Shown here in pieces: positions 1 through 64,000 of a stretch of DNA of 64,000 bases. Numbering within the stretch: position 1 is the stretch's first letter; each line of letters opens with the position of its first letter. Source of the stretch: Nitrosospira multiformis. Its GTDB lineage: Bacteria; Pseudomonadota; Gammaproteobacteria; Burkholderiales; Nitrosomonadaceae. The position numbers and the translations under genes were made by a program. The stretch covers positions 1 through 64,000 of the forward strand of contig NZ_FNKY01000001.1 of assembly GCF_900103165.1 (NCBI RefSeq). The letters run 5' to 3'. Below the pieces are notes generated by a model. The model did no database searches. It saw nothing but the letters and a program-made list of their open reading frames with translations, and had not been told where the DNA came from.

Positions 1-1422
1 CTAACGCCGCAACTGGAAGCAATCTTCCGTGCGCGCTTTCCCGCCATACGATTGGTCAGCCTCCACAGCGGACTCAATCCGGGTGAGCGCATGAATGCCT
101 GGCTGCAGGCACAGCGGGGCGAAGCCAAAATAATACTGGGCACGCGCCTGGCGGTATTCACGCCACTGCCAAAGCTTGGCCTGATTATTGTGGATGAGGA
201 GCAGGATACCTCGTTCAAACAGCAAGAGGGATTGCGCTATTCGGCACGGGACGTGGCGATCTTTCGCGCCAAGCATGCCAATGCACCGGTGATACTGGGT
301 TCCGCCACGCCTTCGCTTGAAAGTTATTACAACGCCCTGAGCGGCCGCTACCTCAGATTGCGCCTGCCATCCCGCGCGGTGAAGAATGCCGCGCTGCCAG
401 TCGTGCGCTGTATCGATACCCGCGCCGCCAAAACAAAAGAAGGTTTTTCGGACCCATTAATCGCCGCGCTGGAGAAGTGCCTCACGTTACATCAGCAAAG
501 CCTGGTTTTCATCAATCGGCGTGGTTACGCACCGGTGTTGCTGTGCAAGTCATGCGCATGGACAGCAACCTGTCATCGCTGCGCCAGCCGTCTGGTGGTG
601 CATCTGCGTGAAAAACAATTGCGATGCCACCATTGCGGTCATCAGGAGCGCTTCCCCTCCGTCTGCCCCGAATGTGGCGACCAGGATATCGTACCCTTTG
701 GCCATGGCACGCAGCGGGTGGAAGCCGCATTGACCGAGCGCTTCCCCGAGGCACGAATTGTACGCATCGATCGCGACAGTACGCGCCGAAAGAATGCGTG
801 GCAAAAAATACTGAAGGATATCCAGGAACAGCGTGTGGATATTCTGATTGGGACACAGATTCTCGCGAAAGGGCATGATTTTCCAAATCTGTCGCTGGTT
901 AGCATCCTGAATTCCGATGCCTCGCTATTCAGCACCGATTTTCGTGCGTCAGAGCGCCTGTTTGCTCAGTTGATGCAAGTAGCGGGCCGAGCCGGACGGG
1001 CCACTATCTTGGGAGAAGTGCTGATTCAAACCGAATTTCCTGATCATCCCCTCTATCAGGCACTGCGGCGGCAGGATTATGACTCACTCGCGCAAACACT
1101 CCTGGCAGAAAGAAAGACAGCGGGATTTCCCCCGTATGTCTACCAGGCCTTGTTGCGGGCAGAGGCGCTGCAGATTGCCGCTGCGCTGGACTTTCTTGCC
1201 AGGGCGGCAACCATAGCGAAGGCGCCGAAGCTAGTCGAGATATTCGATCCGGTTCCGGCGCAAATGGCGCGATTAAGAGGAATGGAGCGCGCATACCTGC
1301 TTATACAATCCGGCTCGCGCAAGCAATTACAGGAATTTCTCTCCGTATGGCGAGCAAAACTCGACACGCTTTCGGCACACAAGGTGCGATGGACGCTGGA
1401 TGTCGATCCGCTGGAGTTTTAA
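1..1422 (+). CDS. priA: Primosomal protein N' (replication restart helicase PriA), 5' end outside window
   Basis: PriA is the 3'-to-5' helicase that recognises stalled forks and reloads the replisome. The frame is open from base 1, so only the C-terminal ~473 residues are present and the N-terminal DNA-binding part and Walker A lie upstream. Visible are the DEEQD helicase motif (bases ~199-213), followed by a motif III-like GSATPS, then the zinc-binding insertion with CKSC, CHRC, CHHC and CPEC cysteine pairs (bases ~545-680), and motifs V/VI (GTQILAKGHDF, QVAGRAGR). The order and cysteine pattern are diagnostic for PriA. The next gene is convergent. Identification is very secure; only the missing 5' end limits it. 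Confidence 0.97.
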   Translation, partial: LTPQLEAIFRARFPAIRLVSLHSGLNPGERMNAWLQAQRGEAKIILGTRLAVFTPLPKLGLIIVDEEQDTSFKQQEGLRYSARDVAIFRAKHANAPVILGSATPSLESYYNALSGRYLRLRLPSRAVKNAALPVVRCIDTRAAKTKEGFSDPLIAALEKCLTLHQQSLVFINRRGYAPVLLCKSCAWTATCHRCASRLVVHLREKQLRCHHCGHQERFPSVCPECGDQDIVPFGHGTQRVEAALTERFPEARIVRIDRDSTRRKNAWQKILKDIQEQRVDILIGTQILAKGHDFPNLSLVSILNSDASLFSTDFRASERLFAQLMQVAGRAGRATILGEVLIQTEFPDHPLYQALRRQDYDSLAQTLLAERKTAGFPPYVYQALLRAEALQIAAALDFLARAATIAKAPKLVEIFDPVPAQMARLRGMERAYLLIQSGSRKQLQEFLSVWRAKLDTLSAHKVRWTLDVDPLEF

Positions 1423-1493
1423 CTGGAAATCCATGCCCCTGCGGCACTTGACCGCGCATTTTTCGCTACCCGCCTGCCCCCTGCCTGTCCCTC

Positions 1494-2378
1494 CTAGTGA
1501 ATTTCGGCAAGTAATCTGCTTGTCATTTGTTCCGCCTGGCGAAGATACCCGCCACCGAACAGGTTGAGATGATTCAGGATGTGATACAGGTTATAGAGTG
1601 TTTTGCGGGTGGAGTAGCCAGGATCGAGCGGATAGGCTTCCCGGTAGGCCGCATAAAAAGCAGCGGGGAATCCTCCAAAAAGTTCGGTCATGGCAATATC
1701 CGTCTCACGATCACCATAATAGATGGCCGGGTCAAATAACACCGGTTGCCCCGCATGATCAAAACTATAGTTGCCACTCCACAAGTCGCCGTGCAGCAGT
1801 GAGGCAACCGGCTCCGCTCCCGGAAAAAAGAAATCCAGCTGCACCAGCAATTGTTCACCCTGTGTCTGCAATTTTCCAGTGTAGCCGTTAACCCGGGCAA
1901 GCTGTAATTGATAGCCCAGGCGTTGCTCGCGCCAGAACTGTATCCAGCTGGGAAAATAGCTATTGATTTGCGGTGTGGCGCCGATGGTGTTATCGCGCAC
2001 CCATCCGAATTTTCCGGAAGAGATACGATGCATCGCAGCCAGCCGTGCGCCCAAGGCTGCAGCGCCACTACTGGAAACGTTACCCATTTCCAGATACTCC
2101 AGCACCAGCCATGCTTTGGATTTATTTTTCCCCCAGCAGACCGGTACTGGAACACGCAATGTATGGGAGCGATAGATTTCTTGCAGACCCATCGCTTCCG
2201 CCTCGAACATTGCCAGGCTGTCCGCATGGTTCAGTTTGACGAAAAATCGCCGGCCATTACCTTCAATCCGATGCGCTTCGTTGATGCAACCACCACCGAT
2301 GGAAGCGGTTTTTTCCATCGCGAACGGAAGGCCGGTGGAATTGGAGATTTGTGCGGTGATGTCGCTCCAGGGTAGCAT
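1494..2378 (-). CDS. Fructosamine/ketosamine-3-kinase family protein
   Basis: This 294-residue protein has the fructosamine-kinase layout: an N-terminal kinase lobe with a glycine-rich segment (SIGGGCINEAHRI) and a FVKLN lysine, and a catalytic lobe with HGDLWSGN and the metal-binding LFDPAIYYGDRE. The family phosphorylates sugars attached to protein amines (ribulosamine, erythrulosamine, fructosamine) so that the adduct falls off, a protein-deglycation repair role in the cytoplasm. The length matches the family. It lies just downstream of argH on the same strand (22-bp gap) and may be co-transcribed with it. Function is assigned by family only; the preferred sugar cannot be read from sequence. 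Confidence 0.88.
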   Translation of the reverse strand: MLPWSDITAQISNSTGLPFAMEKTASIGGGCINEAHRIEGNGRRFFVKLNHADSLAMFEAEAMGLQEIYRSHTLRVPVPVCWGKNKSKAWLVLEYLEMGNVSSSGAAALGARLAAMHRISSGKFGWVRDNTIGATPQINSYFPSWIQFWREQRLGYQLQLARVNGYTGKLQTQGEQLLVQLDFFFPGAEPVASLLHGDLWSGNYSFDHAGQPVLFDPAIYYGDRETDIAMTELFGGFPAAFYAAYREAYPLDPGYSTRKTLYNLYHILNHLNLFGGGYLRQAEQMTSRLLAEIH

Positions 2379-2400
2379 AAGCGAATGCCGGATTATCGCT

Positions 2401-3816
2401 TTAGGATAACCACTTCCTTGCTCGCTTGATGGCTGTCCTCACCTGCGCCGGTGCCGTTCCGCCGATATGGTCGCGACTATCTATCGAGCCTTCCAGGGTC
2501 AGTACGGCGTAGATATCGCCGTCGATCAACCGAGAGAATTCTTGCAATTCCGGGAGAGTAAGCGCGCTCAGATCCCGAGCGCTCCCGTCCGCAAAGCGCA
2601 CTGCTCGGGCTACGGCCTCATGCGCTTCGCGAAAAGGCAATCCTTTTTTCGTCAGATAATCGGCCAGATCGGTAGCTGTGGCGTAACCACGCATCGCGGC
2701 AGCGCGCATTGCATCCCGGTTGACGCGCACGCCGGTCAACATATCGGCATAAATACGCAGCGTGTCAGTGAGCGTTTCCACCGTGTCAAAAAGAGGCTCC
2801 TTGTCTTCCTGATTGTCTTTATTGTAAGCCAGCGGCTGACCCTTCATCAGCGTCAGTAGCGCAACCAGGTGCCCATTGACACGCCCGGTTTTGCCACGCA
2901 CCAGTTCCGGCACATCCGGATTCTTTTTTTGCGGCATGATGGATGAGCCGGTACAGAACCGGTCGGCGAGATCAATGAAACCAAACGATGGATTCATCCA
3001 TAAAATCAATTCTTCGGATAGCCGCGACAGATGCGTCATGATCAGTGCCGCGGCGGCACAAAATTCGATGGCAAAATCCCGATCGGAAACCGCGTCCAGC
3101 GAGTTTTCGCAAACCCCGTCAAATCCCAGCTGTTGCGCCACCGCCTTGCGGTTGATAGGATAACTGGTCCCCGCCAGCGCCGCCGCGCCCAACGGCAATT
3201 TATTCATACGCCTCCGGCAATCGGATAATCGCTCGACATCGCGCTTCAGCATTTCAAAATACGCCATGAGATGATGACCGAAGACAACCGGCTGCGCCAC
3301 CTGCAAATGCGTGAAACCTGGCATCACGGTATCCACATGCTGTTCGGCAAGCTCCAGCAATGCGCGCTGCATACTATGGATAAGCCCGATGATATCGTCT
3401 ATCGCGGCACGCAAATAAAGCCGCACGTCGGTGGCGACCTGATCGTTACGTGATCGCGCGGTATGCAGCCGTTTGCCGGCATCGCCGATCAGTGTGGTGA
3501 GGCGTTTCTCGATATTGAGATGCACGTCTTCCAGTTCCAGGAGCCAGACGAATTCACCGTTGCGGATTTCGTCGCGAATCTGGCCCAGGCCAGATTCGAT
3601 GGCAGCCAAATCATGCTCATCGATAATGCCTGCGCCAGAGAGCATTCGTGCGTGAGCAAGCGATCCCTGGATATCGTATTCCGCCAGTCTGCGGTCAAAA
3701 CCGACCGATGCGGTATAACGCTGCACCAGCTCCGAAACCGGCTCATCGAACCGCCCCGACCAGGTATTTCCGTTTTTGTTGGCGGCCGATGTTTTTTTCT
3801 TTTTTGAAGTTGCCAT
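2401..3816 (-). CDS. argH: Argininosuccinate lyase
   Basis: ArgH splits argininosuccinate into arginine and fumarate, the last step of arginine synthesis. The 471-residue length fits. The fumarase/aspartase superfamily signature [11 protein letters not shown] is present with its catalytic serine, as are the [12 protein letters not shown] and [11 protein letters not shown] conserved regions. The N-terminus carries a short lysine-rich stretch (SKKKKTS) before the conserved WSGRFDEPV. The start ATG is directly preceded by an interspersed repeat end reading GGCTTAGGATA, so the whole translation-initiation region is repeat-derived and AGGA sits only two bases before the ATG. No other arg genes are adjacent. 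Confidence 0.97.
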
Positions 3817-3945
3817 TATCCTAAGCCCGGCAGTTGCCGCTTATTTTTATCCATTTTTCAACTCGAGACCATCACCCGTCATAACTTTACCCCACTGAAT
3901 TTCCCAGGGTGTTTGCTACAGAGCATCCCTCTGCCGGATTCAGGT
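3817..3945. repeat. Interspersed TIR element, copy E (upstream of argH)
   Basis: The ends are related inverted repeats: TATCCTAAGCCCGGCAGTTG at the argH side and CTCTGCCGGATTCAGG at the other. Read on the minus strand, the part next to argH (TTGAAAAATGGATAAAAATAAG, then the terminus) resembles the ends of the copies at 9.3 kb and 12.8 kb. The interior is more diverged, so this is the least certain of the paired-end copies. The remainder of the gap to prfC (3946-4047) shows nothing recognisable. Confidence 0.55.
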
Positions 3946-4047
3946 CGAACAATGAGTATAAATCAAAATAACTTTCCTGACGTCACGCCGGATTTCCGCA
4001 TCAAGGGACTTTGCGGCATTCACAACAAGGTGGCAAGAGATAGCGAA

Positions 4048-5658
4048 TTACCCCTCCAGATGGGTCTGGAATACCAGCCCGGCATGCTCCCGCAGTCTGT
4101 GGAACTGAATACGCTTCCAGCTCTCCTGGGCGACACTCAATTCTGCTCCGAATGACGCCAGAAAAGTGGGGGCATCTACCGCATCGTAGGCTACCCGATG
4201 CGCGTTGGTGTCGATGAACCGCTTCAGTTCGCGCGAATCATCGGACGTGACCCAGCGCGCCATCTGGTACTTTGCCGAAGCGAGACGGGCATCTACACCA
4301 TACTCGTGCTTGAGCCGGTGCGCCACCACTTCGAACTGCAATGTACCCACCGCACCCAACAGCAAAGCACCTCCGGCATGGGGCCGAAATACCTGGATCG
4401 CCCCCTCTTCACCTAACTGGGTGAGTCCCAACTTGAGCTGCTTGCTGCGCATTGGATCGGCAATCTCCACCGTCTGGAAGATTTCAGGTGCAAAAAACGG
4501 CAAACCGGTAAACTGCAAGCGCTCGCCTTGCGTCAGTGTATCTCCCAACTGCAACGTTCCATGATTGGGAATGCCGATAATATCGCCGGAGTAGGCGATA
4601 TCAAGCAACTCGCGCCGCTGTGAGAGAAAGGATACTACGCCGTTGGTACGGATATCCTTATCGCTACGTACGACCCTGAGGTTCATTCCACGCTCGAAGC
4701 GGCCCGAACAGATCCGCACGAAGGCGATGCGATCCCGGTGTGCAGGATTCATGTTCGCCTGAATCTTGAAGACGACGCCTGAAAACATCGATTCCGCGGG
4801 TTGCACCTGACGCTGCAAGGCTTGGCGCGATCCGGGTGATGGCGCCAGGTCGACCAGTGCGTCAAGTACCTCGCGTACGCCAAAGTTGTTGATGGCCGAA
4901 CCAAAAAACACCGGGGTCTGCTCGCCGGCGAGGAAAGCCGCGTGACTGAATTCTGGCGAGGCACCACGTATCAGCTCGATTTCCTGCCGAGCGTGGGCGG
5001 CATTCGCCGCGAAACGTATCGCGATTTCAGGATTATCCAGACCTTCGATAATCTCGTCCTGCTCATCCAGCCTATCCGCGCCTGGACGAAAAACGCGCAT
5101 GCGGTCGCGCCGCAAGTCGAATACACCATGAAAACCACGGCCCATACCCAGCGGCCAGGTAAAAGGCACCGCCGTCATGTTCAACGTCCGTTCGATTTCG
5201 TCAATGAGATCGAGCGGCTCACGTACTTCGCGATCCATTTTATTCACGAAAGTGAGGATGGGCGTATTACGCGCACGGCACACTTCCAGCAGACGCAATG
5301 TCTGGGCCTCTACACCATTGGCGGCATCGATCACCATCAACGCCGCATCCACCGCGGTCAGCACCCGGTAAGTATCTTCGGAAAAATCCTGGTGACCCGG
5401 TGTATCCAGCAGGTTGATGACGCAACCCCGGTACTCCATCTGCATCACGGAACTGGCAACGGATATACCCCTTTGCTTCTCGATCTCCATCCAGTCCGAG
5501 GTGGCGTGACGGCTCGCTTTCCGCGCCTTGACGCTGCCGGCGATATGAATGGCGCCGGCAAACAGCAACAACTTTTCCGTCAGCGTGGTTTTCCCCGCAT
5601 CCGGGTGTGAGATTATGGCAAACGTGCGGCGACGCGCCACTTCCTGATTGACCGCCAT
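4048..5658 (-). CDS. prfC: Peptide chain release factor 3 (RF3)
   Basis: RF3 is the GTPase that removes RF1/RF2 from the ribosome after termination. The 536-residue protein begins MAVNQEVARRRTFAIISHPD; this start is chosen because GAGGAA lies at a good distance upstream and because the open frame further upstream lies inside the transporter ATPase gene. G1 (SHPDAGKTT), G3 (DTPGHQDF) and G4 (NKMD) are clear in the first ~150 residues, followed by the EF-Tu-like beta barrel and RF3 C-terminal domain. Ten bases separate it from the upstream ABC ATPase gene, so it may be the last gene of that transcript. Confidence 0.96.
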   Translation of the reverse strand: MAVNQEVARRRTFAIISHPDAGKTTLTEKLLLFAGAIHIAGSVKARKASRHATSDWMEIEKQRGISVASSVMQMEYRGCVINLLDTPGHQDFSEDTYRVLTAVDAALMVIDAANGVEAQTLRLLEVCRARNTPILTFVNKMDREVREPLDLIDEIERTLNMTAVPFTWPLGMGRGFHGVFDLRRDRMRVFRPGADRLDEQDEIIEGLDNPEIAIRFAANAAHARQEIELIRGASPEFSHAAFLAGEQTPVFFGSAINNFGVREVLDALVDLAPSPGSRQALQRQVQPAESMFSGVVFKIQANMNPAHRDRIAFVRICSGRFERGMNLRVVRSDKDIRTNGVVSFLSQRRELLDIAYSGDIIGIPNHGTLQLGDTLTQGERLQFTGLPFFAPEIFQTVEIADPMRSKQLKLGLTQLGEEGAIQVFRPHAGGALLLGAVGTLQFEVVAHRLKHEYGVDARLASAKYQMARWVTSDDSRELKRFIDTNAHRVAYDAVDAPTFLASFGAELSVAQESWKRIQFHRLREHAGLVFQTHLEG

Positions 5659-5668
5659 CAAATATTCC

Positions 5669-7783
5669 TCATGCTGAATCTTGTTCCTGTGGGTAAAGGT
5701 AGCACCGCGCCGTGTGCGTTGAACTGAATGCGCTTGTTTCGGGGTAATGCTCACGGCATATCGGCATGACATGCGGACAACGAGGATGAAAGTGGCAGCC
5801 GGATGGCGGATTGGCTGGAGAAGGCAGATCCCCATGCAGGTGGATGATCTGGCGCTTTGATGCGAGATCAATGACCGGTACCGCCGACAGCAGCGCCTGA
5901 GTATAGGGATGCCTGGGATGACCCAATACTTCATCCACCCGCCCCTGCTCCACGATTCTTCCCAAATACATCACCGCCACCTCGTCGGCGATATACTCCA
6001 CCACCGAGATATTATGAGTGATGAATAGATATGCCAACCCCAGGCTGCTCTGCAAATCCTTCAGCAGATTCAGGATCTGTGCCTGTACGGACACATCCAG
6101 CGCACTGGTGGGCTCATCGCAAACAATCAGCCGGGGATTGACCGCCAGGGCGCGGGCAATGGCGACACGCTGGCGCTGACCGCCCGAGAACTCATGCGGA
6201 TAGCGCCATTTGGTTTCTGGCGGCAACCCGACACTTTCCAGAAGCGCATCCACTCTTCCCTTCTTGCGGGTGGAATGATGCTCCGCTTGACTTGCTTCGC
6301 CGCCGTCGCCGCCATCTCCGACGTTCAGGGCATCCATGCCCTCTTCAATGATATCCACGATACGCATTCGCGGGTTGAGTGACGAATACGGATCCTGAAA
6401 GATGAGCTGGAATTCAGCGCGCATCTTCCGCAATCGCTTGCGTTCCATCCCGACGAGTTCAAGCCCGTTGTAACGTACGCTGCCTGCGGACGGCGGAATC
6501 AACTGCAAAATACCCTTGCCGACCGTCGTCTTGCCACAGCCGGATTCTCCCACCAGCGCCAACGTCTTGCCCTGCCGGATCGTCAGCGACACGCCATCCA
6601 CCGCCTTGACATACCCGGTGATACCTTTCATCAGTCCCTTATGTATCGGGAAGTAAACTTTGAGGCCGGTGACGGACAACAAGCAGCTGGAGTCTCGTGA
6701 TTCAGAAGCCCGTGCGGGCTGAGGACTTGATTCCGCTGATCTTTCAGAGTCCTGAACGGCAGCTTCGAAATGCTGACTCCCGAGTTTCGGGTCCTGAATG
6801 CTGGGACGGGTATCTTCATTAAAGAGATGACACCTCACCTGGTGTCCGCCTGCCACCACATTCCACCTCGGTGCGATCTCATGGCACAGTTCCCACGCAT
6901 GGTCGCAACGGTCGGCAAAACGGCAACCGGTGAATTCGCTTGACAGCGGCGGGACATTTCCGCCAATCGCCGCCAGCCGCAATCCCTGCTCGCGCAGGGC
7001 TTTGCCCGGCAGGGAAGCAAACAATTTCTGCGAATAAGGATGCGCCGGACCGCTAAAAAAATCTTCGCGAGTCGCCGTCTCCACAATTTCACCCGCGTAC
7101 ATCACCGCCACCCGATGCGCCATTTCCGCCGCCACCGCGAGATCATGAGTAATGAGTAGAATCGCCATGCCGTCGCGCTGCTGCAAGCTGCGCATCAGAT
7201 CCAGCACCTGCGCCTGAATGGTGACATCCAGCGCGGTAGTCGGCTCATCGGCGATGAGCAGCTCCGGCTCCCCGGCCAGCGCCATGGCAATCATCATCCG
7301 CTGCTTCATTCCACCCGAAAACTGAAAGGGATATTCATTCATGCGGCGCGCCGCATCCGGTATACCCACCTGATTCAATATCTCCAGTACGCGTTCTTGT
7401 GCCGCCATACCGCTTAAATTGAAATGCCGCCGCAACACTTCACCAATCTGGTCCGCCACCGTCATTACCGGATTCAAGCTTAGCATCGGCTCCTGAAATA
7501 TCATGCTGATGCGCTTCCCACGAACATCGCGCATGGCGGCTTCCGGCAGCAGAAGCAGATCTTCCTCGCCGATCCTGATGGATCCCGCCACGATCTCTCC
7601 CGCCTCTGGCAATAGTCGCATAACCGAGAGGGCCGTCATGGATTTTCCGCAACCGGATTCGCCCAGCAACACGAAGGTTTCACCCCTAAGAATCTGTAGC
7701 GTAAGGCCATCCACCGCCCATACCGGTGCTGCACCGGTGTGGAGAACGGTTTCGAGATTCTCAATTTGCAGTAAGGGACTCAT
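5669..7783 (-). CDS. yejF: Peptide ABC transporter, double ATP-binding protein (YejF-like)
   Basis: The 704-residue protein is a fusion of two oligopeptide-type ABC ATPases (DppD-like then DppF-like) that drives the Yej importer. The first half has Walker A GESGCGKS, signature FSGGMKQR and Walker B with DEPTTALD; the second has GESGCGKT, FSGGQRQR and DEPTSALD. Each half ends with the oligopeptide-transporter C-terminal domain containing conserved cysteines. A linker of roughly 60 residues rich in Ser, Glu and Ala separates the halves, longer than in typical YejF. Its start overlaps the stop of the yejE-like permease by 4 bp (ATGA), indicating translational coupling. Confidence 0.92.
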   Translation of the reverse strand: MSPLLQIENLETVLHTGAAPVWAVDGLTLQILRGETFVLLGESGCGKSMTALSVMRLLPEAGEIVAGSIRIGEEDLLLLPEAAMRDVRGKRISMIFQEPMLSLNPVMTVADQIGEVLRRHFNLSGMAAQERVLEILNQVGIPDAARRMNEYPFQFSGGMKQRMMIAMALAGEPELLIADEPTTALDVTIQAQVLDLMRSLQQRDGMAILLITHDLAVAAEMAHRVAVMYAGEIVETATREDFFSGPAHPYSQKLFASLPGKALREQGLRLAAIGGNVPPLSSEFTGCRFADRCDHAWELCHEIAPRWNVVAGGHQVRCHLFNEDTRPSIQDPKLGSQHFEAAVQDSERSAESSPQPARASESRDSSCLLSVTGLKVYFPIHKGLMKGITGYVKAVDGVSLTIRQGKTLALVGESGCGKTTVGKGILQLIPPSAGSVRYNGLELVGMERKRLRKMRAEFQLIFQDPYSSLNPRMRIVDIIEEGMDALNVGDGGDGGEASQAEHHSTRKKGRVDALLESVGLPPETKWRYPHEFSGGQRQRVAIARALAVNPRLIVCDEPTSALDVSVQAQILNLLKDLQSSLGLAYLFITHNISVVEYIADEVAVMYLGRIVEQGRVDEVLGHPRHPYTQALLSAVPVIDLASKRQIIHLHGDLPSPANPPSGCHFHPRCPHVMPICREHYPETSAFSSTHTARCYLYPQEQDSA

Positions 7784-9288
7784 GGCTGGGAGGGGCCTTC
7801 AACCGTGGGAGAAACGGATTGAGCTTCCGATTTCTCTCCGCGTCCCCGGCGACGCAATATTACCGCCTTTGCCGGCAACGTTTTTGCTCGTGGATCAAAG
7901 GCATTCTGTACCGCATCGGCAAAAAGATTGGCACTCAATACCAACGCGAACATAAAACCGAAGGCCGCAAGCAATGCCCACCACACCATCGGTTCACGCG
8001 CCATTTCCAGCCGCGCGGCGTTAATCATGGTGCCAAAACTAATCATGGAAGGATCGACACCGACACCCACATAAGACAATACGGCTTCCGCCAGAACCAG
8101 TCCGCTGAAATCCATCACGGTGGCAATCAGCACGATATGCATCACATTGGGAAGAATGTGGCGACTGATGATACGCCAATGGGAAACACCGAAGGCATGG
8201 GCCGCCTGAATGTATTCCATTTCGCGCAGTTTCAAGGTTTCCCCCCGCAGCAACCGGCATAGGCCGGTCCAGCTGGTGACCCCGAGTATGATGCAAAGAA
8301 ACAGCAGACGCAGGTCGGCACGCGCGGCAATGGTGTCGAATAACTCGGGATGGGTTTCTATATAGACCTGCATCATCAATACCGTTGCCGCAATCAGCAG
8401 GACACTCGGGATTGAACTCAGCGTGGTGTACAAGTATTGAATGACATCATCCACCCAACCACGAAAATAGCCGGCCATGATGCCCAGAAGCAACGCGAAT
8501 GGCAGCATCATCAGCGTGGTGAGCGTTCCGATCACCAAACCCGTGCGGATGCTTTTGAGAGACTGATAAAATACGTCCTGCCCCACCTTATCGGTACCAA
8601 ATATGTGGTAACTGCCGGATAGTGCCAGCGCGGCACCGCAGAATAGCAATATGAATGCAAGCGTGATACATACCGCATTCCATGGAACCTGAGTGGTGCC
8701 GCGCCAGATGGCGGAAAGCACCGACGAGAATTTTTCACCGCTACGGCGCGCCAATAGTCCGGTCAAGGAAACCACCACGATGCCCCATAGGAGAAGCCCC
8801 AAACCTCCACCCACGCCTGCTTTCCAGGCCACATCGGCCGTAAGCTCAGATTCGGGATCCTGCAAATGCGCGCCGCCGAATTGCAACCGGGGGAATTCCC
8901 GTACCTGCCGTCCATCCGGAAGCTCCGTTGTTTCCCTGGCGTAAAGAAAGGCGGCAAAGGGCGCGGAATAAGTCTTTTCCACGCGCGTCCGCAAAGGGGC
9001 TGCAATCACGTCGAGCAAACTCAGCACTTCCACACCGTAAGCTTTCTCGCCGTTGCCACTGTTACTATTCTCAACGGCAGGGCGTATATGCACTGTATCG
9101 AGCAATCCAACGGCAATAAAAAATACCAGAACCGTAAGTGCCGCCATTCCGCTCGCACTGTGTCCCACACGCCGCCATGGCGCCAGAAGATATTCATTGC
9201 GCCGCACATACCAGACGAAGGCGATTATCACCGCCACCAACAGGTAGACAAGTGCATCTGTCCAGAGAATTACCGGTTTGAAAGACAT
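7780..9288 (-). CDS. yejE: Peptide ABC transporter permease (YejE-like), enlarged N-terminal region
   Basis: This is the second inner-membrane permease of the Yej importer. The C-terminal ~280 residues carry the standard binding-protein-dependent permease fold, with the DppC-type segment GTDKVGQDVFYQSLKSIRTG, LYTTLSSIPSVLL and an EAA-type loop near EMEYIQAAHAFGVSHW. At 502 residues it is longer than the ~340 of the E. coli protein: an N-terminal pair of membrane segments flanks a periplasmic stretch. The start MSFKPVILW is preferred over the longer frame because the upstream 29 codons fall inside an interspersed repeat whose end touches this ATG (TTTAGGATA-ATG). It is separated from yejB by that repeat. 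Confidence 0.88.
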   Translation of the reverse strand: MSFKPVILWTDALVYLLVAVIIAFVWYVRRNEYLLAPWRRVGHSASGMAALTVLVFFIAVGLLDTVHIRPAVENSNSGNGEKAYGVEVLSLLDVIAAPLRTRVEKTYSAPFAAFLYARETTELPDGRQVREFPRLQFGGAHLQDPESELTADVAWKAGVGGGLGLLLWGIVVVSLTGLLARRSGEKFSSVLSAIWRGTTQVPWNAVCITLAFILLFCGAALALSGSYHIFGTDKVGQDVFYQSLKSIRTGLVIGTLTTLMMLPFALLLGIMAGYFRGWVDDVIQYLYTTLSSIPSVLLIAATVLMMQVYIETHPELFDTIAARADLRLLFLCIILGVTSWTGLCRLLRGETLKLREMEYIQAAHAFGVSHWRIISRHILPNVMHIVLIATVMDFSGLVLAEAVLSYVGVGVDPSMISFGTMINAARLEMAREPMVWWALLAAFGFMFALVLSANLFADAVQNAFDPRAKTLPAKAVILRRRGRGEKSEAQSVSPTVEGPSQP

Positions 9289-9529
9289 TATCCTAAATCC
9301 GGCAGTTGGACGGGGTGAAGTGTACGGTTTTTGGGGTACGGGGCAAGGCGCAACGACGCGGAATGGTTGTTCCATTCCAAGGAGTTACAACGCAGCCATG
9401 CGCCGCAAAAATCGTGCAATCCGCCCCGTAGCGAACTCACCCAAGTGAAGATTGATTGAGACGAAACAGCTTTGTAAATCATAATATTAAACTGAAAAAT
9501 GGCGGTCAATCGCCAGATTTAGGATTATA
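9289..9529. repeat. Interspersed TIR element, copy A (inside the yej operon)
   Basis: This ~241-bp non-coding element has terminal inverted repeats TATCCTAAATCCGGCAGTTG on the left and CAATCGCCAGATTTAGGATT on the right. Its interior aligns with the reverse complement of the copy at 12830-13052 over most of its length, for example GGAGTTACAACGCAGCCATG against GGAGTTGCAACGCAGCCATG, and TAGCGAACTCACC against TAGCACTCACC. The left end abuts the yejE start and the right end stops 7 bp from the yejB stop, so it exactly fills the intercistronic gap. It has no credible ORF and looks like a non-autonomous MITE-like element. Confidence 0.8.
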
Positions 9530-9535
9530 GCGTCG

Positions 9536-10513
9536 TCATGCCAGTCTCACCCTTGGATCCACCAGCGTATAGGAAATGTCCGTCAATATCAGTCCGACGA
9601 TATAAAGCAACGATCCCAGAAAAACCATGGCACGCACTACGGCAAAGTCCTGTGAGTTGATCGCATCAATGGTATAGCTGCCTAATCCGGGAATGCCAAA
9701 AAAGGATTCGGCAATCAGGCTTCCCAGAAATAGCAGCGGGATCACTACCACCGCGCCGGTGAGTATCGGAATCATTGCGTTCCTGAGCACATGCCTGAAG
9801 AGTACAAGACTTTCAGACAATCCTTTAGCGCGGGCGGTGCGAACGTAATCCTTGCCCATTTCCTCAAGGAAAATGGTGCGATACCAGCGAGTGCTGGCGC
9901 CTGCACCGCTAATTACGCCGATGATAACCGGCAATACCAGGAATTTAGCGGCATTCAGGCCACTTCCATAACCTGAAATGGGGACCAGATGCCATATCTT
10001 GCTGATCAAAAACTGGCCGCCAATGATATAGAACAAACTGGAGATGGACATCAGGGCGACGCATAGTACCACACCCCAGAAATCCACGTAGGTAGCCCGG
10101 AAAAATACCATTGCCAGCGCAAAAAAAATGTAGACAAACAATCCCAGCAGGAACACGGGCAGCGCAATGGCAAGGCTGGGTATCATGCGTGTTTTGATTT
10201 CGTGAGCAATATCGCGTCCGTCATCGGCCCGTCCAAAATCAAAGGCAAACATGGCAACTGATTTCTCAAAAAAAATAGTGCGCGTAAATTTTGCGATACC
10301 CTCCACCGTATCATTAAACATGAGCGGTTTATCATACCCGCGCTCCTGCTTCCACTTGGTAATGGCCTCGGGCGTGACACGCTTGATTCCCAACTGCATC
10401 CGCGCCATGTCATCAGGGCTGTTAACCACAAAAAACAGGGTAAAGGTGATCAGATTCACGCCGATCAGAATGGGAATGGCATAAAGCACGCGCCGAATGA
10501 TGTAATTAAGCAA
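9536..10513 (-). CDS. yejB: Peptide ABC transporter permease (YejB-like)
   Basis: This 325-residue inner-membrane permease is of the DppB/OppB class and pairs with the yejE product. It starts MLNYIIRRVLYAIPILIGVNLITFTLF, the typical first helix, and has the conserved RTARAKGLSE...RNAMIPIL cytoplasmic EAA loop that contacts the ATPase, then GIPGLGSYTIDAI and the C-terminal YTLVDPRVRL. A periplasmic loop rich in charged residues lies between the first two helices, as in YejB. Its start overlaps the end of the binding-protein gene by 8 bp, so the two are likely co-translated. Confidence 0.93.
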   Translation of the reverse strand: MLNYIIRRVLYAIPILIGVNLITFTLFFVVNSPDDMARMQLGIKRVTPEAITKWKQERGYDKPLMFNDTVEGIAKFTRTIFFEKSVAMFAFDFGRADDGRDIAHEIKTRMIPSLAIALPVFLLGLFVYIFFALAMVFFRATYVDFWGVVLCVALMSISSLFYIIGGQFLISKIWHLVPISGYGSGLNAAKFLVLPVIIGVISGAGASTRWYRTIFLEEMGKDYVRTARAKGLSESLVLFRHVLRNAMIPILTGAVVVIPLLFLGSLIAESFFGIPGLGSYTIDAINSQDFAVVRAMVFLGSLLYIVGLILTDISYTLVDPRVRLA

Positions 10514-12737
10514 CGTCGCCTCTTGACCCCGGATTCCCGGTCTCTGATTCCCTGCTCCTGATTCCCGCCCTTTGTTCCCTGCGGCGGTAAACGACCACGG
10601 CCGGGGTAAGGCCTACCGCCAGCACGATCAATCCCAGCACAATGGGCCACAACACCGGCTCATTCCATTCGCGCCGCTTCTGATCCCGCAACTCCGCATC
10701 TACACGGAAGTATTTAATGTTATTGTGCGATAGCCTGTTCGGTTTAACATTGCCGTACCAGGTGTGATACAACCCATAATCCTTGGGGTGATATCCCCAA
10801 AGCCAGGGCGCGTCGTGACGCAGAATGTCGATCATCCGATCGATGATTTGCTGGCGTTCGGGACTGTTTTCCATATTCTTCATTTCCTCGAACAGCCGGT
10901 TATACTCGGGATTGGAGTAATTGGCGGCGTTCTCGCCTTCATTACCGACCTTTTGCTGCGGACCATGCAACAGGAACAGGAAATTCTCCGGATCGGGATA
11001 ATCGGCGTTCCAGCCCCACTCGAAGATTTGCGCGTTGCCCTTGCGTATCTTGTCCTGGAAACGGTTGTAGTCGGTGCTGCGAACCACCAGCTGAATATTG
11101 AGTTTCTGGAATTGCTTGCGCATCCAGTCGAGACTCGATTTGTCATCGACACCTCTCGCGGTTACATCAAAATACAGCACCAGCGGCGTACCCGTTTTCG
11201 CGTCCATCCCGTTGGGATAACCCGCCTCCGCCAACAGCGCCCTGCCGGCTTCAATCGGTTTGCGCCGTGCCCGTCCGTTTACCCAATCGTAGACGACCGG
11301 GTTGATTCCCTCCTCGCCCTCCCGATGACCGGCAATGCCCGGTGGAATAGGACCTTGGGCCGGGATACCGCGGCCATTGGCAAATATCGAAACATATTCT
11401 TCGTAATCCACCGCGATCGAAATGGCCTGGCGCAACTTTCTGGCAGATTCGCGCTCCTGCTTGGTTACTCCGCCGACTACCGGGTCAAGCATATTGAAAC
11501 CCATGTAGTTCGTGGAGGTCGCCACAGCGGTTTCCAGCCGGATACCCTGGCGCTTCATCGCTTCGGTCACGGTGGCTTCTCCCTGGCCCGTCAGTTGCAC
11601 CGCCTGATCGAAACTGTCAGATCCAATGCCCGAGGCGTCATAGTAACCCTGGAGGAACTTGTTCCAGCGCGGAATACTTTCCTTATCGCGGCTGGATATT
11701 ACTTTATCGATAAAGGGTAGCGGCTTGCCTGCATCCGCGAGCAAACCCGCCTCCGCATCATCCGGCATGCCCTCGGACGGATAGGCCTCGCCGTGAAAAT
11801 TGGGATTTTTTTCCAATATCATCATACGATTGGGATCGTTCTCGGTGAGCATATAAGGTCCGGTGCCCACGGGATACCAATCAAAGGTGATATTTTTTTC
11901 CGCCAACCCTTTCTGGGTATAAAAACGTTCCGCCTCCCATGGGATGGGCGCAAAAAAAGGCATTGCCAGCCAGTACATAAACTGTGGATATTTCCCCTTG
12001 ATCTTGATGCGATAAGTATAGCGGCTCACTGTTTCCGCGCCTTCCAGCGGATAATTATTCAAATCCAGATAGGCATCGCTACCCTGCCCATTGAACTGCG
12101 CCACGACGGCGGTCTGAAGCGTCATGGAGTACTCTTTAAGACCTACAATATAATCGGCCATCAGGCCGAAGATTGGCGAATGCAATTTGGGATGCGCCAA
12201 CCGTTTGATCTCGAAAATATAGTCTTCAGCCGTCAATTCGCGGGAACCCGTGTGGCGAAAATCGGACAGTTTGTAGACGTTGGCCAGATCCTCCGCGGTG
12301 AGATTATGATAAAGAAACTCTCCCTGCTCATTTCTGGCGAAGGCCGGGTGAGGCTGATATCGGATACCGGGCTTGATGGAAATTTCATAAATTGTATAGG
12401 CGATTTGCGCGGCATCCACGCTGTCATGCAGGCGCTTTCCATTCTTGTCGAAATATTGCGCAACCGGCATTTCGGCGGCCGCCGATGGGATGAGCGTATA
12501 GGGACGTTTCAGATAATGGTATTGCAGCGGCGGTTCGTAAATCTGCGCCGTCAGCAGAATTTCGTTGGAGCTGTATGACTGCACGGGGTCAAGGTGCTTT
12601 GGGCGCTCGGCAAACGGAGTATAGAGGATATTTTTTCCCGTATCGTCTGCTGGATAGGGACTGTTCCATGAATTACCGCTACAGGCACAAATGAGGACCA
12701 CAAGCGATGCCGGCAGATATTTGGATAGGGCCTTCAT
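10506..12737 (-). CDS. yejA: Extracellular solute-binding protein family 5 (YejA-like lipoprotein) with C-terminal membrane anchor
   Basis: This is the substrate receptor of the Yej importer, in the family-5 (oligopeptide/dipeptide/nickel) class, 743 residues. The N-terminus MKALSKYLPASLVVLICACSG looks like a lipoprotein signal with a Cys at about residue 19. The body has the family-5 signature regions, including a VGTGPYMLTENDPN-type stretch and FEWGWNADYPDPENFLFLL near the C-terminal lobe. Unusually it ends with a hydrophobic helix (LWPIVLGLIVLAVGLTPAVVV) followed by a basic tail, suggesting the receptor is tethered to the inner membrane. The substrate is probably oligopeptides, but this is inferred from family only. 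Confidence 0.88.
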   Translation of the reverse strand: MKALSKYLPASLVVLICACSGNSWNSPYPADDTGKNILYTPFAERPKHLDPVQSYSSNEILLTAQIYEPPLQYHYLKRPYTLIPSAAAEMPVAQYFDKNGKRLHDSVDAAQIAYTIYEISIKPGIRYQPHPAFARNEQGEFLYHNLTAEDLANVYKLSDFRHTGSRELTAEDYIFEIKRLAHPKLHSPIFGLMADYIVGLKEYSMTLQTAVVAQFNGQGSDAYLDLNNYPLEGAETVSRYTYRIKIKGKYPQFMYWLAMPFFAPIPWEAERFYTQKGLAEKNITFDWYPVGTGPYMLTENDPNRMMILEKNPNFHGEAYPSEGMPDDAEAGLLADAGKPLPFIDKVISSRDKESIPRWNKFLQGYYDASGIGSDSFDQAVQLTGQGEATVTEAMKRQGIRLETAVATSTNYMGFNMLDPVVGGVTKQERESARKLRQAISIAVDYEEYVSIFANGRGIPAQGPIPPGIAGHREGEEGINPVVYDWVNGRARRKPIEAGRALLAEAGYPNGMDAKTGTPLVLYFDVTARGVDDKSSLDWMRKQFQKLNIQLVVRSTDYNRFQDKIRKGNAQIFEWGWNADYPDPENFLFLLHGPQQKVGNEGENAANYSNPEYNRLFEEMKNMENSPERQQIIDRMIDILRHDAPWLWGYHPKDYGLYHTWYGNVKPNRLSHNNIKYFRVDAELRDQKRREWNEPVLWPIVLGLIVLAVGLTPAVVVYRRREQRAGIRSRESETGNPGSRGDVA

Positions 12738-12829
12738 TGATGCGATAGTGTAGCGTAAATATCAGAAATGGAGATGACGCTTCAACCCCGGCGGCGTTCA
12801 TGATTCTACAAGTGGGAAAGACTTGAAGT

Positions 12830-13052
12830 TATAATCCTGAATCCGGCAGCTGACCACTCATTTTTTACTCACTTTTCAGCTGGGCACCATGATCCACGCA
12901 GACTTTTGGCGCCATTTGATCTTTACCTTTTTGGTGAGTGCTATGGGATGGATTGCATGGTTTGTGCGGCACATGGCTGCGTTGCAACTCCTTACCCTGC
13001 ATCCGGGAAAATCATACGCTCCACTCCGCTCAACTGCCGGAATCAGGATAAT
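12830..13052. repeat. Interspersed TIR element, copy B (between yejA and fabI)
   Basis: The element is about 223 bp with ends ATAATCCTGAATCCGGCAGC and CAACTGCCGGAATCAGGATA in inverted orientation. Its reverse complement aligns with copy A at 9289-9529 from terminus through interior. The right end lies ~33 bp before the fabI start. The longer open frame that runs into fabI begins within this element and is a translation of repeat DNA, not a real N-terminal extension. Confidence 0.8.
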
Positions 13053-13085
13053 TCCCCAAACTCCTCATTACTTCAAGGATATGAC

Positions 13086-13874
13086 ATGACACTCCTCGCT
13101 GACAAACGCATTCTCATCACCGGACTGCTTAGTAATCGCTCCATTGCCTATGGCATTGCAAAAGCCATGCGTCGCGAAGGCGCGCAACTGGCCTTTACCT
13201 ATCAGGGAGAGGGAGTGCGTGGACGAGTTGAAAAAATAATCGCTGAATTCGAGAGTGATTTGCTGTTTCCCTGTGATGTTTCGAACGATGATGAAATCAT
13301 CCGCTGTTTTGATAGTTTAGGAAAACATTGGGATGGTCTTGACGGCATCGTTCACTCGATCGCCTTCGCTCCGCGAGAAGCATTGAGCGGGGACTATCTC
13401 GAAAGCGTAAACCGCGAGGCCTTCCGCATCGCCCACGATGTCAGTTCCTACAGCTTCGCGGCCTTGGCAAAAGCGGGGATGCCGCTGATGCAGGGCAGGA
13501 ATGGCTCGCTGCTTACGCTTACCTACCTCGGCGCGGTACGGGTTATGCCGAATTACAATGTGATGGGCCTGGCTAAAGCCAGTCTTGAGGCCAATGTGCG
13601 CTTCATGGCATCCAGCCTTGGTCCCAAGGGAATACGCGTCAACGCGATTTCCGCCGGTCCGATCAAAACCCTGGCAGCGGCGGGCATTGGCAATTTCGGA
13701 AAACTGCTGAGCTATACGGAGAAGGTTGCGCCATTACGACGCAATGTTTCCATCACGGAGGTCGGTAACGTCGCGGCTTTTCTGTGTAGCGATCTGGCTA
13801 GCGGCATTACTGGCGAAGTTACCCATGTCGACGCAGGATTTAATACGGTCGCTTTTGATATCAGCGAACCCTAA
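13086..13874 (+). CDS. fabI: Enoyl-[acyl-carrier-protein] reductase (NADH)
   Basis: FabI catalyses the last reduction in each round of fatty acid elongation. The 262-residue protein starts [13 protein letters not shown]; this start is chosen because AAGGA lies six bases upstream (13075-13079) and the residues begin at the family's usual point. The NADH-binding motif [16 protein letters not shown] and the catalytic Tyr-x6-Lys (YNVMGLAK) are present, followed by [15 protein letters not shown] as in E. coli FabI. It is convergent with ppiD. The gene is isolated from other fab genes. Confidence 0.97.
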
Positions 13875-13883
13875 CCTTGAAGA

Positions 13884-13941
13884 ACCTCTGAACAAACTTC
13901 CGGGCTTTGCCGGCAAAGCACTCCCCGAGTGATTCAGAGGT
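13884..13941. terminator. Hairpin between convergent fabI and ppiD
   Basis: Arms ACCTCTGAA (13884-13892) and TTCAGAGGT (13933-13941) pair perfectly and enclose a second perfect palindrome, CTTTGCCGGCAAAG (13905-13918). It sits in the 90-bp gap between the two convergent genes and could end transcription from both sides, but no T-run follows, so it may instead be a small palindromic repeat. Confidence 0.45.
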
Positions 13942-13964
13942 CCCTGACAATGAATACAGGATTC

Positions 13965-15854
13965 TTATTTCTTTTCTAAACTCTCATTCCTGACCGTCAC
14001 GTCATACTGTTTTCTGACCCCGGCAAGATAAGATGAGAGCTCCTCCTGGGCGTGTACCTGTTGCAATTGCCGGGAAAAGGTCCTGCGTTCGGATGCTTCT
14101 GCTGGAACCGGTTCAATGACGCGGCTAATGCGGATCAAAGTAAACCCTCCCTGAGAATTCTCCACACCGGCATAGGATGGCAGTCTCCCGGCTTCAGCCT
14201 TGAAAACCGCGCGCAGGGTTTCATTGTCCAGAGCTTGGGGCTCTTTCCTGGAAACTTGCTGGGTGGCGCCCCACGTAACGGCTCCATCCTTGCCTTCCTG
14301 CAACTGCGCAAATTTTTCCCTGCCTGTTTTTTTGGCCGCTTCCATCGCATCCTTGCGGGCCACTTTCTCGCTAATTTTATCCCGCAACATTGCAATGGAA
14401 GGCGTCGTCGCCGGCCTGTGTTCCAGAACTCTGGCTGAAACAAGCGTATTGGGCATCACTTCCACCGCCTCGGTGTTACGCTTATTCTTCAGCGCATCTT
14501 CCGAGAATATCGCCTGCAGCAATCTCCCATTAGTAAAATAAGGTGGCTCACCCGCATTTCTTCCAATCCAATCACTCTGCTGGATACGCAAGCTGAATTT
14601 CTCGGCGGCGGGCCGCAGGCTATCACTCTGCTCATACACCATATTGCTGAAGCCTTCAGCCATTTCACCAAAAATTTTTCCGGCTTTTTGCTTCTTCAGT
14701 TCCTGCTCGACTTGGCTCTTTACTTCCTCAAAACTAACCAGTTTTGGAGGTTTTATGGCGGAAAGTTTAATAATATGAAAGCCATGATCTGTTTCAACCA
14801 GATTACTGATCTCTTCTGGTTTCATCTGAAAAACCGCATCTTCGAACGCCTTGACCATCATGTTGCGTGCGAAAAAGCCCAGGTCACCCCCCTTGATCGC
14901 CGAACCCGGGTCTTGGGAATGCTGCTTGGCAAGTTCCGCAAAGTTTTGCGGAGCCTGCCTTACCTGAACAAGCAACTGTTCGGCCTTGGCACGCGCCACG
15001 GCCTTCTCCGCATCGGACGCCGTGGCGGGAACCGTTATCAGTATGTGGCTCGCACGGCGCTCCTCAGGTTGCTCAAACTCACTCCGATGCTCCTCAAAAT
15101 ACTTTATTTCCTCGTCAGTGCTCACTTGCAGGTCTTTAGTCAAATCATCCAGAGACAGCACCAGATATTCAACACGCACTTGCTCCGGCAGCTGAAACTC
15201 GGCTTGGTGACTATCATAATAAGACTTGATAGCCGCGTCATCGGGCTTCATCTGCGACAGGAATTGCTCCGGTAGTATTTGAACCAGGCTAATTTCGCGT
15301 TTCTCACCCCCCAACCGCATAATTCTTTCCGCCACCGAGACGGGAACGAAACCATTCGCGGTATATGCGTCAGTCAATTGCTGCCGCATCAGTTCCTGGC
15401 GCACACGCGCTTCGAATGTTCGCGGATTCATTCCCTGTCCGCGCAGCAGCTCTTCATAGCGCTGCTTGGAAAATTTGCCATCCTCCTGAAATGCGGAAAT
15501 ATCTTGTATGACGGATATCAGTTGCGAATCCGGCACGGTCAACCCAACACGCGCGGCTTCATGCTTCAGGAGCCGCTGCTGGATCAGCCCCTCCAATACC
15601 GCAGACCGTAGTTCCGGATTATTCAGCATTGCATCGTTAAAATTTTCTCCCATGGTCGCCCGCATGCTTTCCTGCTGATTGCGCAACGCCTGCTCGAATT
15701 CCTGACGCGGGATCTTTTCGCCCGCCGCCAATGCAAGATAGTCTTCGCCGTCACTACTGTTATAGGACTCGATTCCCCAGAAAAGAAATGGCAATGCGGC
15801 AAGTGCCAGAATAGCCTGGACGATACGTTTTTTTCTATGAACAAAATCAAACAT
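13965..15854 (-). CDS. ppiD: Peptidyl-prolyl cis-trans isomerase D (periplasmic chaperone PpiD)
   Basis: PpiD is a membrane-anchored periplasmic chaperone that meets proteins leaving the Sec channel. The 629-residue protein starts [27 protein letters not shown], a single N-terminal anchor helix with cytoplasmic basic residues. A SurA_N-like chaperone region follows, then a parvulin domain around residues 265-365 ([11 protein letters not shown]...GGDLGFF...FEDAVFQM...HGFHIIKL) and a C-terminal chaperone domain. Its place after lon, hupB and tRNAs is the conserved proteobacterial order. It is convergent with fabI. Confidence 0.95.
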
Positions 15855-15919
15855 TATTAAAAGCTTAAGAAATGCATAAAAAAGGCGAACTCGCGTTCGC
15901 CCTGGTTTAGCACAAAATC

Positions 15920-15996
15920 TGGCGGAGTGGACGGGACTCGAACCCGCGACCCCCGGCGTGACAGGCCGGTATTCTAACCAACTGAACTACCACTCC
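15920..15996 (-). tRNA. tRNA-Asp (GTC)
   Basis: The minus strand folds as a complete 77-nt tRNA with encoded CCA. The acceptor stem is GGAGTGG/CCACTCC, the anticodon loop CTGTCAC gives GTC, and the T arm contains GGTTCGAGTCC. It lies 20 bp from tRNA-Val, and the two probably share a transcript. Confidence 0.97.
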
Positions 15997-16016
15997 AACA
16001 ATCTGTAAGTTTCTGC

Positions 16017-16092
16017 TGGTGGGTGCTGACGGGGTCGAACCGCCGACATTCGCCTTGTAAGGGCGACGCTCTACCAACTGAGCTAAGCACCC
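16017..16092 (-). tRNA. tRNA-Val (TAC)
   Basis: The minus strand gives a complete 76-nt tRNA with encoded CCA. The acceptor stem is GGGTGCT/AGCACCC, the anticodon loop CTTACAA gives TAC, and the T arm has GGTTCGACCC. It follows hupB by 13 bp. Confidence 0.97.
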
Positions 16093-16105
16093 CGTCCGAA
16101 GAATG

Positions 16106-16378
16106 CTAGTTTACTGCATCCTTGAGCGCCTTGCCAGCGCTGAATTTCGGAACTTTCGCGGCTTTTATCTTGATTGCCGCGCCCGTGCGAGGATTGCGGC
16201 CGGTGCGGGCCGCCCGTTTACCTACTTTAAAAGTTCCAAATCCGACGAGTGTTACACTTTGCCCTTTTTTTAGAGCGGCTTTGATTGCGGATAATGCTCC
16301 ATCCAGCGCGTTACCTGCAGAGGCCTTGGAGATGTCGGAAGACTTGGCGATGGCATCAATGAGTTCAGATTTATTCAC
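16106..16378 (-). CDS. hupB: DNA-binding protein HU-beta
   Basis: HU is a small nucleoid protein that bends DNA as a dimer. The 90-residue protein has the standard [21 protein letters not shown] start, the [25 protein letters not shown] beta arm with the DNA-intercalating proline, and the [16 protein letters not shown] end. It sits directly downstream of lon, the classical lon-hupB order. The gap 16379-16598 between hupB and lon probably holds a hupB promoter, but no clear site was recognised. Confidence 0.97.
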
Positions 16379-16598
16379 GGTGATTCCCCTTTCGTTATTT
16401 TAGTTACAGAAAAACCCTTGCAATTGTTTTATATCAAGCCGTTTGTGCTTGGTCAAGCAATTGTGAAAATATTTCAGAAACATTTTGTACATAAACTTAC
16501 GCGGGAAAATCCTGCTTTCTCCAGTAAACCCGGTCTGTTTCATGAAATGGAATAAACCGGAGACTGAAAAATAAAAGTTACACGAGCCTTTCTGGAAT

Positions 16599-19010
16599 TT
16601 AGTGCTTGATAACCGTGGTGGCAGTATCCTCCTCGACCGCAACGGGACCAGGCACGGGCGCAGGGGTAACGGGAAGCGCTTCCGGCTTGCGTTCCAATGC
16701 TAGATCCAGCACCTGATCTATCCATTTAACCGGATGAATATCCAGCCGATTCTTGATATTCTCTGGAATCTCGGTCAGATCCTTGACGTTATCCTCCGGA
16801 ATCAGCACTCTCTTTATGCCGCCGCGGTGCGCAGCCAGAAGCTTTTCCTTGAGACCACCAATGGGCAATACCTCGCCGCGCAATGTTATTTCGCCCGTCA
16901 TCGCCACATTCGCCCGAGCCGCGATACCTGTCAGCGCCGATACCATCGCTATGCAAATGCCGATCCCCGCGCTGGGGCCGTCTTTAGGCGTCGCACCCTC
17001 AGGCAAGTGGATATGAATGTCGTTCTTCTGATAAAAATCATCGGCGATGCCCAACGTTCTTGAACGGCTGCGTACCACCGACAGCGCGGCCTGAACCGAT
17101 TCCTGCATTACCTCTCCCAATTTTCCGGTAGTGATGGTTTTCCCCTTGCCCGGCAACACGACCGCCTCGATGGTCAGCAATTCTCCACCTACCTCGGTCC
17201 ATGCCAGACCTGTCACCTGCCCTACCTGATTTTTCTCTTCCGCAACGCCATAGGTATACCGTCTTACCCCCAGGTATTTATCCAGATTCCGCCCGCTGAT
17301 GGTGATCTTTTTCTGATCACCTTTGAGCAGCAATGCCTTGACCACTTTACGGCATATTTTTGAAATTTCCCGCTCCATCGCCCGTACACCGGCCTCTCTT
17401 GTGTAATAACGGGTAACATCACGCAGGGCGGATTCGGACACCGCCAGCTCATCTTCTTTGAGACCATGATTTTTTATCTGTTTAGGCAACAGATAGCGCG
17501 TTGCGATATTGAGTTTCTCATCCTCGGTATAACCCGACAGCCTGATCACCTCCATGCGATCCAGTAATGCCGGGGGTATATTCAGCGTATTGGCGGTAGC
17601 GACAAACATGACGTCCGACAAATCATACTCAACCTCGATGTAATGATCCACGAATGAATTGTTCTGCTCCGGGTCCAGCACTTCCAATAGCGCGGATGAC
17701 GGATCGCCACGGAAATCCATACCCATTTTGTCCACTTCATCGAGCAGGAATAATGGATTTTTGACACCAACCTTGGTCATGTTCTGCAAGATCTTGCCGG
17801 GCATCGAACCAATGTAAGTACGGCGGTGGCCGCGTATCTCGGCCTCGTCGCGCACGCCGCCCAGGGACATGCGTACGAACTTGCGGTTGGTGGCACGGGC
17901 GATGGATTGTCCCAATGAGGTCTTGCCCACGCCAGGCGGCCCCACCAGACAAAGAATGGGTGCTTTCAGCTTATCAACGCGCTGCTGCACGGCCAGATAT
18001 TCGACGATACGTTCCTTGACCTTGTCCAGGCCATAATGATCCTGCTCCAGCACCACTTCGGCAGCGTTAAGGTCCTTACTGATTTTATTTTTTTTCTTCC
18101 ACGGTAACGCTACCAGCGCGTCAATGTAATTGCGAACCACCGTAGCCTCAGCCGACATGGGAGACATCAAACGCAATTTCTTCAATTCCGCTTCCGCCTT
18201 TGCGCGACCCTCCTTGGACATCTGTGCGGCCTTGATCTTCCTGTCTATCTCTTCCAGATCGGCACCATCCTCGCCCTCACCGAGCTCCTTCTGGATAGCC
18301 TTCACCTGCTCGTTGAGATAGTAGTCGCGCTGGCTTTTTTCCATCTGGCGCTTGACTCTCCCACGGATACGTTTTTCCACCTGAAGGATGTCAAGTTCGG
18401 TTTCAAGTAATCCCAGCAGATGTTCCAAACGTTTTGGAACATCGAAAATCTCCAGTACTTCCTGCTTTTGCTCAAGTTTCAATGGCAAGTGGGCGGCGAT
18501 CGTATCAGCCAGACGTCCTGCTTCATCTATCCCGCTAAGTGAAGTCAGTATTTCGGGCGGAATTTTCTTGTTGAGCTTCACATACTGGTCGAACTGGGCC
18601 AGCATTGCGCGCCGCATTGCCTCAACCTCGTGGTTGTCAACGGCATCCGGCGGAAGCAATGCAGCCTGGCCGGAGAAGTAGTTGCCGTCATCGATCACCT
18701 TCATGATGCGTGCACGGCGGCTCCCTTCAACCAGCACCTTGACGGTACCATCGGGCAATTTAAGCATTTGCAGCAGATTTGCAACGCTGCATACGCCATA
18801 GAGGTCGTCAGGAGCCGGCTCATCCTTGGCGGCAAACTTTTGCGCAACCAGAAGAATGCTCTTGCCGGACTCCATAGCGATTTCCAATGCCTTGATGGAC
18901 TTGGGCCGTCCGACGAATAAGGGAATCACCATATGCGGAAACACCACTACGTCGCGCAACGGCAATAACGGTAATGACACCTGATTGGGGTCGTTAACTG
19001 GGGAGGACAT
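16599..19010 (-). CDS. lon: ATP-dependent protease Lon
   Basis: Lon degrades damaged and short-lived regulatory proteins. The 803-residue protein has the N-terminal substrate domain (LPLLPLRDVVVFPHMVIPLFVGR), a coiled-coil stretch, the AAA+ module with Walker A GPPGVGKTS and Walker B LFLLDEVDKMG, and the serine protease domain with catalytic Ser in KDGPSAGIG and Lys in GGLKEKLLAAHRGG. The C-terminus carries a ~40-residue Ala/Pro/Val tail. A sigma-32-type promoter is visible upstream, in keeping with heat-shock control. Confidence 0.97.
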   Translation of the reverse strand: MSSPVNDPNQVSLPLLPLRDVVVFPHMVIPLFVGRPKSIKALEIAMESGKSILLVAQKFAAKDEPAPDDLYGVCSVANLLQMLKLPDGTVKVLVEGSRRARIMKVIDDGNYFSGQAALLPPDAVDNHEVEAMRRAMLAQFDQYVKLNKKIPPEILTSLSGIDEAGRLADTIAAHLPLKLEQKQEVLEIFDVPKRLEHLLGLLETELDILQVEKRIRGRVKRQMEKSQRDYYLNEQVKAIQKELGEGEDGADLEEIDRKIKAAQMSKEGRAKAEAELKKLRLMSPMSAEATVVRNYIDALVALPWKKKNKISKDLNAAEVVLEQDHYGLDKVKERIVEYLAVQQRVDKLKAPILCLVGPPGVGKTSLGQSIARATNRKFVRMSLGGVRDEAEIRGHRRTYIGSMPGKILQNMTKVGVKNPLFLLDEVDKMGMDFRGDPSSALLEVLDPEQNNSFVDHYIEVEYDLSDVMFVATANTLNIPPALLDRMEVIRLSGYTEDEKLNIATRYLLPKQIKNHGLKEDELAVSESALRDVTRYYTREAGVRAMEREISKICRKVVKALLLKGDQKKITISGRNLDKYLGVRRYTYGVAEEKNQVGQVTGLAWTEVGGELLTIEAVVLPGKGKTITTGKLGEVMQESVQAALSVVRSRSRTLGIADDFYQKNDIHIHLPEGATPKDGPSAGIGICIAMVSALTGIAARANVAMTGEITLRGEVLPIGGLKEKLLAAHRGGIKRVLIPEDNVKDLTEIPENIKNRLDIHPVKWIDQVLDLALERKPEALPVTPAPVPGPVAVEEDTATTVIKH

Positions 19011-19040
19011 ATCGGCTCACCTATAAAAGACGAACAAAGG

Positions 19041-19068
19041 TTATGGGGACGCCGCGAGGAAATTCAAG
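19041..19068 (-). promoter_or_regulatory. Sigma-32-type heat-shock promoter of lon
   Basis: On the minus strand CTTGAAT (19062-19068) is followed after 13 bp by CCCCATAA (19041-19048), very close to the sigma-32 consensus CTTGAAA, 13-15 bp, CCCCATNT. It lies ~30 bp upstream of the lon start, which fits. Only the pattern is seen; activity is inferred. Confidence 0.7.
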
Positions 19069-19101
19069 GCAACGGACCAGGTAAAATAGTCAGAACCCGG
19101 G

Positions 19102-20379
19102 TTAAAAACTTTTGGCCACTTTCGGTTTATCCGAGTAAATCAGAATGGGTTTGATATCGCCACCTACCGAACCATGATCAATGACCACCTTGGCAACGTT
19201 TTCCAGTGAGGGCAGATCGAACATGGTATCCAGCAGTGTACTCTCCAGAATGGAGCGCAGACCGCGTGCGCCAGTCTTGCGCGCCAGCGCTTTCTTGGCA
19301 ATCGCTTTGAGCGCCTGCTCGCGGAACTCGAGATCGACGCCGCCCTCCATGTGAAACATCTTTTGATACTGCTTGATAAGCGCGTTTTTGGGCTCGGTCA
19401 GAATTTGAATCAGTGCCGATTCGTCCAGTTCTTCGAGGGTGGCGACCACCGGCAGGCGTCCGACGAATTCCGGAATCAAACCATACTTGACCAGATCTTC
19501 CGGCTCCACTCCCCGCAATACGGCACCGAAGTTCTTGCGACTGTCTTGGCTTCTTACATTGGCGCTAAAGCCTATCCCACCTTTCTCGGAACGGGCGCGT
19601 ATCACCTTCTCGAGACCGTCAAACGCACCACCGCAAATGAAAAGAATATTGGTGGTGTCCACCTGAACAAATTCCTGATTGGGATGTTTTCTCCCGCCCT
19701 GGGGAGGCACCGAGGCGATCGTTCCCTCGATCAGCTTCAGCAGAGCCTGCTGAACACCTTCCCCCGACACATCCCGGGTAATTGACGGGTTATCCGATTT
19801 ACGCGAAATCTTATCGATCTCATCGATATAGACAATGCCCTGCTGCGCCTTTTCCGCGTCGTAATTACATTTTTGCAGTAACTTCTGGATGATGTTTTCC
19901 ACATCCTCGCCGACATAACCCGCTTCGGTTAGTGTTGTCGCATCGGCCATGACGAAGGGCACGTCCAGCAAACGAGCCAGCGTCTGCGCAAGCAGCGTCT
20001 TGCCTGAGCCGGTCGGACCGATAAGCAGTATGTTGCTTTTTGCCAGCTCAATATCATCAGCGTCCGTGCTTTTTGCGAGATTCCTCAGACGCTTGTAATG
20101 ATTGTACACCGCCACCGACAGGATTTTTTTCGCCGGTTCCTGACCAATTACGTATTGATCGAGAATCTGGCAGATCTCATGCGGCACCGGCAAATCCGAC
20201 TTGGTGAGCTTGGCGGCTTCAGCACCTTGTATCTCCTCACGGATGATGTCATTGCAAAGTTCTATGCATTCGTCGCAAATGAATACCGATGGGCCCGCAA
20301 TGAGCTTCTTTACTTCGTGCTGGCTTTTGCCGCAGAAGGAACAATAAAGCAGTTTTTCCCCGCCAGTTTTCTCTGACAT
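19102..20379 (-). CDS. clpX: ATP-dependent Clp protease ATP-binding subunit ClpX
   Basis: ClpX unfolds tagged proteins and feeds them to ClpP. The 425-residue protein has the N-terminal zinc domain with CSFC and CDEC cysteine pairs, Walker A GPTGSGKT, Walker B YIDEIDK, and the IGF loop (GGIGFSA) that docks on ClpP. The start MSEKTGG is preferred to an ATG five codons upstream because it matches the usual family start. It lies between clpP and lon, the conserved order. Confidence 0.97.
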
Positions 20380-20466
20380 AGTTTTATCCCGCATTATCCG
20401 AGCCGGTACGCTCGTAGCTAAAAATTAAATCTCCATCCACGATTATTATAGATCACTCTGGATCAT

Positions 20467-21111
20467 TCAGCCCGCACTCTCACTTCTGGCAGTGAGCACA
20501 GAATCCACCAAGCCGTATTTTACTGACTCCTCCGCGCTGAGAAAGTTATCCCGGTCGGTATCTTTCTCGATGGTCTCTATGTTTTGGCCCGTATGCTTTG
20601 CCATGAGCGCATTTAATCGGCCTTTAAGAAACAGAATTTCTTTGGCATGTATTTCGATATCAGAAGCCTGACCCTGAAAACCACCCATTGGCTGATGAAT
20701 CATAACACGTGAATTGGGAAGGCAAAAACGCTTGCCGTTTGCGCCCGCTGTCAACAGGAGGGAGCCCATGCTCGCGGCCTGACCTATGCAAAGCGTGCTG
20801 ACATCAGGTTTTATGAATTGCATGGTATCGTATATCGCCATTCCGGCGGATACCAGCCCCCCTGGAGAATTGATATAGAAATGAATGTCCTTGTCCGCAT
20901 TTTCTGATTCCAGGAACAGCAGCTGCGCCACAATCAGATTGGCGGAAACCTCGGTCACCGGTCCCACCAGAAAGATCACCCTCTCCTTCAGTAAGCGGGA
21001 ATAAATATCGTAAGCACGTTCACCCCTCCCGCTTGTCTCGATCACCATGGGGATCAATCCTAAATTGTTAGGATCGAGGTTGCGCTGTTTCCAATCGAAT
21101 TGTTGCATCAT
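20467..21111 (-). CDS. clpP: ATP-dependent Clp protease proteolytic subunit ClpP
   Basis: ClpP forms the tetradecameric serine protease barrel. The 214-residue protein has the catalytic Ser in [10 protein letters not shown] and His in [10 protein letters not shown], and starts with a short propeptide before [23 protein letters not shown]. It begins one base after the trigger factor stop, so tig and clpP are almost certainly co-transcribed. Confidence 0.97.
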
Positions 21112-21112
21112 G

Positions 21113-22417
21113 TCATGATTTTCCCATCAATTCATCCAGCGTCATTGGCTTATCCGCTACCGTGACTTTATCCACCACCCACATCACCACGTTATCTTCC
21201 AACACCGCCGACTCCGCCTCGTTCAGGCGACCCTGTGAAGCATAATGCCATTTAACCACTTCAGCCGGATTCTCGTAGCTTTGCGCGAGATCCTCCACCA
21301 CTGTTCGTACCTGTTCGGGTTTTGCATGCAAGCCGTTAATCTTTACCACTTCGGCCAGGATCAACCCCAGAGTCACCCGGCGTTGCGCCCGCTCGTGAAA
21401 CAAATCTCGGGGTAGCGGCACATTTTTAGCGTTCATGCCACGCGATTCAAGATCGTTACGCGCATCCTGCATGAGCCGCTCCAGTTCCTGTTCCACCAAT
21501 GCTTTAGGTGCCTGAATCGCAGTCGCATCCAGCAATGATTGCATGACCTGTTCCTTGATTCTTGCTTTTACCCGTTTGGATACTTCCCGCTCAAGGTTAG
21601 CTCGAATTTCATTGCGCATTTTTTCGATGTTGCCATCCGCAACGCCTAATGATACGGCGAATTCAGCATCCACTTCCGGCAGCTTTGCCGCTTCCACGCT
21701 GTGGAGCTTCACTTCAAACGTGGCCGTCTTTCCGGCGACCTCTTTTCCATGATAATCCGCCGGAAAGGTTACTTCAAACGTTTTTCCCTGCCCGGCGCTC
21801 ATACCCGCAAGAGGTCCTTCAAAGTCCTTGAGAAGCCTGCCTTCACCCAGTACAAGAGCAAAATTCTCGGCTTTGCCGCCTGCAAATTCGACTCCATCGA
21901 TGACGCCACTATAATCGATGGTGGCACGGTCACCTATTACCGCGGGCCGCTCCGCCGGCTCATACTGAACTCGCTGCTTGCGCAGAATCTCCAGCGTCTT
22001 ATCGACATCAGAGCCGGTCACGTTGACTACCGGCTGATCGATTCGGGTTCCGCTTAAGTCACCCAGGGTCACATCTGGATAGACCTCAAAGGTTGCACTG
22101 AATTCAAATTGAGAGGTATCTTCCCCTACCTGCTTCGGTTCAAAATGCGGGTAACCCGCAACCCGCAGCTTTTGCTCGCGCACAGCCTCACTGAAATTTT
22201 TCTGCAGTACATCCCCCATCACCTCCTGACGCACCTGCGGGCCGTATTGCTGCATGACAATTTTCAGCGGCACCTTGCCTGGCCGAAAACCGTGTATTTT
22301 TGCCGTGCGCGCCAAACGCTTCAGGCGGCTTTCAACTTCCGTTTCGATTTTTTCCTGAGGAATCGAAACGTTAAGGCGACGCTCTAGCGCACCAAGGTCT
22401 TCGACATTCGATTGCAT
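21113..22417 (-). CDS. tig: Trigger factor (ribosome-associated chaperone, PPIase)
   Basis: Trigger factor binds the ribosome exit tunnel and shields nascent chains. The N-terminal ribosome-binding domain contains the GFRPGKVP signature, the FKBP-like PPIase domain follows ([21 protein letters not shown]), then the helical arms. The start [15 protein letters not shown] is chosen over an in-frame ATG ten codons upstream because trigger factors begin at this point; the longer form starts at 22447. Length 434 fits the family. Confidence 0.95.
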
Positions 22418-22541
22418 CACATTTCCCGACTGGTTGATAACATTCATGCGGCGCTACCACGACAATAGCAATAGCAGCCAACGGTCATGTGGCCGTCAAT
22501 ACACGACTCGCGCAACATCACTCGCACCGCTTATAACTCCC

Positions 22542-22626
<85 letters not shown>

Positions 22627-22687
22627 GCGCCGCTCCGGGCCAATTATACCTATTTCTCCCTGCAGCGGCAGCCTGTACGGGGACGAT

Positions 22688-23434
22688 CTAGCAAAATACG
22701 GTCTGGCCGCTCACGCCTTTACTGTCCGGGCCCATCAAATATAGGTACCCTGGCATTAGATCCTCCGGTTGACGCAAATCCTGCTTGACCTCGCCGGGAT
22801 GAGTCCTCGTCCGCTGCGGCGTATGCGCCGGCCCCGGGATTATCACGTTGACGCGCAGGTTTGGAAGCATTTCCCATTCCTGTGCCTGAATTTTCACCAG
22901 CGCCTCGAGCCCCGCCTTGGCCACCGCAAATCCGCCCCAATAGGCGGCGGGATCATGGCCATGCATTTCCGAGGTCATTACCATGCTGGCATCCGGCGAA
23001 GCTTTCAGCAGCGGCAGGCAGGCGCGTGTCAGTGCAAATGGCGCAATCAGATTGACGCGTAGCAGCGATAGCCATTGTTCCAGCGTCTGATTCTCTAATG
23101 GCGTCAGGCTGAATATCAATGCCGCGTTGTGCAGAATGCCATCCAGTCTGCCTAACTGCAGCTTGATGGCTTGAGCAATCGCTTGAAAATCTTTGTCTCC
23201 CGCCTTTTCCAGGTCGAGCGGAAAGATTGCCGGCTGCACCCCGCCTCTGGTTTCAATTTCATCATACACACTTTCCAGTTTCTCAACCCGGCGCCCATGC
23301 AGAATTACGGTGGCACCGTGAGCGGCATAGGTGAGTGCCGCAATGCGCCCGATGCCCTGGCCTGCGCCGGTAACGAGAATCACGCGATCCTTGAGCAAAT
23401 CCGGCGACGCGTGATAGTTTTTAAAATTATTCAT
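22688..23434 (-). CDS. YciK-like short-chain dehydrogenase/reductase lacking the catalytic tyrosine
   Basis: The 248-residue protein has the classical SDR Rossmann motif TGAGQGIG (residues ~22-29) and LHNAA (~101-105), and overall resembles E. coli YciK, including the PADIMPLYLWLMG-like stretch (PEDLMPGYLYLMG). Ser155 is present, but the YxxxK motif reads FAVAK: residue 169 is Phe where the catalytic Tyr should be, with Lys173 kept. The codon is an unambiguous TTT in this sequence. The start MNNFKN is chosen because the upstream 16 codons lie in a repeat end (ATTCAGGATGA-ATG). It follows hpnD on the same strand. The substrate is unknown and normal SDR chemistry is doubtful. Confidence 0.85.
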   Translation of the reverse strand: MNNFKNYHASPDLLKDRVILVTGAGQGIGRIAALTYAAHGATVILHGRRVEKLESVYDEIETRGGVQPAIFPLDLEKAGDKDFQAIAQAIKLQLGRLDGILHNAALIFSLTPLENQTLEQWLSLLRVNLIAPFALTRACLPLLKASPDASMVMTSEMHGHDPAAYWGGFAVAKAGLEALVKIQAQEWEMLPNLRVNVIIPGPAHTPQRTRTHPGEVKQDLRQPEDLMPGYLYLMGPDSKGVSGQTVFC

Positions 23435-23458
23435 CCTGAATCCGATAGTTGGCCGATG
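23435..23458. repeat. Solo end of the interspersed TIR element (copy F)
   Basis: The bases directly upstream of the SDR start read CATCCTGAATCCGATAGTTG, a match to the element terminus seen in the other copies. No opposite end was found before hpnD, so this is a half copy or a strongly decayed element. Confidence 0.5.
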
Positions 23459-23482
23459 GTCAGCAGAAGGACATGCTGCCAA

Positions 23483-24328
23483 TCATCCCTTGATCCAGGT
23501 CGTCCATGCTATCCATAATTTACGCATCGGCGTAAGACTGACGCGCTGCCGCATGATATGACAACCGTCCTCCTTGATTTCCTTGAGCAGGGTTTGATAA
23601 ATCGCTGCCATGACAATGCCGGGCCGCTGGTTTTTGCGGTCCTCCGGAGGCAAAGCAGCGAAGGCCCGCGCGTAATAGCTTTCCGCGCGTTCAATCTGAA
23701 ATTCCATCAACTGCCTGAAACCGTCCGTTTCACGCGAATGGAGGATATCCTCGTTGGATACTCCAAAACGAACCAGCTCGTCCTGAGGCAGATAGATTCG
23801 GTCGCGGCGTGCGTCCTCGCCGACGTCGCGTATGATGTTGGTGAGCTGGAAAGCGAGTCCCAGATCCTGCGCATACTTCAGGGTGTCAGGATTGCGATAG
23901 CCAAAAATCTCCGCTGAACATAATCCCACCACGCTTGCCACATGGTAGCAGTAAAGCCTCAGGGTTTCGAAATCAGCATAGCGATTATAATTAAGATCCA
24001 TTTCCATGCCATCAATGATTTCATTCAATCGCTCAGCCGTGAGATTGAATGTTTTTGACACGTTAACCAGCGCTTTAGCCACCGGGTGACTAGGCTCATT
24101 TCCATGTCCGGCATCAAATATGGCTGCGACTTCCTGCCGCCACCACGCAAGTTTCGTTCGCGCTACCGACGCATCGGTGCACTCATCCACCACATCGTCC
24201 ACCTCACGGCAGAAAGCATATAGGGCGGTAATGGCGCGGCGTTTTTCCGATGGCAGATAGAGAAAGCTGTAATAAAAACTGGAACCGCTCTGAATCGCTT
24301 TTTCCTGGCAATACTGATCTGGGGTCAT
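23483..24328 (-). CDS. hpnD: Presqualene diphosphate synthase (HpnD-type)
   Basis: HpnD joins two farnesyl diphosphates to presqualene diphosphate, the first committed step toward squalene and hopanoids. The 281-residue protein has the two Asp-rich motifs of the squalene/phytoene synthase family: REVDDVVDE near residue 40 and NIIRDVGEDARRDRIYLP near residue 160. HpnD is preferred over HpnC because of the MTPDQYCQEKAIQSGSSFYYSF start. HpnC and HpnE are not in the window, so the pathway is split or located elsewhere. Confidence 0.88.
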   Translation of the reverse strand: MTPDQYCQEKAIQSGSSFYYSFLYLPSEKRRAITALYAFCREVDDVVDECTDASVARTKLAWWRQEVAAIFDAGHGNEPSHPVAKALVNVSKTFNLTAERLNEIIDGMEMDLNYNRYADFETLRLYCYHVASVVGLCSAEIFGYRNPDTLKYAQDLGLAFQLTNIIRDVGEDARRDRIYLPQDELVRFGVSNEDILHSRETDGFRQLMEFQIERAESYYARAFAALPPEDRKNQRPGIVMAAIYQTLLKEIKEDGCHIMRQRVSLTPMRKLWIAWTTWIKG

Positions 24329-24450
24329 AATTTATTATGAAAAAACATTTGGCCGCTACCGCCCTGCAATTTATGAGTGTCCGCCATGACTTTAGTGAGT
24401 GGCCTGGCACTTTCACATGAACAAAGAAACGAGCTTTTATTTAATGGAGC

Positions 24451-24569
24451 ATTATCCTAAATTCAGCGGTTGACCGCTCTCATCTGTCAATTAAATTTTC
24501 CATCAATTTCTACGCTGCCTGATCTTCATCTTTTTGATGAGCGCGCTAAAAGACGGATTTAGGATTATA
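24451..24569. repeat. Interspersed TIR element, copy D (short form, upstream of hpnD)
   Basis: The ~119-bp element has ends ATTATCCTAAATTCAGCGG and ACGGATTTAGGATTATAA, inverted. Its reverse complement contains TAGCGCGCTCATCAAAAAGATGAAGATC in pieces matching the inner segment of copies A to C. It is a short form that lacks the ~85 bp next to one terminus. It lies ~120 bp upstream of hpnD. The rest of 24329-24708 holds only the groEL terminator. Confidence 0.75.
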
Positions 24570-24641
24570 AAGGGATGTAGCACATATCGTGCACCTCAAA
24601 ATGAATCTCGGCTTACAGTAGCTTATGTGGGTCGTAATAAT

Positions 24642-24669
24642 AAAAAACCCCACCGTAGCGGGGTTTTTT
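24642..24669 (-). terminator. Rho-independent terminator of groESL
   Basis: AAAAAACCCC (24642-24651) and GGGGTTTTTT (24660-24669) form a perfect stem around ACCGTAGC, 40 bp past the groEL stop, with a T-run in either direction. Confidence 0.9.
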
Positions 24670-24708
24670 ATTGTGCTTCATTTCCAATAAGACCGGTACG
24701 GCAAAATG

Positions 24709-26379
<1,671 letters not shown>

Positions 26380-26403
26380 CTAATTTCCAGAAAATATTGT
26401 AAA

Positions 26404-26694
26404 TTAACCTTCGACGACACCCATGATGTCCTCTTCGCGCATCACCAGGAGTTCTTCTCCCATGACCTTAACCGTCTGCCCGGAGTATTTACCAAATAGC
26501 ACCTTGTCGCCAACCTTAACATCCAGCGGACGGACCTTGCCATCGTCGCCAACCTTGCCGTTGCCTACAGCAATGATTTCGCCTTGATCAGGCTTTTCCG
26601 CCGCGCTGTCAGGGATGACAATACCGGATGCGGTCTTGCGTTCTTCTTCCAGCCGCTTGACAATAACGCGGTCGTGTAACGGACGAATTTGCAT
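26404..26694 (-). CDS. groES: Co-chaperonin GroES (Hsp10)
   Basis: GroES caps the GroEL chamber. The 96-residue protein starts [25 protein letters not shown], has the mobile-loop segment ([11 protein letters not shown]) and ends in the usual [16 protein letters not shown] lies upstream of the start. It is the first gene of the groESL operon and is controlled by the CIRCE operator and sigma-32-type promoter just upstream. Confidence 0.98.
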
Positions 26695-26786
26695 GTTTCT
26701 TTCTCCTGTTTTGGATTAATACGATGAAATCTATGGGAAAACTGATATTTTTGTGTTCAGACTTCCGGACTTACCACAAAAACCTG

Positions 26787-26813
26787 TTAGCACTCACTGC
26801 CAACGAGTGCTAA
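26787..26813. promoter_or_regulatory. CIRCE operator (HrcA-binding site)
   Basis: TTAGCACTC (26787-26795), nine bases, then GAGTGCTAA (26805-26813): a perfect match to the CIRCE consensus bound by the HrcA repressor. It overlaps the transcription start expected from the adjacent sigma-32-type promoter, so HrcA would block initiation of groESL. Confidence 0.97.
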
Positions 26814-26842
26814 TAATAGGGCTTATGGCCGGGAGTTTCAAG
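26814..26842 (-). promoter_or_regulatory. Sigma-32-type promoter of groESL
   Basis: On the minus strand CTTGAAA (26836-26842) is followed after 14 bp by CCCTATTA (26814-26821), close to the sigma-32 consensus. With CIRCE immediately downstream this suggests dual control, positive by sigma-32 and negative by HrcA. Confidence 0.8.
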
Positions 26843-26845
26843 TGG

Positions 26846-27070
26846 ATGAGCCACAAATACTTACTGAAACACCACTTAAAGTCGGTCTGGCACCCCTGCA
26901 CCCAGATAAAACAGCATGAGGCATCACTCGTTCCTATTGATCGATGCAGAGGTATTTGGCTTCATGATTTCGAAGACAGATGCTATCTCGACACCATTCG
27001 TTCTGTACATAGTGAGCAGGAAATGGATTTGCTGGCAGCGGGACTTTGCCAGACGCTTGATTCATTCTAA
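26846..27070 (+). pseudogene. bioA: bioA remnant: N-terminus fused to C-terminus by internal deletion
   Basis: The 74-codon frame starts at ATG 26846. Its first ~55 residues match the start of adenosylmethionine-8-amino-7-oxononanoate aminotransferase (LKSVWHPCTQIKQHEASLVP, then GIWLHDF and RCYLDTI). The frame then jumps to SEQEMDLLAAGLCQTLDSF and stops, which resembles the C-terminal end of BioA. Almost all of the ~430-residue enzyme, including the PLP lysine, is missing, so it cannot be active. It diverges from groES, whose promoter lies right at its 5' end. It could in theory still be expressed as a short peptide. Assignment of the tail to BioA is from memory of the family and less sure than the N-terminal part. 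Confidence 0.75.
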
Positions 27071-27118
27071 AAATTAATGGCGGATACCGAAACTCATTAC
27101 AACGGTTACACCGGAAGC

Positions 27119-28666
27119 ATGGCTCACTTCAGAATAGCAATTGTTCTGTGTGCTGTGCTTGCCGCCGCACCGCTCCCCGCGTTTTCATACAACATACCGG
27201 TCCCTGTCAGCCAGGCACTCAAGCAGGCAGGTATTCCACAATCCGCAGTGGGTATTTACGTTCAAGAAATCGGCGCAACCAAGCCATTGCTTGCCGTCAA
27301 CACCGGCACGCCGATGAATCCCGCGTCGGTAATGAAGCTGGTCACGACTTTTGCCGGACTGGAACTGCTGGGACCGGCTTATACCTGGAAAACCGAGCTG
27401 TATGCCGACGGCACGCTGGAAGGTGGCACGCTACGGGGAAACCTGGTAATCAAGGGTTACGGCGATCCCAAGCTGAATCTGGAAAATTTCTGGCTGCTTA
27501 CGCGACGCCTGCGTCAGACCGGGTTACATGAAATTACCGGTGATCTGGTACTGGATAGCAGCCATTTCGATTTGCCCAGCGGCAATCCGGCCGCCTTCGA
27601 CGGCAAGCCCCACCGTGCATACAACGTGCTTCCCGAAGCGCTGCTGGTGAACTACCGGACCCTGGCGCTGCGCCTGATCCCGCAACCCGGAAGCAAGACC
27701 GTTCGCATCGTAGTCGATCCATCCCTGCCATCACTGGAACTCAAGAACAGTCTGAAGCTTACCAATGGCCCCTGCAACGAATGGCGCGATGCGCTTGACG
27801 CCGATATTCGCACCACCATCAACGGCAATGTCCGCGTATCAATCGCCCTCAACGGCAGCTATTCCACTAACTGTGGCGAAAAGACCCTGTATCTCAGCGT
27901 GCATGATACGGCCGATTACATCTTCGGCCTGTTCAGGCAATTATGGGAAGAACAAGGGGGGATATTTCGCGGTAACGTACGCACCGGCATAACTCCGGAA
28001 GGAATGACGCCGCTGGAAACCCATCAATCCCCCCCGCTCGCGGACATCGTGCGCGACATCAACAAATTCAGTAACAATACTGCGGCGCGACAACTATACC
28101 TTGCGTTGGGACTGACTAGTGCGCTGACCGCAAAACTGGTTACCGGGCTGACTGCGGATCCGGCTGCCGGGTTACCGCCAAGGGTGCCTGCCGGTGGAGT
28201 CGGCAACACAATCCCTGATATGGCGGGTGCTTATGATAAACCTCCCGCAACGCTGGCCAAATCGGAGATGGCCCTCCGGCGGTGGCTCGCGTCCAAACGG
28301 CTCAGTTTCCCGGAGCTTGTCATCGAAAACGGCTCGGGGCTATCACGCAACGAACGCATTAGTACCGGTCACCTGGGAGCACTTTTGCTGGCGGCATTCC
28401 AGAGCCCGGTCATGCCTGAATTCATTTCCTCTCTGCCGATCGCGGCGGTGGATGGGACCATGAAGAAGCGGCTGAACGACAGCGCCACCGCGGGCCAGGC
28501 CCATATCAAGACCGGCTTGCTGGACGGTGTGAGAACCATGGCGGGTTATGTGCTCGATAAATCCGGCAGGCGCGTGGCCGTGGTTTTCTTTATCAATCAT
28601 CCAAAATCGGGAATTGCGCAGCCAGCGATGGACGCGTTGCTGCATTGGACTTACGAAAGACCGTGA
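27119..28666 (+). CDS. dacB: D-alanyl-D-alanine carboxypeptidase/endopeptidase (PBP4)
   Basis: This class C penicillin-binding protein trims or cleaves peptidoglycan cross-links in the periplasm. The start at 27119 gives a signal peptide MAHFRIAIVLCAVLAAAPLPAFS and a 515-residue protein; an upstream ATG at 27077 adds 14 residues that fit a signal peptide poorly. The serine-penicillin-recognising motifs are present: SVMK (in NPASVMKLVTT), SNN (in KFSNNTAAR) and KTG (in AHIKTGLLDG), with the large PBP4 insertion between the first two. It follows the bioA remnant on the plus strand. Confidence 0.93.
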   Translation: MAHFRIAIVLCAVLAAAPLPAFSYNIPVPVSQALKQAGIPQSAVGIYVQEIGATKPLLAVNTGTPMNPASVMKLVTTFAGLELLGPAYTWKTELYADGTLEGGTLRGNLVIKGYGDPKLNLENFWLLTRRLRQTGLHEITGDLVLDSSHFDLPSGNPAAFDGKPHRAYNVLPEALLVNYRTLALRLIPQPGSKTVRIVVDPSLPSLELKNSLKLTNGPCNEWRDALDADIRTTINGNVRVSIALNGSYSTNCGEKTLYLSVHDTADYIFGLFRQLWEEQGGIFRGNVRTGITPEGMTPLETHQSPPLADIVRDINKFSNNTAARQLYLALGLTSALTAKLVTGLTADPAAGLPPRVPAGGVGNTIPDMAGAYDKPPATLAKSEMALRRWLASKRLSFPELVIENGSGLSRNERISTGHLGALLLAAFQSPVMPEFISSLPIAAVDGTMKKRLNDSATAGQAHIKTGLLDGVRTMAGYVLDKSGRRVAVVFFINHPKSGIAQPAMDALLHWTYERP

Positions 28667-28751
28667 TAGGGCTAATGTCTTAAATAGGGAAGCTAATGGG
28701 GAAGCTTACGGAGCACTCGAGCTCAAACCGTCACTGACCAATGATCAATGA

Positions 28752-29507
28752 TCAAGTGAATTGATCATTTGAATATTTACCGCCATTTATTCTCCATGCG
28801 TTATTTTTGGAATGATGAACATAACATCTAGGTACTATTATTGCCTGGTTATGCGCATCTAACGAATCTAAAATTTTTTTATTTTTTGGAGTAGTGGTGG
28901 CTGGTGTTAAATTAAATAATCTTACTTGAAATTCTGTTTCATTCCCTCCAAAAGGAAAATATGGATTGAAATAAAACGTTTCATTCCACCTGTTATTTGC
29001 AAATGTTTTCGATGTGCATCCAAAACAAAAACCATTAACAAAACCCACTTTTTGGGGATTTTCATCTCTACCATCCCGGGTATAAGCATATTGTATTTTA
29101 ATGCCTTTTTTATTAATCCAGGCGTGACCAGGCTCATTTGTTATCGGACCGTAAATAACATTATCGTCTGTAACAGATGAAACAAAATGCTCCCAGGTTT
29201 CATTAATTAAAATATCATCATTTATAATGAAAATAACATCACATTTATTTTCAATACATAAATCGACACCTTTATTCCAAACCCCCGTCAACCCGCCATT
29301 CTTAATCTGGTCATCTATTCTAATATAGCTAAATTCATTATTCATGCTGCAAAAATCTGTCACTTTATCATTGTCTTTATGGCTAGATTCGTTATCAAAT
29401 ACGCATACGAATTTTTCGTACTTAATATTTTCCCGCATGGAACTTAAACAAGGCAAAATAAATTTATTCACAAAGTTGTGATAGGCAACGACTATTCCAA
29501 TTTTCAT
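28752..29507 (-). CDS. Glycosyltransferase family 2-like protein, AT-rich accessory gene
   Basis: The 251-residue protein resembles GT-A fold glycosyltransferases: MKIGIVVAYHNFVNKFILPCLSS at the start, a nucleotide-sugar type VFDNESSHKDND stretch, NGGLTGVWNKG, and an FIINDDI acidic motif in the DxD position. The base composition is clearly more AT-rich than neighbouring genes (many AAT, ATA and TTT codons), suggesting recent acquisition. It lies downstream of the aldolase-dehydrogenase-glycosyltransferase set on the same strand, with a 152-bp gap (29508-29659) in which no clear promoter was recognised. Donor and acceptor are unknown. Confidence 0.7.
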   Translation of the reverse strand: MKIGIVVAYHNFVNKFILPCLSSMRENIKYEKFVCVFDNESSHKDNDKVTDFCSMNNEFSYIRIDDQIKNGGLTGVWNKGVDLCIENKCDVIFIINDDILINETWEHFVSSVTDDNVIYGPITNEPGHAWINKKGIKIQYAYTRDGRDENPQKVGFVNGFCFGCTSKTFANNRWNETFYFNPYFPFGGNETEFQVRLFNLTPATTTPKNKKILDSLDAHNQAIIVPRCYVHHSKNNAWRINGGKYSNDQFT

Positions 29508-29659
29508 AATATGTGCTTATTTGCGAGTTATATTTCTTTGGCCCAGGTAATATTGTCTAAACACAGATAAAGCCATTTTCAGGCGCTTCCTATGAGTAAT
29601 AAGTCGGCTTACAGCCTTACACTTCAGCACCCAATCTTTTCTCGATAGTTTGTTCCAGA

Positions 29660-30466
29660 CTAAAGCGCTTCTGCGGCCCTCCAAAGTAGATCCCGCGCCT
29701 CAATCCAATCCTGTTCCGTACATTCATTCCACTCATCCATACGATCGCGAAAAGCCGCCACTTCCTGGGTGAGATCAAGCTGCGTATAGTCAGGCGAGGT
29801 AAAGACTCTGGATACGAGCGCCCGGTCGGCTCGCAGGCGCGCATACTGCGCATAGACGAGGTCAGACGGAATGGGCAGGCGGGCATCTTTTACCCGACCG
29901 ACGCCACCGAAGCCGAAGGGGATACCCGCGTTATGAACGATATCTGACAGGTTATTCATAAATTGGGAGCGCAGCAATTCGAAGTGACTCTTCAGCCCGA
30001 TATCCAGATGCAAGTCATTCAATCCAATATGGATCTCGTCGATTCCTTTAAGCTGCACAATTTCCTCAAGACGTACTGCCGCCGCCGCTGTTTCGACTAG
30101 TAACGAAACCTCTGCTCGACCGTCTATGTATTCAATGAATTTGGCAGCATCTTCAGTAGTCCTAAACATGGGAAGCATGATTACTTCTGCACCCGCCTCA
30201 ACGAATCGATCAATTTCTTCATCCAAACGAGGATGTGGTGGATTGGTCCGCACGAAAAGCTTGCTCTTTTTGAGAACCTGCCTTAACGCTGGCAGCTGAT
30301 TTTCTTCATGATCAGAAATCCAGGTGTTCAAATGCTGCTGTCGTACCGCTTTACCCAGCATCTCCAGATCAAGACCGATACGGTTAATCCCTGCCTCGTC
30401 AGCCCGCCTGGCCAATTCAATGTCATTAGTAAAAAGCGTTAATACGAAATCGTTTCCGTAACTCAT
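29660..30466 (-). CDS. HpcH/HpaI-type aldolase/citrate-lyase family protein
   Basis: The 268-residue protein has the class II pyruvate-aldolase pattern of HpcH/HpaI: Arg73 in FVRTNPP, the metal-binding Glu125 in LLVETAAAA and Asp151 in IHIGLNDLHLD, all in the expected order. Such enzymes add pyruvate or related enolates to aldehydes, or cleave the products. It begins 2 bp after the 2-hydroxyacid dehydrogenase stop, so the two are co-translated and may act on one 2-oxo acid. The setting among glycosyltransferase-like genes suggests surface glycan chemistry rather than aromatic catabolism; this is inference. Confidence 0.75.
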   Translation of the reverse strand: MSYGNDFVLTLFTNDIELARRADEAGINRIGLDLEMLGKAVRQQHLNTWISDHEENQLPALRQVLKKSKLFVRTNPPHPRLDEEIDRFVEAGAEVIMLPMFRTTEDAAKFIEYIDGRAEVSLLVETAAAAVRLEEIVQLKGIDEIHIGLNDLHLDIGLKSHFELLRSQFMNNLSDIVHNAGIPFGFGGVGRVKDARLPIPSDLVYAQYARLRADRALVSRVFTSPDYTQLDLTQEVAAFRDRMDEWNECTEQDWIEARDLLWRAAEAL

Positions 30467-30468
30467 CC

Positions 30469-31437
30469 TCAGTTTCCTTCCGCCAGGTCATTTATGGTGA
30501 TTAAATCGAGCAATGTTTCGCCATTAAAATATCTTGTTACCTGATTTTCAATGAATGCTTCGAGCTTCTTTTGATGTTCAGGATGAAATACCGCGACCTT
30601 AGGGGTAATAAGTAAACGTGGTGCTGTCCAAACGGGATCGGACGAAGAAGATGGGACAGGATCGACAACGTCGAGGGCAGCGCCCCCCAGATGACCTTCC
30701 TGCAGGAGCCGGACCAATGCCTCAGTGTCAACAACCCCACCTCGGCCCATGTTGACAAGGACGGCATGTTTCGGAAGTGCACGCAAGATAGTCTCGTCAA
30801 AAAAACGGCTGGTATATTTGGTCAGCGGAAGGGTGATAAAACAAAGGTCAGCACGATGCAATTGTTCAAACCAGCTATTGTAGTCACAAAATAATTCATC
30901 GCATGCAGCGCTCGCTTCTGGCGAGTACTTCCTCGTCACACCCAGAACTGACAGCCCGTTTCTGCGCAGAATCATGGCCAACTCTCTTCCAATACGGCCC
31001 ACGCCAAAAACCATGGCGGTTTTAGGAAAGGGTAGCATGTTGAAATGGGAGTGAGCCCATACGCCTTGTTGCTGAGCCTTGACCGCTTCGGGAATTCGCC
31101 GCACGACGGACAGAGCCAATGTAAAGGCATGCCATGCGATAGCATCTGAAAAGGCCGTGCAACGGCTGAGAATCGGATTCACTCTGCGCAAATCAGAGGA
31201 CAGCAGATGATGCGGTCCGGCTGCGGTACTTTGCACCCACTTAAGGTGTTGCACATAAGGAAGTGTTTGACGCAGATATCGATGTCCCAGGATGATATCC
31301 GTATCAGCAGCGTGGCGAATAGCCATTTCTTCTGAATCAGCGACGACCACCGACACATCTTGCTGCACTTTTTCCAATCGCTCAACATGTCCCGGAGAAG
31401 GCTGGCCGTTACTATACATCACCAGTATCTTACTCAT
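30469..31437 (-). CDS. D-isomer-specific 2-hydroxyacid dehydrogenase family protein with altered active site
   Basis: The 322-residue protein has the family's NAD-binding motif GVGRIG (residues ~145-150) and the substrate Arg (Arg232 in NMGRGG). The catalytic Glu region reads LDVVDPVP instead of the usual LDVFxxEP, and the segment normally ITPH reads ITPK: residue 280 is Lys (codon AAG) in place of the general-acid His. It may therefore have different chemistry or act as a binding protein. The start overlaps the stop of the upstream glycosyltransferase-like gene by 4 bp (ATGA), and the aldolase follows 2 bp downstream. Confidence 0.8.
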   Translation of the reverse strand: MSKILVMYSNGQPSPGHVERLEKVQQDVSVVVADSEEMAIRHAADTDIILGHRYLRQTLPYVQHLKWVQSTAAGPHHLLSSDLRRVNPILSRCTAFSDAIAWHAFTLALSVVRRIPEAVKAQQQGVWAHSHFNMLPFPKTAMVFGVGRIGRELAMILRRNGLSVLGVTRKYSPEASAACDELFCDYNSWFEQLHRADLCFITLPLTKYTSRFFDETILRALPKHAVLVNMGRGGVVDTEALVRLLQEGHLGGAALDVVDPVPSSSSDPVWTAPRLLITPKVAVFHPEHQKKLEAFIENQVTRYFNGETLLDLITINDLAEGN

Positions 31438-32282
31438 TTTGTTTTACGCGATTTCATAAAGGCGCGCCAACGTTCCTTAAAGTTTCTCAGGGTTTTGCGG
31501 AACTGGTATTCAAAATTTCCCATGGGACTGACTTTGGACGTCACTGTCGAAAGGGATATTTCAGAAGAAGCCTCACGCACGGCAAGGAATTCTTTTTCAA
31601 TTTTCTCCCGATCCAACAGGTATTGACGACCCCAACGCTTTTCGAGGTCGACGCGAGACAAACCCGTACGAAGCTCAGCATAGCGTGTAATAAGATAATC
31701 CAGGCCAAGGTATTTGTAATGAAGCAGCTTGAGATCCCTTTTTTTGGGGAACACCACTCGGCCACTCGGATCGGCCTTATGTCGACCTGGAACGAAATTG
31801 GTTTCTTCGATTGCATCAGGATTAAATATGCAGAATTTATCCATCTTTTTAAAACGCATGCCGCGGGTGATCAGATCACATAAACGTTCGTCAGAATCCG
31901 GGAAAGAATCTGAAACCATCTGATAACCTTCGGCTGGTGGAATGGCGGTGATGCCCGCCTTCCGGCATTGTTGGAGATAGCCCAGTAGATCAGGGTGGTA
32001 TAGGTGTTCGTCCATACTGCAGATGATCACCCAGTCTGCTTTTTTGCGGCTCCGCTTCCATATATTGTCGTTAAACATAGCAGCGCTACCCACAAGCGAA
32101 TCAGTTTGCTTATGGAAACGGTCAAGTTCCACCTTCGGGTGCTTGGTCAGTATTTCAAGCGAGGCATCGGTGGATGCGTCGTCAAAAATGAAAAAACGAT
32201 CGGCAATTGAATTGTAATGCCGAAAGTAATAGGGAAGCATTCTTTCCTCATTCCAGCACAGCGAATAAATATGGATAATCAT
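31434..32282 (-). CDS. Glycosyltransferase family 2-like protein (Glyco_tranf_2_4 type)
   Basis: The 282-residue protein starts MIIHIYSLCWNEERMLPYYFRHY, the typical opening of the glycosyltransferase-2-like subfamily found in polysaccharide clusters, with FDDASTD and SMDEHLY as the acidic motifs. The C-terminal ~60 residues are basic and helical. It is the first gene of an apparent operon with the dehydrogenase and aldolase. The sugar and acceptor cannot be told from sequence. Confidence 0.75.
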   Translation of the reverse strand: MIIHIYSLCWNEERMLPYYFRHYNSIADRFFIFDDASTDASLEILTKHPKVELDRFHKQTDSLVGSAAMFNDNIWKRSRKKADWVIICSMDEHLYHPDLLGYLQQCRKAGITAIPPAEGYQMVSDSFPDSDERLCDLITRGMRFKKMDKFCIFNPDAIEETNFVPGRHKADPSGRVVFPKKRDLKLLHYKYLGLDYLITRYAELRTGLSRVDLEKRWGRQYLLDREKIEKEFLAVREASSEISLSTVTSKVSPMGNFEYQFRKTLRNFKERWRAFMKSRKTK

Positions 32283-32716
32283 AGGTATTGGGTGCGGGTG
32301 AGGATTTGTATTAAAAGGGGTAATAATGTATATGCGAAAAACCTTACAAGTATGATATATGCTATAACAAAGCGACAGCCTTTCCGTACATTATTTCGTA
32401 CACTATTTGCGACGATCTGGCTGGCAATGCTAAATTTTTTTAGCCTAACGAAATCAGTTCACATGCAAGCTACGGATTTAATATAGAATTCCTGCCAACC
32501 TTCCGGCAGTTCGGGAAGTTGCACCAACATGTCGCCGGTTTTCTCGCTGCCAATGTTGGGGCTGTCATTCTAGAATTTATGCGTGTTCTCAGCGATGAAA
32601 CCATGAACAAGATTTATTTGGGTTCAGGGCATTGCACAAACCCTTCTGGGCTAGCATGGGCTCTCCAAACGTCAGTGATTGCATGGGAAACGAGGAGGCA
32701 CCTATCGAATCACTCT
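32283..32716. other. 434-bp intergenic region downstream of trpE
   Basis: No convincing gene is present. The half next to the glycosyltransferase gene (32283-32490) is AT-rich and probably holds the promoter of the island, though no clear -35/-10 pair was found. The other half is more GC-rich, and its minus-strand frames contain short runs of sensible codons that may be decayed coding sequence. trpG, often found after trpE, is absent here. Confidence 0.4.
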
Positions 32717-34207
32717 CTACTCGATCTTGCTGTCCAATCCACCTTCCGCAATCTCGGCCGCGCGCAGCAGTGCCTTGGCTTTGTTCTGGGTTTCAATCCA
32801 TTCGCTTTGCGGCACGGAATCGGCAACAATGCCCGCACCCGCCTGCACGTGCAGCTTGCCGTCTTTGATGACGCCGGTACGGATGGCAATAGCCAGATCC
32901 ATATCGCCATTGAATCCGAGATAGCCTACCGCGCCTGCGTAGATGCCGCGCCTGGAAACTTCCAGCTCATCAATGATTTCCATCGCCCGCACTTTGGGCG
33001 CACCGCTCACGGTACCCGCTGGAAAAGTGGCGCGCAGCACATCCATCGCATTCAGGCCTGGCTTGAGCTTGCCATCCACATTGGAAACAATGTGCATAAC
33101 GTGGGAGTAATGCTCGATTTGCATGTTTTCCGTGACTTTAACTGTCCCGGTCTGCGCGACGCGGCCGACATCGTTGCGCCCGAGGTCCATCAGCATTAAA
33201 TGTTCCGCACGTTCTTTCGGGTCGTCCAGCAGATCGGCCGCCAGCGCGGAATCTTCCTGGATGGTTTTGCCGCGCGGACGGGTACCGGCGATTGGACGTA
33301 CGGTCACGGTGCCGCCTTCCAGGCGTACCAGGATTTCGGGTGATGCCCCAACCACGTGAAACTCGCCAAAGTGATAATAAAACATGTATGGCGAAGGATT
33401 GAGACTGCGCAGCGCGCGATAAAGCGCCAGCGGCGAGGCCCCATAAGGCTTGCTGGTGCGCTGCGACAAAACCACCTGCATGATGTCGCCATCAAAAATA
33501 TAGCGCTTGGCGCGCTCCACCGCTTCAATGAAATCTGCTTCATTGAATTCCGAGACAGCCTCGGCGGGCTTGCTCGGCACTTCAAGCGGGATTTCCACCG
33601 GTTTACGGAGATTGGCAAGCAGCTCCTTCAGGCGTTTTTTTGCGACTTTATACGCTTCCGCTGCTTCCATTGAACCCGTGTCGCCAAGGGCTGCATACAC
33701 GATGAGATAGAGTTTGCCGGAAAGATTATCCACCACCGCCAGCTCTTCAGACAGCAATAGCAGCATATCGGGTGTATTGAGCGTATCCGGGCGGGCATGA
33801 CCTGCAAGTTTATACTCGATATATCGTACGGCATCGTAGGCAAAATAGCCTACGAGACCGCCGCAGAAACGGGGCAAACCGGGGTATGGCGCTGCCTTGA
33901 AGCGCGACAGATAGGACTCCACGAAAGCCAGCGGATCTCCTGCCTCAACTTCCTGCGATCCCGCACCATTGATGATTCTGACACGGTTGCCTCGCGCCTC
34001 TATCCGAGTCCGGGCAGGCAAACCAATAAAAGAATAGCGTCCGAAGCGCTCGCCACCCTGCACCGACTCCAGTAAATAGGAGTAAGGCCGGTTGGCAAGC
34101 TTTAGATAAACCGACAGAGGCGTATCCAGATCAGCGAATGTTTCCAGCACCACCGGGATACGGTTGTAGCCTTGCGCGACAAGGTCATTGAATTCAGTTT
34201 CAGTCAT
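32717..34207 (-). CDS. trpE: Anthranilate synthase component I
   Basis: TrpE makes anthranilate from chorismate with ammonia supplied by TrpG, the first step of tryptophan synthesis. The 496-residue protein has the LLES feedback-inhibition motif ([20 protein letters not shown]) and the chorismate-binding motifs [22 protein letters not shown] and [11 protein letters not shown]. The start [10 protein letters not shown] is preferred over a TTG five codons upstream. A Trp-rich leader peptide and hairpins lie upstream. No trpG follows; an accessory island does. Confidence 0.97.
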
Positions 34208-34245
34208 GATTTGATCCCACAAAAACAGGAAGGGCAGAAATAGCG

Positions 34246-34309
34246 TGGCGTGTGAATGCTAGGCACGCCAGCAATCAAGGCCAGGGCGCCAGGGACGCCA
34301 GGCCTTGAT
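34246..34309 (-). promoter_or_regulatory. Candidate trp attenuator hairpins upstream of trpE
   Basis: Hairpin 1 (34274-34309) pairs ATCAAGGCC with GGCCTTGAT, extended inward by GGCG/CGCC, and contains two of the three leader TGG codons in its stem and loop. Hairpin 2 (34246-34270) pairs TGGCGTG with CACGCCA and covers the third TGG and the leader stop. The CGCC of hairpin 1 can pair with the GGCG of hairpin 2, giving an alternative fold. Downstream of hairpin 2 the transcript is T-rich but lacks a clean T-run, so control of termination or of trpE translation are both possible. Confidence 0.5.
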
Positions 34310-34345
34310 CGCGTATTCCTCGATTCCGGTGTTTTCGCGAATCAT
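34259..34345 (-). CDS. trpL: trp leader peptide (28 codons, three Trp), candidate attenuator peptide
   Basis: The 28-codon frame begins with an ATG overlapping the gph stop by 4 bp (ATGA at 34342-34345) and ends at TAG 34259-34261, 51 bp before trpE. Its C-terminal half reads KAWRPWRPGLDCWRA, with three TGG codons in 11 residues, strongly enriched for the rarest amino acid. The position between gph and trpE and the hairpins in the same stretch match leader peptides of ribosome-mediated attenuation. No homology is claimed; the call rests on Trp content, position and structure. Confidence 0.65.
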   Translation of the reverse strand: MIRENTGIEEYAIKAWRPWRPGLDCWRA

Positions 34346-35070
34346 GACAATTTCTGAATTAATTTTGTAGCATCGTATACGGACGTAACGATGGCGTCGC
34401 AATCCAGTTCGCGCACATCGCGCCCCTCATTGTAGCCATAGGGTACGCAAAAGACATGGCAGCCCGCTGCACGTGCCGCTTCGGCGTCATTGAGGGAGTC
34501 GCCAATCAGCAGCATTTCATGGGGGAGGATGTCGAAATGTGTACAAGCATGCAGCAGGGGCATCGGGTCAGGTTTCTTTTTCGGGAGGCTGTCGCCTGAC
34601 AGGACGATATCAAAATAATCGAACAGGCCAGTGGCGCGGAGCAGCGGCAAGGTGAACGCCTCAGCCTTGTTGGTGACGCAGGCCAGACGAAAATTCGCTT
34701 CCCGCAGGGCGTTCAATCCCTCTATTACGCCTGGATAGGGCCGTGTATTAACGCACAGCGTTTTCGCGTAATCGCGCTCGTAGATCGGCATCGCTTTGTC
34801 GAATAATTCAGCATCGGGCTCATCATCGAGACTGCCGGTCAGCGAACGCTTCACCAACTTCTGTATGCCCTTGCCGATATAGGATTGAATGGTCTCCAGC
34901 GGTAGTTCGGCCCTGCCCAGTTCCCGAAGCATCATATTGGCCGCCGCGGCAAGATCGCCCGCCGTATCGAGAAGCGTACCATCCAGATCGATCATTACAG
35001 CCTTGATCAACAGGGGAAATTCGATGTCTGCCGCAGAGGTATCTGCGAGCCGCGAAGCGCTTTTGTTCAC
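34342..35070 (-). CDS. gph: Phosphoglycolate phosphatase (HAD family)
   Basis: Gph dephosphorylates 2-phosphoglycolate, the product of Rubisco oxygenation and of DNA-end repair. The 242-residue protein has HAD motif I DLDGTLLDTAGDL (near residue 28), motif III Lys in PKKKPDP and motif IV GDSLNDAEAARAAG. A ~25-residue N-terminal extension precedes the core. It follows rpe on the same strand, and both genes would serve the Calvin cycle expected in an autotrophic nitrifier. Its stop overlaps the trp leader start by 4 bp. Confidence 0.93.
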   Translation of the reverse strand: MNKSASRLADTSAADIEFPLLIKAVMIDLDGTLLDTAGDLAAAANMMLRELGRAELPLETIQSYIGKGIQKLVKRSLTGSLDDEPDAELFDKAMPIYERDYAKTLCVNTRPYPGVIEGLNALREANFRLACVTNKAEAFTLPLLRATGLFDYFDIVLSGDSLPKKKPDPMPLLHACTHFDILPHEMLLIGDSLNDAEAARAAGCHVFCVPYGYNEGRDVRELDCDAIVTSVYDATKLIQKLS

Positions 35071-35165
35071 GTAGTATATTCCTGACAGTCAAGTAAAGTT
35101 CCGTAGCTTACGACGCACTCGCAAATCTGGATTCTCCGAGGCGCCCTGTTGTTTCGGGACTGAAA

Positions 35166-35849
35166 TCAAGCTTTCGCCAGCTCGGCCCGCAACGCTGCGA
35201 CTACCGTATCATAGCGGTGCGGATCGCTGTCCTTGCCTGCGCCATAAATGGCGGAACCCGCCACGAAAGTGTCGGCCCCGGCGCGGGCAATCTCGGCGAT
35301 GTTATCCACCTTTACGCCGCCATCAATCTCCAGCATGATGTCTTTGCCGGTTGCATCAATGCGTTTGCGCACCGCTTTTAATTTTTCCAGTGCTTCAGGG
35401 ATGAATTTCTGCCCACCGAAACCGGGGTTTACCGACATGATCAGCACCAGATCCAGTTTATCCAGCACATGATCAAGATAATATAAAGGCGTCGCGGGAT
35501 TGAATACCAACCCTGCTTTGCAGCCCTGTTCCTTGATGAGCCCGATGGTGCGGTCGATATGCCTGGACGCTTCCGGGTGAAAGGAAATAATATTGGCGCC
35601 AGCCTTGGCAAAGTCCGGAACAATGCGGTCAACCGGCTCAACCATCAGATGCACATCAATAATCGCCTGGGTCAGGGGACGGATTGCTTCACACACGAGC
35701 GGGCCAATGGTGAGATTAGGCACGTAGTGATTATCCATCACATCAAAATGGATGATATCCGCACCTGAATCGATAACGGCGGTGATTTCCTCGCCCAGCT
35801 TGGCAAAATTTGCGGAAAGAATGCTCGGAGCAATGCGATAATTAGCCAT
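35166..35849 (-). CDS. rpe: Ribulose-phosphate 3-epimerase
   Basis: Rpe interconverts ribulose 5-phosphate and xylulose 5-phosphate in the pentose phosphate and Calvin cycles. The 227-residue TIM barrel starts [15 protein letters not shown] (upstream in-frame codons are not conserved), has [15 protein letters not shown] with metal His and Asp, [19 protein letters not shown], and EIDGGV. It is followed by gph 95 bp downstream. Confidence 0.96.
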
Positions 35850-36012
35850 GAAGGCTTCCTTATAATCAAAAAACACCATTTTAACCGCAAATAGCTGTTT
35901 CGCGCTAACAGCTTCATCCTGTAAGCCATCATTCTGTCATTTTTATCACGCAGTACCATATTTTGTAGCCACCACCCTTGCCGTGACTCAAAAAATAGTG
36001 TGCAATGCGGGG

Positions 36013-36396
36013 ATGGCTGAAAGTAAAAAATATGAGATTATTGTAACGGTTCACACTACCTACCTCCCGGAACAATCGGACGAAGCGCTCGACCGTTACG
36101 TTTTCGCGTATACCATTATGCTTGCCAATACCGGCACGGTCGCGGCGCAGCTCATCAGCCGCCACTGGATTATTGCAGATGGAACGGGCGGCGTGCAGGA
36201 GGTACGGGGACTGGGAGTGGTTGGCGAGCAGCCGCTCCTAAAACCCGGCGACAGTTTCGAGTATACAAGTGGTACCGCCATTTCCACGCCGGTTGGGTCG
36301 ATGAAAGGCAGCTATCAAATGGTGGCTGAAGACGGTCTGCGCTTTGATGCAACCATTCCTGAATTCATCTTGAGTGTACCAAGGGTATTGCATTAA
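36013..36396 (+). CDS. apaG: ApaG domain protein
   Basis: The 127-residue protein is a stand-alone ApaG fold: YEIIVTVHTTYLPEQSDEALDRYVFAYTI, NTGTVAAQLISRHWIIADGTG, the EVRGLGVVGEQP motif and a C-terminal PEFILSVPRVLH. ApaG is linked to Co/Mg resistance and is often near ApaH, but its biochemical role is unclear. The start MAESKKYEI is chosen as the usual family start; an upstream in-frame start at 35983 would add 10 residues. It diverges from rpe. Confidence 0.93.
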   Translation: MAESKKYEIIVTVHTTYLPEQSDEALDRYVFAYTIMLANTGTVAAQLISRHWIIADGTGGVQEVRGLGVVGEQPLLKPGDSFEYTSGTAISTPVGSMKGSYQMVAEDGLRFDATIPEFILSVPRVLH

Positions 36397-36470
36397 GGGG
36401 TTCGCCGCATGTTTGCCGCGAACGCGACGCTGGCAAGATCAGGAATTGAAACATTCGGTTAGGTTTAATT

Positions 36471-36490
36471 AGGGCCTGTTAACAGGCCCT
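36471..36490. terminator. Perfect 20-bp palindrome between apaG and der
   Basis: AGGGCCTGTTAACAGGCCCT is a perfect 20-bp palindrome overlapping the der stop codon, between convergent apaG and der. AATTAAACC follows on the der side, a weak T/A tract. It may act as a bidirectional terminator. Confidence 0.5.
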
Positions 36491-37889
36491 AACCATATTT
36501 TTTCCGGCCAACCATACGGCGGCGGTGAGCACGTTTTGCTTCCGCTTCGCTGAGGGGTGCCGGACTTTTTTCAGCGTAGGGATTTCGACCCGACCTGAAT
36601 ACAACCCGCAACGGTGTACCTTCCAGCCGAAAGGTTTCGCGAAAAGTGTTTTCAAGATAGCGCTGATAAGTTTCGGGAACCTTATCGAGGGCACTGCCAT
36701 GGATCACAATCAATGGCGGGTTGGAGCCGCCCTGATGGGCATAACGAAGCTTGGGACGTGATAAGCCGGCGCGCGGTGGCTGCTGCTTCTCGACTGCCGC
36801 CAACAGGGCGCGGGTAAGTTTGGGGGTAGATAGATTTGCCATCGCGGCCGCATAAGCCGCATCAATCGATGGGAGCAGTCCTTTCATGCCGCTGCCTCGC
36901 AATGCCGAGATATAGTGGAGTTTAGCGAAATTCAGTAAAAAAGCGAGTTTCCGGGCAATATCGTTCTTGATGGTATCGCGCTGATAATTGTCCAGACCGT
37001 CCCATTTGTTAACGGCCACCACCAGCGCGCGCCCCGTTTCCAGGATGAACCCGGCGATGTGTGCATCCTGGTCGGAAATTTCGTTTCCCGCGTCCAACAC
37101 CAGCACCACCACATTGGCATCTTCCACCGACTGCAAGGTCTTGACCACCGAGAATTTTTCCACGGTCTCAAATACCTTGCCGCGACGGCGCAAACCGGCG
37201 GTGTCGATCAACGTATACGGACGTCCGTTGCGGTGAAAGTCAATATAGATACTGTCGCGGGTGGTACCTGGCTGATCAAACGCAATGACGCGTTCCTCGC
37301 CCAGCAGCGTATTCACCAGCGTGGATTTGCCAACGTTGGGACGCCCCACAATAGCAATTTTTGGGTGCCTGTCCTCTTTTTCTTCTTCTTGCGGCAGTGG
37401 AAAATCCGCTAACGCCAGTTCCACCAGCTCGTTCACATTGTCGCCGTGCGCGGCGGAGATCGCACAGGGTTCCCCCAGACCCAGTTCGTGAAATTCGGCG
37501 GTGACAACGGATGACGCCATGCCTTCGGCTTTATTCACCACCAGTATGATTTCGCGTCCCGTTTTACGCAGTTGCTCCGCAATTACCTTATCATGCGGCG
37601 CCAAACCGGTTCTGCCATCGACGATAAACAGCACCCTATCCGCTTCATCCACCGCTTGTCGAGTCTGCTTGGCCATCTCATGCAAAATGCCTTCCTTCAC
37701 CATCGGCTCAAAGCCACCGGTGTCGACTACCAGGTAGGGCTTATCGCCCAGCCTGCCATGGCCGTAATGGCGATCCCGCGTCAACCCCGGAATATCCGCC
37801 ACAATGGCGTCACGGCTGCGGGTCAGGCGATTAAAAAGCGTTGATTTGCCGACATTGGGCCGCCCGACCAGTACTAGGGTGGGTTTCAT
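36489..37889 (-). CDS. der: Ribosome-associated GTPase Der (EngA)
   Basis: Der is an essential double GTPase in 50S subunit assembly. The 466-residue protein has two complete G domains in tandem, each with [10 protein letters not shown] (near residues 8 and 184), DTGGFE/DTAGLR and NKAE/NKWD, and a C-terminal KH-like domain with basic tail. The order der-bamB-yfgM-hisS-ispG-rodZ is the standard proteobacterial one in reverse. Confidence 0.97.
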
Positions 37890-38000
37890 GACTTCCGGTT
37901 CTTATGCGAAGACCATCCATCCTTCTGCTCGGAAGGATAACGGTGAGCGTATTCCAAAATAAACAAACGAGCCCAAAATGAAGGAGCCCAACGAGACCGG

Positions 38001-39206
38001 TTACATACCGAAAGCATAAAGCCCGCCTTTCATGGTCTGCACCACGAAACCATTAGGCAGAGATACGGGACGGGCAACGATGGCGCTCCCGTCAGTGGCG
38101 GATCGAGCGACAATACTACCGGTGTCATTCCTGATGAGATTTACATAGCCTAGAGAATCCCCCACCACCACATGCTCATCCCGAATGAGCGGGGGAGATA
38201 ATTGGACGCCCTTGAGCATATCCTGTTTCCAGATACTGGTGCCATCCTTTTTATTGTAAGCTACCACCGCGCCTTGAACGTCGCTCACGTAGATGTAATG
38301 ATCATTCATGGCGAGACCCGCGCTGCTCGACGCGTCTCGCGCCCAAATCTGAGTACCATTAGCGATCTCAAAACAGGCAACGCGTCCCTGATAAGCGACA
38401 GCGCATATCTGCTGTTCGTCAGCCACTGGCAGGCTGGTGACATCCGTCATCCGCTCCAGTTCTGTCGCACCCCGTGGCCGCGATACCACCGCCTCCCACG
38501 TTACCGCGCCGTTTGCCAGATTTATCGCCACCAGTTTTCCGCCCGCGAATCCGGCGAATACCATCCCTTGCGAGATCAGTACACCGGCATAGCTCCGAAC
38601 CGTCAGGGATGGCGTTGCGCCCTGGTATATCCACTTACGTTTACCGCTGCCGGCATCCAGACTGAAAATACGGCCATCTCCAGTGCGCACCACTACTGTG
38701 CCGCTATCCGCTCGCGGCGGACTTAACACTTCGGTGGATACTTGGGCCGTCCACAGGGCTTTACCATCTTTGCTGCCATATGTCAGAACCTCGCCTTTGA
38801 GGGTCCCAACCAGTAACATTCCGTCACCCGCACCCACGCCACCCGACAATTTATGCCTGGTATTGACATTTCCCGCTTGTTTGCCCGTAACAGGATCAAA
38901 ACGCACCAGGAACCCATCCATACTGGCGGCATAAACGGCGCCATTCTCGTATACCGGCATAAATCCCAGCGCCTTACTTTCCTCAATGCCGTTCTGCCAC
39001 AATGGGCGCGCTCCCGGAATTGTCTTTAATTGGGCAGCCTGTTCCGGGCTCATCTCAAAGGTCTCGCCTCCAAGGAGCCCGCCGCTGATACCCGCCACAT
39101 CGATATCCGCCAAGTCACGCGCAATGTCGCGCGCCATATCAATGAGACTCACACATCCGGAAAATGCCAACAGCGGCACCAGCAGCAGGATATGCCGTCG
39201 AATCAT
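38001..39206 (-). CDS. bamB: Outer membrane protein assembly factor BamB (lipoprotein)
   Basis: BamB is the WD40-like beta-propeller lipoprotein of the BAM complex. The 401-residue protein has a lipoprotein signal MIRRHILLLVPLLAFSGC with Cys18, then repeated PQQ-type blades (GKALWTAQVST, GKRKWIYQG, GAVTWEAVVS, GTQIWARDAS, GTSIWKQDM). The start abuts an interspersed repeat end (GGATTTAAG-ATG). It sits between der and the YfgM-like gene. Confidence 0.95.
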   Translation of the reverse strand: MIRRHILLLVPLLAFSGCVSLIDMARDIARDLADIDVAGISGGLLGGETFEMSPEQAAQLKTIPGARPLWQNGIEESKALGFMPVYENGAVYAASMDGFLVRFDPVTGKQAGNVNTRHKLSGGVGAGDGMLLVGTLKGEVLTYGSKDGKALWTAQVSTEVLSPPRADSGTVVVRTGDGRIFSLDAGSGKRKWIYQGATPSLTVRSYAGVLISQGMVFAGFAGGKLVAINLANGAVTWEAVVSRPRGATELERMTDVTSLPVADEQQICAVAYQGRVACFEIANGTQIWARDASSSAGLAMNDHYIYVSDVQGAVVAYNKKDGTSIWKQDMLKGVQLSPPLIRDEHVVVGDSLGYVNLIRNDTGSIVARSATDGSAIVARPVSLPNGFVVQTMKGGLYAFGM

Positions 39207-39326
39207 CTTAAATCCGGCAGTTGTAGCGAACTCACCAGAAAGGTGAAGATCAAATGGTGCAAAAATTCATTATGGGTCATGACGTTAAACAAGGGAATGA
39301 GCGATTAACCACCGGATTCAGGATCA
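39207..39326. repeat. Interspersed TIR element, copy C (short form, upstream of bamB)
   Basis: The ~120-bp element has ends CTTAAATCCGGCAGTTG and CACCGGATTCAGGATCAT. The sequence next to the left end runs straight into TAGCGAACTCACCAGAAAGG, the segment found ~140 bp further in within copy A, so this is an internal deletion form. TCACC-agaa-AGGTGA makes a small hairpin. The left end touches the bamB start codon. The rest of 39327-39434 shows no recognised feature. Confidence 0.75.
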
Positions 39327-39434
39327 TGCAAATAATCCTGGAGAATCTCTGCATCAGTCTTCCGTGGATAGTTTGCCGTCTACGCCTCATTCTTGCGGTC
39401 TTATTATGCGCACAATCGAAAATTCGAGGTGCCT

Positions 39435-40073
39435 CTATTTACCTTCCGCCAGGGCATCCAACTTCATTTGAACGATACTATGATAGGTACCTTTTTTACC
39501 CAGCTTGTCGAGTGCCATTTGATAAGCGGCACGTGCTTCGGGAACCTTACCCGCCGAAGTAAGGACATCGCCTTTGAGATCCGCATAAAGGCCATCAAAA
39601 GATTCACCATGCTTGGTATCCAGCAGCCTCACGGCATCGTCGTATTTTTTCTCGTCCAGGGATATGCCTGCCAACCGCAACCGCACAAGATCCTTCAACT
39701 CTTCTTCCTTGGCATTATCCAGCACCCACTGAAAACGGCTTTTGGCATTTTGCATGTCGCCCCCCTCGAGACTCGCACGTGCCGAAATCAATGCGGCACG
39801 CGCCGCGTAGCCACTGGCGGGAAAGCCTTCCATCAGCAAATGTGAGGCATCGCTAATTTTCTTGGGATCACCACTTGCCTCGACTTGCAACAGCGAGGCA
39901 TATAGTTCCGCTGCCTGCTGAGTCTGTTGCGCCTTATAGTATTTCCATGCCTGCTGGCCACCCATGCCTGCAATCAAAATCGCCACAATTATAATCACCA
40001 GCGTGCCATAGGCTTCCCACCAGGATTTAAGCCCATCAATTTTTTCCTGCTCTTCCAGATCATAGGTCGCCAT
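39435..40073 (-). CDS. yfgM: YfgM-like ancillary SecYEG translocon protein (TPR-like)
   Basis: The 212-residue protein has a cytoplasmic N-terminus MATYDLEEQEKIDGLKSWWEAY, one membrane helix (GTLVIIIVAILIAGMGG) and a periplasmic tetratricopeptide-like helical domain, the layout of YfgM. YfgM associates with the translocon and PpiD and aids periplasmic folding. Its place between hisS and bamB is conserved. Confidence 0.9.
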   Translation of the reverse strand: MATYDLEEQEKIDGLKSWWEAYGTLVIIIVAILIAGMGGQQAWKYYKAQQTQQAAELYASLLQVEASGDPKKISDASHLLMEGFPASGYAARAALISARASLEGGDMQNAKSRFQWVLDNAKEEELKDLVRLRLAGISLDEKKYDDAVRLLDTKHGESFDGLYADLKGDVLTSAGKVPEARAAYQMALDKLGKKGTYHSIVQMKLDALAEGK

Positions 40074-40100
40074 TTAATTTCCTGATAAGAATTTTCTGAT

Positions 40101-41372
40101 TCAAGTTCTCTTAAGCAGATCCACTGCTTCCGCCAGCCCGACTCTCACCTGCTCCGCCGCCTCACGTAGCGGCTTGATGCTTATCTCACCGGCTTGTGCT
40201 TCATCATCACCAATAATAACGGCGAAACGCGCGCCGCTGGCATCCGCTTTTTTCATCTGCGCCTTGAAGCTGCCATCGCCACAATGCAGAATTGACTTGA
40301 GTCCGCTATCGCGCAAATATCTGACAGTCTTCCAGGCGGCCCCATTCGCAGCCTCGCCTTGATGTATCACATACACATCCGGTACGGGGTGCGGTATTTC
40401 CCCGCCGCATTCCACCATCAGCGCCAGCACACGCTCCACGCCCATGGCAAAACCGCACGCTGGCGCCGCCGATGCCGGTTTGCCGCCGATCTGCTCCACC
40501 AGTCCGTCATAACGGCCGCCGGCGCATATGGCGCCTTGCGCACCGAGCTTCCCGGTGACCCATTCGAATACGGTGCGGTTGTAATAATCCAGCCCTCTTA
40601 CCAGCCGCGGATTGATCTCAAAGTCCACTCCCTGGTCGCGCAGGAGTCGCTGTAACGTCTCGAAATGCGCCAGCGAGTCCTCGTCCAGGTCATCCAGCAA
40701 CCGCGGTGCGCCGTCAATGATCTCTCTCATTTCGGAATTCTTGCTATCGAGTATCCGTAACGGATTGCTGTGCAACCGCCGGCGGGCATCATCATCGAGC
40801 CCATCCAGATGCCGCTCCAGATACCCGATTAATCGCGCCCGATGCAATGCGCGCGATTCAGCGCTACCCAGCGTGCCAATTTCCAGGCGTACATCCGAAA
40901 TACCCAGCTTCTTCCACAATTCCGCACACATGACGATGAGCTCGGCGTCAATATCCGGGCCGGTATAACCCAGCGCTTCGACGCCTACCTGATGGAACTG
41001 ACGGTAACGTCCCTTCTGCGGACGCTCATGGCGAAACATCGGACCGGAATAGTACAGTCTCTGCGGCCCCGGATAGAGCAGATTATGTTCCAGCACCGCG
41101 CGCACACAGGAGGCGGTTCCTTCCGGGCGTAATGTTAGGCTGTCGCCGTTGAGACTATCCAGAAAGGAATACATCTCTTTCTCGACGATATCGGTCACCG
41201 CGCCTATGGAACGCACGAACAGATCAGTCTGCTCGACGATCGGCATGCGGATGTTACGATAACCATAAGCCGTCATCCATTCCCGCACGGTCTGTTCAAA
41301 AAAATCCCAAAGGTATATCTGGTCAGGCAGGATGTCATTCATCCCGCGGATGGCCTGGATGGATCGGGTCAT
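40101..41372 (-). CDS. hisS: Histidyl-tRNA synthetase
   Basis: The 423-residue class II synthetase starts [14 protein letters not shown] and has motif 2 ([23 protein letters not shown]), the histidine motifs [16 protein letters not shown] and [15 protein letters not shown], motif 3 [13 protein letters not shown], and a C-terminal anticodon-binding domain. It overlaps the ispG stop by 4 bp (ATGA). Confidence 0.97.
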
Positions 41373-42628
41373 TGCCTGATTTCTGCGGTGCCTGACTTCT
41401 TCGGATATTTCGCCTGCACATACTCATCGACGATCTGGCGGAATTCTCCCGCAATATTGTCGCCTTTCAAGGTCACCGATTTTTGCCCATCTACATAAAC
41501 CGGTGCCACCGGCCTTTCACCCGAACCAGGCAGGCTGATGCCGATGTTGGCATGCTTGCTTTCCCCGGGTCCGTTGACCACGCACCCCATCACCGCCAAT
41601 GTCATATTTTCCACGCCTTCGTATTCCTCGCGCCACACCAGCATCTGGGTACGTACATAGCCTTGGATACTTTCCGCCAGCTCCTGGAAATAGGTGCTGG
41701 TGGTACGCCCGCAACCAGGGCATGCTGCGACCAGCGGGACAAACGCGCGCAGACCCGTGGTTTGCAGAATCTCCTGCGCCACCACCACTTCGCGAGAGCG
41801 GTCACCGCCTGGCTCCGGTGTAAGCGATATGCGGATGGTGTCGCCTATGCCGTCAAGAAGCAGCACTGACAGCGCGGCGGTAGAGGCCACGATTCCTTTC
41901 GAGCCCATACCGGCTTCCGTCAATCCAAGATGCAAGGCATAGTCGCAACGCGATGCCAGGTCGCGATAAACAGCAATCAAGTCCTGCACGCCGCTTACCT
42001 TGCAGGACAATATAATTCTGTCGCGCCCCAGTCCGATCTCCTCCGCCCTGGCGGCACTTTCCAGCGCGGAGGTAATCAATGCCTCACGCATGACAAGCGA
42101 CGCATCCTTCGGATCACCGGATCGGGCGTTCTCATCCATGATGCGCGCCAGCAGTTCGGGATCGAGACTACCCCAGTTAACGCCGATACGTACCGGCTTC
42201 TCATATTTACAAGCCGCTTCAATCAGGATGGAAAATTGCTCGTCACGTTTTTTTCCGTGCCCCACATTACCCGGGTTGATACGGTATTTGGCCAATGCCT
42301 TCGCGCAATCGGGATATTCGGTCACCAGCTTATGGCCGTTGAAATGAAAATCGCCTATCAGCGGCACATGGCAGTCCATGTCATCGAGACGCGCACGGAT
42401 GCCCGCCACCGCTTTAGCGGCTGCGGCGGTATTAACGGTGATGCGCACCAGTTCCGAACCGGCACGTGCGAGCTGGGCCACTTGTACCGTGGTGGCAATT
42501 TCATTTTCCGTATCGGTATTGGTCATGGATTGCACCACCACCGGCGCACCGCCGCCCACTGTGATGGACCCTACACGGACGCCGACACTATTTCGGCGCG
42601 GCGGAAAAATATTTTGTATCATAGTCAT
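41369..42628 (-). CDS. ispG: 4-hydroxy-3-methylbut-2-enyl diphosphate synthase (IspG)
   Basis: IspG is the [4Fe-4S] enzyme converting MEcPP to HMBPP in the non-mevalonate isoprenoid pathway. The 419-residue protein has [20 protein letters not shown], and the cluster cysteines in [10 protein letters not shown] plus [11 protein letters not shown]. The long form of the bacterial family is present. It is coupled to hisS by a 4-bp overlap. The exact start could be two codons downstream. Confidence 0.97.
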
Positions 42629-42661
42629 GATAGGTATGAGAATCTTATAAAAGTGAAAATT

Positions 42662-43642
42662 TCATTTGAGCGACAGACGTGCCGTCCCTCCATAGGCATT
42701 GATATAAGGTGCCAGATCCACCGGATTGTTATTGTAGACCAGCTTGACTGCAGCGGCGTTACCGATCGTAAGGGAGAATGGCGGCTTACCGTGTAACACC
42801 TGCTCTGTGCCACGGGGATTAATCCGCGAAAGTAGCAACCTGCCTCCACTATCCTTGACTTCAGTCCATGATTCTCCTTCAAATACGAGGCGAAGAACAT
42901 CTCCGCCACCCGCCGGTTGAGGAGCAGAGATATTTGCTGATTCACGGGCAGAGGCGTTTGCCGGTTCAGGAGCGACAGCCGCTGGCGCGCTTTGCCGCGC
43001 CAGCGGCGCAGCGGGAATAGGAGCAGGGGCCGGAAGAGGAGCCGGCACCTCGTGTTTTTGTTCAGTTACCGTGGCTTCTTCAGCAGATGATACCAGGCCG
43101 CCGGTCGAGTTTGCGGAGGGTAACTGATTTTTTGGTGGCACATCACCTCGCTCCGGCCCGGTTCCAGTTTCCATTTTTACGGCCGGCTGCTTTCCTTTAT
43201 TGCCTTCACTGGCATCATAAATTTCAAAGATCAGCAGCAGCACCAGAACGGCTACTCCCGCGATAATCAGGTTACGCTTCCCACCTCCCTGATTTGAAGG
43301 GAAGGGAATCCCCTCGGTCTGATACGAGATGGTTGGGGTGGGAGTGGGTGGAAGCGATTGCTCCAGGCGCTGCAATAACGGTGCAGCATCCATCTGCAAC
43401 AACTTGGCGTAGTTTCGTACGAAGCCGCGCAGAAATGTTCCGCTTGCAAGATTGTCGTAGTCATCCTGCTCCAGCGCGGTAACCTGTCGCACCGATAACC
43501 GCAATTGCCGTGCCACGTCCTCAATATTCATGCCACGCGCCAGCCGCGCAGCCCGGAATTCGCGGCCCACGCCTGTTTCCACCTCGGCTGGCTTCGAACC
43601 CGCTCCGTGGTTGGCGCCACCATTCCTGTCAGTGGCGTTCAT
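42662..43642 (-). CDS. rodZ: RodZ-like helix-turn-helix membrane protein
   Basis: RodZ links MreB to the membrane and the cell-wall machinery. The 326-residue protein has a cytoplasmic HTH domain (residues ~25-95: REFRAARLARGMNIEDVARQL, VTALEQDDYDNLASGTFLRGFVRNYAKLL), one membrane helix (NLIIAGVAVLVLLLIFEIY), a Pro/Ala-rich periplasmic linker and a C-terminal DUF4115 beta domain. Its position before ispG is conserved. A pilF/pilW-type gene often found between rodZ and rlmN is absent. Confidence 0.9.
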   Translation of the reverse strand: MNATDRNGGANHGAGSKPAEVETGVGREFRAARLARGMNIEDVARQLRLSVRQVTALEQDDYDNLASGTFLRGFVRNYAKLLQMDAAPLLQRLEQSLPPTPTPTISYQTEGIPFPSNQGGGKRNLIIAGVAVLVLLLIFEIYDASEGNKGKQPAVKMETGTGPERGDVPPKNQLPSANSTGGLVSSAEEATVTEQKHEVPAPLPAPAPIPAAPLARQSAPAAVAPEPANASARESANISAPQPAGGGDVLRLVFEGESWTEVKDSGGRLLLSRINPRGTEQVLHGKPPFSLTIGNAAAVKLVYNNNPVDLAPYINAYGGTARLSLK

Positions 43643-43751
43643 TACTCAAATCCGTGATTGCGCAGCGCCGATGCTTGTTTGGAATTTGGAAACGGTTTCC
43701 ATGACCTGCACGGCGCCAATGACACTGTGAAGATATCCATCCGACTTCGCC

Positions 43752-44918
43752 TCATCTCGCCACTTCGACAATTCCACGGCTTGTTCGCCGGGTTTTGTCA
43801 TGCACTTTTCCCGCAAGTTGCCCGCAGGCAGCGGCAATATCGTCACCACGGGTCTTGCGCACGGTTGTTACCAGTCCAGCCTCCATCAGCACATCGCGGA
43901 AGCGACGCACCGCCTCCGGCGATGAACGCCTGTACCCGGAATTGGGAAAAGGATTAAACGGGATCAGATTGAATTTGCAAGGCGTATCTCGCACCAATTG
44001 TACCAATTCACGCGCATGGCCCAGACTGTCATTGACACCATCCAGCATGACATATTCAAAAGTGATGAAATCCCGCGGCGCGGACTGAAGGTAGCGCTGA
44101 CAGGCCGCCAGCAACTCCTTGATAGGATATTTCTTGTTAATGGGCACCAACTCGTCGCGCAGTACGTCGTTCGGCGCATGCAGCGACACCGCAAGAGCCA
44201 CCGGACAACGCCCGCGCAACCGGTCCATGGCCGGAACCAGGCCCGAAGTACTCACCGTCACGCGCCGCCGCGATAGCCCATAGGCATTGTCATCCAGCAT
44301 CAAATCGAGCGCGGTCACCACGTTTTCAAAATTGGCCAGCGGCTCGCCCATGCCCATCATGACGACATTAGTGACGGCACGGCCACGATTCTGAATGTTG
44401 GGATGGTTTGGAGGGCACACCCCTTTCTGACCATCAGGGATTCCCTCAAGTTCCACGATGGGCTCGCCATTAAATGTTCCCGCTAACGCTTTATTCGCCC
44501 ACCACAACTGGCCGATAATTTCCGCAACCGTCAGATTGCGATTAAATCCCTGCCTGCCGGTGGAGCAAAATGTACATGCCAGTGCACAACCCACCTGGCT
44601 GGAAACGCACAGCGTGCCACGGCTGGTTTCGGGTATGAAAACTGTCTCGATGCCATTACCGGCACCTACTGACAATAGCCACTTGCGGGTGCCATCCGCG
44701 GCGGCATGATCGCTGATTAACTGGGGTGGCTCAATCACGGCGGTTGCGGAAAGCTTATCCCGCAATCCCTTCGCCAAATCACTCATACCCGCGAAATCGG
44801 CCTCGCCCGACCGGTGTATCCAGCGCAGCAACTGCCTGGCACGAAACGGCTTCTCGCCAATTTCCGCACAGAAACCGGCAAGAGCGTTCGCATCGAAATC
44901 GAGTAGATTGACGCTCAT
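43752..44918 (-). CDS. rlmN: 23S rRNA (A2503-C2)/tRNA (A37-C2) methyltransferase RlmN
   Basis: RlmN is a radical-SAM methylase of 23S rRNA A2503 and some tRNAs. The 388-residue protein has the SAM-cluster motif CTFCSTG, the substrate-binding Cys in [17 protein letters not shown], and a C-terminal catalytic Cys in ACGQLAGK. It lies between ndk and rodZ, as in many proteobacteria. Confidence 0.96.
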
Positions 44919-44949
44919 GATGTTGAGCCAGAAACCCTTTTAACCCTTT

Positions 44950-45375
44950 TTATCTGGAATAAATATTCAGTGCCGGAAAATAATAGGCAATTTCAACCGC
45001 CGCGGTTTCAGGTGCATCGGAACCATGCACCGCGTTGGCATCGATACTGTCGGCAAAATCTGCGCGTATGGTTCCTTTTTCCGCCTTTTTCGGGTCGGTC
45101 GCACCCATCAGATCCCGGTTCTTCCTGATCGCGTCTTCGCCTTCGAGCACCTGCACCATGACAGGCCCGGAAATCATGAATTTAACCAGATCATTAAAAA
45201 ATGGGCGGCTGCGATGCACGGCATAAAAGCCCTCGGCTTCCGCCTGCGAAAGGTGCATCATGCGTGCCGCAATTATTTTCAAGCCACTGCTTTCAAAACG
45301 CGAATAGATTTCTCCAATTACATTTTTTGCCACCGCATCCGGTTTGATGATAGACAATGTTCTTTCGACAGCCAT
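44950..45375 (-). CDS. ndk: Nucleoside diphosphate kinase
   Basis: Ndk balances nucleoside triphosphate pools. The 141-residue protein starts [21 protein letters not shown] and has the active-site His in [12 protein letters not shown]. An in-frame ATG four codons upstream is less likely. It is the first gene of the ndk-rlmN-rodZ-ispG-hisS series. Confidence 0.97.
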
Positions 45376-45483
45376 TAAATACTCCACTAAATTAAGAAAT
45401 TAAAGTGTATTTTAACAAAGAAACCCTCTCCAAAGGCGGAAAAAAAGAAAAGGGCGGTTATTGGTCGAGATCGATCTGATAAA

Positions 45484-45577
45484 CCCGGATAATCCATCAG
45501 GATGCGAGATGATGGCAAGGCGGGTTGCGAGACAGTTTTTCCGGTTGGGAGAAGCCTATAGCGTGCTCTATGGATGA
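45484..45577. repeat. Second TIR repeat family, truncated copy
   Basis: About 94 bp from CCCGGATAATCCATCAGGAT through GGTTGGGAGAAGCCTATAG match the copy at 53092-53187 almost base for base (GATAATCC, GCGAGATGAT, GGTTGCGAGACAGTTTT, GGTTGGGAGAAG). The right half and inverted terminus are missing or diverged. It fills most of the gap between ndk and the peptidase gene. Confidence 0.7.
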
Positions 45578-45625
45578 GTTTTGTAGCAGCTTTTTGGATC
45601 CGGAGTTCTCCGTGTATTCACGCCA

Positions 45626-47692
45626 TCAATCAAGTTTCACCGCCTGTACACGTGTGGGCCACGCGCCCCGGCCAATCGCTTTTGCTCCATCGAAAATGAC
45701 ATAACTCTGACGGCCGTAGTGCGGCAGAGGCCGTATCAGCGCCGCAAGCGAAGCCGCCTCCCGTGCGGACACCACCGCGAGCGTCATGCCATCGGAACGG
45801 CTTACCGTCCAGGCATGCGCCGAACCCTTGCCCCGCACGATCTCCGGCCGGCGAGGCAACTGATGCCGCGCAAGCCACGCATCGACTTGTTCCTCCAAAC
45901 CAATCACCAATGCAGGCGCGGAGGGCAGACTATCCGTCGCCGGGACCAGTTTCAGGGCACGATTCTGAAGTTTACCTGCAAGCGTCTCGGCGGTACCGCG
46001 CACTTCACCGCTTTCCGGGAGCAGAATGGTTACTGCTGCCCTGTCAACCATGATCTGGCGCAGAATCGGCGGCGCTTCGTCGGGCATCAAGCGCCGGAAT
46101 AACCGCAGGTCCGGATCAAGGATCACCTCCAGCGGGAGGGTACGTACATCAAGCGTAAAAGTCTGACGTCCATGTTCCAAATCAAGGGTCCGCATCTCTT
46201 CACCTTCTCCGGTACGAATCGCGACAGGTACCCGCAACCGGTACTCGGGCGCCGCCTGCTCGAGCGTGACGTTAACGCGATAACCGGAATCCGACTTCGT
46301 ACGTTTGGCTTCCGCAATGCGCACGACGGGTGCTCCCGCGCGCGTGAGCCACTGGTCGAAGAAACTATTTAAATCCTGTTTGGACACTGTCTGGAATGCA
46401 CCCCGTAGATCCGCCCACGAGGCGATACGGAAGCGCTGCTCGCGCCAGAACGCCTGTAGTGCGTGATCGAAGGTCTCGCGTCCGAGCAGATCGCGCAGCA
46501 TCAGGAACGTCATCGCGGCCTTGTTGTAGCCCACGATCTGAGTAGCCCCGTGAGTACGCGAGGTAAAAGTGGTAAGCGGCGCATCCTGACCGGGCGACAG
46601 CGCGGCAAAATCGCGCAGCCAGCCACGACGCATCTCCCGCGCGGCTTCCGGACTTTCACGCTCCTTGTATGCATAGTCCGCCATGAATGTGGTCAGCCCT
46701 TCTGACCAGTTGCCCTGCGCGTAATCGGGATACACGCCGTTTCCCCACCAGTTATGCAACACTTCATGGCCCAGCGACGTGGAACGGATGAACGGCAGGC
46801 GCAGCACCTCGATGCCGAGATAGGTGAGTGTTGGCATGCCGAAACCCGTCGGCGTCGGACTCGATACGACACTGAATTCAGTAAACGGATACGCTCCGAT
46901 CCACGACTCGTAAAGTTCGATATAGCTTTTTACCGAACTGAGATAGGCAGGCGCAAGATCTGCGATCTGGGGATGAAAGTAGGTTCGCAACTGGATAGTC
47001 TTGCCTCCCGCGCCACGCATCGTGCTTGTTTCCACTTTGTAGGGACCGGCCATGAGATCGATGCCGCCGGTCGGCGCAGGAAACTCGAAATGTGCACGAT
47101 ATCCCTCATCCGTTTCGGATTCCTCGACGAGGCGGCCCGCGACAATGCCGCGCTGCCCGCCTGGCAGTTCGATGCTCACATGGTAGCTAGCGAGTTTTTC
47201 CGCTATGTAAGGATACCAGCCGCTCGAATCGGGCAGAAAGGTCCCCGCGTCGCTACTCGCCGGTTCGTTCCTTCCCAGCGTCTGCGGATGATCAAGTGAA
47301 GTATCCAGTGCTGAAAGTTCGCCACGCCAATGAACCTCGATACGGCGTGGTATCTGCTTATCGCCCGGAATACGCCAGGCACGCATCTTGCCGGTAATCG
47401 CAGACGGACCGAGCGACGTCGCGTCAACACGCCCGTGCATGACCTCGAAACGACGGCCCAGCACCAGAGTCAGCTCCTCCGATGTCTTCGCTGTAATAAC
47501 ACTGCGCCCCTCAATGGTGCGTGCACCCGGATTAATCCGCACCGTAATGTCATAGTGGATTTCCGCGGTGTCCGCTGCTGCAGCAGGTACGATGGACGCG
47601 GCAGATGTGGCGGTTGCAACAAAAAACGGGAGTAGAACCCATGCAACGTTTCTCCCAATGCGGCAGAGGCGCGCGCCGCCTATCCGTCTCAT
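45626..47692 (-). CDS. M1-like zinc metallopeptidase, periplasmic
   Basis: The 688-residue protein carries the gluzincin signature HEVLHNWWGN followed 18 residues later by the zinc Glu in WSEGL. The aminopeptidase GAMEN motif is not found; the matching place reads GFGMPTLTYLG, so exopeptidase function is uncertain. The N-terminus has an arginine-rich region and hydrophobic segment (VAWVLLPFFVATATSAA) consistent with export. The start at 47692 overlaps the stop of the ChaN-PDZ gene by 4 bp (ATGA), and the two are likely a functional pair. Confidence 0.82.
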   Translation of the reverse strand: MRRIGGARLCRIGRNVAWVLLPFFVATATSAASIVPAAAADTAEIHYDITVRINPGARTIEGRSVITAKTSEELTLVLGRRFEVMHGRVDATSLGPSAITGKMRAWRIPGDKQIPRRIEVHWRGELSALDTSLDHPQTLGRNEPASSDAGTFLPDSSGWYPYIAEKLASYHVSIELPGGQRGIVAGRLVEESETDEGYRAHFEFPAPTGGIDLMAGPYKVETSTMRGAGGKTIQLRTYFHPQIADLAPAYLSSVKSYIELYESWIGAYPFTEFSVVSSPTPTGFGMPTLTYLGIEVLRLPFIRSTSLGHEVLHNWWGNGVYPDYAQGNWSEGLTTFMADYAYKERESPEAAREMRRGWLRDFAALSPGQDAPLTTFTSRTHGATQIVGYNKAAMTFLMLRDLLGRETFDHALQAFWREQRFRIASWADLRGAFQTVSKQDLNSFFDQWLTRAGAPVVRIAEAKRTKSDSGYRVNVTLEQAAPEYRLRVPVAIRTGEGEEMRTLDLEHGRQTFTLDVRTLPLEVILDPDLRLFRRLMPDEAPPILRQIMVDRAAVTILLPESGEVRGTAETLAGKLQNRALKLVPATDSLPSAPALVIGLEEQVDAWLARHQLPRRPEIVRGKGSAHAWTVSRSDGMTLAVVSAREAASLAALIRPLPHYGRQSYVIFDGAKAIGRGAWPTRVQAVKLD

Positions 47693-48927
47693 TTCGGCAC
47701 CGCCGGAAACTTGGCGATAATTTCCATCGTTTCGCCGCCACGTCTCAGTTTTAATGGCAGCCACGTTCCCGGAGCCTGCTGTTTGACGATATCCACAATA
47801 TCATTGATACGCTTGATCGTGATACTTGCGGCTTCGGTGATGATGTCACTGTCGCGGATACCGGCTGTTTCGGCGATACTCCCCTTCTCCACCTGCAACA
47901 CGCGGGCACCGCCATCCTGCGCCAATTCGAAACGGATACCCAGGCGCTGCCGCGGCAACTCATGCGAAACGACTGATAACGTATTAACGCCAAATACCGC
48001 ATCGGCCAGCCCCCCGACCACCTGTCCGCAATGGGTCCCGCTATTCCATGGTAACAATGTGCCCACATCGGTAACGCGAAGGTCCTTCAACTGGTGGGGG
48101 ACCCCATAACCATATTTGATATGTCCCGAGCCCATAATGCCGACCACAAGGGGGCGGCCCGGCCGATCCAGCGCCGAGTGTATGGCTTGCGCCATTGCCC
48201 TGTCCCACAGCTGCTGGCTCTCCACAAAGCGCCGAAAATCCGGATCATCCCGGCTGATTTCACCTTTCTTCCTGCCACCGCGGTCATGCTCACCGTAAAA
48301 CGGCAGCAGGTAATCAAGATAAGCCGTACTTGGCGCAGCGGGTGGCATCACGCCTTCGCGCTCGCTCTCCGGAACCCCCTCGAAGCCCTTCTGGGAAGTT
48401 GCTCGCCGCAAACGCGCGTCGATATTGAGCGCCACCATTGGCACACGATTCATGCGCGCAAAATGAAACAGCGGCATATAAAGGCTCGCGTCCGTACTCC
48501 AGACGGCGTCCCAGTCCGCGGCAGCGAGAAACTGCACTTCCGAAAACTCACCAGCCACCCACTGATCGAGCGCTTTCTGTACCCTGCGCGGAAACATCTC
48601 GAAACCGATTACCATATCGGGACGCATTGCATGCAGCGCAGCGAGTACCTGCAATTGCCATCGATGATGCTCAGCGTTGTCATGCATTTCACCCAGCAAC
48701 ACCACCGAGTTCCTTGCGGCGCGGGCGATGACATCGGCGCCGGATATCTTCCCGCCGCCAGGTATGCTCCAGCTTCCGGCCGGTGCACAATCCGCTTTAT
48801 CCTTGTTGCCCGCTTTGGCTTGGGCCCATGCGACGCGCGGACCGGCGGCGAACGCGAATAGCATGACGGCCAGAAATACCCCTTTGTACAAGACACCCCA
48901 GGGCAGATTGCTTCGAGAAATTGTCAA
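47689..48927 (-). CDS. ChaN-family heme-binding-like protein with C-terminal PDZ domain
   Basis: The protein has the ChaN/DUF399 core (VVLLGEMHDNAEHHRWQLQVL, MVIGFEMFPRRVQ, and GSGHIKYGYGVP), a family of iron-regulated lipoproteins or heme-binding proteins, followed by a PDZ-like domain (residues ~320-405: LGIRFELAQDGGARVLQVEKGSIAETAGI). TTG at 48927 is chosen as start: GAGGGAG lies eight bases upstream and a normal signal peptide follows (MTISRSNLPWGVLYKGVFLA...VAWA, 412 residues). Longer ATG frames to 49005 or 49104 give an odd Cys-rich leader overlapping or touching purL. It is coupled to the downstream metallopeptidase. Confidence 0.8.
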   Translation of the reverse strand: MTISRSNLPWGVLYKGVFLAVMLFAFAAGPRVAWAQAKAGNKDKADCAPAGSWSIPGGGKISGADVIARAARNSVVLLGEMHDNAEHHRWQLQVLAALHAMRPDMVIGFEMFPRRVQKALDQWVAGEFSEVQFLAAADWDAVWSTDASLYMPLFHFARMNRVPMVALNIDARLRRATSQKGFEGVPESEREGVMPPAAPSTAYLDYLLPFYGEHDRGGRKKGEISRDDPDFRRFVESQQLWDRAMAQAIHSALDRPGRPLVVGIMGSGHIKYGYGVPHQLKDLRVTDVGTLLPWNSGTHCGQVVGGLADAVFGVNTLSVVSHELPRQRLGIRFELAQDGGARVLQVEKGSIAETAGIRDSDIITEAASITIKRINDIVDIVKQQAPGTWLPLKLRRGGETMEIIAKFPAVPK

Positions 48928-49015
48928 GCTGGATACTCCCTCATCGTGAATTATCGAACTTATCTCATCCGTATCCGAATTATTATAGTCGCAGCAGGCT
49001 GCCATACCCCGCACC

Positions 49016-52000
49016 TCATCCCACCCATTTTCGAGCATTCCTGAACATCCGCATCCACGGCGCATCATCACGCCAACCCGGATGCCAGGAATTCTGGGCG
49101 GCACGAAACCCGCGCTCCGGGTGTGGCATCAGTATGCTGAAGCGCCCATCCGGGGTGGTCACGCCGGCAATGCCGTGGGGAGAACCACTGGGGTTGAGCG
49201 GATAAATCTCGGTGGACTGGCCCCGGTTATCGACAAAACGTAGCGCAACCAAAGATGCAATAGCTGAGACCTTGTTCCGTCCGGTAAATTCAGCACAACC
49301 TTCCCCATGCGCAACGACGACAGGCATTCGGCTCCCGGCCATACCGCCAAAAAACAATGACGGGCTCTGCTGGATTTCCACCATGACGAAGCGCGCTTCG
49401 AACTGCTCCGATTTATTGCGCACAAAACGCGGCCAATGTTCCGCGCCAGGAATGATCTCATGCAGGTTACTCATCATCTGACATCCGTTGCAGACACCCA
49501 GCGCAAAGCTATCGGTCCGCTGGAAGAACGCTTCAAATTCGTCGCGGGCGCGAGGGTTGAACAGGATCGAGTTGGCCCAGCCTTCCCCGGCTCCCAGCAC
49601 GTCGCCGTATGAGAATCCGCCGCATGCGGCGAATCCCTCGTAATCCCTGAGAGAAACACGTCCTGCGACGATATCGCTCATGTGCACGTCGGTCGCCGAA
49701 AATCCTGCCTGATCAAAGGCGGCGGCCATTTCCACGTGACCGTTCACGCCTTGCTCGCGCAAAATGGCCATTCGCGGCCGGATGCCGCTATTGATGTAAG
49801 GCGCGGAAATATCGTCGTCCACGTCGAAACTCAGTTGTGCATGCAGGCCGGGATCGGTGATATCGAGAATGCGATCATATTCCTGCTGCGCGCATTCGGG
49901 ATTGTCGCGCAGCGTCTGCATCCGATAAGTGGTCTCTGACCATGCGCGGTGCAAGTCAACGCGCTTCTCAGCGAATATCGGCTTATTGTTGCGCAGGAAC
50001 TGGACTTCATCCTTGTCATTGACTTCACCGATAACGAAGCACGCATCGCGCAAGCCTGCTTCCGACAGAATGGCCATCACATCACGGTGGTGTTCCGTTT
50101 TTATCTGGATCACCGCCCCCAATTCCTCATTGAACAGAACGGATATGATGCGCTCCATAAATCTCCCGCCCAGCGCCTCCGGCCGCAATTCATGACCGTC
50201 CACGTCATTCGCGAGCACATCAAAACATAGCTGATCGAGGTTGATGGTTATGCCAACGTGACTGGCGAACGCCATTTCACACAGTGTCGCGAATATGCCT
50301 CCATCGGAGCGGTCATGATAAGCAATTATTTTATCCTCATGATTCATGCGCTGTATCGCGGCGAAAAAGCCTCTGAGTTTCTCTGCTCCCTCCAGACCTG
50401 CCATGTCCGGCGCGTCATCGCCCACCTGCTTATAAACTTGTGCCAGCGCCGAACCGCCCAAACGGTTCCTGCCGCCACCCAGGTCGATCAGGACAAGTTC
50501 CGTCTCGCCACAATCCTTGCATAACCGCGGTGTAAGTGTTTTGCGCGCATCTGCTACTCTCGCAAAGGCGGAAACAATCAGCGACAGCGGCGCGGTCACC
50601 TCTTTTCTGATACTCGCGCCGCTATGGCCGGATGCCGGCTCCCATACCGTCTTCATCGACATGGAATCCTTGCCCACCGGAATACTGATTCCCAACTGGG
50701 GGCAAAATTCCATGCCTACCGCATGCACGGCATCGAACAAAGCTGCATCTTCCCCAGGGTGCCCTGCCGCAGCCATCCAGTTGGCGGAAAGTTTGATCTC
50801 TCCGATATGTTCAATCCGCGCGGCTGCGATGTTGGTGATCGCTTCGCCCACCGCCATGCGTGCTGAAGCAGCGGGATCTATGAGTGCCACTGGCGTGCGC
50901 TCACCCACAGCAAAGGCTTCGCCCAGATAAGTCCGGTAGCCCATCAGTGTCACCGCCACATCCGCTACCGGTACCTGCCACGGCCCCACCATCTGGTCAC
51001 GTGCGGTCATACCGCCGACGGTACGATCGCCGATGCTGATGAGAAAAGTCTTGTCCGCCACCGCGGGTAACCTCAACACCCGGTAGGCTGCTTCTCGCAG
51101 ATTCAATCCCGCCGTATCGAACGGCAACAGCGTTCTCCCGATATGCGTCACATCCCGAATCATTTTTGGCGGCTTGCCCAACAGTACCGAGAGATCCATA
51201 TCAACCGGCCGATTGCCAAATACGGGATCGGCCACGATAAGCTGTTGTTGCGCCGTCGCTGTGCCCACCACCGCGAACGGACAACGTTCACGCTCACAAA
51301 TTGACTGGAACAGCGCCAATGACTCCGGCCTGATTGCGAGCACATAGCGTTCTTGCGCCTCGTTGCTCCAGATTTGCATTGGCGACATGCCCGATTCTTC
51401 CGAGGGGATATCACGCAAATTAAAACGCCCCCCGCGTGCGGAACCATGCAGTAGCTCGGGCAGTGCGTTCGATAAGCCGCCTGCGCCGACATCGTGAATC
51501 GAAAGAATCGGATTAGGCTCGCCCTTTCTCTCCATCTGCCAGCAGTAATCGATGACTTCTTGTGCGCGCCGCTCCATTTCCGCATTGCCGCGTTGCACCG
51601 AATCAAAATCGAGACGCTCTGCATTCACCCCGGTATCCATACTGGAAGCCGCACCGCCGCCAAGACCGATCAACATCCCCGGTCCGCCCAATTGAATCAA
51701 TAGGCCGCCGGCTGAGAATTCTTCCTTGAAGGAATGGCGTTCGGCGATATGACCTATCCCTCCAGCCAGCATGATGGGCTTGTGATAACCGCGCATTTCG
51801 CCCGCGACAAATTCCTCGAAGGTACGGAAATACCCCGCCAGATTGGGCCGTCCGAATTCATTGTTGAATGCCGCGCCCCCAATGGGGCCCTCCAGCATGA
51901 TTTGCAGGGCCGACGCGATGCGCGATGGCTTACCGTAAGAATGCTCCTCCCCCGATTGCTGGTGCACTTCCCAAGGCTGAACAAATCCGGGAATACTCAA

Positions 52001-53053
52001 ATTGGAAACCGAGAAACCGCTCAGTCCAGCCCTGGGTTTGGCGCCCCGGCCAGTTGCGCCTTCATCGCGGATTTCCCCGCCCACCCCGGTGGCGGCACCC
52101 GGATAAGGCGAAATCGCGGTGGGATGATTGTGCGTTTCCACTTTCATCAGGATATGCGTTGGCTCCTCCGCATAACCGTAAGCATTATCCTCGCCGGGGT
52201 AAAAACGGGCGACCTTCGCCCCTGCGATAATGGAAGAATTATCCGCATAGGCCACCACTGTACCTTGCGGATTCTGGTGGTGAGTATTGCGTATCATCGA
52301 GAACAGCGACTTCGCTCGTGGCTCGCCGTCTATCACCCAGTCGGCGTTGAAAATCTTATGACGGCAATGCTCGGAATTGGCCTGGGCAAACATCATTAAC
52401 TCCACATCGGTGGGATTGCGTCCAATCCGGGTGAAATAGGCTGCAAAATAGGCAATTTCGTCCTGCGACAATGCAAGCCCCATTGCGTTGTTGGCGTTCT
52501 GCAATGCATCGTCTCCACCTGCCAGCACATCCACTGTGGTGAGCGGTATGGGCTCAAAATGTCTGAACAATTTTCCCGCATCGTCGAATGAGCTGAATAC
52601 CGCTTCGGTCATGCGATCGTGTATCAGCCCAAGTACCGCAATCCTGCCATCGGCCGAGAGTCCAGCAGCAGACTTATCTTCCGTCTGAACATAAAATGCC
52701 ACGCCGCGTTCCAGCCGCTCCACCGCTTCCAGTCCGCAATGGTGGGCGATATCGGTGGCTTTGGATGACCATGGAGATATGGTACCGGGACGAGGCAGCA
52801 CCAATAGCAGCTCACCTGTGGCATGGCTGGCCTGCCGTTCGATATCGCCTCTCAGGGGAACGTCCTTCGGCGTGACCTTGAGCAATCTTTCAAGAATGAC
52901 GCTTTCATTTGGCTGCAGCGCGCGCCCGAGCGCGCAAAAATGCCAATATTCCGCATAAATGTGGGAAACTTGCGGAGCGGCAATTTTGAGCGCGCTCGCC
53001 AATTTTTCCAGGCGGAATGGAGAAAGCGCGCTGCCACCACGAAGTCGAAGCAT
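49016..53053 (-). CDS. purL: Phosphoribosylformylglycinamidine synthase (FGAM synthase)
   Basis: The 1345-residue single-chain PurL of proteobacteria turns FGAR and glutamine into FGAM in purine synthesis. It has the N-terminal PurS-like part, two ATP-binding synthetase lobes ([24 protein letters not shown]) and the C-terminal glutaminase with nucleophile Cys in GVCNGCQMM and His in MPHPERGFR. It is preceded by a repeat (53092-53262). Confidence 0.97.
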
Positions 53054-53091
53054 CCGGCGAAATAGATCAATAAGTTGAAAATGTAATTTTA

Positions 53092-53262
53092 CCCCAGATA
53101 ATCCATTAGGACGCGAGATGATAGCGAGGCAGGTTGCGAGACAGTTTTGTTGGTTGGGAGAAGTCCATAGCTGGTCTATGGACGCCGAGCAAGCGGCGGA
53201 AATGGCCGCAAACTGACCGCACTCGCGTAGGCTCGGAGGTCCGCCTAATCGGATTATCTGGG
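53092..53262. repeat. Second TIR repeat family, complete copy
   Basis: The 171-bp element has terminal inverted repeats CCCAGATAATCCATTAGG and CCTAATCGGATTATCTGGG. Its left ~95 bp match the copy at 45484-45577. An inner CCATAG/CTATGG stem is visible. It lies between divergent purL and nnrDE and has no credible ORF; it looks like a second MITE-like family. Confidence 0.78.
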
Positions 53263-53317
53263 TTTACACGAGAAGACAAGCTGGCCGCAGCCCGATAAAC
53301 GTTTGATAAACGATAAT

Positions 53318-54841
53318 ATGCGTAATTACTCCACCGCCGTTTACACCACTGCCGAGATCCGGGAAATCGAGCAACTCGCGGCTGCATTGCCTGGACCCCC
53401 TGCCTTGATGGAAAAAGCCGGTCTTGCCGCTGCCGAAGTCGCACGGGACAGGTTGTTGATCTACGGAAGAACTCGAGTGCTGGTGCTGGCAGGTCCGGGT
53501 AATAACGGCGGCGATGCTTTCGCGGCGGCACGCCATCTGCAAGCCTGGTGGTTCAAGGTGACGCTGGTATTCACCGGCCAACGCTCAACCTTGTCCAGCG
53601 ATGCCCAGCGCATGCTGGATGCCTGGCTCACTGCGGGAGGCAAGATATTTTCCGGGATCCCGGAAAATGAGAAATGGGATATGGTGATAGATGGACTGTT
53701 TGGCATTGGTCTCGATCACCATGAAGGAAGAGAACTGGCGGGTCAATACCTTGCCCTGGTTAATACTGTCAACCGCATGAACCTGCCTGTGCTTGCCCTC
53801 GATATTCCCAGCGGCTTGGGCAGTGACAGCGGCCAGGTACGCGGCGCGGCGATCCGGGCCGCCATGACGGTCACGTTTATTGGCCTCAAACCCGGCCTCG
53901 TGACTCATCAGGGTCCTGAATATTGTGGTGAAATCTTGTTGGACGATCTCGATCTCAATACGCTTTCCCTAAGAGAACCCGCCTCATGGATCATGGACCA
54001 GCTTTTGGCTCAAACGCTACTGCCGCCGCCCCGCTCCGCCAGCAGTCATAAAGGCACGTACGGCAGTGTCGGTATAATTGGTGGATCAACAGGAATGATG
54101 GGTGCGGCACTTCTGGCAGGCACAGCGGCATTGAAGCTGGGTGCGGGCCGCGTCTATCTCGGTTTGATTGCAGGTAAGGCACTTGAGGTGGACACTACGC
54201 AGCCTGAACTGATGCTGCGTCCTGTACATGAAATATTCAAGCTCGATCAACTGAGCTGCTTGGTTGTCGGTCCAGGGCTGGGAATGAGACCCGATGCCCG
54301 TTTCTGGCTAAGTTCAGCGCTGGAATCCACTCTGCCCCTGGTGCTGGATGCCGATGCATTGAATCTCATTGCCACGCATTCCAGCGTTGCCAATCTGCTA
54401 CGGAAACGCAAGGCTCCGTCCACTCTTACCCCACATCCCGCCGAAGCCGCACGGCTGCTGAACATGGATATCTCAGCGATTCAAAATGACCGCATGGCTG
54501 CTGCGGCGAATCTGGCGAAGAAGTTCAATTGTTGCGCAGTATTGAAAGGTGGGGGCAGCATTTGTGCCGTATCCGGTGGCAAACGTTATATCAATACCAG
54601 CGGCAATCCCGGCTTAAGCAGCGCGGGAACAGGCGATGTACTGTCCGGCATCGTAGGCGCTTTACTGGCGCAGGGAGTAAGTTCGGAGAATGCGCTATTG
54701 CTGGCGGTTTATCTGCATGGGGCCGCGGCGGATATATTGCTGAAGCAACAGGGCGGCCCGGTGGGAATGACCGCCTCGGAAATCTCGAATACTGCACGCA
54801 ACCTGTTGAACCAGTGGGTTTACAGCCCTGAAATTCACTAG
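53318..54841 (+). CDS. nnr: Bifunctional NAD(P)HX epimerase / ADP-dependent NAD(P)HX dehydratase
   Basis: This repair enzyme restores hydrated NADH and NADPH. The 507-residue protein has an N-terminal YjeF_N epimerase domain (VLAGPGNNGGDAF near residue 55) and a C-terminal ribokinase-like dehydratase (GSVGIIGGSTGMMGAALLAG, TLTPHPAEAARLL, SSAGTGDVLSGIVGALLAQG). The start MRNYSTAVYTTAEIREIE is preferred over a codon 15 bp upstream. Next gene is the peroxiredoxin. Confidence 0.95.
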   Translation: MRNYSTAVYTTAEIREIEQLAAALPGPPALMEKAGLAAAEVARDRLLIYGRTRVLVLAGPGNNGGDAFAAARHLQAWWFKVTLVFTGQRSTLSSDAQRMLDAWLTAGGKIFSGIPENEKWDMVIDGLFGIGLDHHEGRELAGQYLALVNTVNRMNLPVLALDIPSGLGSDSGQVRGAAIRAAMTVTFIGLKPGLVTHQGPEYCGEILLDDLDLNTLSLREPASWIMDQLLAQTLLPPPRSASSHKGTYGSVGIIGGSTGMMGAALLAGTAALKLGAGRVYLGLIAGKALEVDTTQPELMLRPVHEIFKLDQLSCLVVGPGLGMRPDARFWLSSALESTLPLVLDADALNLIATHSSVANLLRKRKAPSTLTPHPAEAARLLNMDISAIQNDRMAAAANLAKKFNCCAVLKGGGSICAVSGGKRYINTSGNPGLSSAGTGDVLSGIVGALLAQGVSSENALLLAVYLHGAAADILLKQQGGPVGMTASEISNTARNLLNQWVYSPEIH

Positions 54842-55012
54842 GACCTGGTTTTCTTCCCCGGATGGGTTCACCAGTCATGAGACCATCGATGCCAAAGAAT
54901 CATTGTTTTCGCAAGATATATTCATGCGCGGCACCGCACAGATAAGATAGGTTTTTGCATGTATATTGTGAAATATTGAGCTAAACCCAATTTCATTAAA
55001 GGAGAAATACCG

Positions 55013-55615
55013 ATGTCCGTGCTCGTCACCCATCTCGCACCCGACTTCACCAAACCCGCCGTTCTGCCGGATGGGAGCTTCAATGAGGCTTTCAACTTTC
55101 ATACCGAAATTTCGGGCAAGTATGCTGTACTGTTTTTTTATCCACTGGATTTCACCTTTGTCTGCCCTTCGGAAATCATTGCTCACTCTCACAGGGCGGA
55201 AGAATTCCGCAAACGCAATGTGGAAGTCATCGGGGTTTCGGTAGACTCGCAGTTCACCCATTACGCCTGGCGAAACACCGCTGTGGACAAAGGAGGTATC
55301 GGTCCGGTAGGCATCACCCTGGTGGCCGACGTGGGGGGAGAGGTCATGCATGCCTATGGTGTCGGTCATCCAGACCATGTTGCCCTGCGCGCTTCTTTCC
55401 TGATCGATAAACACGGTATCGTGCGCCACCAGGTGGTCAACGACCTGCCGCTGGGACGTGATGTGGACGAAATGCTGCGCATGGTGGACGCGTTGCAATT
55501 CTACGAAAGCCACGGCGAGCTCTGCCCTGCCGGCTGGAAAACAGGAGATCCCGGCATGAAGGCCTCTCCCGAGGGTGTAGCCGAATATCTGGGTGAACAC
55601 GCAGAGGCGCTTTGA
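55013..55615 (+). CDS. 2-Cys peroxiredoxin (AhpC/Prx1 type)
   Basis: This thiol peroxidase reduces H2O2 and organic hydroperoxides. The 200-residue protein has the peroxidatic Cys in FYPLDFTFVCPSEI and the resolving Cys in GELCPAGWK, the typical 2-Cys arrangement. A good AGGAGA lies upstream of the start. It is 171 bp after nnrDE and precedes a ferritin-like gene, together an oxidative-stress pair. Confidence 0.95.
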   Translation: MSVLVTHLAPDFTKPAVLPDGSFNEAFNFHTEISGKYAVLFFYPLDFTFVCPSEIIAHSHRAEEFRKRNVEVIGVSVDSQFTHYAWRNTAVDKGGIGPVGITLVADVGGEVMHAYGVGHPDHVALRASFLIDKHGIVRHQVVNDLPLGRDVDEMLRMVDALQFYESHGELCPAGWKTGDPGMKASPEGVAEYLGEHAEAL

Positions 55616-55714
55616 GTTAATCCGCCAATGACGGAATAAAGAGAGTGCGGCAATCTAGGAAATGGTTGTGGATTATAGAGTTGATCATCAAATGCTTGGA
55701 AAAGGATCTCTGGA

Positions 55715-55733
55715 TTTCCGCTTTCGCGGGAAA
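55715..55733. repeat. Short palindrome resembling a widespread proteobacterial intergenic repeat
   Basis: TTTCCGCTTTCGCGGGAAA forms a small hairpin within GGATTTCCGC...GGGAAAGACG, a pattern very common between genes of proteobacteria. It lies in the 197-bp gap between peroxiredoxin and ferritin-like genes and may act as a terminator; no T-run follows. Confidence 0.4.
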
Positions 55734-55812
55734 GACGAAGCTTTTCATTTGATGGCTAGCTCTATGAAGGGGCTGCGCTGTTCGGATTATTTGCAACCAA
55801 AAGGAGAAAAGC

Positions 55813-56271
55813 ATGAGCTTCGATAAAGACAAAGTCATCGCATTGTTGAACAAGATCATGGAACTTGAACTCGCCGGCGTGGTGCGTTATACGCATTATT
55901 CATTGATGGTCTTCGGCTATAACCGCATTCCCGTCGTGGAATGGCTCAAGAAAGAGGCCGACGAAGGATTAGTGCATGCCCACAAAGCGGGTGAGCTCGT
56001 TACCCTGCTGGGGGGATATCCTTCACTGTCCATTGGGCCGCTGCTGGAGACGCACCATCACGACATCGGCGATATCCTCAGGGAATCCATGGCACACGAG
56101 GGCGAAGCCTGTGCGGCCTATCATGAACTGCTGGAACTGATTCAGGGCAAATCGGTATTGCTGGAAGAGTACGCTCGCGAACTCATCGTCGCGGAGGAGA
56201 TGCACGCCGACGAAGTCAACAAGATGCTGCGCCGGACGGGTAAAACAGGCGTGTATGAGTCCGCCAAGTAG
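55813..56271 (+). CDS. Ferritin-like (bacterioferritin/Dps-class) iron storage protein
   Basis: The 152-residue four-helix protein starts MSFDKDKVIALLNKIMELELAGVVRYTHYS and has the ferroxidase-type carboxylates and histidines in order (ELELAG, KEADEGLVHAHKAGE, MAHEGEACAAYHELLE, AEEMHADEV). The methionine that binds heme in bacterioferritin is not at its usual place, so heme binding is doubtful. AAAAGGAGA precedes the start. It would store iron and limit peroxide damage. Confidence 0.85.
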   Translation: MSFDKDKVIALLNKIMELELAGVVRYTHYSLMVFGYNRIPVVEWLKKEADEGLVHAHKAGELVTLLGGYPSLSIGPLLETHHHDIGDILRESMAHEGEACAAYHELLELIQGKSVLLEEYARELIVAEEMHADEVNKMLRRTGKTGVYESAK

Positions 56272-56342
56272 CCACATTTTTAATGCGGACCAGGTTCTCA
56301 GGCATCCCTCAGACATCTGGGGGTTCCCTGATGTGAAGCGAG

Positions 56343-56540
56343 TTACTCGTCGCTTCGCAAATCGTTGTACACCATCACCATGCCGCTTAATTGAATCATC
56401 AGTTCAACCTCGCTTTCCTCTTCATCAAGGATCTCACCGGATTCGTAGAGTTTCATTAACGCATGCAGTGCATCGACAGGACTCGCATCAAAGATGTCAG
56501 CGGACTCAGCCGGCTGCAAGGTGATTTCAACAGGGTTCAT
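56343..56540 (-). CDS. Small acidic protein of unknown function (65 aa)
   Basis: The 65-residue frame has a good ribosome-binding site (AGAGG five bases before ATG), and is strongly acidic (SGEILDEEESEVELMIQLSG). No family was recognised. It lies downstream of the luxI-receiver-like genes on the same strand, 97 bp after the next small gene, and may be the last member of that transcript. Confidence 0.55.
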   Translation of the reverse strand: MNPVEITLQPAESADIFDASPVDALHALMKLYESGEILDEEESEVELMIQLSGMVMVYNDLRSDE

Positions 56541-56637
56541 GCCCGCCTCTTTTTAGTGCGGATAATTATCAAAAACCGGTTCGTACATATAGTGCATCAG
56601 CTTGGCGTTCATCATATGGGCGCACATCCCATAAACC

Positions 56638-56907
56638 CTAGCCGAAGCGCTTTTTCTTGGTTATAACGGAGGGCGCGGCATGATAAATGCGCCGGTTTAA
56701 ACTGGAATCCCGTAAGCCGATGGTTCTACCACGATATGAGTCTTTGAAGATACCGGGATCATTGAATGTGCTATTGGCATCATTCAAGCAGCCGCCTTCA
56801 TTTCTCATAACCGGCAAGTCCTGCCCGGGCTCCCTGTCAAGCAAAAGTTGATCAGCCTGACTCGCGGATGATACGGGCATCACCAATGCGGATAATTCAG
56901 GTTTCAT
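56638..56907 (-). CDS. Hypothetical protein (89 aa) near luxI
   Basis: The 89-residue frame has a near-perfect Shine-Dalgarno (AGGAGG five bases before the ATG), which argues it is real. The sequence starts MKPELSALVMPVSSASQADQ and has a basic C-terminal tail (VITKKKRFG). No domain, signal peptide or membrane segment is recognised. A 151-bp gap (56908-57058) separates it from the receiver-like gene; no clear promoter was seen there. Confidence 0.55.
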   Translation of the reverse strand: MKPELSALVMPVSSASQADQLLLDREPGQDLPVMRNEGGCLNDANSTFNDPGIFKDSYRGRTIGLRDSSLNRRIYHAAPSVITKKKRFG

Positions 56908-57058
56908 GCTGCCTCCTGTGAATGTAAGAGCTAAACCAGGATAAACTCGTAAATTGATTGATACGCTCAGGCTAACTGGAACAGATGGCGTTTCGATGAA
57001 AGATTTGTGAAAGTTTTACAATCAATTGAATGCGGGTCGGGTAAGGACAGAAGCTGCT

Positions 57059-57544
57059 TCAGCTTTGCTTCTTTGAGATTTCCATGATGTTCCACTTGGG
57101 GCCTGAATATTCAAAGGTGACCGGCTCCAGCGGTGCCCGTTCGCACCCATCGCGCATCAACGCGGCCGTTTCCCCCAGCGCTATTTCCTGTAGGCGGCAG
57201 CGCATATTCAATACGCCATCGCTGGACTCAAAAACACCGCAGGTGCGCGAGGTCTCGCCATCCGCCCGATAGCTTTCGGATGCTACGTGAGACCCCACAT
57301 CATTCATGACTGCCACGGGCAAATGGGGATATCGTCGCCTCGCTTCTCGAATCCATCGCAACAAACTTGCCTGTTGAGCGCAATCGTATACATTGCCATC
57401 AACCAGGACCATGTCGTAATCTTCCAGATCCGGCTCGGGAAAGCTTTCCAGCGATCTTCGCTCCAGCCTGTGCTTTGATTTTTCAAGCAACAGTTGCAGG
57501 ATGCAACGCGCATCCTGTCTCTCTCCAACCAGAAGAATATTCAT
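57059..57544 (-). CDS. Divergent response-regulator receiver-like protein coupled to luxI
   Basis: The 161-residue protein begins MNILLVGERQDARCILQLLLEK and has MVLVDGNVYDC followed by LLRWIREARRRYPHLPVAVMND, the order seen in CheY-like receiver domains, with Asp at the phosphorylation position. The acidic pair after the first strand is missing (GE in place of DD), so Mg-dependent phosphorylation is uncertain. The C-terminal third is unassigned. Its ATG overlaps the luxI stop by 4 bp. A link to quorum signalling is inferred from this coupling. The assignment to a receiver fold is moderate. Confidence 0.6.
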   Translation of the reverse strand: MNILLVGERQDARCILQLLLEKSKHRLERRSLESFPEPDLEDYDMVLVDGNVYDCAQQASLLRWIREARRRYPHLPVAVMNDVGSHVASESYRADGETSRTCGVFESSDGVLNMRCRLQEIALGETAALMRDGCERAPLEPVTFEYSGPKWNIMEISKKQS

Positions 57545-58155
57545 GCGACCTTCCTTTGCGCATCCTCGGGCAGCGTACCGAACAGGGCAAACTCCGTGAT
57601 GGCGTCGATCTCAATGTAGCAGGCTACGGTTAGAACTCGTCCAATCTTGATGGGCGCTCCCAGTCTGGAGACGTTTACACCAAGTTTGCGTATCAGCCTC
57701 TCCACGGCAACGGTAGTTACGGTTACATAGCGCTTTATCCCGTTGTTTTGTGCAAAGAGAAACAAGGTCCGCATCATTTGTACGGGAATATCGCTAAACC
57801 CGAATCCCGCACTTTCATATTTTGGAACCGTCACCGCAAACCGGCTCAATTCCCACACGTCGGCCTGCCGGGGTGCCGGTTGTCCATGCAATAATTGTGG
57901 GAACGTATCCTTCAGCATGTTGGGACCGATGGTGGGAAGCAGCCGCCAGCAGCCCAGTACCTCATCTTCATCACCTTTTGCCAAGACATAGACCGGATTT
58001 GCATGATCGAACTCATCATGTTCCATTCCATTATCGTTGGTTACCTCCCACCCCAGCCGATCATGGAAGACTTCGTGTCTCAGCCGATACATTCCTATCA
58101 CCGCCCGTTGATCCAATGAACCGTTTCCGTGCCGCGCAAGCATGATCTGTCCCAT
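57541..58155 (-). CDS. luxI: Acyl-homoserine-lactone synthase (LuxI family)
   Basis: This enzyme makes the AHL quorum signal from S-adenosylmethionine and an acyl-ACP. With ATG 58155 as start (204 residues) all conserved LuxI residues appear at their usual places: Arg26, Phe30, Trp36, Asp47, Asp50, Arg71, Phe85, and Glu102/Ser104/Arg105 in WELSRFAV. A TTG at 58197 would add 14 residues but lies upstream of the transcription start expected from the lux box, so the ATG is preferred. A lux box lies ~62 bp upstream. The acyl chain made cannot be read from sequence. No luxR lies in the window. Confidence 0.93.
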   Translation of the reverse strand: MGQIMLARHGNGSLDQRAVIGMYRLRHEVFHDRLGWEVTNDNGMEHDEFDHANPVYVLAKGDEDEVLGCWRLLPTIGPNMLKDTFPQLLHGQPAPRQADVWELSRFAVTVPKYESAGFGFSDIPVQMMRTLFLFAQNNGIKRYVTVTTVAVERLIRKLGVNVSRLGAPIKIGRVLTVACYIEIDAITEFALFGTLPEDAQRKVA

Positions 58156-58216
58156 TTTTGCCCCGTCCAGGTTGTTAATGACGGTGCTATGAGACAACGG
58201 AATGAAGACCCCGGAT

Positions 58217-58236
58217 AGCTGTAGAATCTTACAGGA
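58217..58236. promoter_or_regulatory. lux box upstream of luxI (LuxR-type binding site)
   Basis: AGCTGTAGAATCTTACAGGA matches the Vibrio fischeri lux box at 16 of 20 positions, including CTGTAG and TACAGG half sites in near-perfect dyad. Its centre is ~72 bp upstream of the preferred luxI ATG. With a LuxR-type activator binding around -42, the transcript would start near 58184, leaving a short leader. This predicts positive feedback by an AHL-bound LuxR. Confidence 0.75.
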
Positions 58237-58414
58237 AAAAACGGAAGATACTTGCTGTAACCGTTAGCTGTGGCGGGTTACAGGCTTTCGCACAAGAGCC
58301 GTATCGAGCCGGATTTTTGATGAAGTTTTTGGGAAAGGGGGGTTGGATAAGCGATGTTCAGGTTTGTCCTGCCTTTTGCGTCGTAGATCTCCACGCGCGT
58401 AAAGCGTCATAAAC

Positions 58415-58521
58415 CGTAGGGCAATGAAATGGACTCCTCCCTCCTGGCGGCATCGAAGTGTGCCAGACTGTAATTTCGACAAACAGTCAACAGAAGGAGG
58501 AGTCCATTTCATTGCCCTACG
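58415..58521. repeat. Long inverted repeat (about 30-bp arms) between luxI and the siderophore receptor
   Basis: CGTAGGGCAATGAAATGGAC at 58415 and its reverse complement ending at 58521 are the outer parts of arms of about 30 bp that continue as TCCTCC...; the loop is ~45 bp. The arms are essentially perfect, so the copy is young or under selection. It could be a small mobile element, a remnant of an IS with long terminal repeats, or a strong terminator. The rest of 58237-58589 shows no convincing gene. Confidence 0.75.
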
Positions 58522-58589
58522 CCTACTGGGTGGGTCGATCGCGAGCGCGAACCATGCCGCCATGGGGTGGCATGGCGACGATGATACTG

Positions 58590-60806
58590 TTAATTAAAAT
58601 TAAAGCGGATAGAACCGAATGCGCTCAGTGGATTGCCCGGTAATGCCCCGGCAAATGTGGGGTTGGTGTAATAAGTTGCGTCCGTCAGATTTTTTATATT
58701 GACCGCGAGATGCATTCTTTTAATGCTATAAGATACAGCGGCATCAAGCACGACATAAGACGGTATCTTCAAAAGATTCAAGGTGTCGGCATAACTGTCG
58801 CCCTTGTATGTGACCCCGAAGCCAAGCATTAATCCACGTGCCAGACCGCTTTGCAGCGTATAGGTGCCCCACAAACTGCCCATGTGGGTCGCAACGCCAG
58901 CGGGACGGGTTCCAAAAACACTTCTGGTTATGCCAAGTACAGCATTGGTGGCCACATTGCGTGATAATGTTTCAGGATCCATCCACACCCCGTTACCGAT
59001 AATATTCAGGCCGGGCATCGGACGCACGCCGAAGGAGATTTCCACCCCGCGCGACCGGTCATTGCCATCCTGAGTGGCTTGACCCCCTGAACCGGGCAAG
59101 GTGATGAAATAGTTATTGCGGCTGGTTTGGAACAGTGCCACGTTAAAATCAACCTTGCCATCCAGCAATGCGGTCTTGGCACCCACTTCTATCTGATCCG
59201 AGGTCTCCGGCGCCCTGGATACGTTTTGAGCTTCGGTTGCCAGATTAATGAAGGCGCCCGTGCTATAGCCCGTGTAAAAGGCTAAATTCTTGGTGGGCTG
59301 ATATACCCCTCCCGTCGAATAAGTGGTCAACGACTTCGTCTCCACAATTTCACGATACCCATAATTACCTGAAACAGATTGAAATCCCTTGTCGCTGTAC
59401 TTTACCAAGTCGTTGCGAATGCCGAGACGGAGCTTGAATTTGTCCGTTAAATCAATCTGATCCTGGGCGTAGAAAGAAGTCTGATCGCTGCTGATTCTGC
59501 GGTCAAAAATTGGTCTGCGGGTAAGTCCATTTAATGAGGTTTCCGGAATGACCGGGTTTAAAAGATTAATGTTGAGTAAAGTGAAGTCAGCACGAGTGGT
59601 CTGGATATCCGTATTCTTGTATTCGAACCCGCCCAGGAACGTGTGCTTGACCGGGCCCGTATTCGTTTTCCAGATAAACTCGTTTTGCAATTGGGTGTAA
59701 CCCGCGTTATCGAATTGCGACCTTACGTCGCGTCCGGTAACAATACCCGCCGCATTCCCCTGATTTCCCCCGCCATTTCGTATCAGGTCAAGCGTCCGGG
59801 CATCGTATGTGAATGCCGTGCGCATACTTAAAACGTCGGATATCGCCCAGTTATGGATAAGGCCGAGGCGATTGATCGTATGATCCGTTTTATTAAAGGG
59901 CGTGTAGTAGCGAGTCTCCCGGGAGACACTGGCTATATGGGAGTTACCATCGAAAAGTATCCCGTAATTATCGGGCTTGATTTTCATCTCCCGATGATCG
60001 AAGTCTATCAAGAGGGTTTTGTCGGGTGCCAAACGCCAGATGAAGCTGGGGGAAGCCTCGACGATATTGCGCTCAAGCCCGCGGAAACCATCGGTATGCT
60101 CCATATTGGCGATCACGCGTCCAGCCATGTTTGGCATATAAGGGATAGCGCCGGTCAGGTCCAGAAAGCCATTGCGCGTACCAAAACTGCCCAGCATGGT
60201 ACCCACCGACATATCAAAATTGTACTGAGGTTTCTTGGTGATCATGTTGATGCTGCCGCCGGGACCGGCTACGCCGAATAGCGCGGAGCCAGGACCCTTT
60301 AATACTTCGATGCGATCGACATCGTACATGGTGCGGAAATAGCTGTTTTGCGCCCCCCCGTCGGGCAGATCGTCACGTAAATAGCTCAGCGCCAGACCTC
60401 GTGAAGTGAAGCTGTTACCGAATCCATAACCGCCGCCCATCAAAGGCTGCACGCTGCTGACGTTGCGCATGGCGTCATTCATGTCGATTGCGCCTTGCTC
60501 TTGCAGCAAGGCTGCCGGCACGACGGCAATGCTGGCGGGAATATCACGTAATGGCGTATCTGTCTTGCTTCCCGTTCGGGCTATATCCTCCAGTGTGCCG
60601 GGACGGACCCGGCCGGTGGTAATCTTGATTTCAGGCAACGCAGTGCTTTTTGCCTCACTTTTTGCCTCGTTTCCTGCCTCGCTTTTTACCAGTTTGTCAG
60701 CGCTATCCTGGGCTGCCGCATGCAGCGGCACCAATACCAATGCTATCAACATGGGTATTAACCCCAAGTGAGCCCGCCTCAATCCGAATCCCGACACATG
60801 TTTCAT
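58590..60806 (-). CDS. TonB-dependent siderophore receptor (FhuE/FpvA-like)
   Basis: This outer-membrane receptor imports ferric siderophores with energy from TonB. The 738-residue protein has a signal peptide (...MLIALVLVPLHAAAQ), a plug domain (DTPLRDIPASIAVVPAALL, TSRGLALSYLRDDLPDGG, KGPGSALFGVAGPGGSINMITKKP) and a 22-strand barrel ending SIRFNFN. The siderophore-receptor subtype is judged from the plug and the NVSSVQPLMGGG stretch. It is the last gene of a minus-strand series with PepSY, DUF4198-like and multicopper oxidase genes. Confidence 0.93.
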   Translation of the reverse strand: MKHVSGFGLRRAHLGLIPMLIALVLVPLHAAAQDSADKLVKSEAGNEAKSEAKSTALPEIKITTGRVRPGTLEDIARTGSKTDTPLRDIPASIAVVPAALLQEQGAIDMNDAMRNVSSVQPLMGGGYGFGNSFTSRGLALSYLRDDLPDGGAQNSYFRTMYDVDRIEVLKGPGSALFGVAGPGGSINMITKKPQYNFDMSVGTMLGSFGTRNGFLDLTGAIPYMPNMAGRVIANMEHTDGFRGLERNIVEASPSFIWRLAPDKTLLIDFDHREMKIKPDNYGILFDGNSHIASVSRETRYYTPFNKTDHTINRLGLIHNWAISDVLSMRTAFTYDARTLDLIRNGGGNQGNAAGIVTGRDVRSQFDNAGYTQLQNEFIWKTNTGPVKHTFLGGFEYKNTDIQTTRADFTLLNINLLNPVIPETSLNGLTRRPIFDRRISSDQTSFYAQDQIDLTDKFKLRLGIRNDLVKYSDKGFQSVSGNYGYREIVETKSLTTYSTGGVYQPTKNLAFYTGYSTGAFINLATEAQNVSRAPETSDQIEVGAKTALLDGKVDFNVALFQTSRNNYFITLPGSGGQATQDGNDRSRGVEISFGVRPMPGLNIIGNGVWMDPETLSRNVATNAVLGITRSVFGTRPAGVATHMGSLWGTYTLQSGLARGLMLGFGVTYKGDSYADTLNLLKIPSYVVLDAAVSYSIKRMHLAVNIKNLTDATYYTNPTFAGALPGNPLSAFGSIRFNFN

Positions 60807-60979
60807 AACGTCTCTATTTTTAATGTTATTAATGTTATTGGCTGGCTACAAGCTGCGGGCTACAGGCTGCGGAGCTTACTGGCTGGCTGTGGATACCTCC
60901 TGGCGGATGCGGGAGGCAAAAGAATACAATTTACATCGGCATCGTTACATGAATATCCAATCCATAAAAGGGTGCAATT

Positions 60980-61756
60980 TCATGATAGTACGATCGTGTT
61001 CAGCATAAGAACAAGTAAAGCGGTGAGCGTAGTACCGATCAGACCCGCCGCCAGCAGCCGCGGGCCATGCAGGCGGCTCCACAGCAGCGTTCCGGTTATC
61101 GCCAGAATGAGCAGAGCGCCGGCTAATGTGTCGGTGAGCAATATCCATGCGTTGGACATCCCGCTTCCCTTGTGAAAATTGGCGAGAGTTGCCCAGAGAT
61201 TGGCATCTTTCTGCTCAATATGCGTATCCGCGTCACCTTTCCAGTACTCCGCATTTACATTCAGATTGGGTGCAATGAGCGTAATACGCCAGTTTTCTGG
61301 TTGCTCGATTTGGCCTCCCCCCCACGGAACCGGACCGGCAGGTTTTTTCTGGACGCGGGATTTAGCGTCAGGCAGCTTGAATTCTGCCCGTAGCCATGCC
61401 TCCAGGGCCTCGGGGGTTTGCAGGCTGGCGGCGGGCGGAGTAAGCACCTGGCGGGTTTCTTCCTGCTTGGCCAGCGGGATTTTCATCTCGGTGCGATGAT
61501 TGAGCAGGATGCCGGACACGCCGAACAGCAATCCCATCGCCGCCCCCCATAACCCCATCCATGCATGCGTACGGCGCAGCCAGACAAGAAAACGGCCGCG
61601 CTTCATGCCTTGCGACAGAAACAGGTAGCCGCGCGGTTCAACGGGGGGCGGCTGGCGCGAGTCAGCTGCACGCGGCTGAGCTATGTGTGCCTCAGCCGGA
61701 CGTGCTCCGGTTGCCCGCGACTCAGGTTCGCTTGTACCGGATTGCGGTGTACTCAT
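60980..61756 (-). CDS. PepSY-associated membrane protein
   Basis: The 258-residue protein has a Pro/Ala-rich cytoplasmic N-terminus (~45 residues), a first helix (HAWMGLWGAAMGLLFGVSGILLNHRTEMK), a periplasmic PepSY-like domain and two C-terminal helices (LLTDTLAGALLILAITGTLLW, LLAAGLIGTTLTALLVLMLN). Such proteins often accompany siderophore receptors and may act in reductive iron release. Its start overlaps the DUF4198-like gene by 4 bp. The 173-bp gap to the receptor gene (60807-60979) is AT-rich; a possible Fur-like site there is too weak to call. Confidence 0.8.
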   Translation of the reverse strand: MSTPQSGTSEPESRATGARPAEAHIAQPRAADSRQPPPVEPRGYLFLSQGMKRGRFLVWLRRTHAWMGLWGAAMGLLFGVSGILLNHRTEMKIPLAKQEETRQVLTPPAASLQTPEALEAWLRAEFKLPDAKSRVQKKPAGPVPWGGGQIEQPENWRITLIAPNLNVNAEYWKGDADTHIEQKDANLWATLANFHKGSGMSNAWILLTDTLAGALLILAITGTLLWSRLHGPRLLAAGLIGTTLTALLVLMLNTIVLS

Positions 61757-62409
61757 TTGTAAACACTAAGCGTGACTTTATGGATCTCGATGGCGTAAGG
61801 CTTACCCTCGAATTCCCCTGGGTTCTTATGTTCATATTTCGCTTCAATCACATAAAGGCCGGATTCAGGCAGCGAAAAAGAGACTTCCCCTTTCTCATCA
61901 GTCGTCAGATGCTTCTCCCATCCATTCGGCGCAATAACGATGATCTCGGTTTTTGCCGCAGGCTTGCCCATGAAGCTCAACCGCAGCAAATCGCCGGTGT
62001 TCTCTATATCCAGCGGCAAACTGCCGCCTTTGCCAAAGCGTGCGTACAAAAAGCGTTTTGAAACAGGGCCGGGATTTTCGCCTTGTGGTTCACGTATAGG
62101 CTGTTTAAGTGCCTGCACCAACACCGCATTGCCCGTGGTATTACCGGGTATCGCAAAGTAACCATTCTCGCGGATGGGTTTGACGGGATTTTCCTTGCCT
62201 GCCGCGTCAATCACCGTCGCCGCAGGCTCGACGATACCGTCGAGCCTGCCGGGTGAAGTTTCACGCAGATTCTCGCTATATTCCCCGAAATAAAGCTTGA
62301 TGGCTTTGGCATCGTTCTCCAGCCACAGTGCATGAGCCGAGGCATTGAGACTGAACAGACCGCTAACGATAGCAGCAGTGGCGGCAAGTATGATGTGCTT
62401 GGACCTCAT
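61753..62409 (-). CDS. DUF4198-like periplasmic protein
   Basis: The 218-residue protein has a signal peptide (MRSKHIILAATAAIVSGLFSLNASA) followed by HALWLE, where a His at the mature N-terminus is typical of the DUF4198 family linked to metal uptake. A C-terminal Ig/transthyretin-like part (GEVSFSLPESGLYVIEAKYEHKNPGEFEGKPYAIEIHKVTL) follows. The start at 62409 gives a proper signal peptide. It is coupled to the PepSY gene by ATGA overlap and may bind a metal or metal-siderophore in the periplasm. Confidence 0.75.
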   Translation of the reverse strand: MRSKHIILAATAAIVSGLFSLNASAHALWLENDAKAIKLYFGEYSENLRETSPGRLDGIVEPAATVIDAAGKENPVKPIRENGYFAIPGNTTGNAVLVQALKQPIREPQGENPGPVSKRFLYARFGKGGSLPLDIENTGDLLRLSFMGKPAAKTEIIVIAPNGWEKHLTTDEKGEVSFSLPESGLYVIEAKYEHKNPGEFEGKPYAIEIHKVTLSVYK

Positions 62410-62435
62410 AAATATTTTCCTTTTTGGTGAGTTTT

Positions 62436-62680
62436 GATGGGTTACGCTATGCTCCACCCATCCTACGTGAGCCTTTTCTATATGCTTTCTTTCTCTATTT
62501 CATGAAGTCTTGAGGCATTTTTTACATTCCCTCCATACGATTGTTAGTAGGATGGGAAGCGTAGCGCAACCCATCATTCGGCCCATTCCACCCCCCAGCA
62601 GTTGTAGGTTGGGGTGAGGCACGAACCCCAACATATCGTGGTATTGGAAATAAACCTTGGGGTTCGTCACCCCAATCTAC
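62436..62680. repeat. Cluster of four palindromic intergenic repeats
   Basis: Two units of the GTAGGATGGG...AACCCATC type lie at 62436-62467 (inverted) and 62547-62575, and two of the GTAGGTTGGGG...CCCCAAC type at 62604-62632 and 62657-62680 (inverted). Such units are widespread between proteobacterial genes and often seen near mobile DNA. They fill the gap between the multicopper oxidase and DUF4198-like genes and can form long stems. Confidence 0.75.
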
Positions 62681-62711
62681 CCGAAGGAGGGAATGCATGA
62701 ATACGCGTCTT

Positions 62712-63695
62712 TTACGGCAGGACGCGCCAGCGAGTGGACATGCCTGCCATCATGTGGTCGTCAACGTGGCAGTGAAAGAGCCAGTTGCCGGGAGAACGGG
62801 GAACCATGTCGACCGAAGTCATGCTGGCTGGCAGAACTTCAACCACATCGGTCCGGCGTCCGTGATCGAGTACCGTCTGTCCGTGCCAGTGGACGGTATG
62901 ATTATCCGTTTCGTTACCCAACGCGACGACGTGCCAGCGAACACGCTTGCCAAGCCGGGTTTCATAGCCATCCAGATTGCCAAAAATGCGGCCGTTAATC
63001 GTATGTTTCATGCCGCTTTCTTTCCCTTCTTCTTCATTAAAAATCATGTAGAGAGCGGTAAATTCCTGATCCACATCGCGCGGCGCAGGATCGGAGCCGG
63101 AACGCGCCATCCCTTTGCGCGTGATGACAATAGTGCCTATCAGGCCGAGATTCGGTTCCTCCTCTTCCATTACATGGGAATGATAAAGCCAGACGATTGA
63201 TGAGGGATCAGCAGGTCCAGGGCCTGCATCCTTGTCCGCAATCCAGGTGTAAGTGTGGGACTTACCCGGCGGAACACTTGCTCCCGCACCGCCCCCGTCC
63301 GCTCCTTCGCTGTTTTTGTCATAAAGCATCCCGTGCGGATGCATGGAAAGCGGTCTGTCTGTCTTGTTCAGAAAATGAACCCTGAGGGTATCCCCCACCA
63401 CGGCCCGAAGCTGCGGCCCCAGAATCCCCATCCATGCAGGCTGTGCCAGCGGCTTGGCATAGCTGCCATCCGTATAGCCTATATAGCGGTACTTAGTGTA
63501 AGCCGGCGTTTCCCCCCATACGCCGAGCCCGGCTTCGGGCTTGATCAGGTTTCGTCCCGAAGGCGCGTAATTCCATGCTGTCTTTTCAGCGGCTATCCAA
63601 TATTCCCTCACCACCGCCTGTGCCGGAAACGACATCCAGCAGCCCATAACAAAAGCTATCAGCCCGGTGATCCTGCCTGCGTAATTGAAATTCAT
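62712..63695 (-). CDS. Two-domain multicopper oxidase
   Basis: The 327-residue protein has a signal peptide (MNFNYAGRITGLIAFVMGCW...AQA) and two cupredoxin domains. Copper ligands are HPH (119-121), HSH (172-174), HWH (269-271) and HCH (308-310) with His314 and Met319. The first domain has HSH where a T1 site would have HCH, so only the second domain holds type 1 copper. It resembles small laccase-like enzymes of ammonia oxidisers. Oxidation of Cu(I), Fe(II) or small phenols/NO-type substrates is possible. It is the first gene of the series leading to the siderophore receptor. Confidence 0.9.
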   Translation of the reverse strand: MNFNYAGRITGLIAFVMGCWMSFPAQAVVREYWIAAEKTAWNYAPSGRNLIKPEAGLGVWGETPAYTKYRYIGYTDGSYAKPLAQPAWMGILGPQLRAVVGDTLRVHFLNKTDRPLSMHPHGMLYDKNSEGADGGGAGASVPPGKSHTYTWIADKDAGPGPADPSSIVWLYHSHVMEEEEPNLGLIGTIVITRKGMARSGSDPAPRDVDQEFTALYMIFNEEEGKESGMKHTINGRIFGNLDGYETRLGKRVRWHVVALGNETDNHTVHWHGQTVLDHGRRTDVVEVLPASMTSVDMVPRSPGNWLFHCHVDDHMMAGMSTRWRVLP

Positions 63696-63823
63696 GCTCC
63701 TACCTCGATTAACTCTCTCGTTTCCACAATAACTTATTACTGTACGGGTTTGTTGGACGAACACAACGACCCAAATCAATATGCCTATGAACTATTTGCA
63801 ACCTGACACCTGCAACAGCTTAC

Positions 63824-63854
63824 GTAGGATGGGTAAAGCGTAGCGTAACCCATC
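63824..63854. repeat. Palindromic intergenic repeat upstream of the multicopper oxidase
   Basis: GTAGGATGGG, then TAAAGCGTAGCG, then TAACCCATC: the same unit as at 62547-62575. No gene is recognised from here to the window end (63855-64000). Confidence 0.7.
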
Positions 63855-64000
63855 AAAATCCCGTGCCGGACCGTATTAACAGCGTCACGTAGCAACTCAG
63901 GTAGCGGGTGAGTGGGCATGTCTTTCATGCCATGAAGACAAGCGAGCGGAATTCCGTCGGCGAGAGATGCGACTGCGATCAGGAAGGGAGCGGTAACGCC

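Follow-up and report, generated by a model that had tools for sequence, protein, structure and literature searches.

Several genes in this Nitrosospira genome begin directly beside a short interspersed repeat. We found that these repeats are a genome-wide family of non-autonomous MITEs. The family is, with high confidence, one that an IS1380-related transposase has moved onto 5-bp sites of the form WTNAW, with element ends coming to lie against start codons without any targeting of starts.

Copies in the window

At up to three mismatches, the terminus pattern matched six times in the stretch of DNA analysed here (64 kb; the window), compared to a mean of 0.01 matches in shuffled sequence. The five copies and one half copy described in an earlier note on this DNA were all present. 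Element bounds given below exclude the duplications, and a copy on the + strand runs from its A-side to its G-side.

Perfect 5-bp duplications flank four of the six copies on both sides. These are a 232-bp copy at 9292..9523 (- strand; ATTAT at 9287-9291 and 9524-9528), a 212-bp copy at 12836..13047 (+ strand; ATAAT at 12831-12835 and 13048-13052), a 108-bp copy at 24456..24563 (+ strand; ATTAT at 24451-24455 and 24564-24568), and a 116-bp copy at 39207..39322 (- strand; ATCAT at 39202-39206 and 39323-39327). The right terminus of copy 24456 is decayed, and for this reason the copy was scored as one-ended in the genome-wide counts. The 125-bp copy at 3820..3944 (+ strand) is degenerate, and its flanks, ATTAT on the left (3815-3819) and TCGAA on the right, are not a matching duplication. 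The sixth is a solo terminus at 23435..23451 (no strand assigned), flanked by TTCAT at 23430-23434. Homologous interiors had been proposed for the whole set. Copies 9292, 12836, 24456 and 39207 do align with one another beyond the termini, but the solo terminus has one end only and an interior that matches no other copy.

The element itself starts with CCTAAATCCGGYAGTTG, beginning CCT. The (T)TAT that had been taken for the element end is instead the target-site duplication.

Four of the six touch start codons, as the earlier note had stated, and an independent codon-model gene call gave the same four abutments. The start codon of argH (2401..3816, - strand) overlaps the 5-mer on the left side of copy 3820, and that of a yejE-like oligopeptide ABC permease gene (7780..9288, - strand) overlaps a duplication of copy 9292, which is located in the short gap between yejE and the upstream permease gene. 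An SDR (YciK-type) gene (22688..23434, - strand) adjoins the solo terminus, whose TTCAT flank includes the SDR start codon (CAT on the + strand). The called start codon of bamB (38001..39206, - strand) lies inside the left ATCAT duplication of copy 39207. The distance from element to ATG is 3 bp at argH (left end) and yejE (G-side), and 0 bp at the SDR gene and bamB; the 2-3 base spacer between AGGA and ATG described previously does not exist where the distance is 0 bp. Copy 12836 abuts no start, the fabI-type gene downstream (start 13086) being 38 bp away, and the left end of copy 24456 has no called start closer than 100 bp. ArgH, BamB and the YciK-type SDR scored above their NCBIfam cut-offs; the yejE product, an OppC-type permease, was under every cut-off. 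Rfam covariance models at gathering scores found three tRNAs in the window and no match to the element.

A genome-wide family of short elements

We found 159 termini at up to three mismatches in the 3.52-Mb genome and none with a reversed control pattern. Four pattern searches, pooled, gave at least 202 termini in at least 138 clusters, and the surroundings of the 132 clusters found outside the window were fetched and analysed. The clusters contained at least 83 non-overlapping copies with two recognisable ends (86 before overlapping end pairs were dropped) and 58 further lone ends. The family has some 140 copies in this genome, and copies with both ends decayed escape a search by terminus.

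The 83 two-ended copies have 17-bp inverted termini at both ends, mismatches allowed. Their lengths span 43-408 bp, in a search that allowed at most ~420 bp, and 52 of them are near 116, 236 or 385 bp. By class, 32 are 230-240 bp long (22 of them exactly 236 bp), 15 are 110-120 bp and five are 375-390 bp. Relative to the 116-bp form, the 236-bp consensus has an additional block of ~120 bp adjoining one terminus. The short copies may be internal deletions of the long form, as the earlier note had it, or the long form may have gained the block. The 110-120-bp form is mobile in its own right, because 7 of its 15 copies carry perfect duplications. Pairwise identity among the 32 copies of 200-240 bp reached 97% (median pair 80.5%), and some copies are therefore fairly young.

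There is no transposase gene in the element. The copies are too short for one, and the mean number of frames open through a 200-260-bp copy was 0.14 and 0.07. A plasmid search with one full copy as query gave no match. Of 150 copies, only 13 are inside called genes, compared to 1070 of the 1656 flanking WTNAW sites. The surviving copies are found mainly in gaps and along the edges of genes, and insertions inside genes were probably lost by selection.

The element duplicates a 5-bp WTNAW target

The 5-mer beside the element is a target-site duplication. It was perfect in 41 of the 83 two-ended copies and matched at four or more of five bases in 59; the other 24 had fewer than four matching flank bases. 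WTNAW fits 40 of the 41 perfect duplications (the exception is GTTAA) and only 3.0% of the intergenic 5-mers of the window.

The same was found in two congeners, G094 and G103, which served as a replicate. Copies there were taken from the best BLAST matches (100 match rows, with 40 candidates scored per genome and 70 loci taken). Two ends were present at 67 of the 70 loci, and the three without a two-ended copy were dropped. Duplications were perfect at 41 of the 67 loci, every one of the 41 being WTNAW, and matched at four or more bases at 61.

Empty orthologous sites were also found, as the earlier note had proposed to check. At yejE, 18 of 22 congeners have a short, empty gap, and in 17 of these 18 (the exception is G112) CAT, that is ATG, is at the same place. 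A longer form of the element is present at the same point in G096. The gaps of G102, G108 and G109 hold other inserts, which by eye are degenerate copies.

Related ends and targets in IS1380-related transposons

Searches of this genome with PF13701 and with the transposases of loci L197 and L342 all gave zero matches. The probable mover, an IS1380-related transposase, is proposed by analogy with other bacteria.

The first PF13701 loci from the bacterial family (30 fetched) had no terminus within two mismatches of that of the MITE. A subsequent search for ends of any kind at PF13701-type loci found related termini. Transposons with ends like CCTATTTTCCTCAGTTG had duplications ATGAA (L197) and TTTAT (L237), and those with other ends, CCCAGATTTTCCATTA, had TTAAT (L185) and TTCAA (L186). 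L185, from the genus itself, is a clear IS1380 member, above both the Pfam and the NCBIfam cut-offs; its ends, CCCAGATTTTCC, differ from those of the MITE.

A genome collection was then scanned with five of these transposases, aligned, as query. The scan found 378 loci; we kept the best 80, of which 75 were examined for ends and five left out. Of these 75 loci, 52 had candidate ends and 32 had strong ones, defined by a 5/5 duplication and at least 11/17 matching end bases; CC was required at the ends and WTNAW was not. Duplications were WTNAW at 29 of the 32 strong loci, which are partly non-independent (a single Dechloromonas genome supplied four of them and UKL13-2 another two). L334, L342 and L343 each have one end that is identical to that of the MITE at 16 of 17 positions (terminal inverted repeats CCTAAATCCGGCAGTTA/CCTATTTCCGGCAGTTG). 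L197 matches PF13701 above the cut-off. We call these elements IS1380-related because L197, L240 and L342 score 131-152 bits with the NCBIfam IS1380 model, under its 180-bit cut-off. Comparison of MITE and transposon interiors gave no clear likeness beyond the ends, and no autonomous element with exactly the MITE ends was found.

Our results are most consistent with a transposase that would recognise CCTAAATCCGGYAGTTG at both element ends and join them to a WTNAW site cut with a 5-bp stagger, so that this target would become duplicated.

Element ends as gene leaders

A called start lay within 4 bp of 22 of 224 ends (0 bp at 8, 3 bp at 12 and 4 bp at 2), and the stop codon of an incoming gene was 1 bp away at 15 ends. 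Gene starts were from our own codon model and were scored behind a standard terminus, not behind each copy's own. The start offsets arise because WTNAW allows ATGAW (0 bp), WTNAT before G (3 bp) and WTNAA before TG (4 bp), and the motif also matches stop codons. On insertion, the duplicated target would keep an intact ATG on the gene side, and the element end, CCGGATTTAGG, would replace the native leader. The weak GGA core of this end, which resembles a Shine-Dalgarno sequence, would let the gene survive, with translation presumably starting from the new leader.

We computed pairing with the 16S tail, using what we take to be its sequence. Upstream of the 22 abutted starts the mean was -3.22 kcal/mol (median -3.30), no different from 118 other genes (mean -3.23, median -2.90; P 0.41); shuffled leaders had a mean of -2.32 kcal/mol. 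For the 13 abutting cases with two ends, the leader before insertion gave -2.34 compared to -3.28 now (P 0.15). The element end is thus a weak ribosome-binding region that is average for this genome. The earlier note had suggested that the element brings its own initiation signal. This is correct in that the end becomes a leader with a Shine-Dalgarno-like GGA, but the signal is only as good as the genome average.

At bamB, insertion may have cut off an older N-terminus, with the ATG in the duplication taking over as start. When the empty site was reconstructed, 37 upstream codons were open in frame, and these include ATG at -9 and -21. The codon at the position of the present ATG is something else in 20 of 22 congeners, those without a copy at bamB; G096 and G102 carry the terminus together with the ATG. 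Among the 20, the closest ATG in frame lies 2-25 codons upstream in 11 congeners and one codon downstream in another, and within ~25 codons none was found in the other eight, in a search for ATG and not GTG or TTG. In G109, another terminus lies beside an ATG 11 codons upstream. The second of two readings is that bamB in this lineage already started at the present ATG. For three of the 13 two-ended abutting copies, the empty site includes an in-frame ATG farther upstream, and for three more it includes only GTG or TTG two codons up.

Orientation bias

We found that the G-side faces the downstream, same-direction gene in 67 of 89 copies (P = 2e-6). The test used those of 150 copies that had a clear orientation and were beside same-direction genes; for seven of these 89, a gene was called on just one side. 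The bias was first noticed in this genome (35/50, P 0.007), and the replicate (G094 and G103) is the cleaner test, with 32/39, or 28/34 without loci whose flanks both match a G000 element locus. It was clearest in copies of 200-260 bp (38/46) and not significant in those of 100-135 bp (14/20) and 300-420 bp (8/13). Abutting ends were 15 G to 4 A here and 4 to 2 in the replicate, a lean that is not significant relative to ends 5-100 bp from a start (P 0.10).

Two causes of the bias remain. A putative sigma-70-like promoter near the A-side, TTGACC..TATTAT, could read toward the gene, and promoter-like sites read from A to G in 19 of 86 copies and from G to A in 8 of 86 (~10% in pair-shuffled copies). 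Alternatively, selection could disfavour whichever orientation forms the more stable RNA hairpin, which in copies of 200-260 bp is -104.3 kcal/mol, compared to -88.5 kcal/mol in the favoured direction. There was no sign of intrinsic terminators as a cause; a simple scan found them in 1/86 and 0/86 copies, and in one copy examined there were none. Orientation by genome position was unremarkable by eye, giving no sign of a replication-strand bias.

The MITE might also be kept as a portable 5' leader, in which the A-side promoter reads out of the G-side, the end supplies the ribosome-binding region, and the duplicated ATG can move start codons, possibly that of bamB. Such a role would account for the orientation bias. 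The excess of A-to-G promoter-like sites fits it, as does one further observation: a start lies within 5 bp of 9 of 58 ends of one-ended copies, compared to 13 of 166 when both ends are present (Poisson P 0.04). However, 67 of the 86 copies have no A-to-G promoter-like site at the threshold used, the 300-420-bp class shows little bias, and selection against the stronger hairpin accounts for the bias equally well. Stronger conservation of abutting ends is not supported either, since they are no better conserved than other ends (0.77 vs 0.76 mismatches). We regard such a leader function, both as the reason the copies are kept and as a general description of the element, as possible but doubtful.

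No significant excess at start codons over other WTNAW sites

Transposition onto WTNAW would by itself place ends on start codons, and a further preference for translation-initiation regions, as the earlier note had raised, appears improbable. The contact of four of the six window copies with starts, and the genome-wide number of ends within 4 bp of one, are what such a preference would give. Raw overlap also looks enriched: 10 of 53 copies overlap a start, compared to 40 of 586 pooled intergenic WTNAW sites. This enrichment over other intergenic sites was not significant when each copy was compared to all WTNAW sites of its own intergenic gap. For this matched null, the main tests required duplications of at least 4/5, and six intragenic copies and one without a gene were removed from the 59. 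Starts were overlapped by 10 of the remaining 52 copies, with 8.55 expected (P = 0.31). The result was similar with perfect duplications only (7/36, 5.06 expected, P 0.16), with three or more matching bases (11/64, 9.76 expected, P 0.35), and in the replicate genomes (6/56, 5.97 expected). Stop codons were struck comparably, at 7 copies with 5.56 expected (P 0.25), and in the replicate at 15 with 11.32 expected (P 0.03).

The power of this comparison is low, as 3 of the 10 start overlaps are in gaps whose sole WTNAW site is the start site and are uninformative, and a modest excess at starts over WTNAW sites is possible. Within that power, the target rule and the location of copies explain the start abutments. 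A loose, palindromic 5-bp target suffices to place transposon ends precisely at start and stop codons, and copies at starts could mislead the annotation of start codons.

Distribution and comparison with known systems

At up to one mismatch, 23 genomes of the genus contained at least 17 termini in 12 cases, 2-4 in five and none in six, a patchy distribution ranging from 0 to 172. Zero at this threshold does not mean absence, as a full-length but divergent match (75%) is present in G097. In a second genus of the bacterial family, six of nine genomes contained 10-27 termini. The view that these are not transposons but regulatory repeats with a structure of their own, REP-like or bound by proteins, whose association with genes is fixed, would account for the strong self-complementarity of the 236-base consensus (-119.9 kcal/mol on one strand), but it is hardly credible, being contradicted by duplications that vary in sequence and by empty orthologous sites, and sitting poorly with ends common to autonomous transposons and with terminus counts that vary from 0 to 172 among congeners.

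As transposons, ~140 copies in this genome, of a family this patchy within one genus, rewrite gene leaders, and the orientation bias and the possible shift at bamB would be cases of a MITE shaping expression and protein N-termini. We found no description of a Nitrosospira MITE family in the open-licence PMC literature, which hints that it may be undescribed.

Correia elements of Neisseria are ~100-150 bp long, present in many copies, and have inverted-repeat ends with promoters at the ends. By description they are set apart by their TA target and by termini other than those of the MITE; the element here duplicates a 5-bp WTNAW and not TA.

The closest relatives are the IS1380-related insertion sequences, with a transposase of ~510-545 aa (e.g., in Betaproteobacteria bacterium UKL13-2). 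They share with the MITE a CCTA start, ends identical at up to 16 of 17 positions, and the 5-bp WTNAW duplication. Unlike them, the MITE is mostly 116-385 bp long and has no transposase, and its interior does not clearly resemble theirs. A 5-bp duplication is also listed for IS1247, a member of the IS1380 family (PMC3281130). MITEAba12 of Acinetobacter is likewise an IS-derived MITE at AT-rich sites, with an outward promoter supported by transcripts and with ends fused to neighbouring coding sequences (PMC6382973). It makes 9-bp duplications and has the ends of ISAba12, which is present in the same strain, whereas the element here has a 5-bp WTNAW target and no parent was found in its genome. 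The Nitrosospira family is ordinary in mechanism and related to IS1380-type transposons.

Loci in related genomes

The copy of the short inverted-repeat element (MITE) at 9292-9523 lies in the short gap between yejE and the permease gene upstream of it. We found that three congener genomes, G102 (L207), G109 (L208) and G108 (L212), have inserts in this same gap that differ from the window's copy and are apparently degenerate. The yejE upstream gap may have received more than one insertion event.

Upstream of bamB (38001-39206, reverse strand, in the window), G109 (L418) has another MITE terminus than the one in the window, which adjoins an in-frame ATG other than the start called in the window's genome. 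This ATG is 11 codons upstream of that start.

Another congener, G098, contains a decayed IS1380-related transposase (L249; ~40% identity, internal stop). A search of G098 for MITE termini at ≤1 mismatch found none.

Other repeats in the window

The window also contains a near-perfect 29-nt inverted repeat (58415-58443 and 58493-58521; 49-nt spacer) and a pair of 79-nt direct repeats (45484-45562 and 53093-53171) that are 86% identical and 7.6 kb apart. A 41-nt inverted repeat pair (62432-62472 and 63818-63858), with arms 90% complementary and 1345 nt between them, has the form TGGGTTACGC..CCCATCC and belongs to a repeat family other than the MITE.
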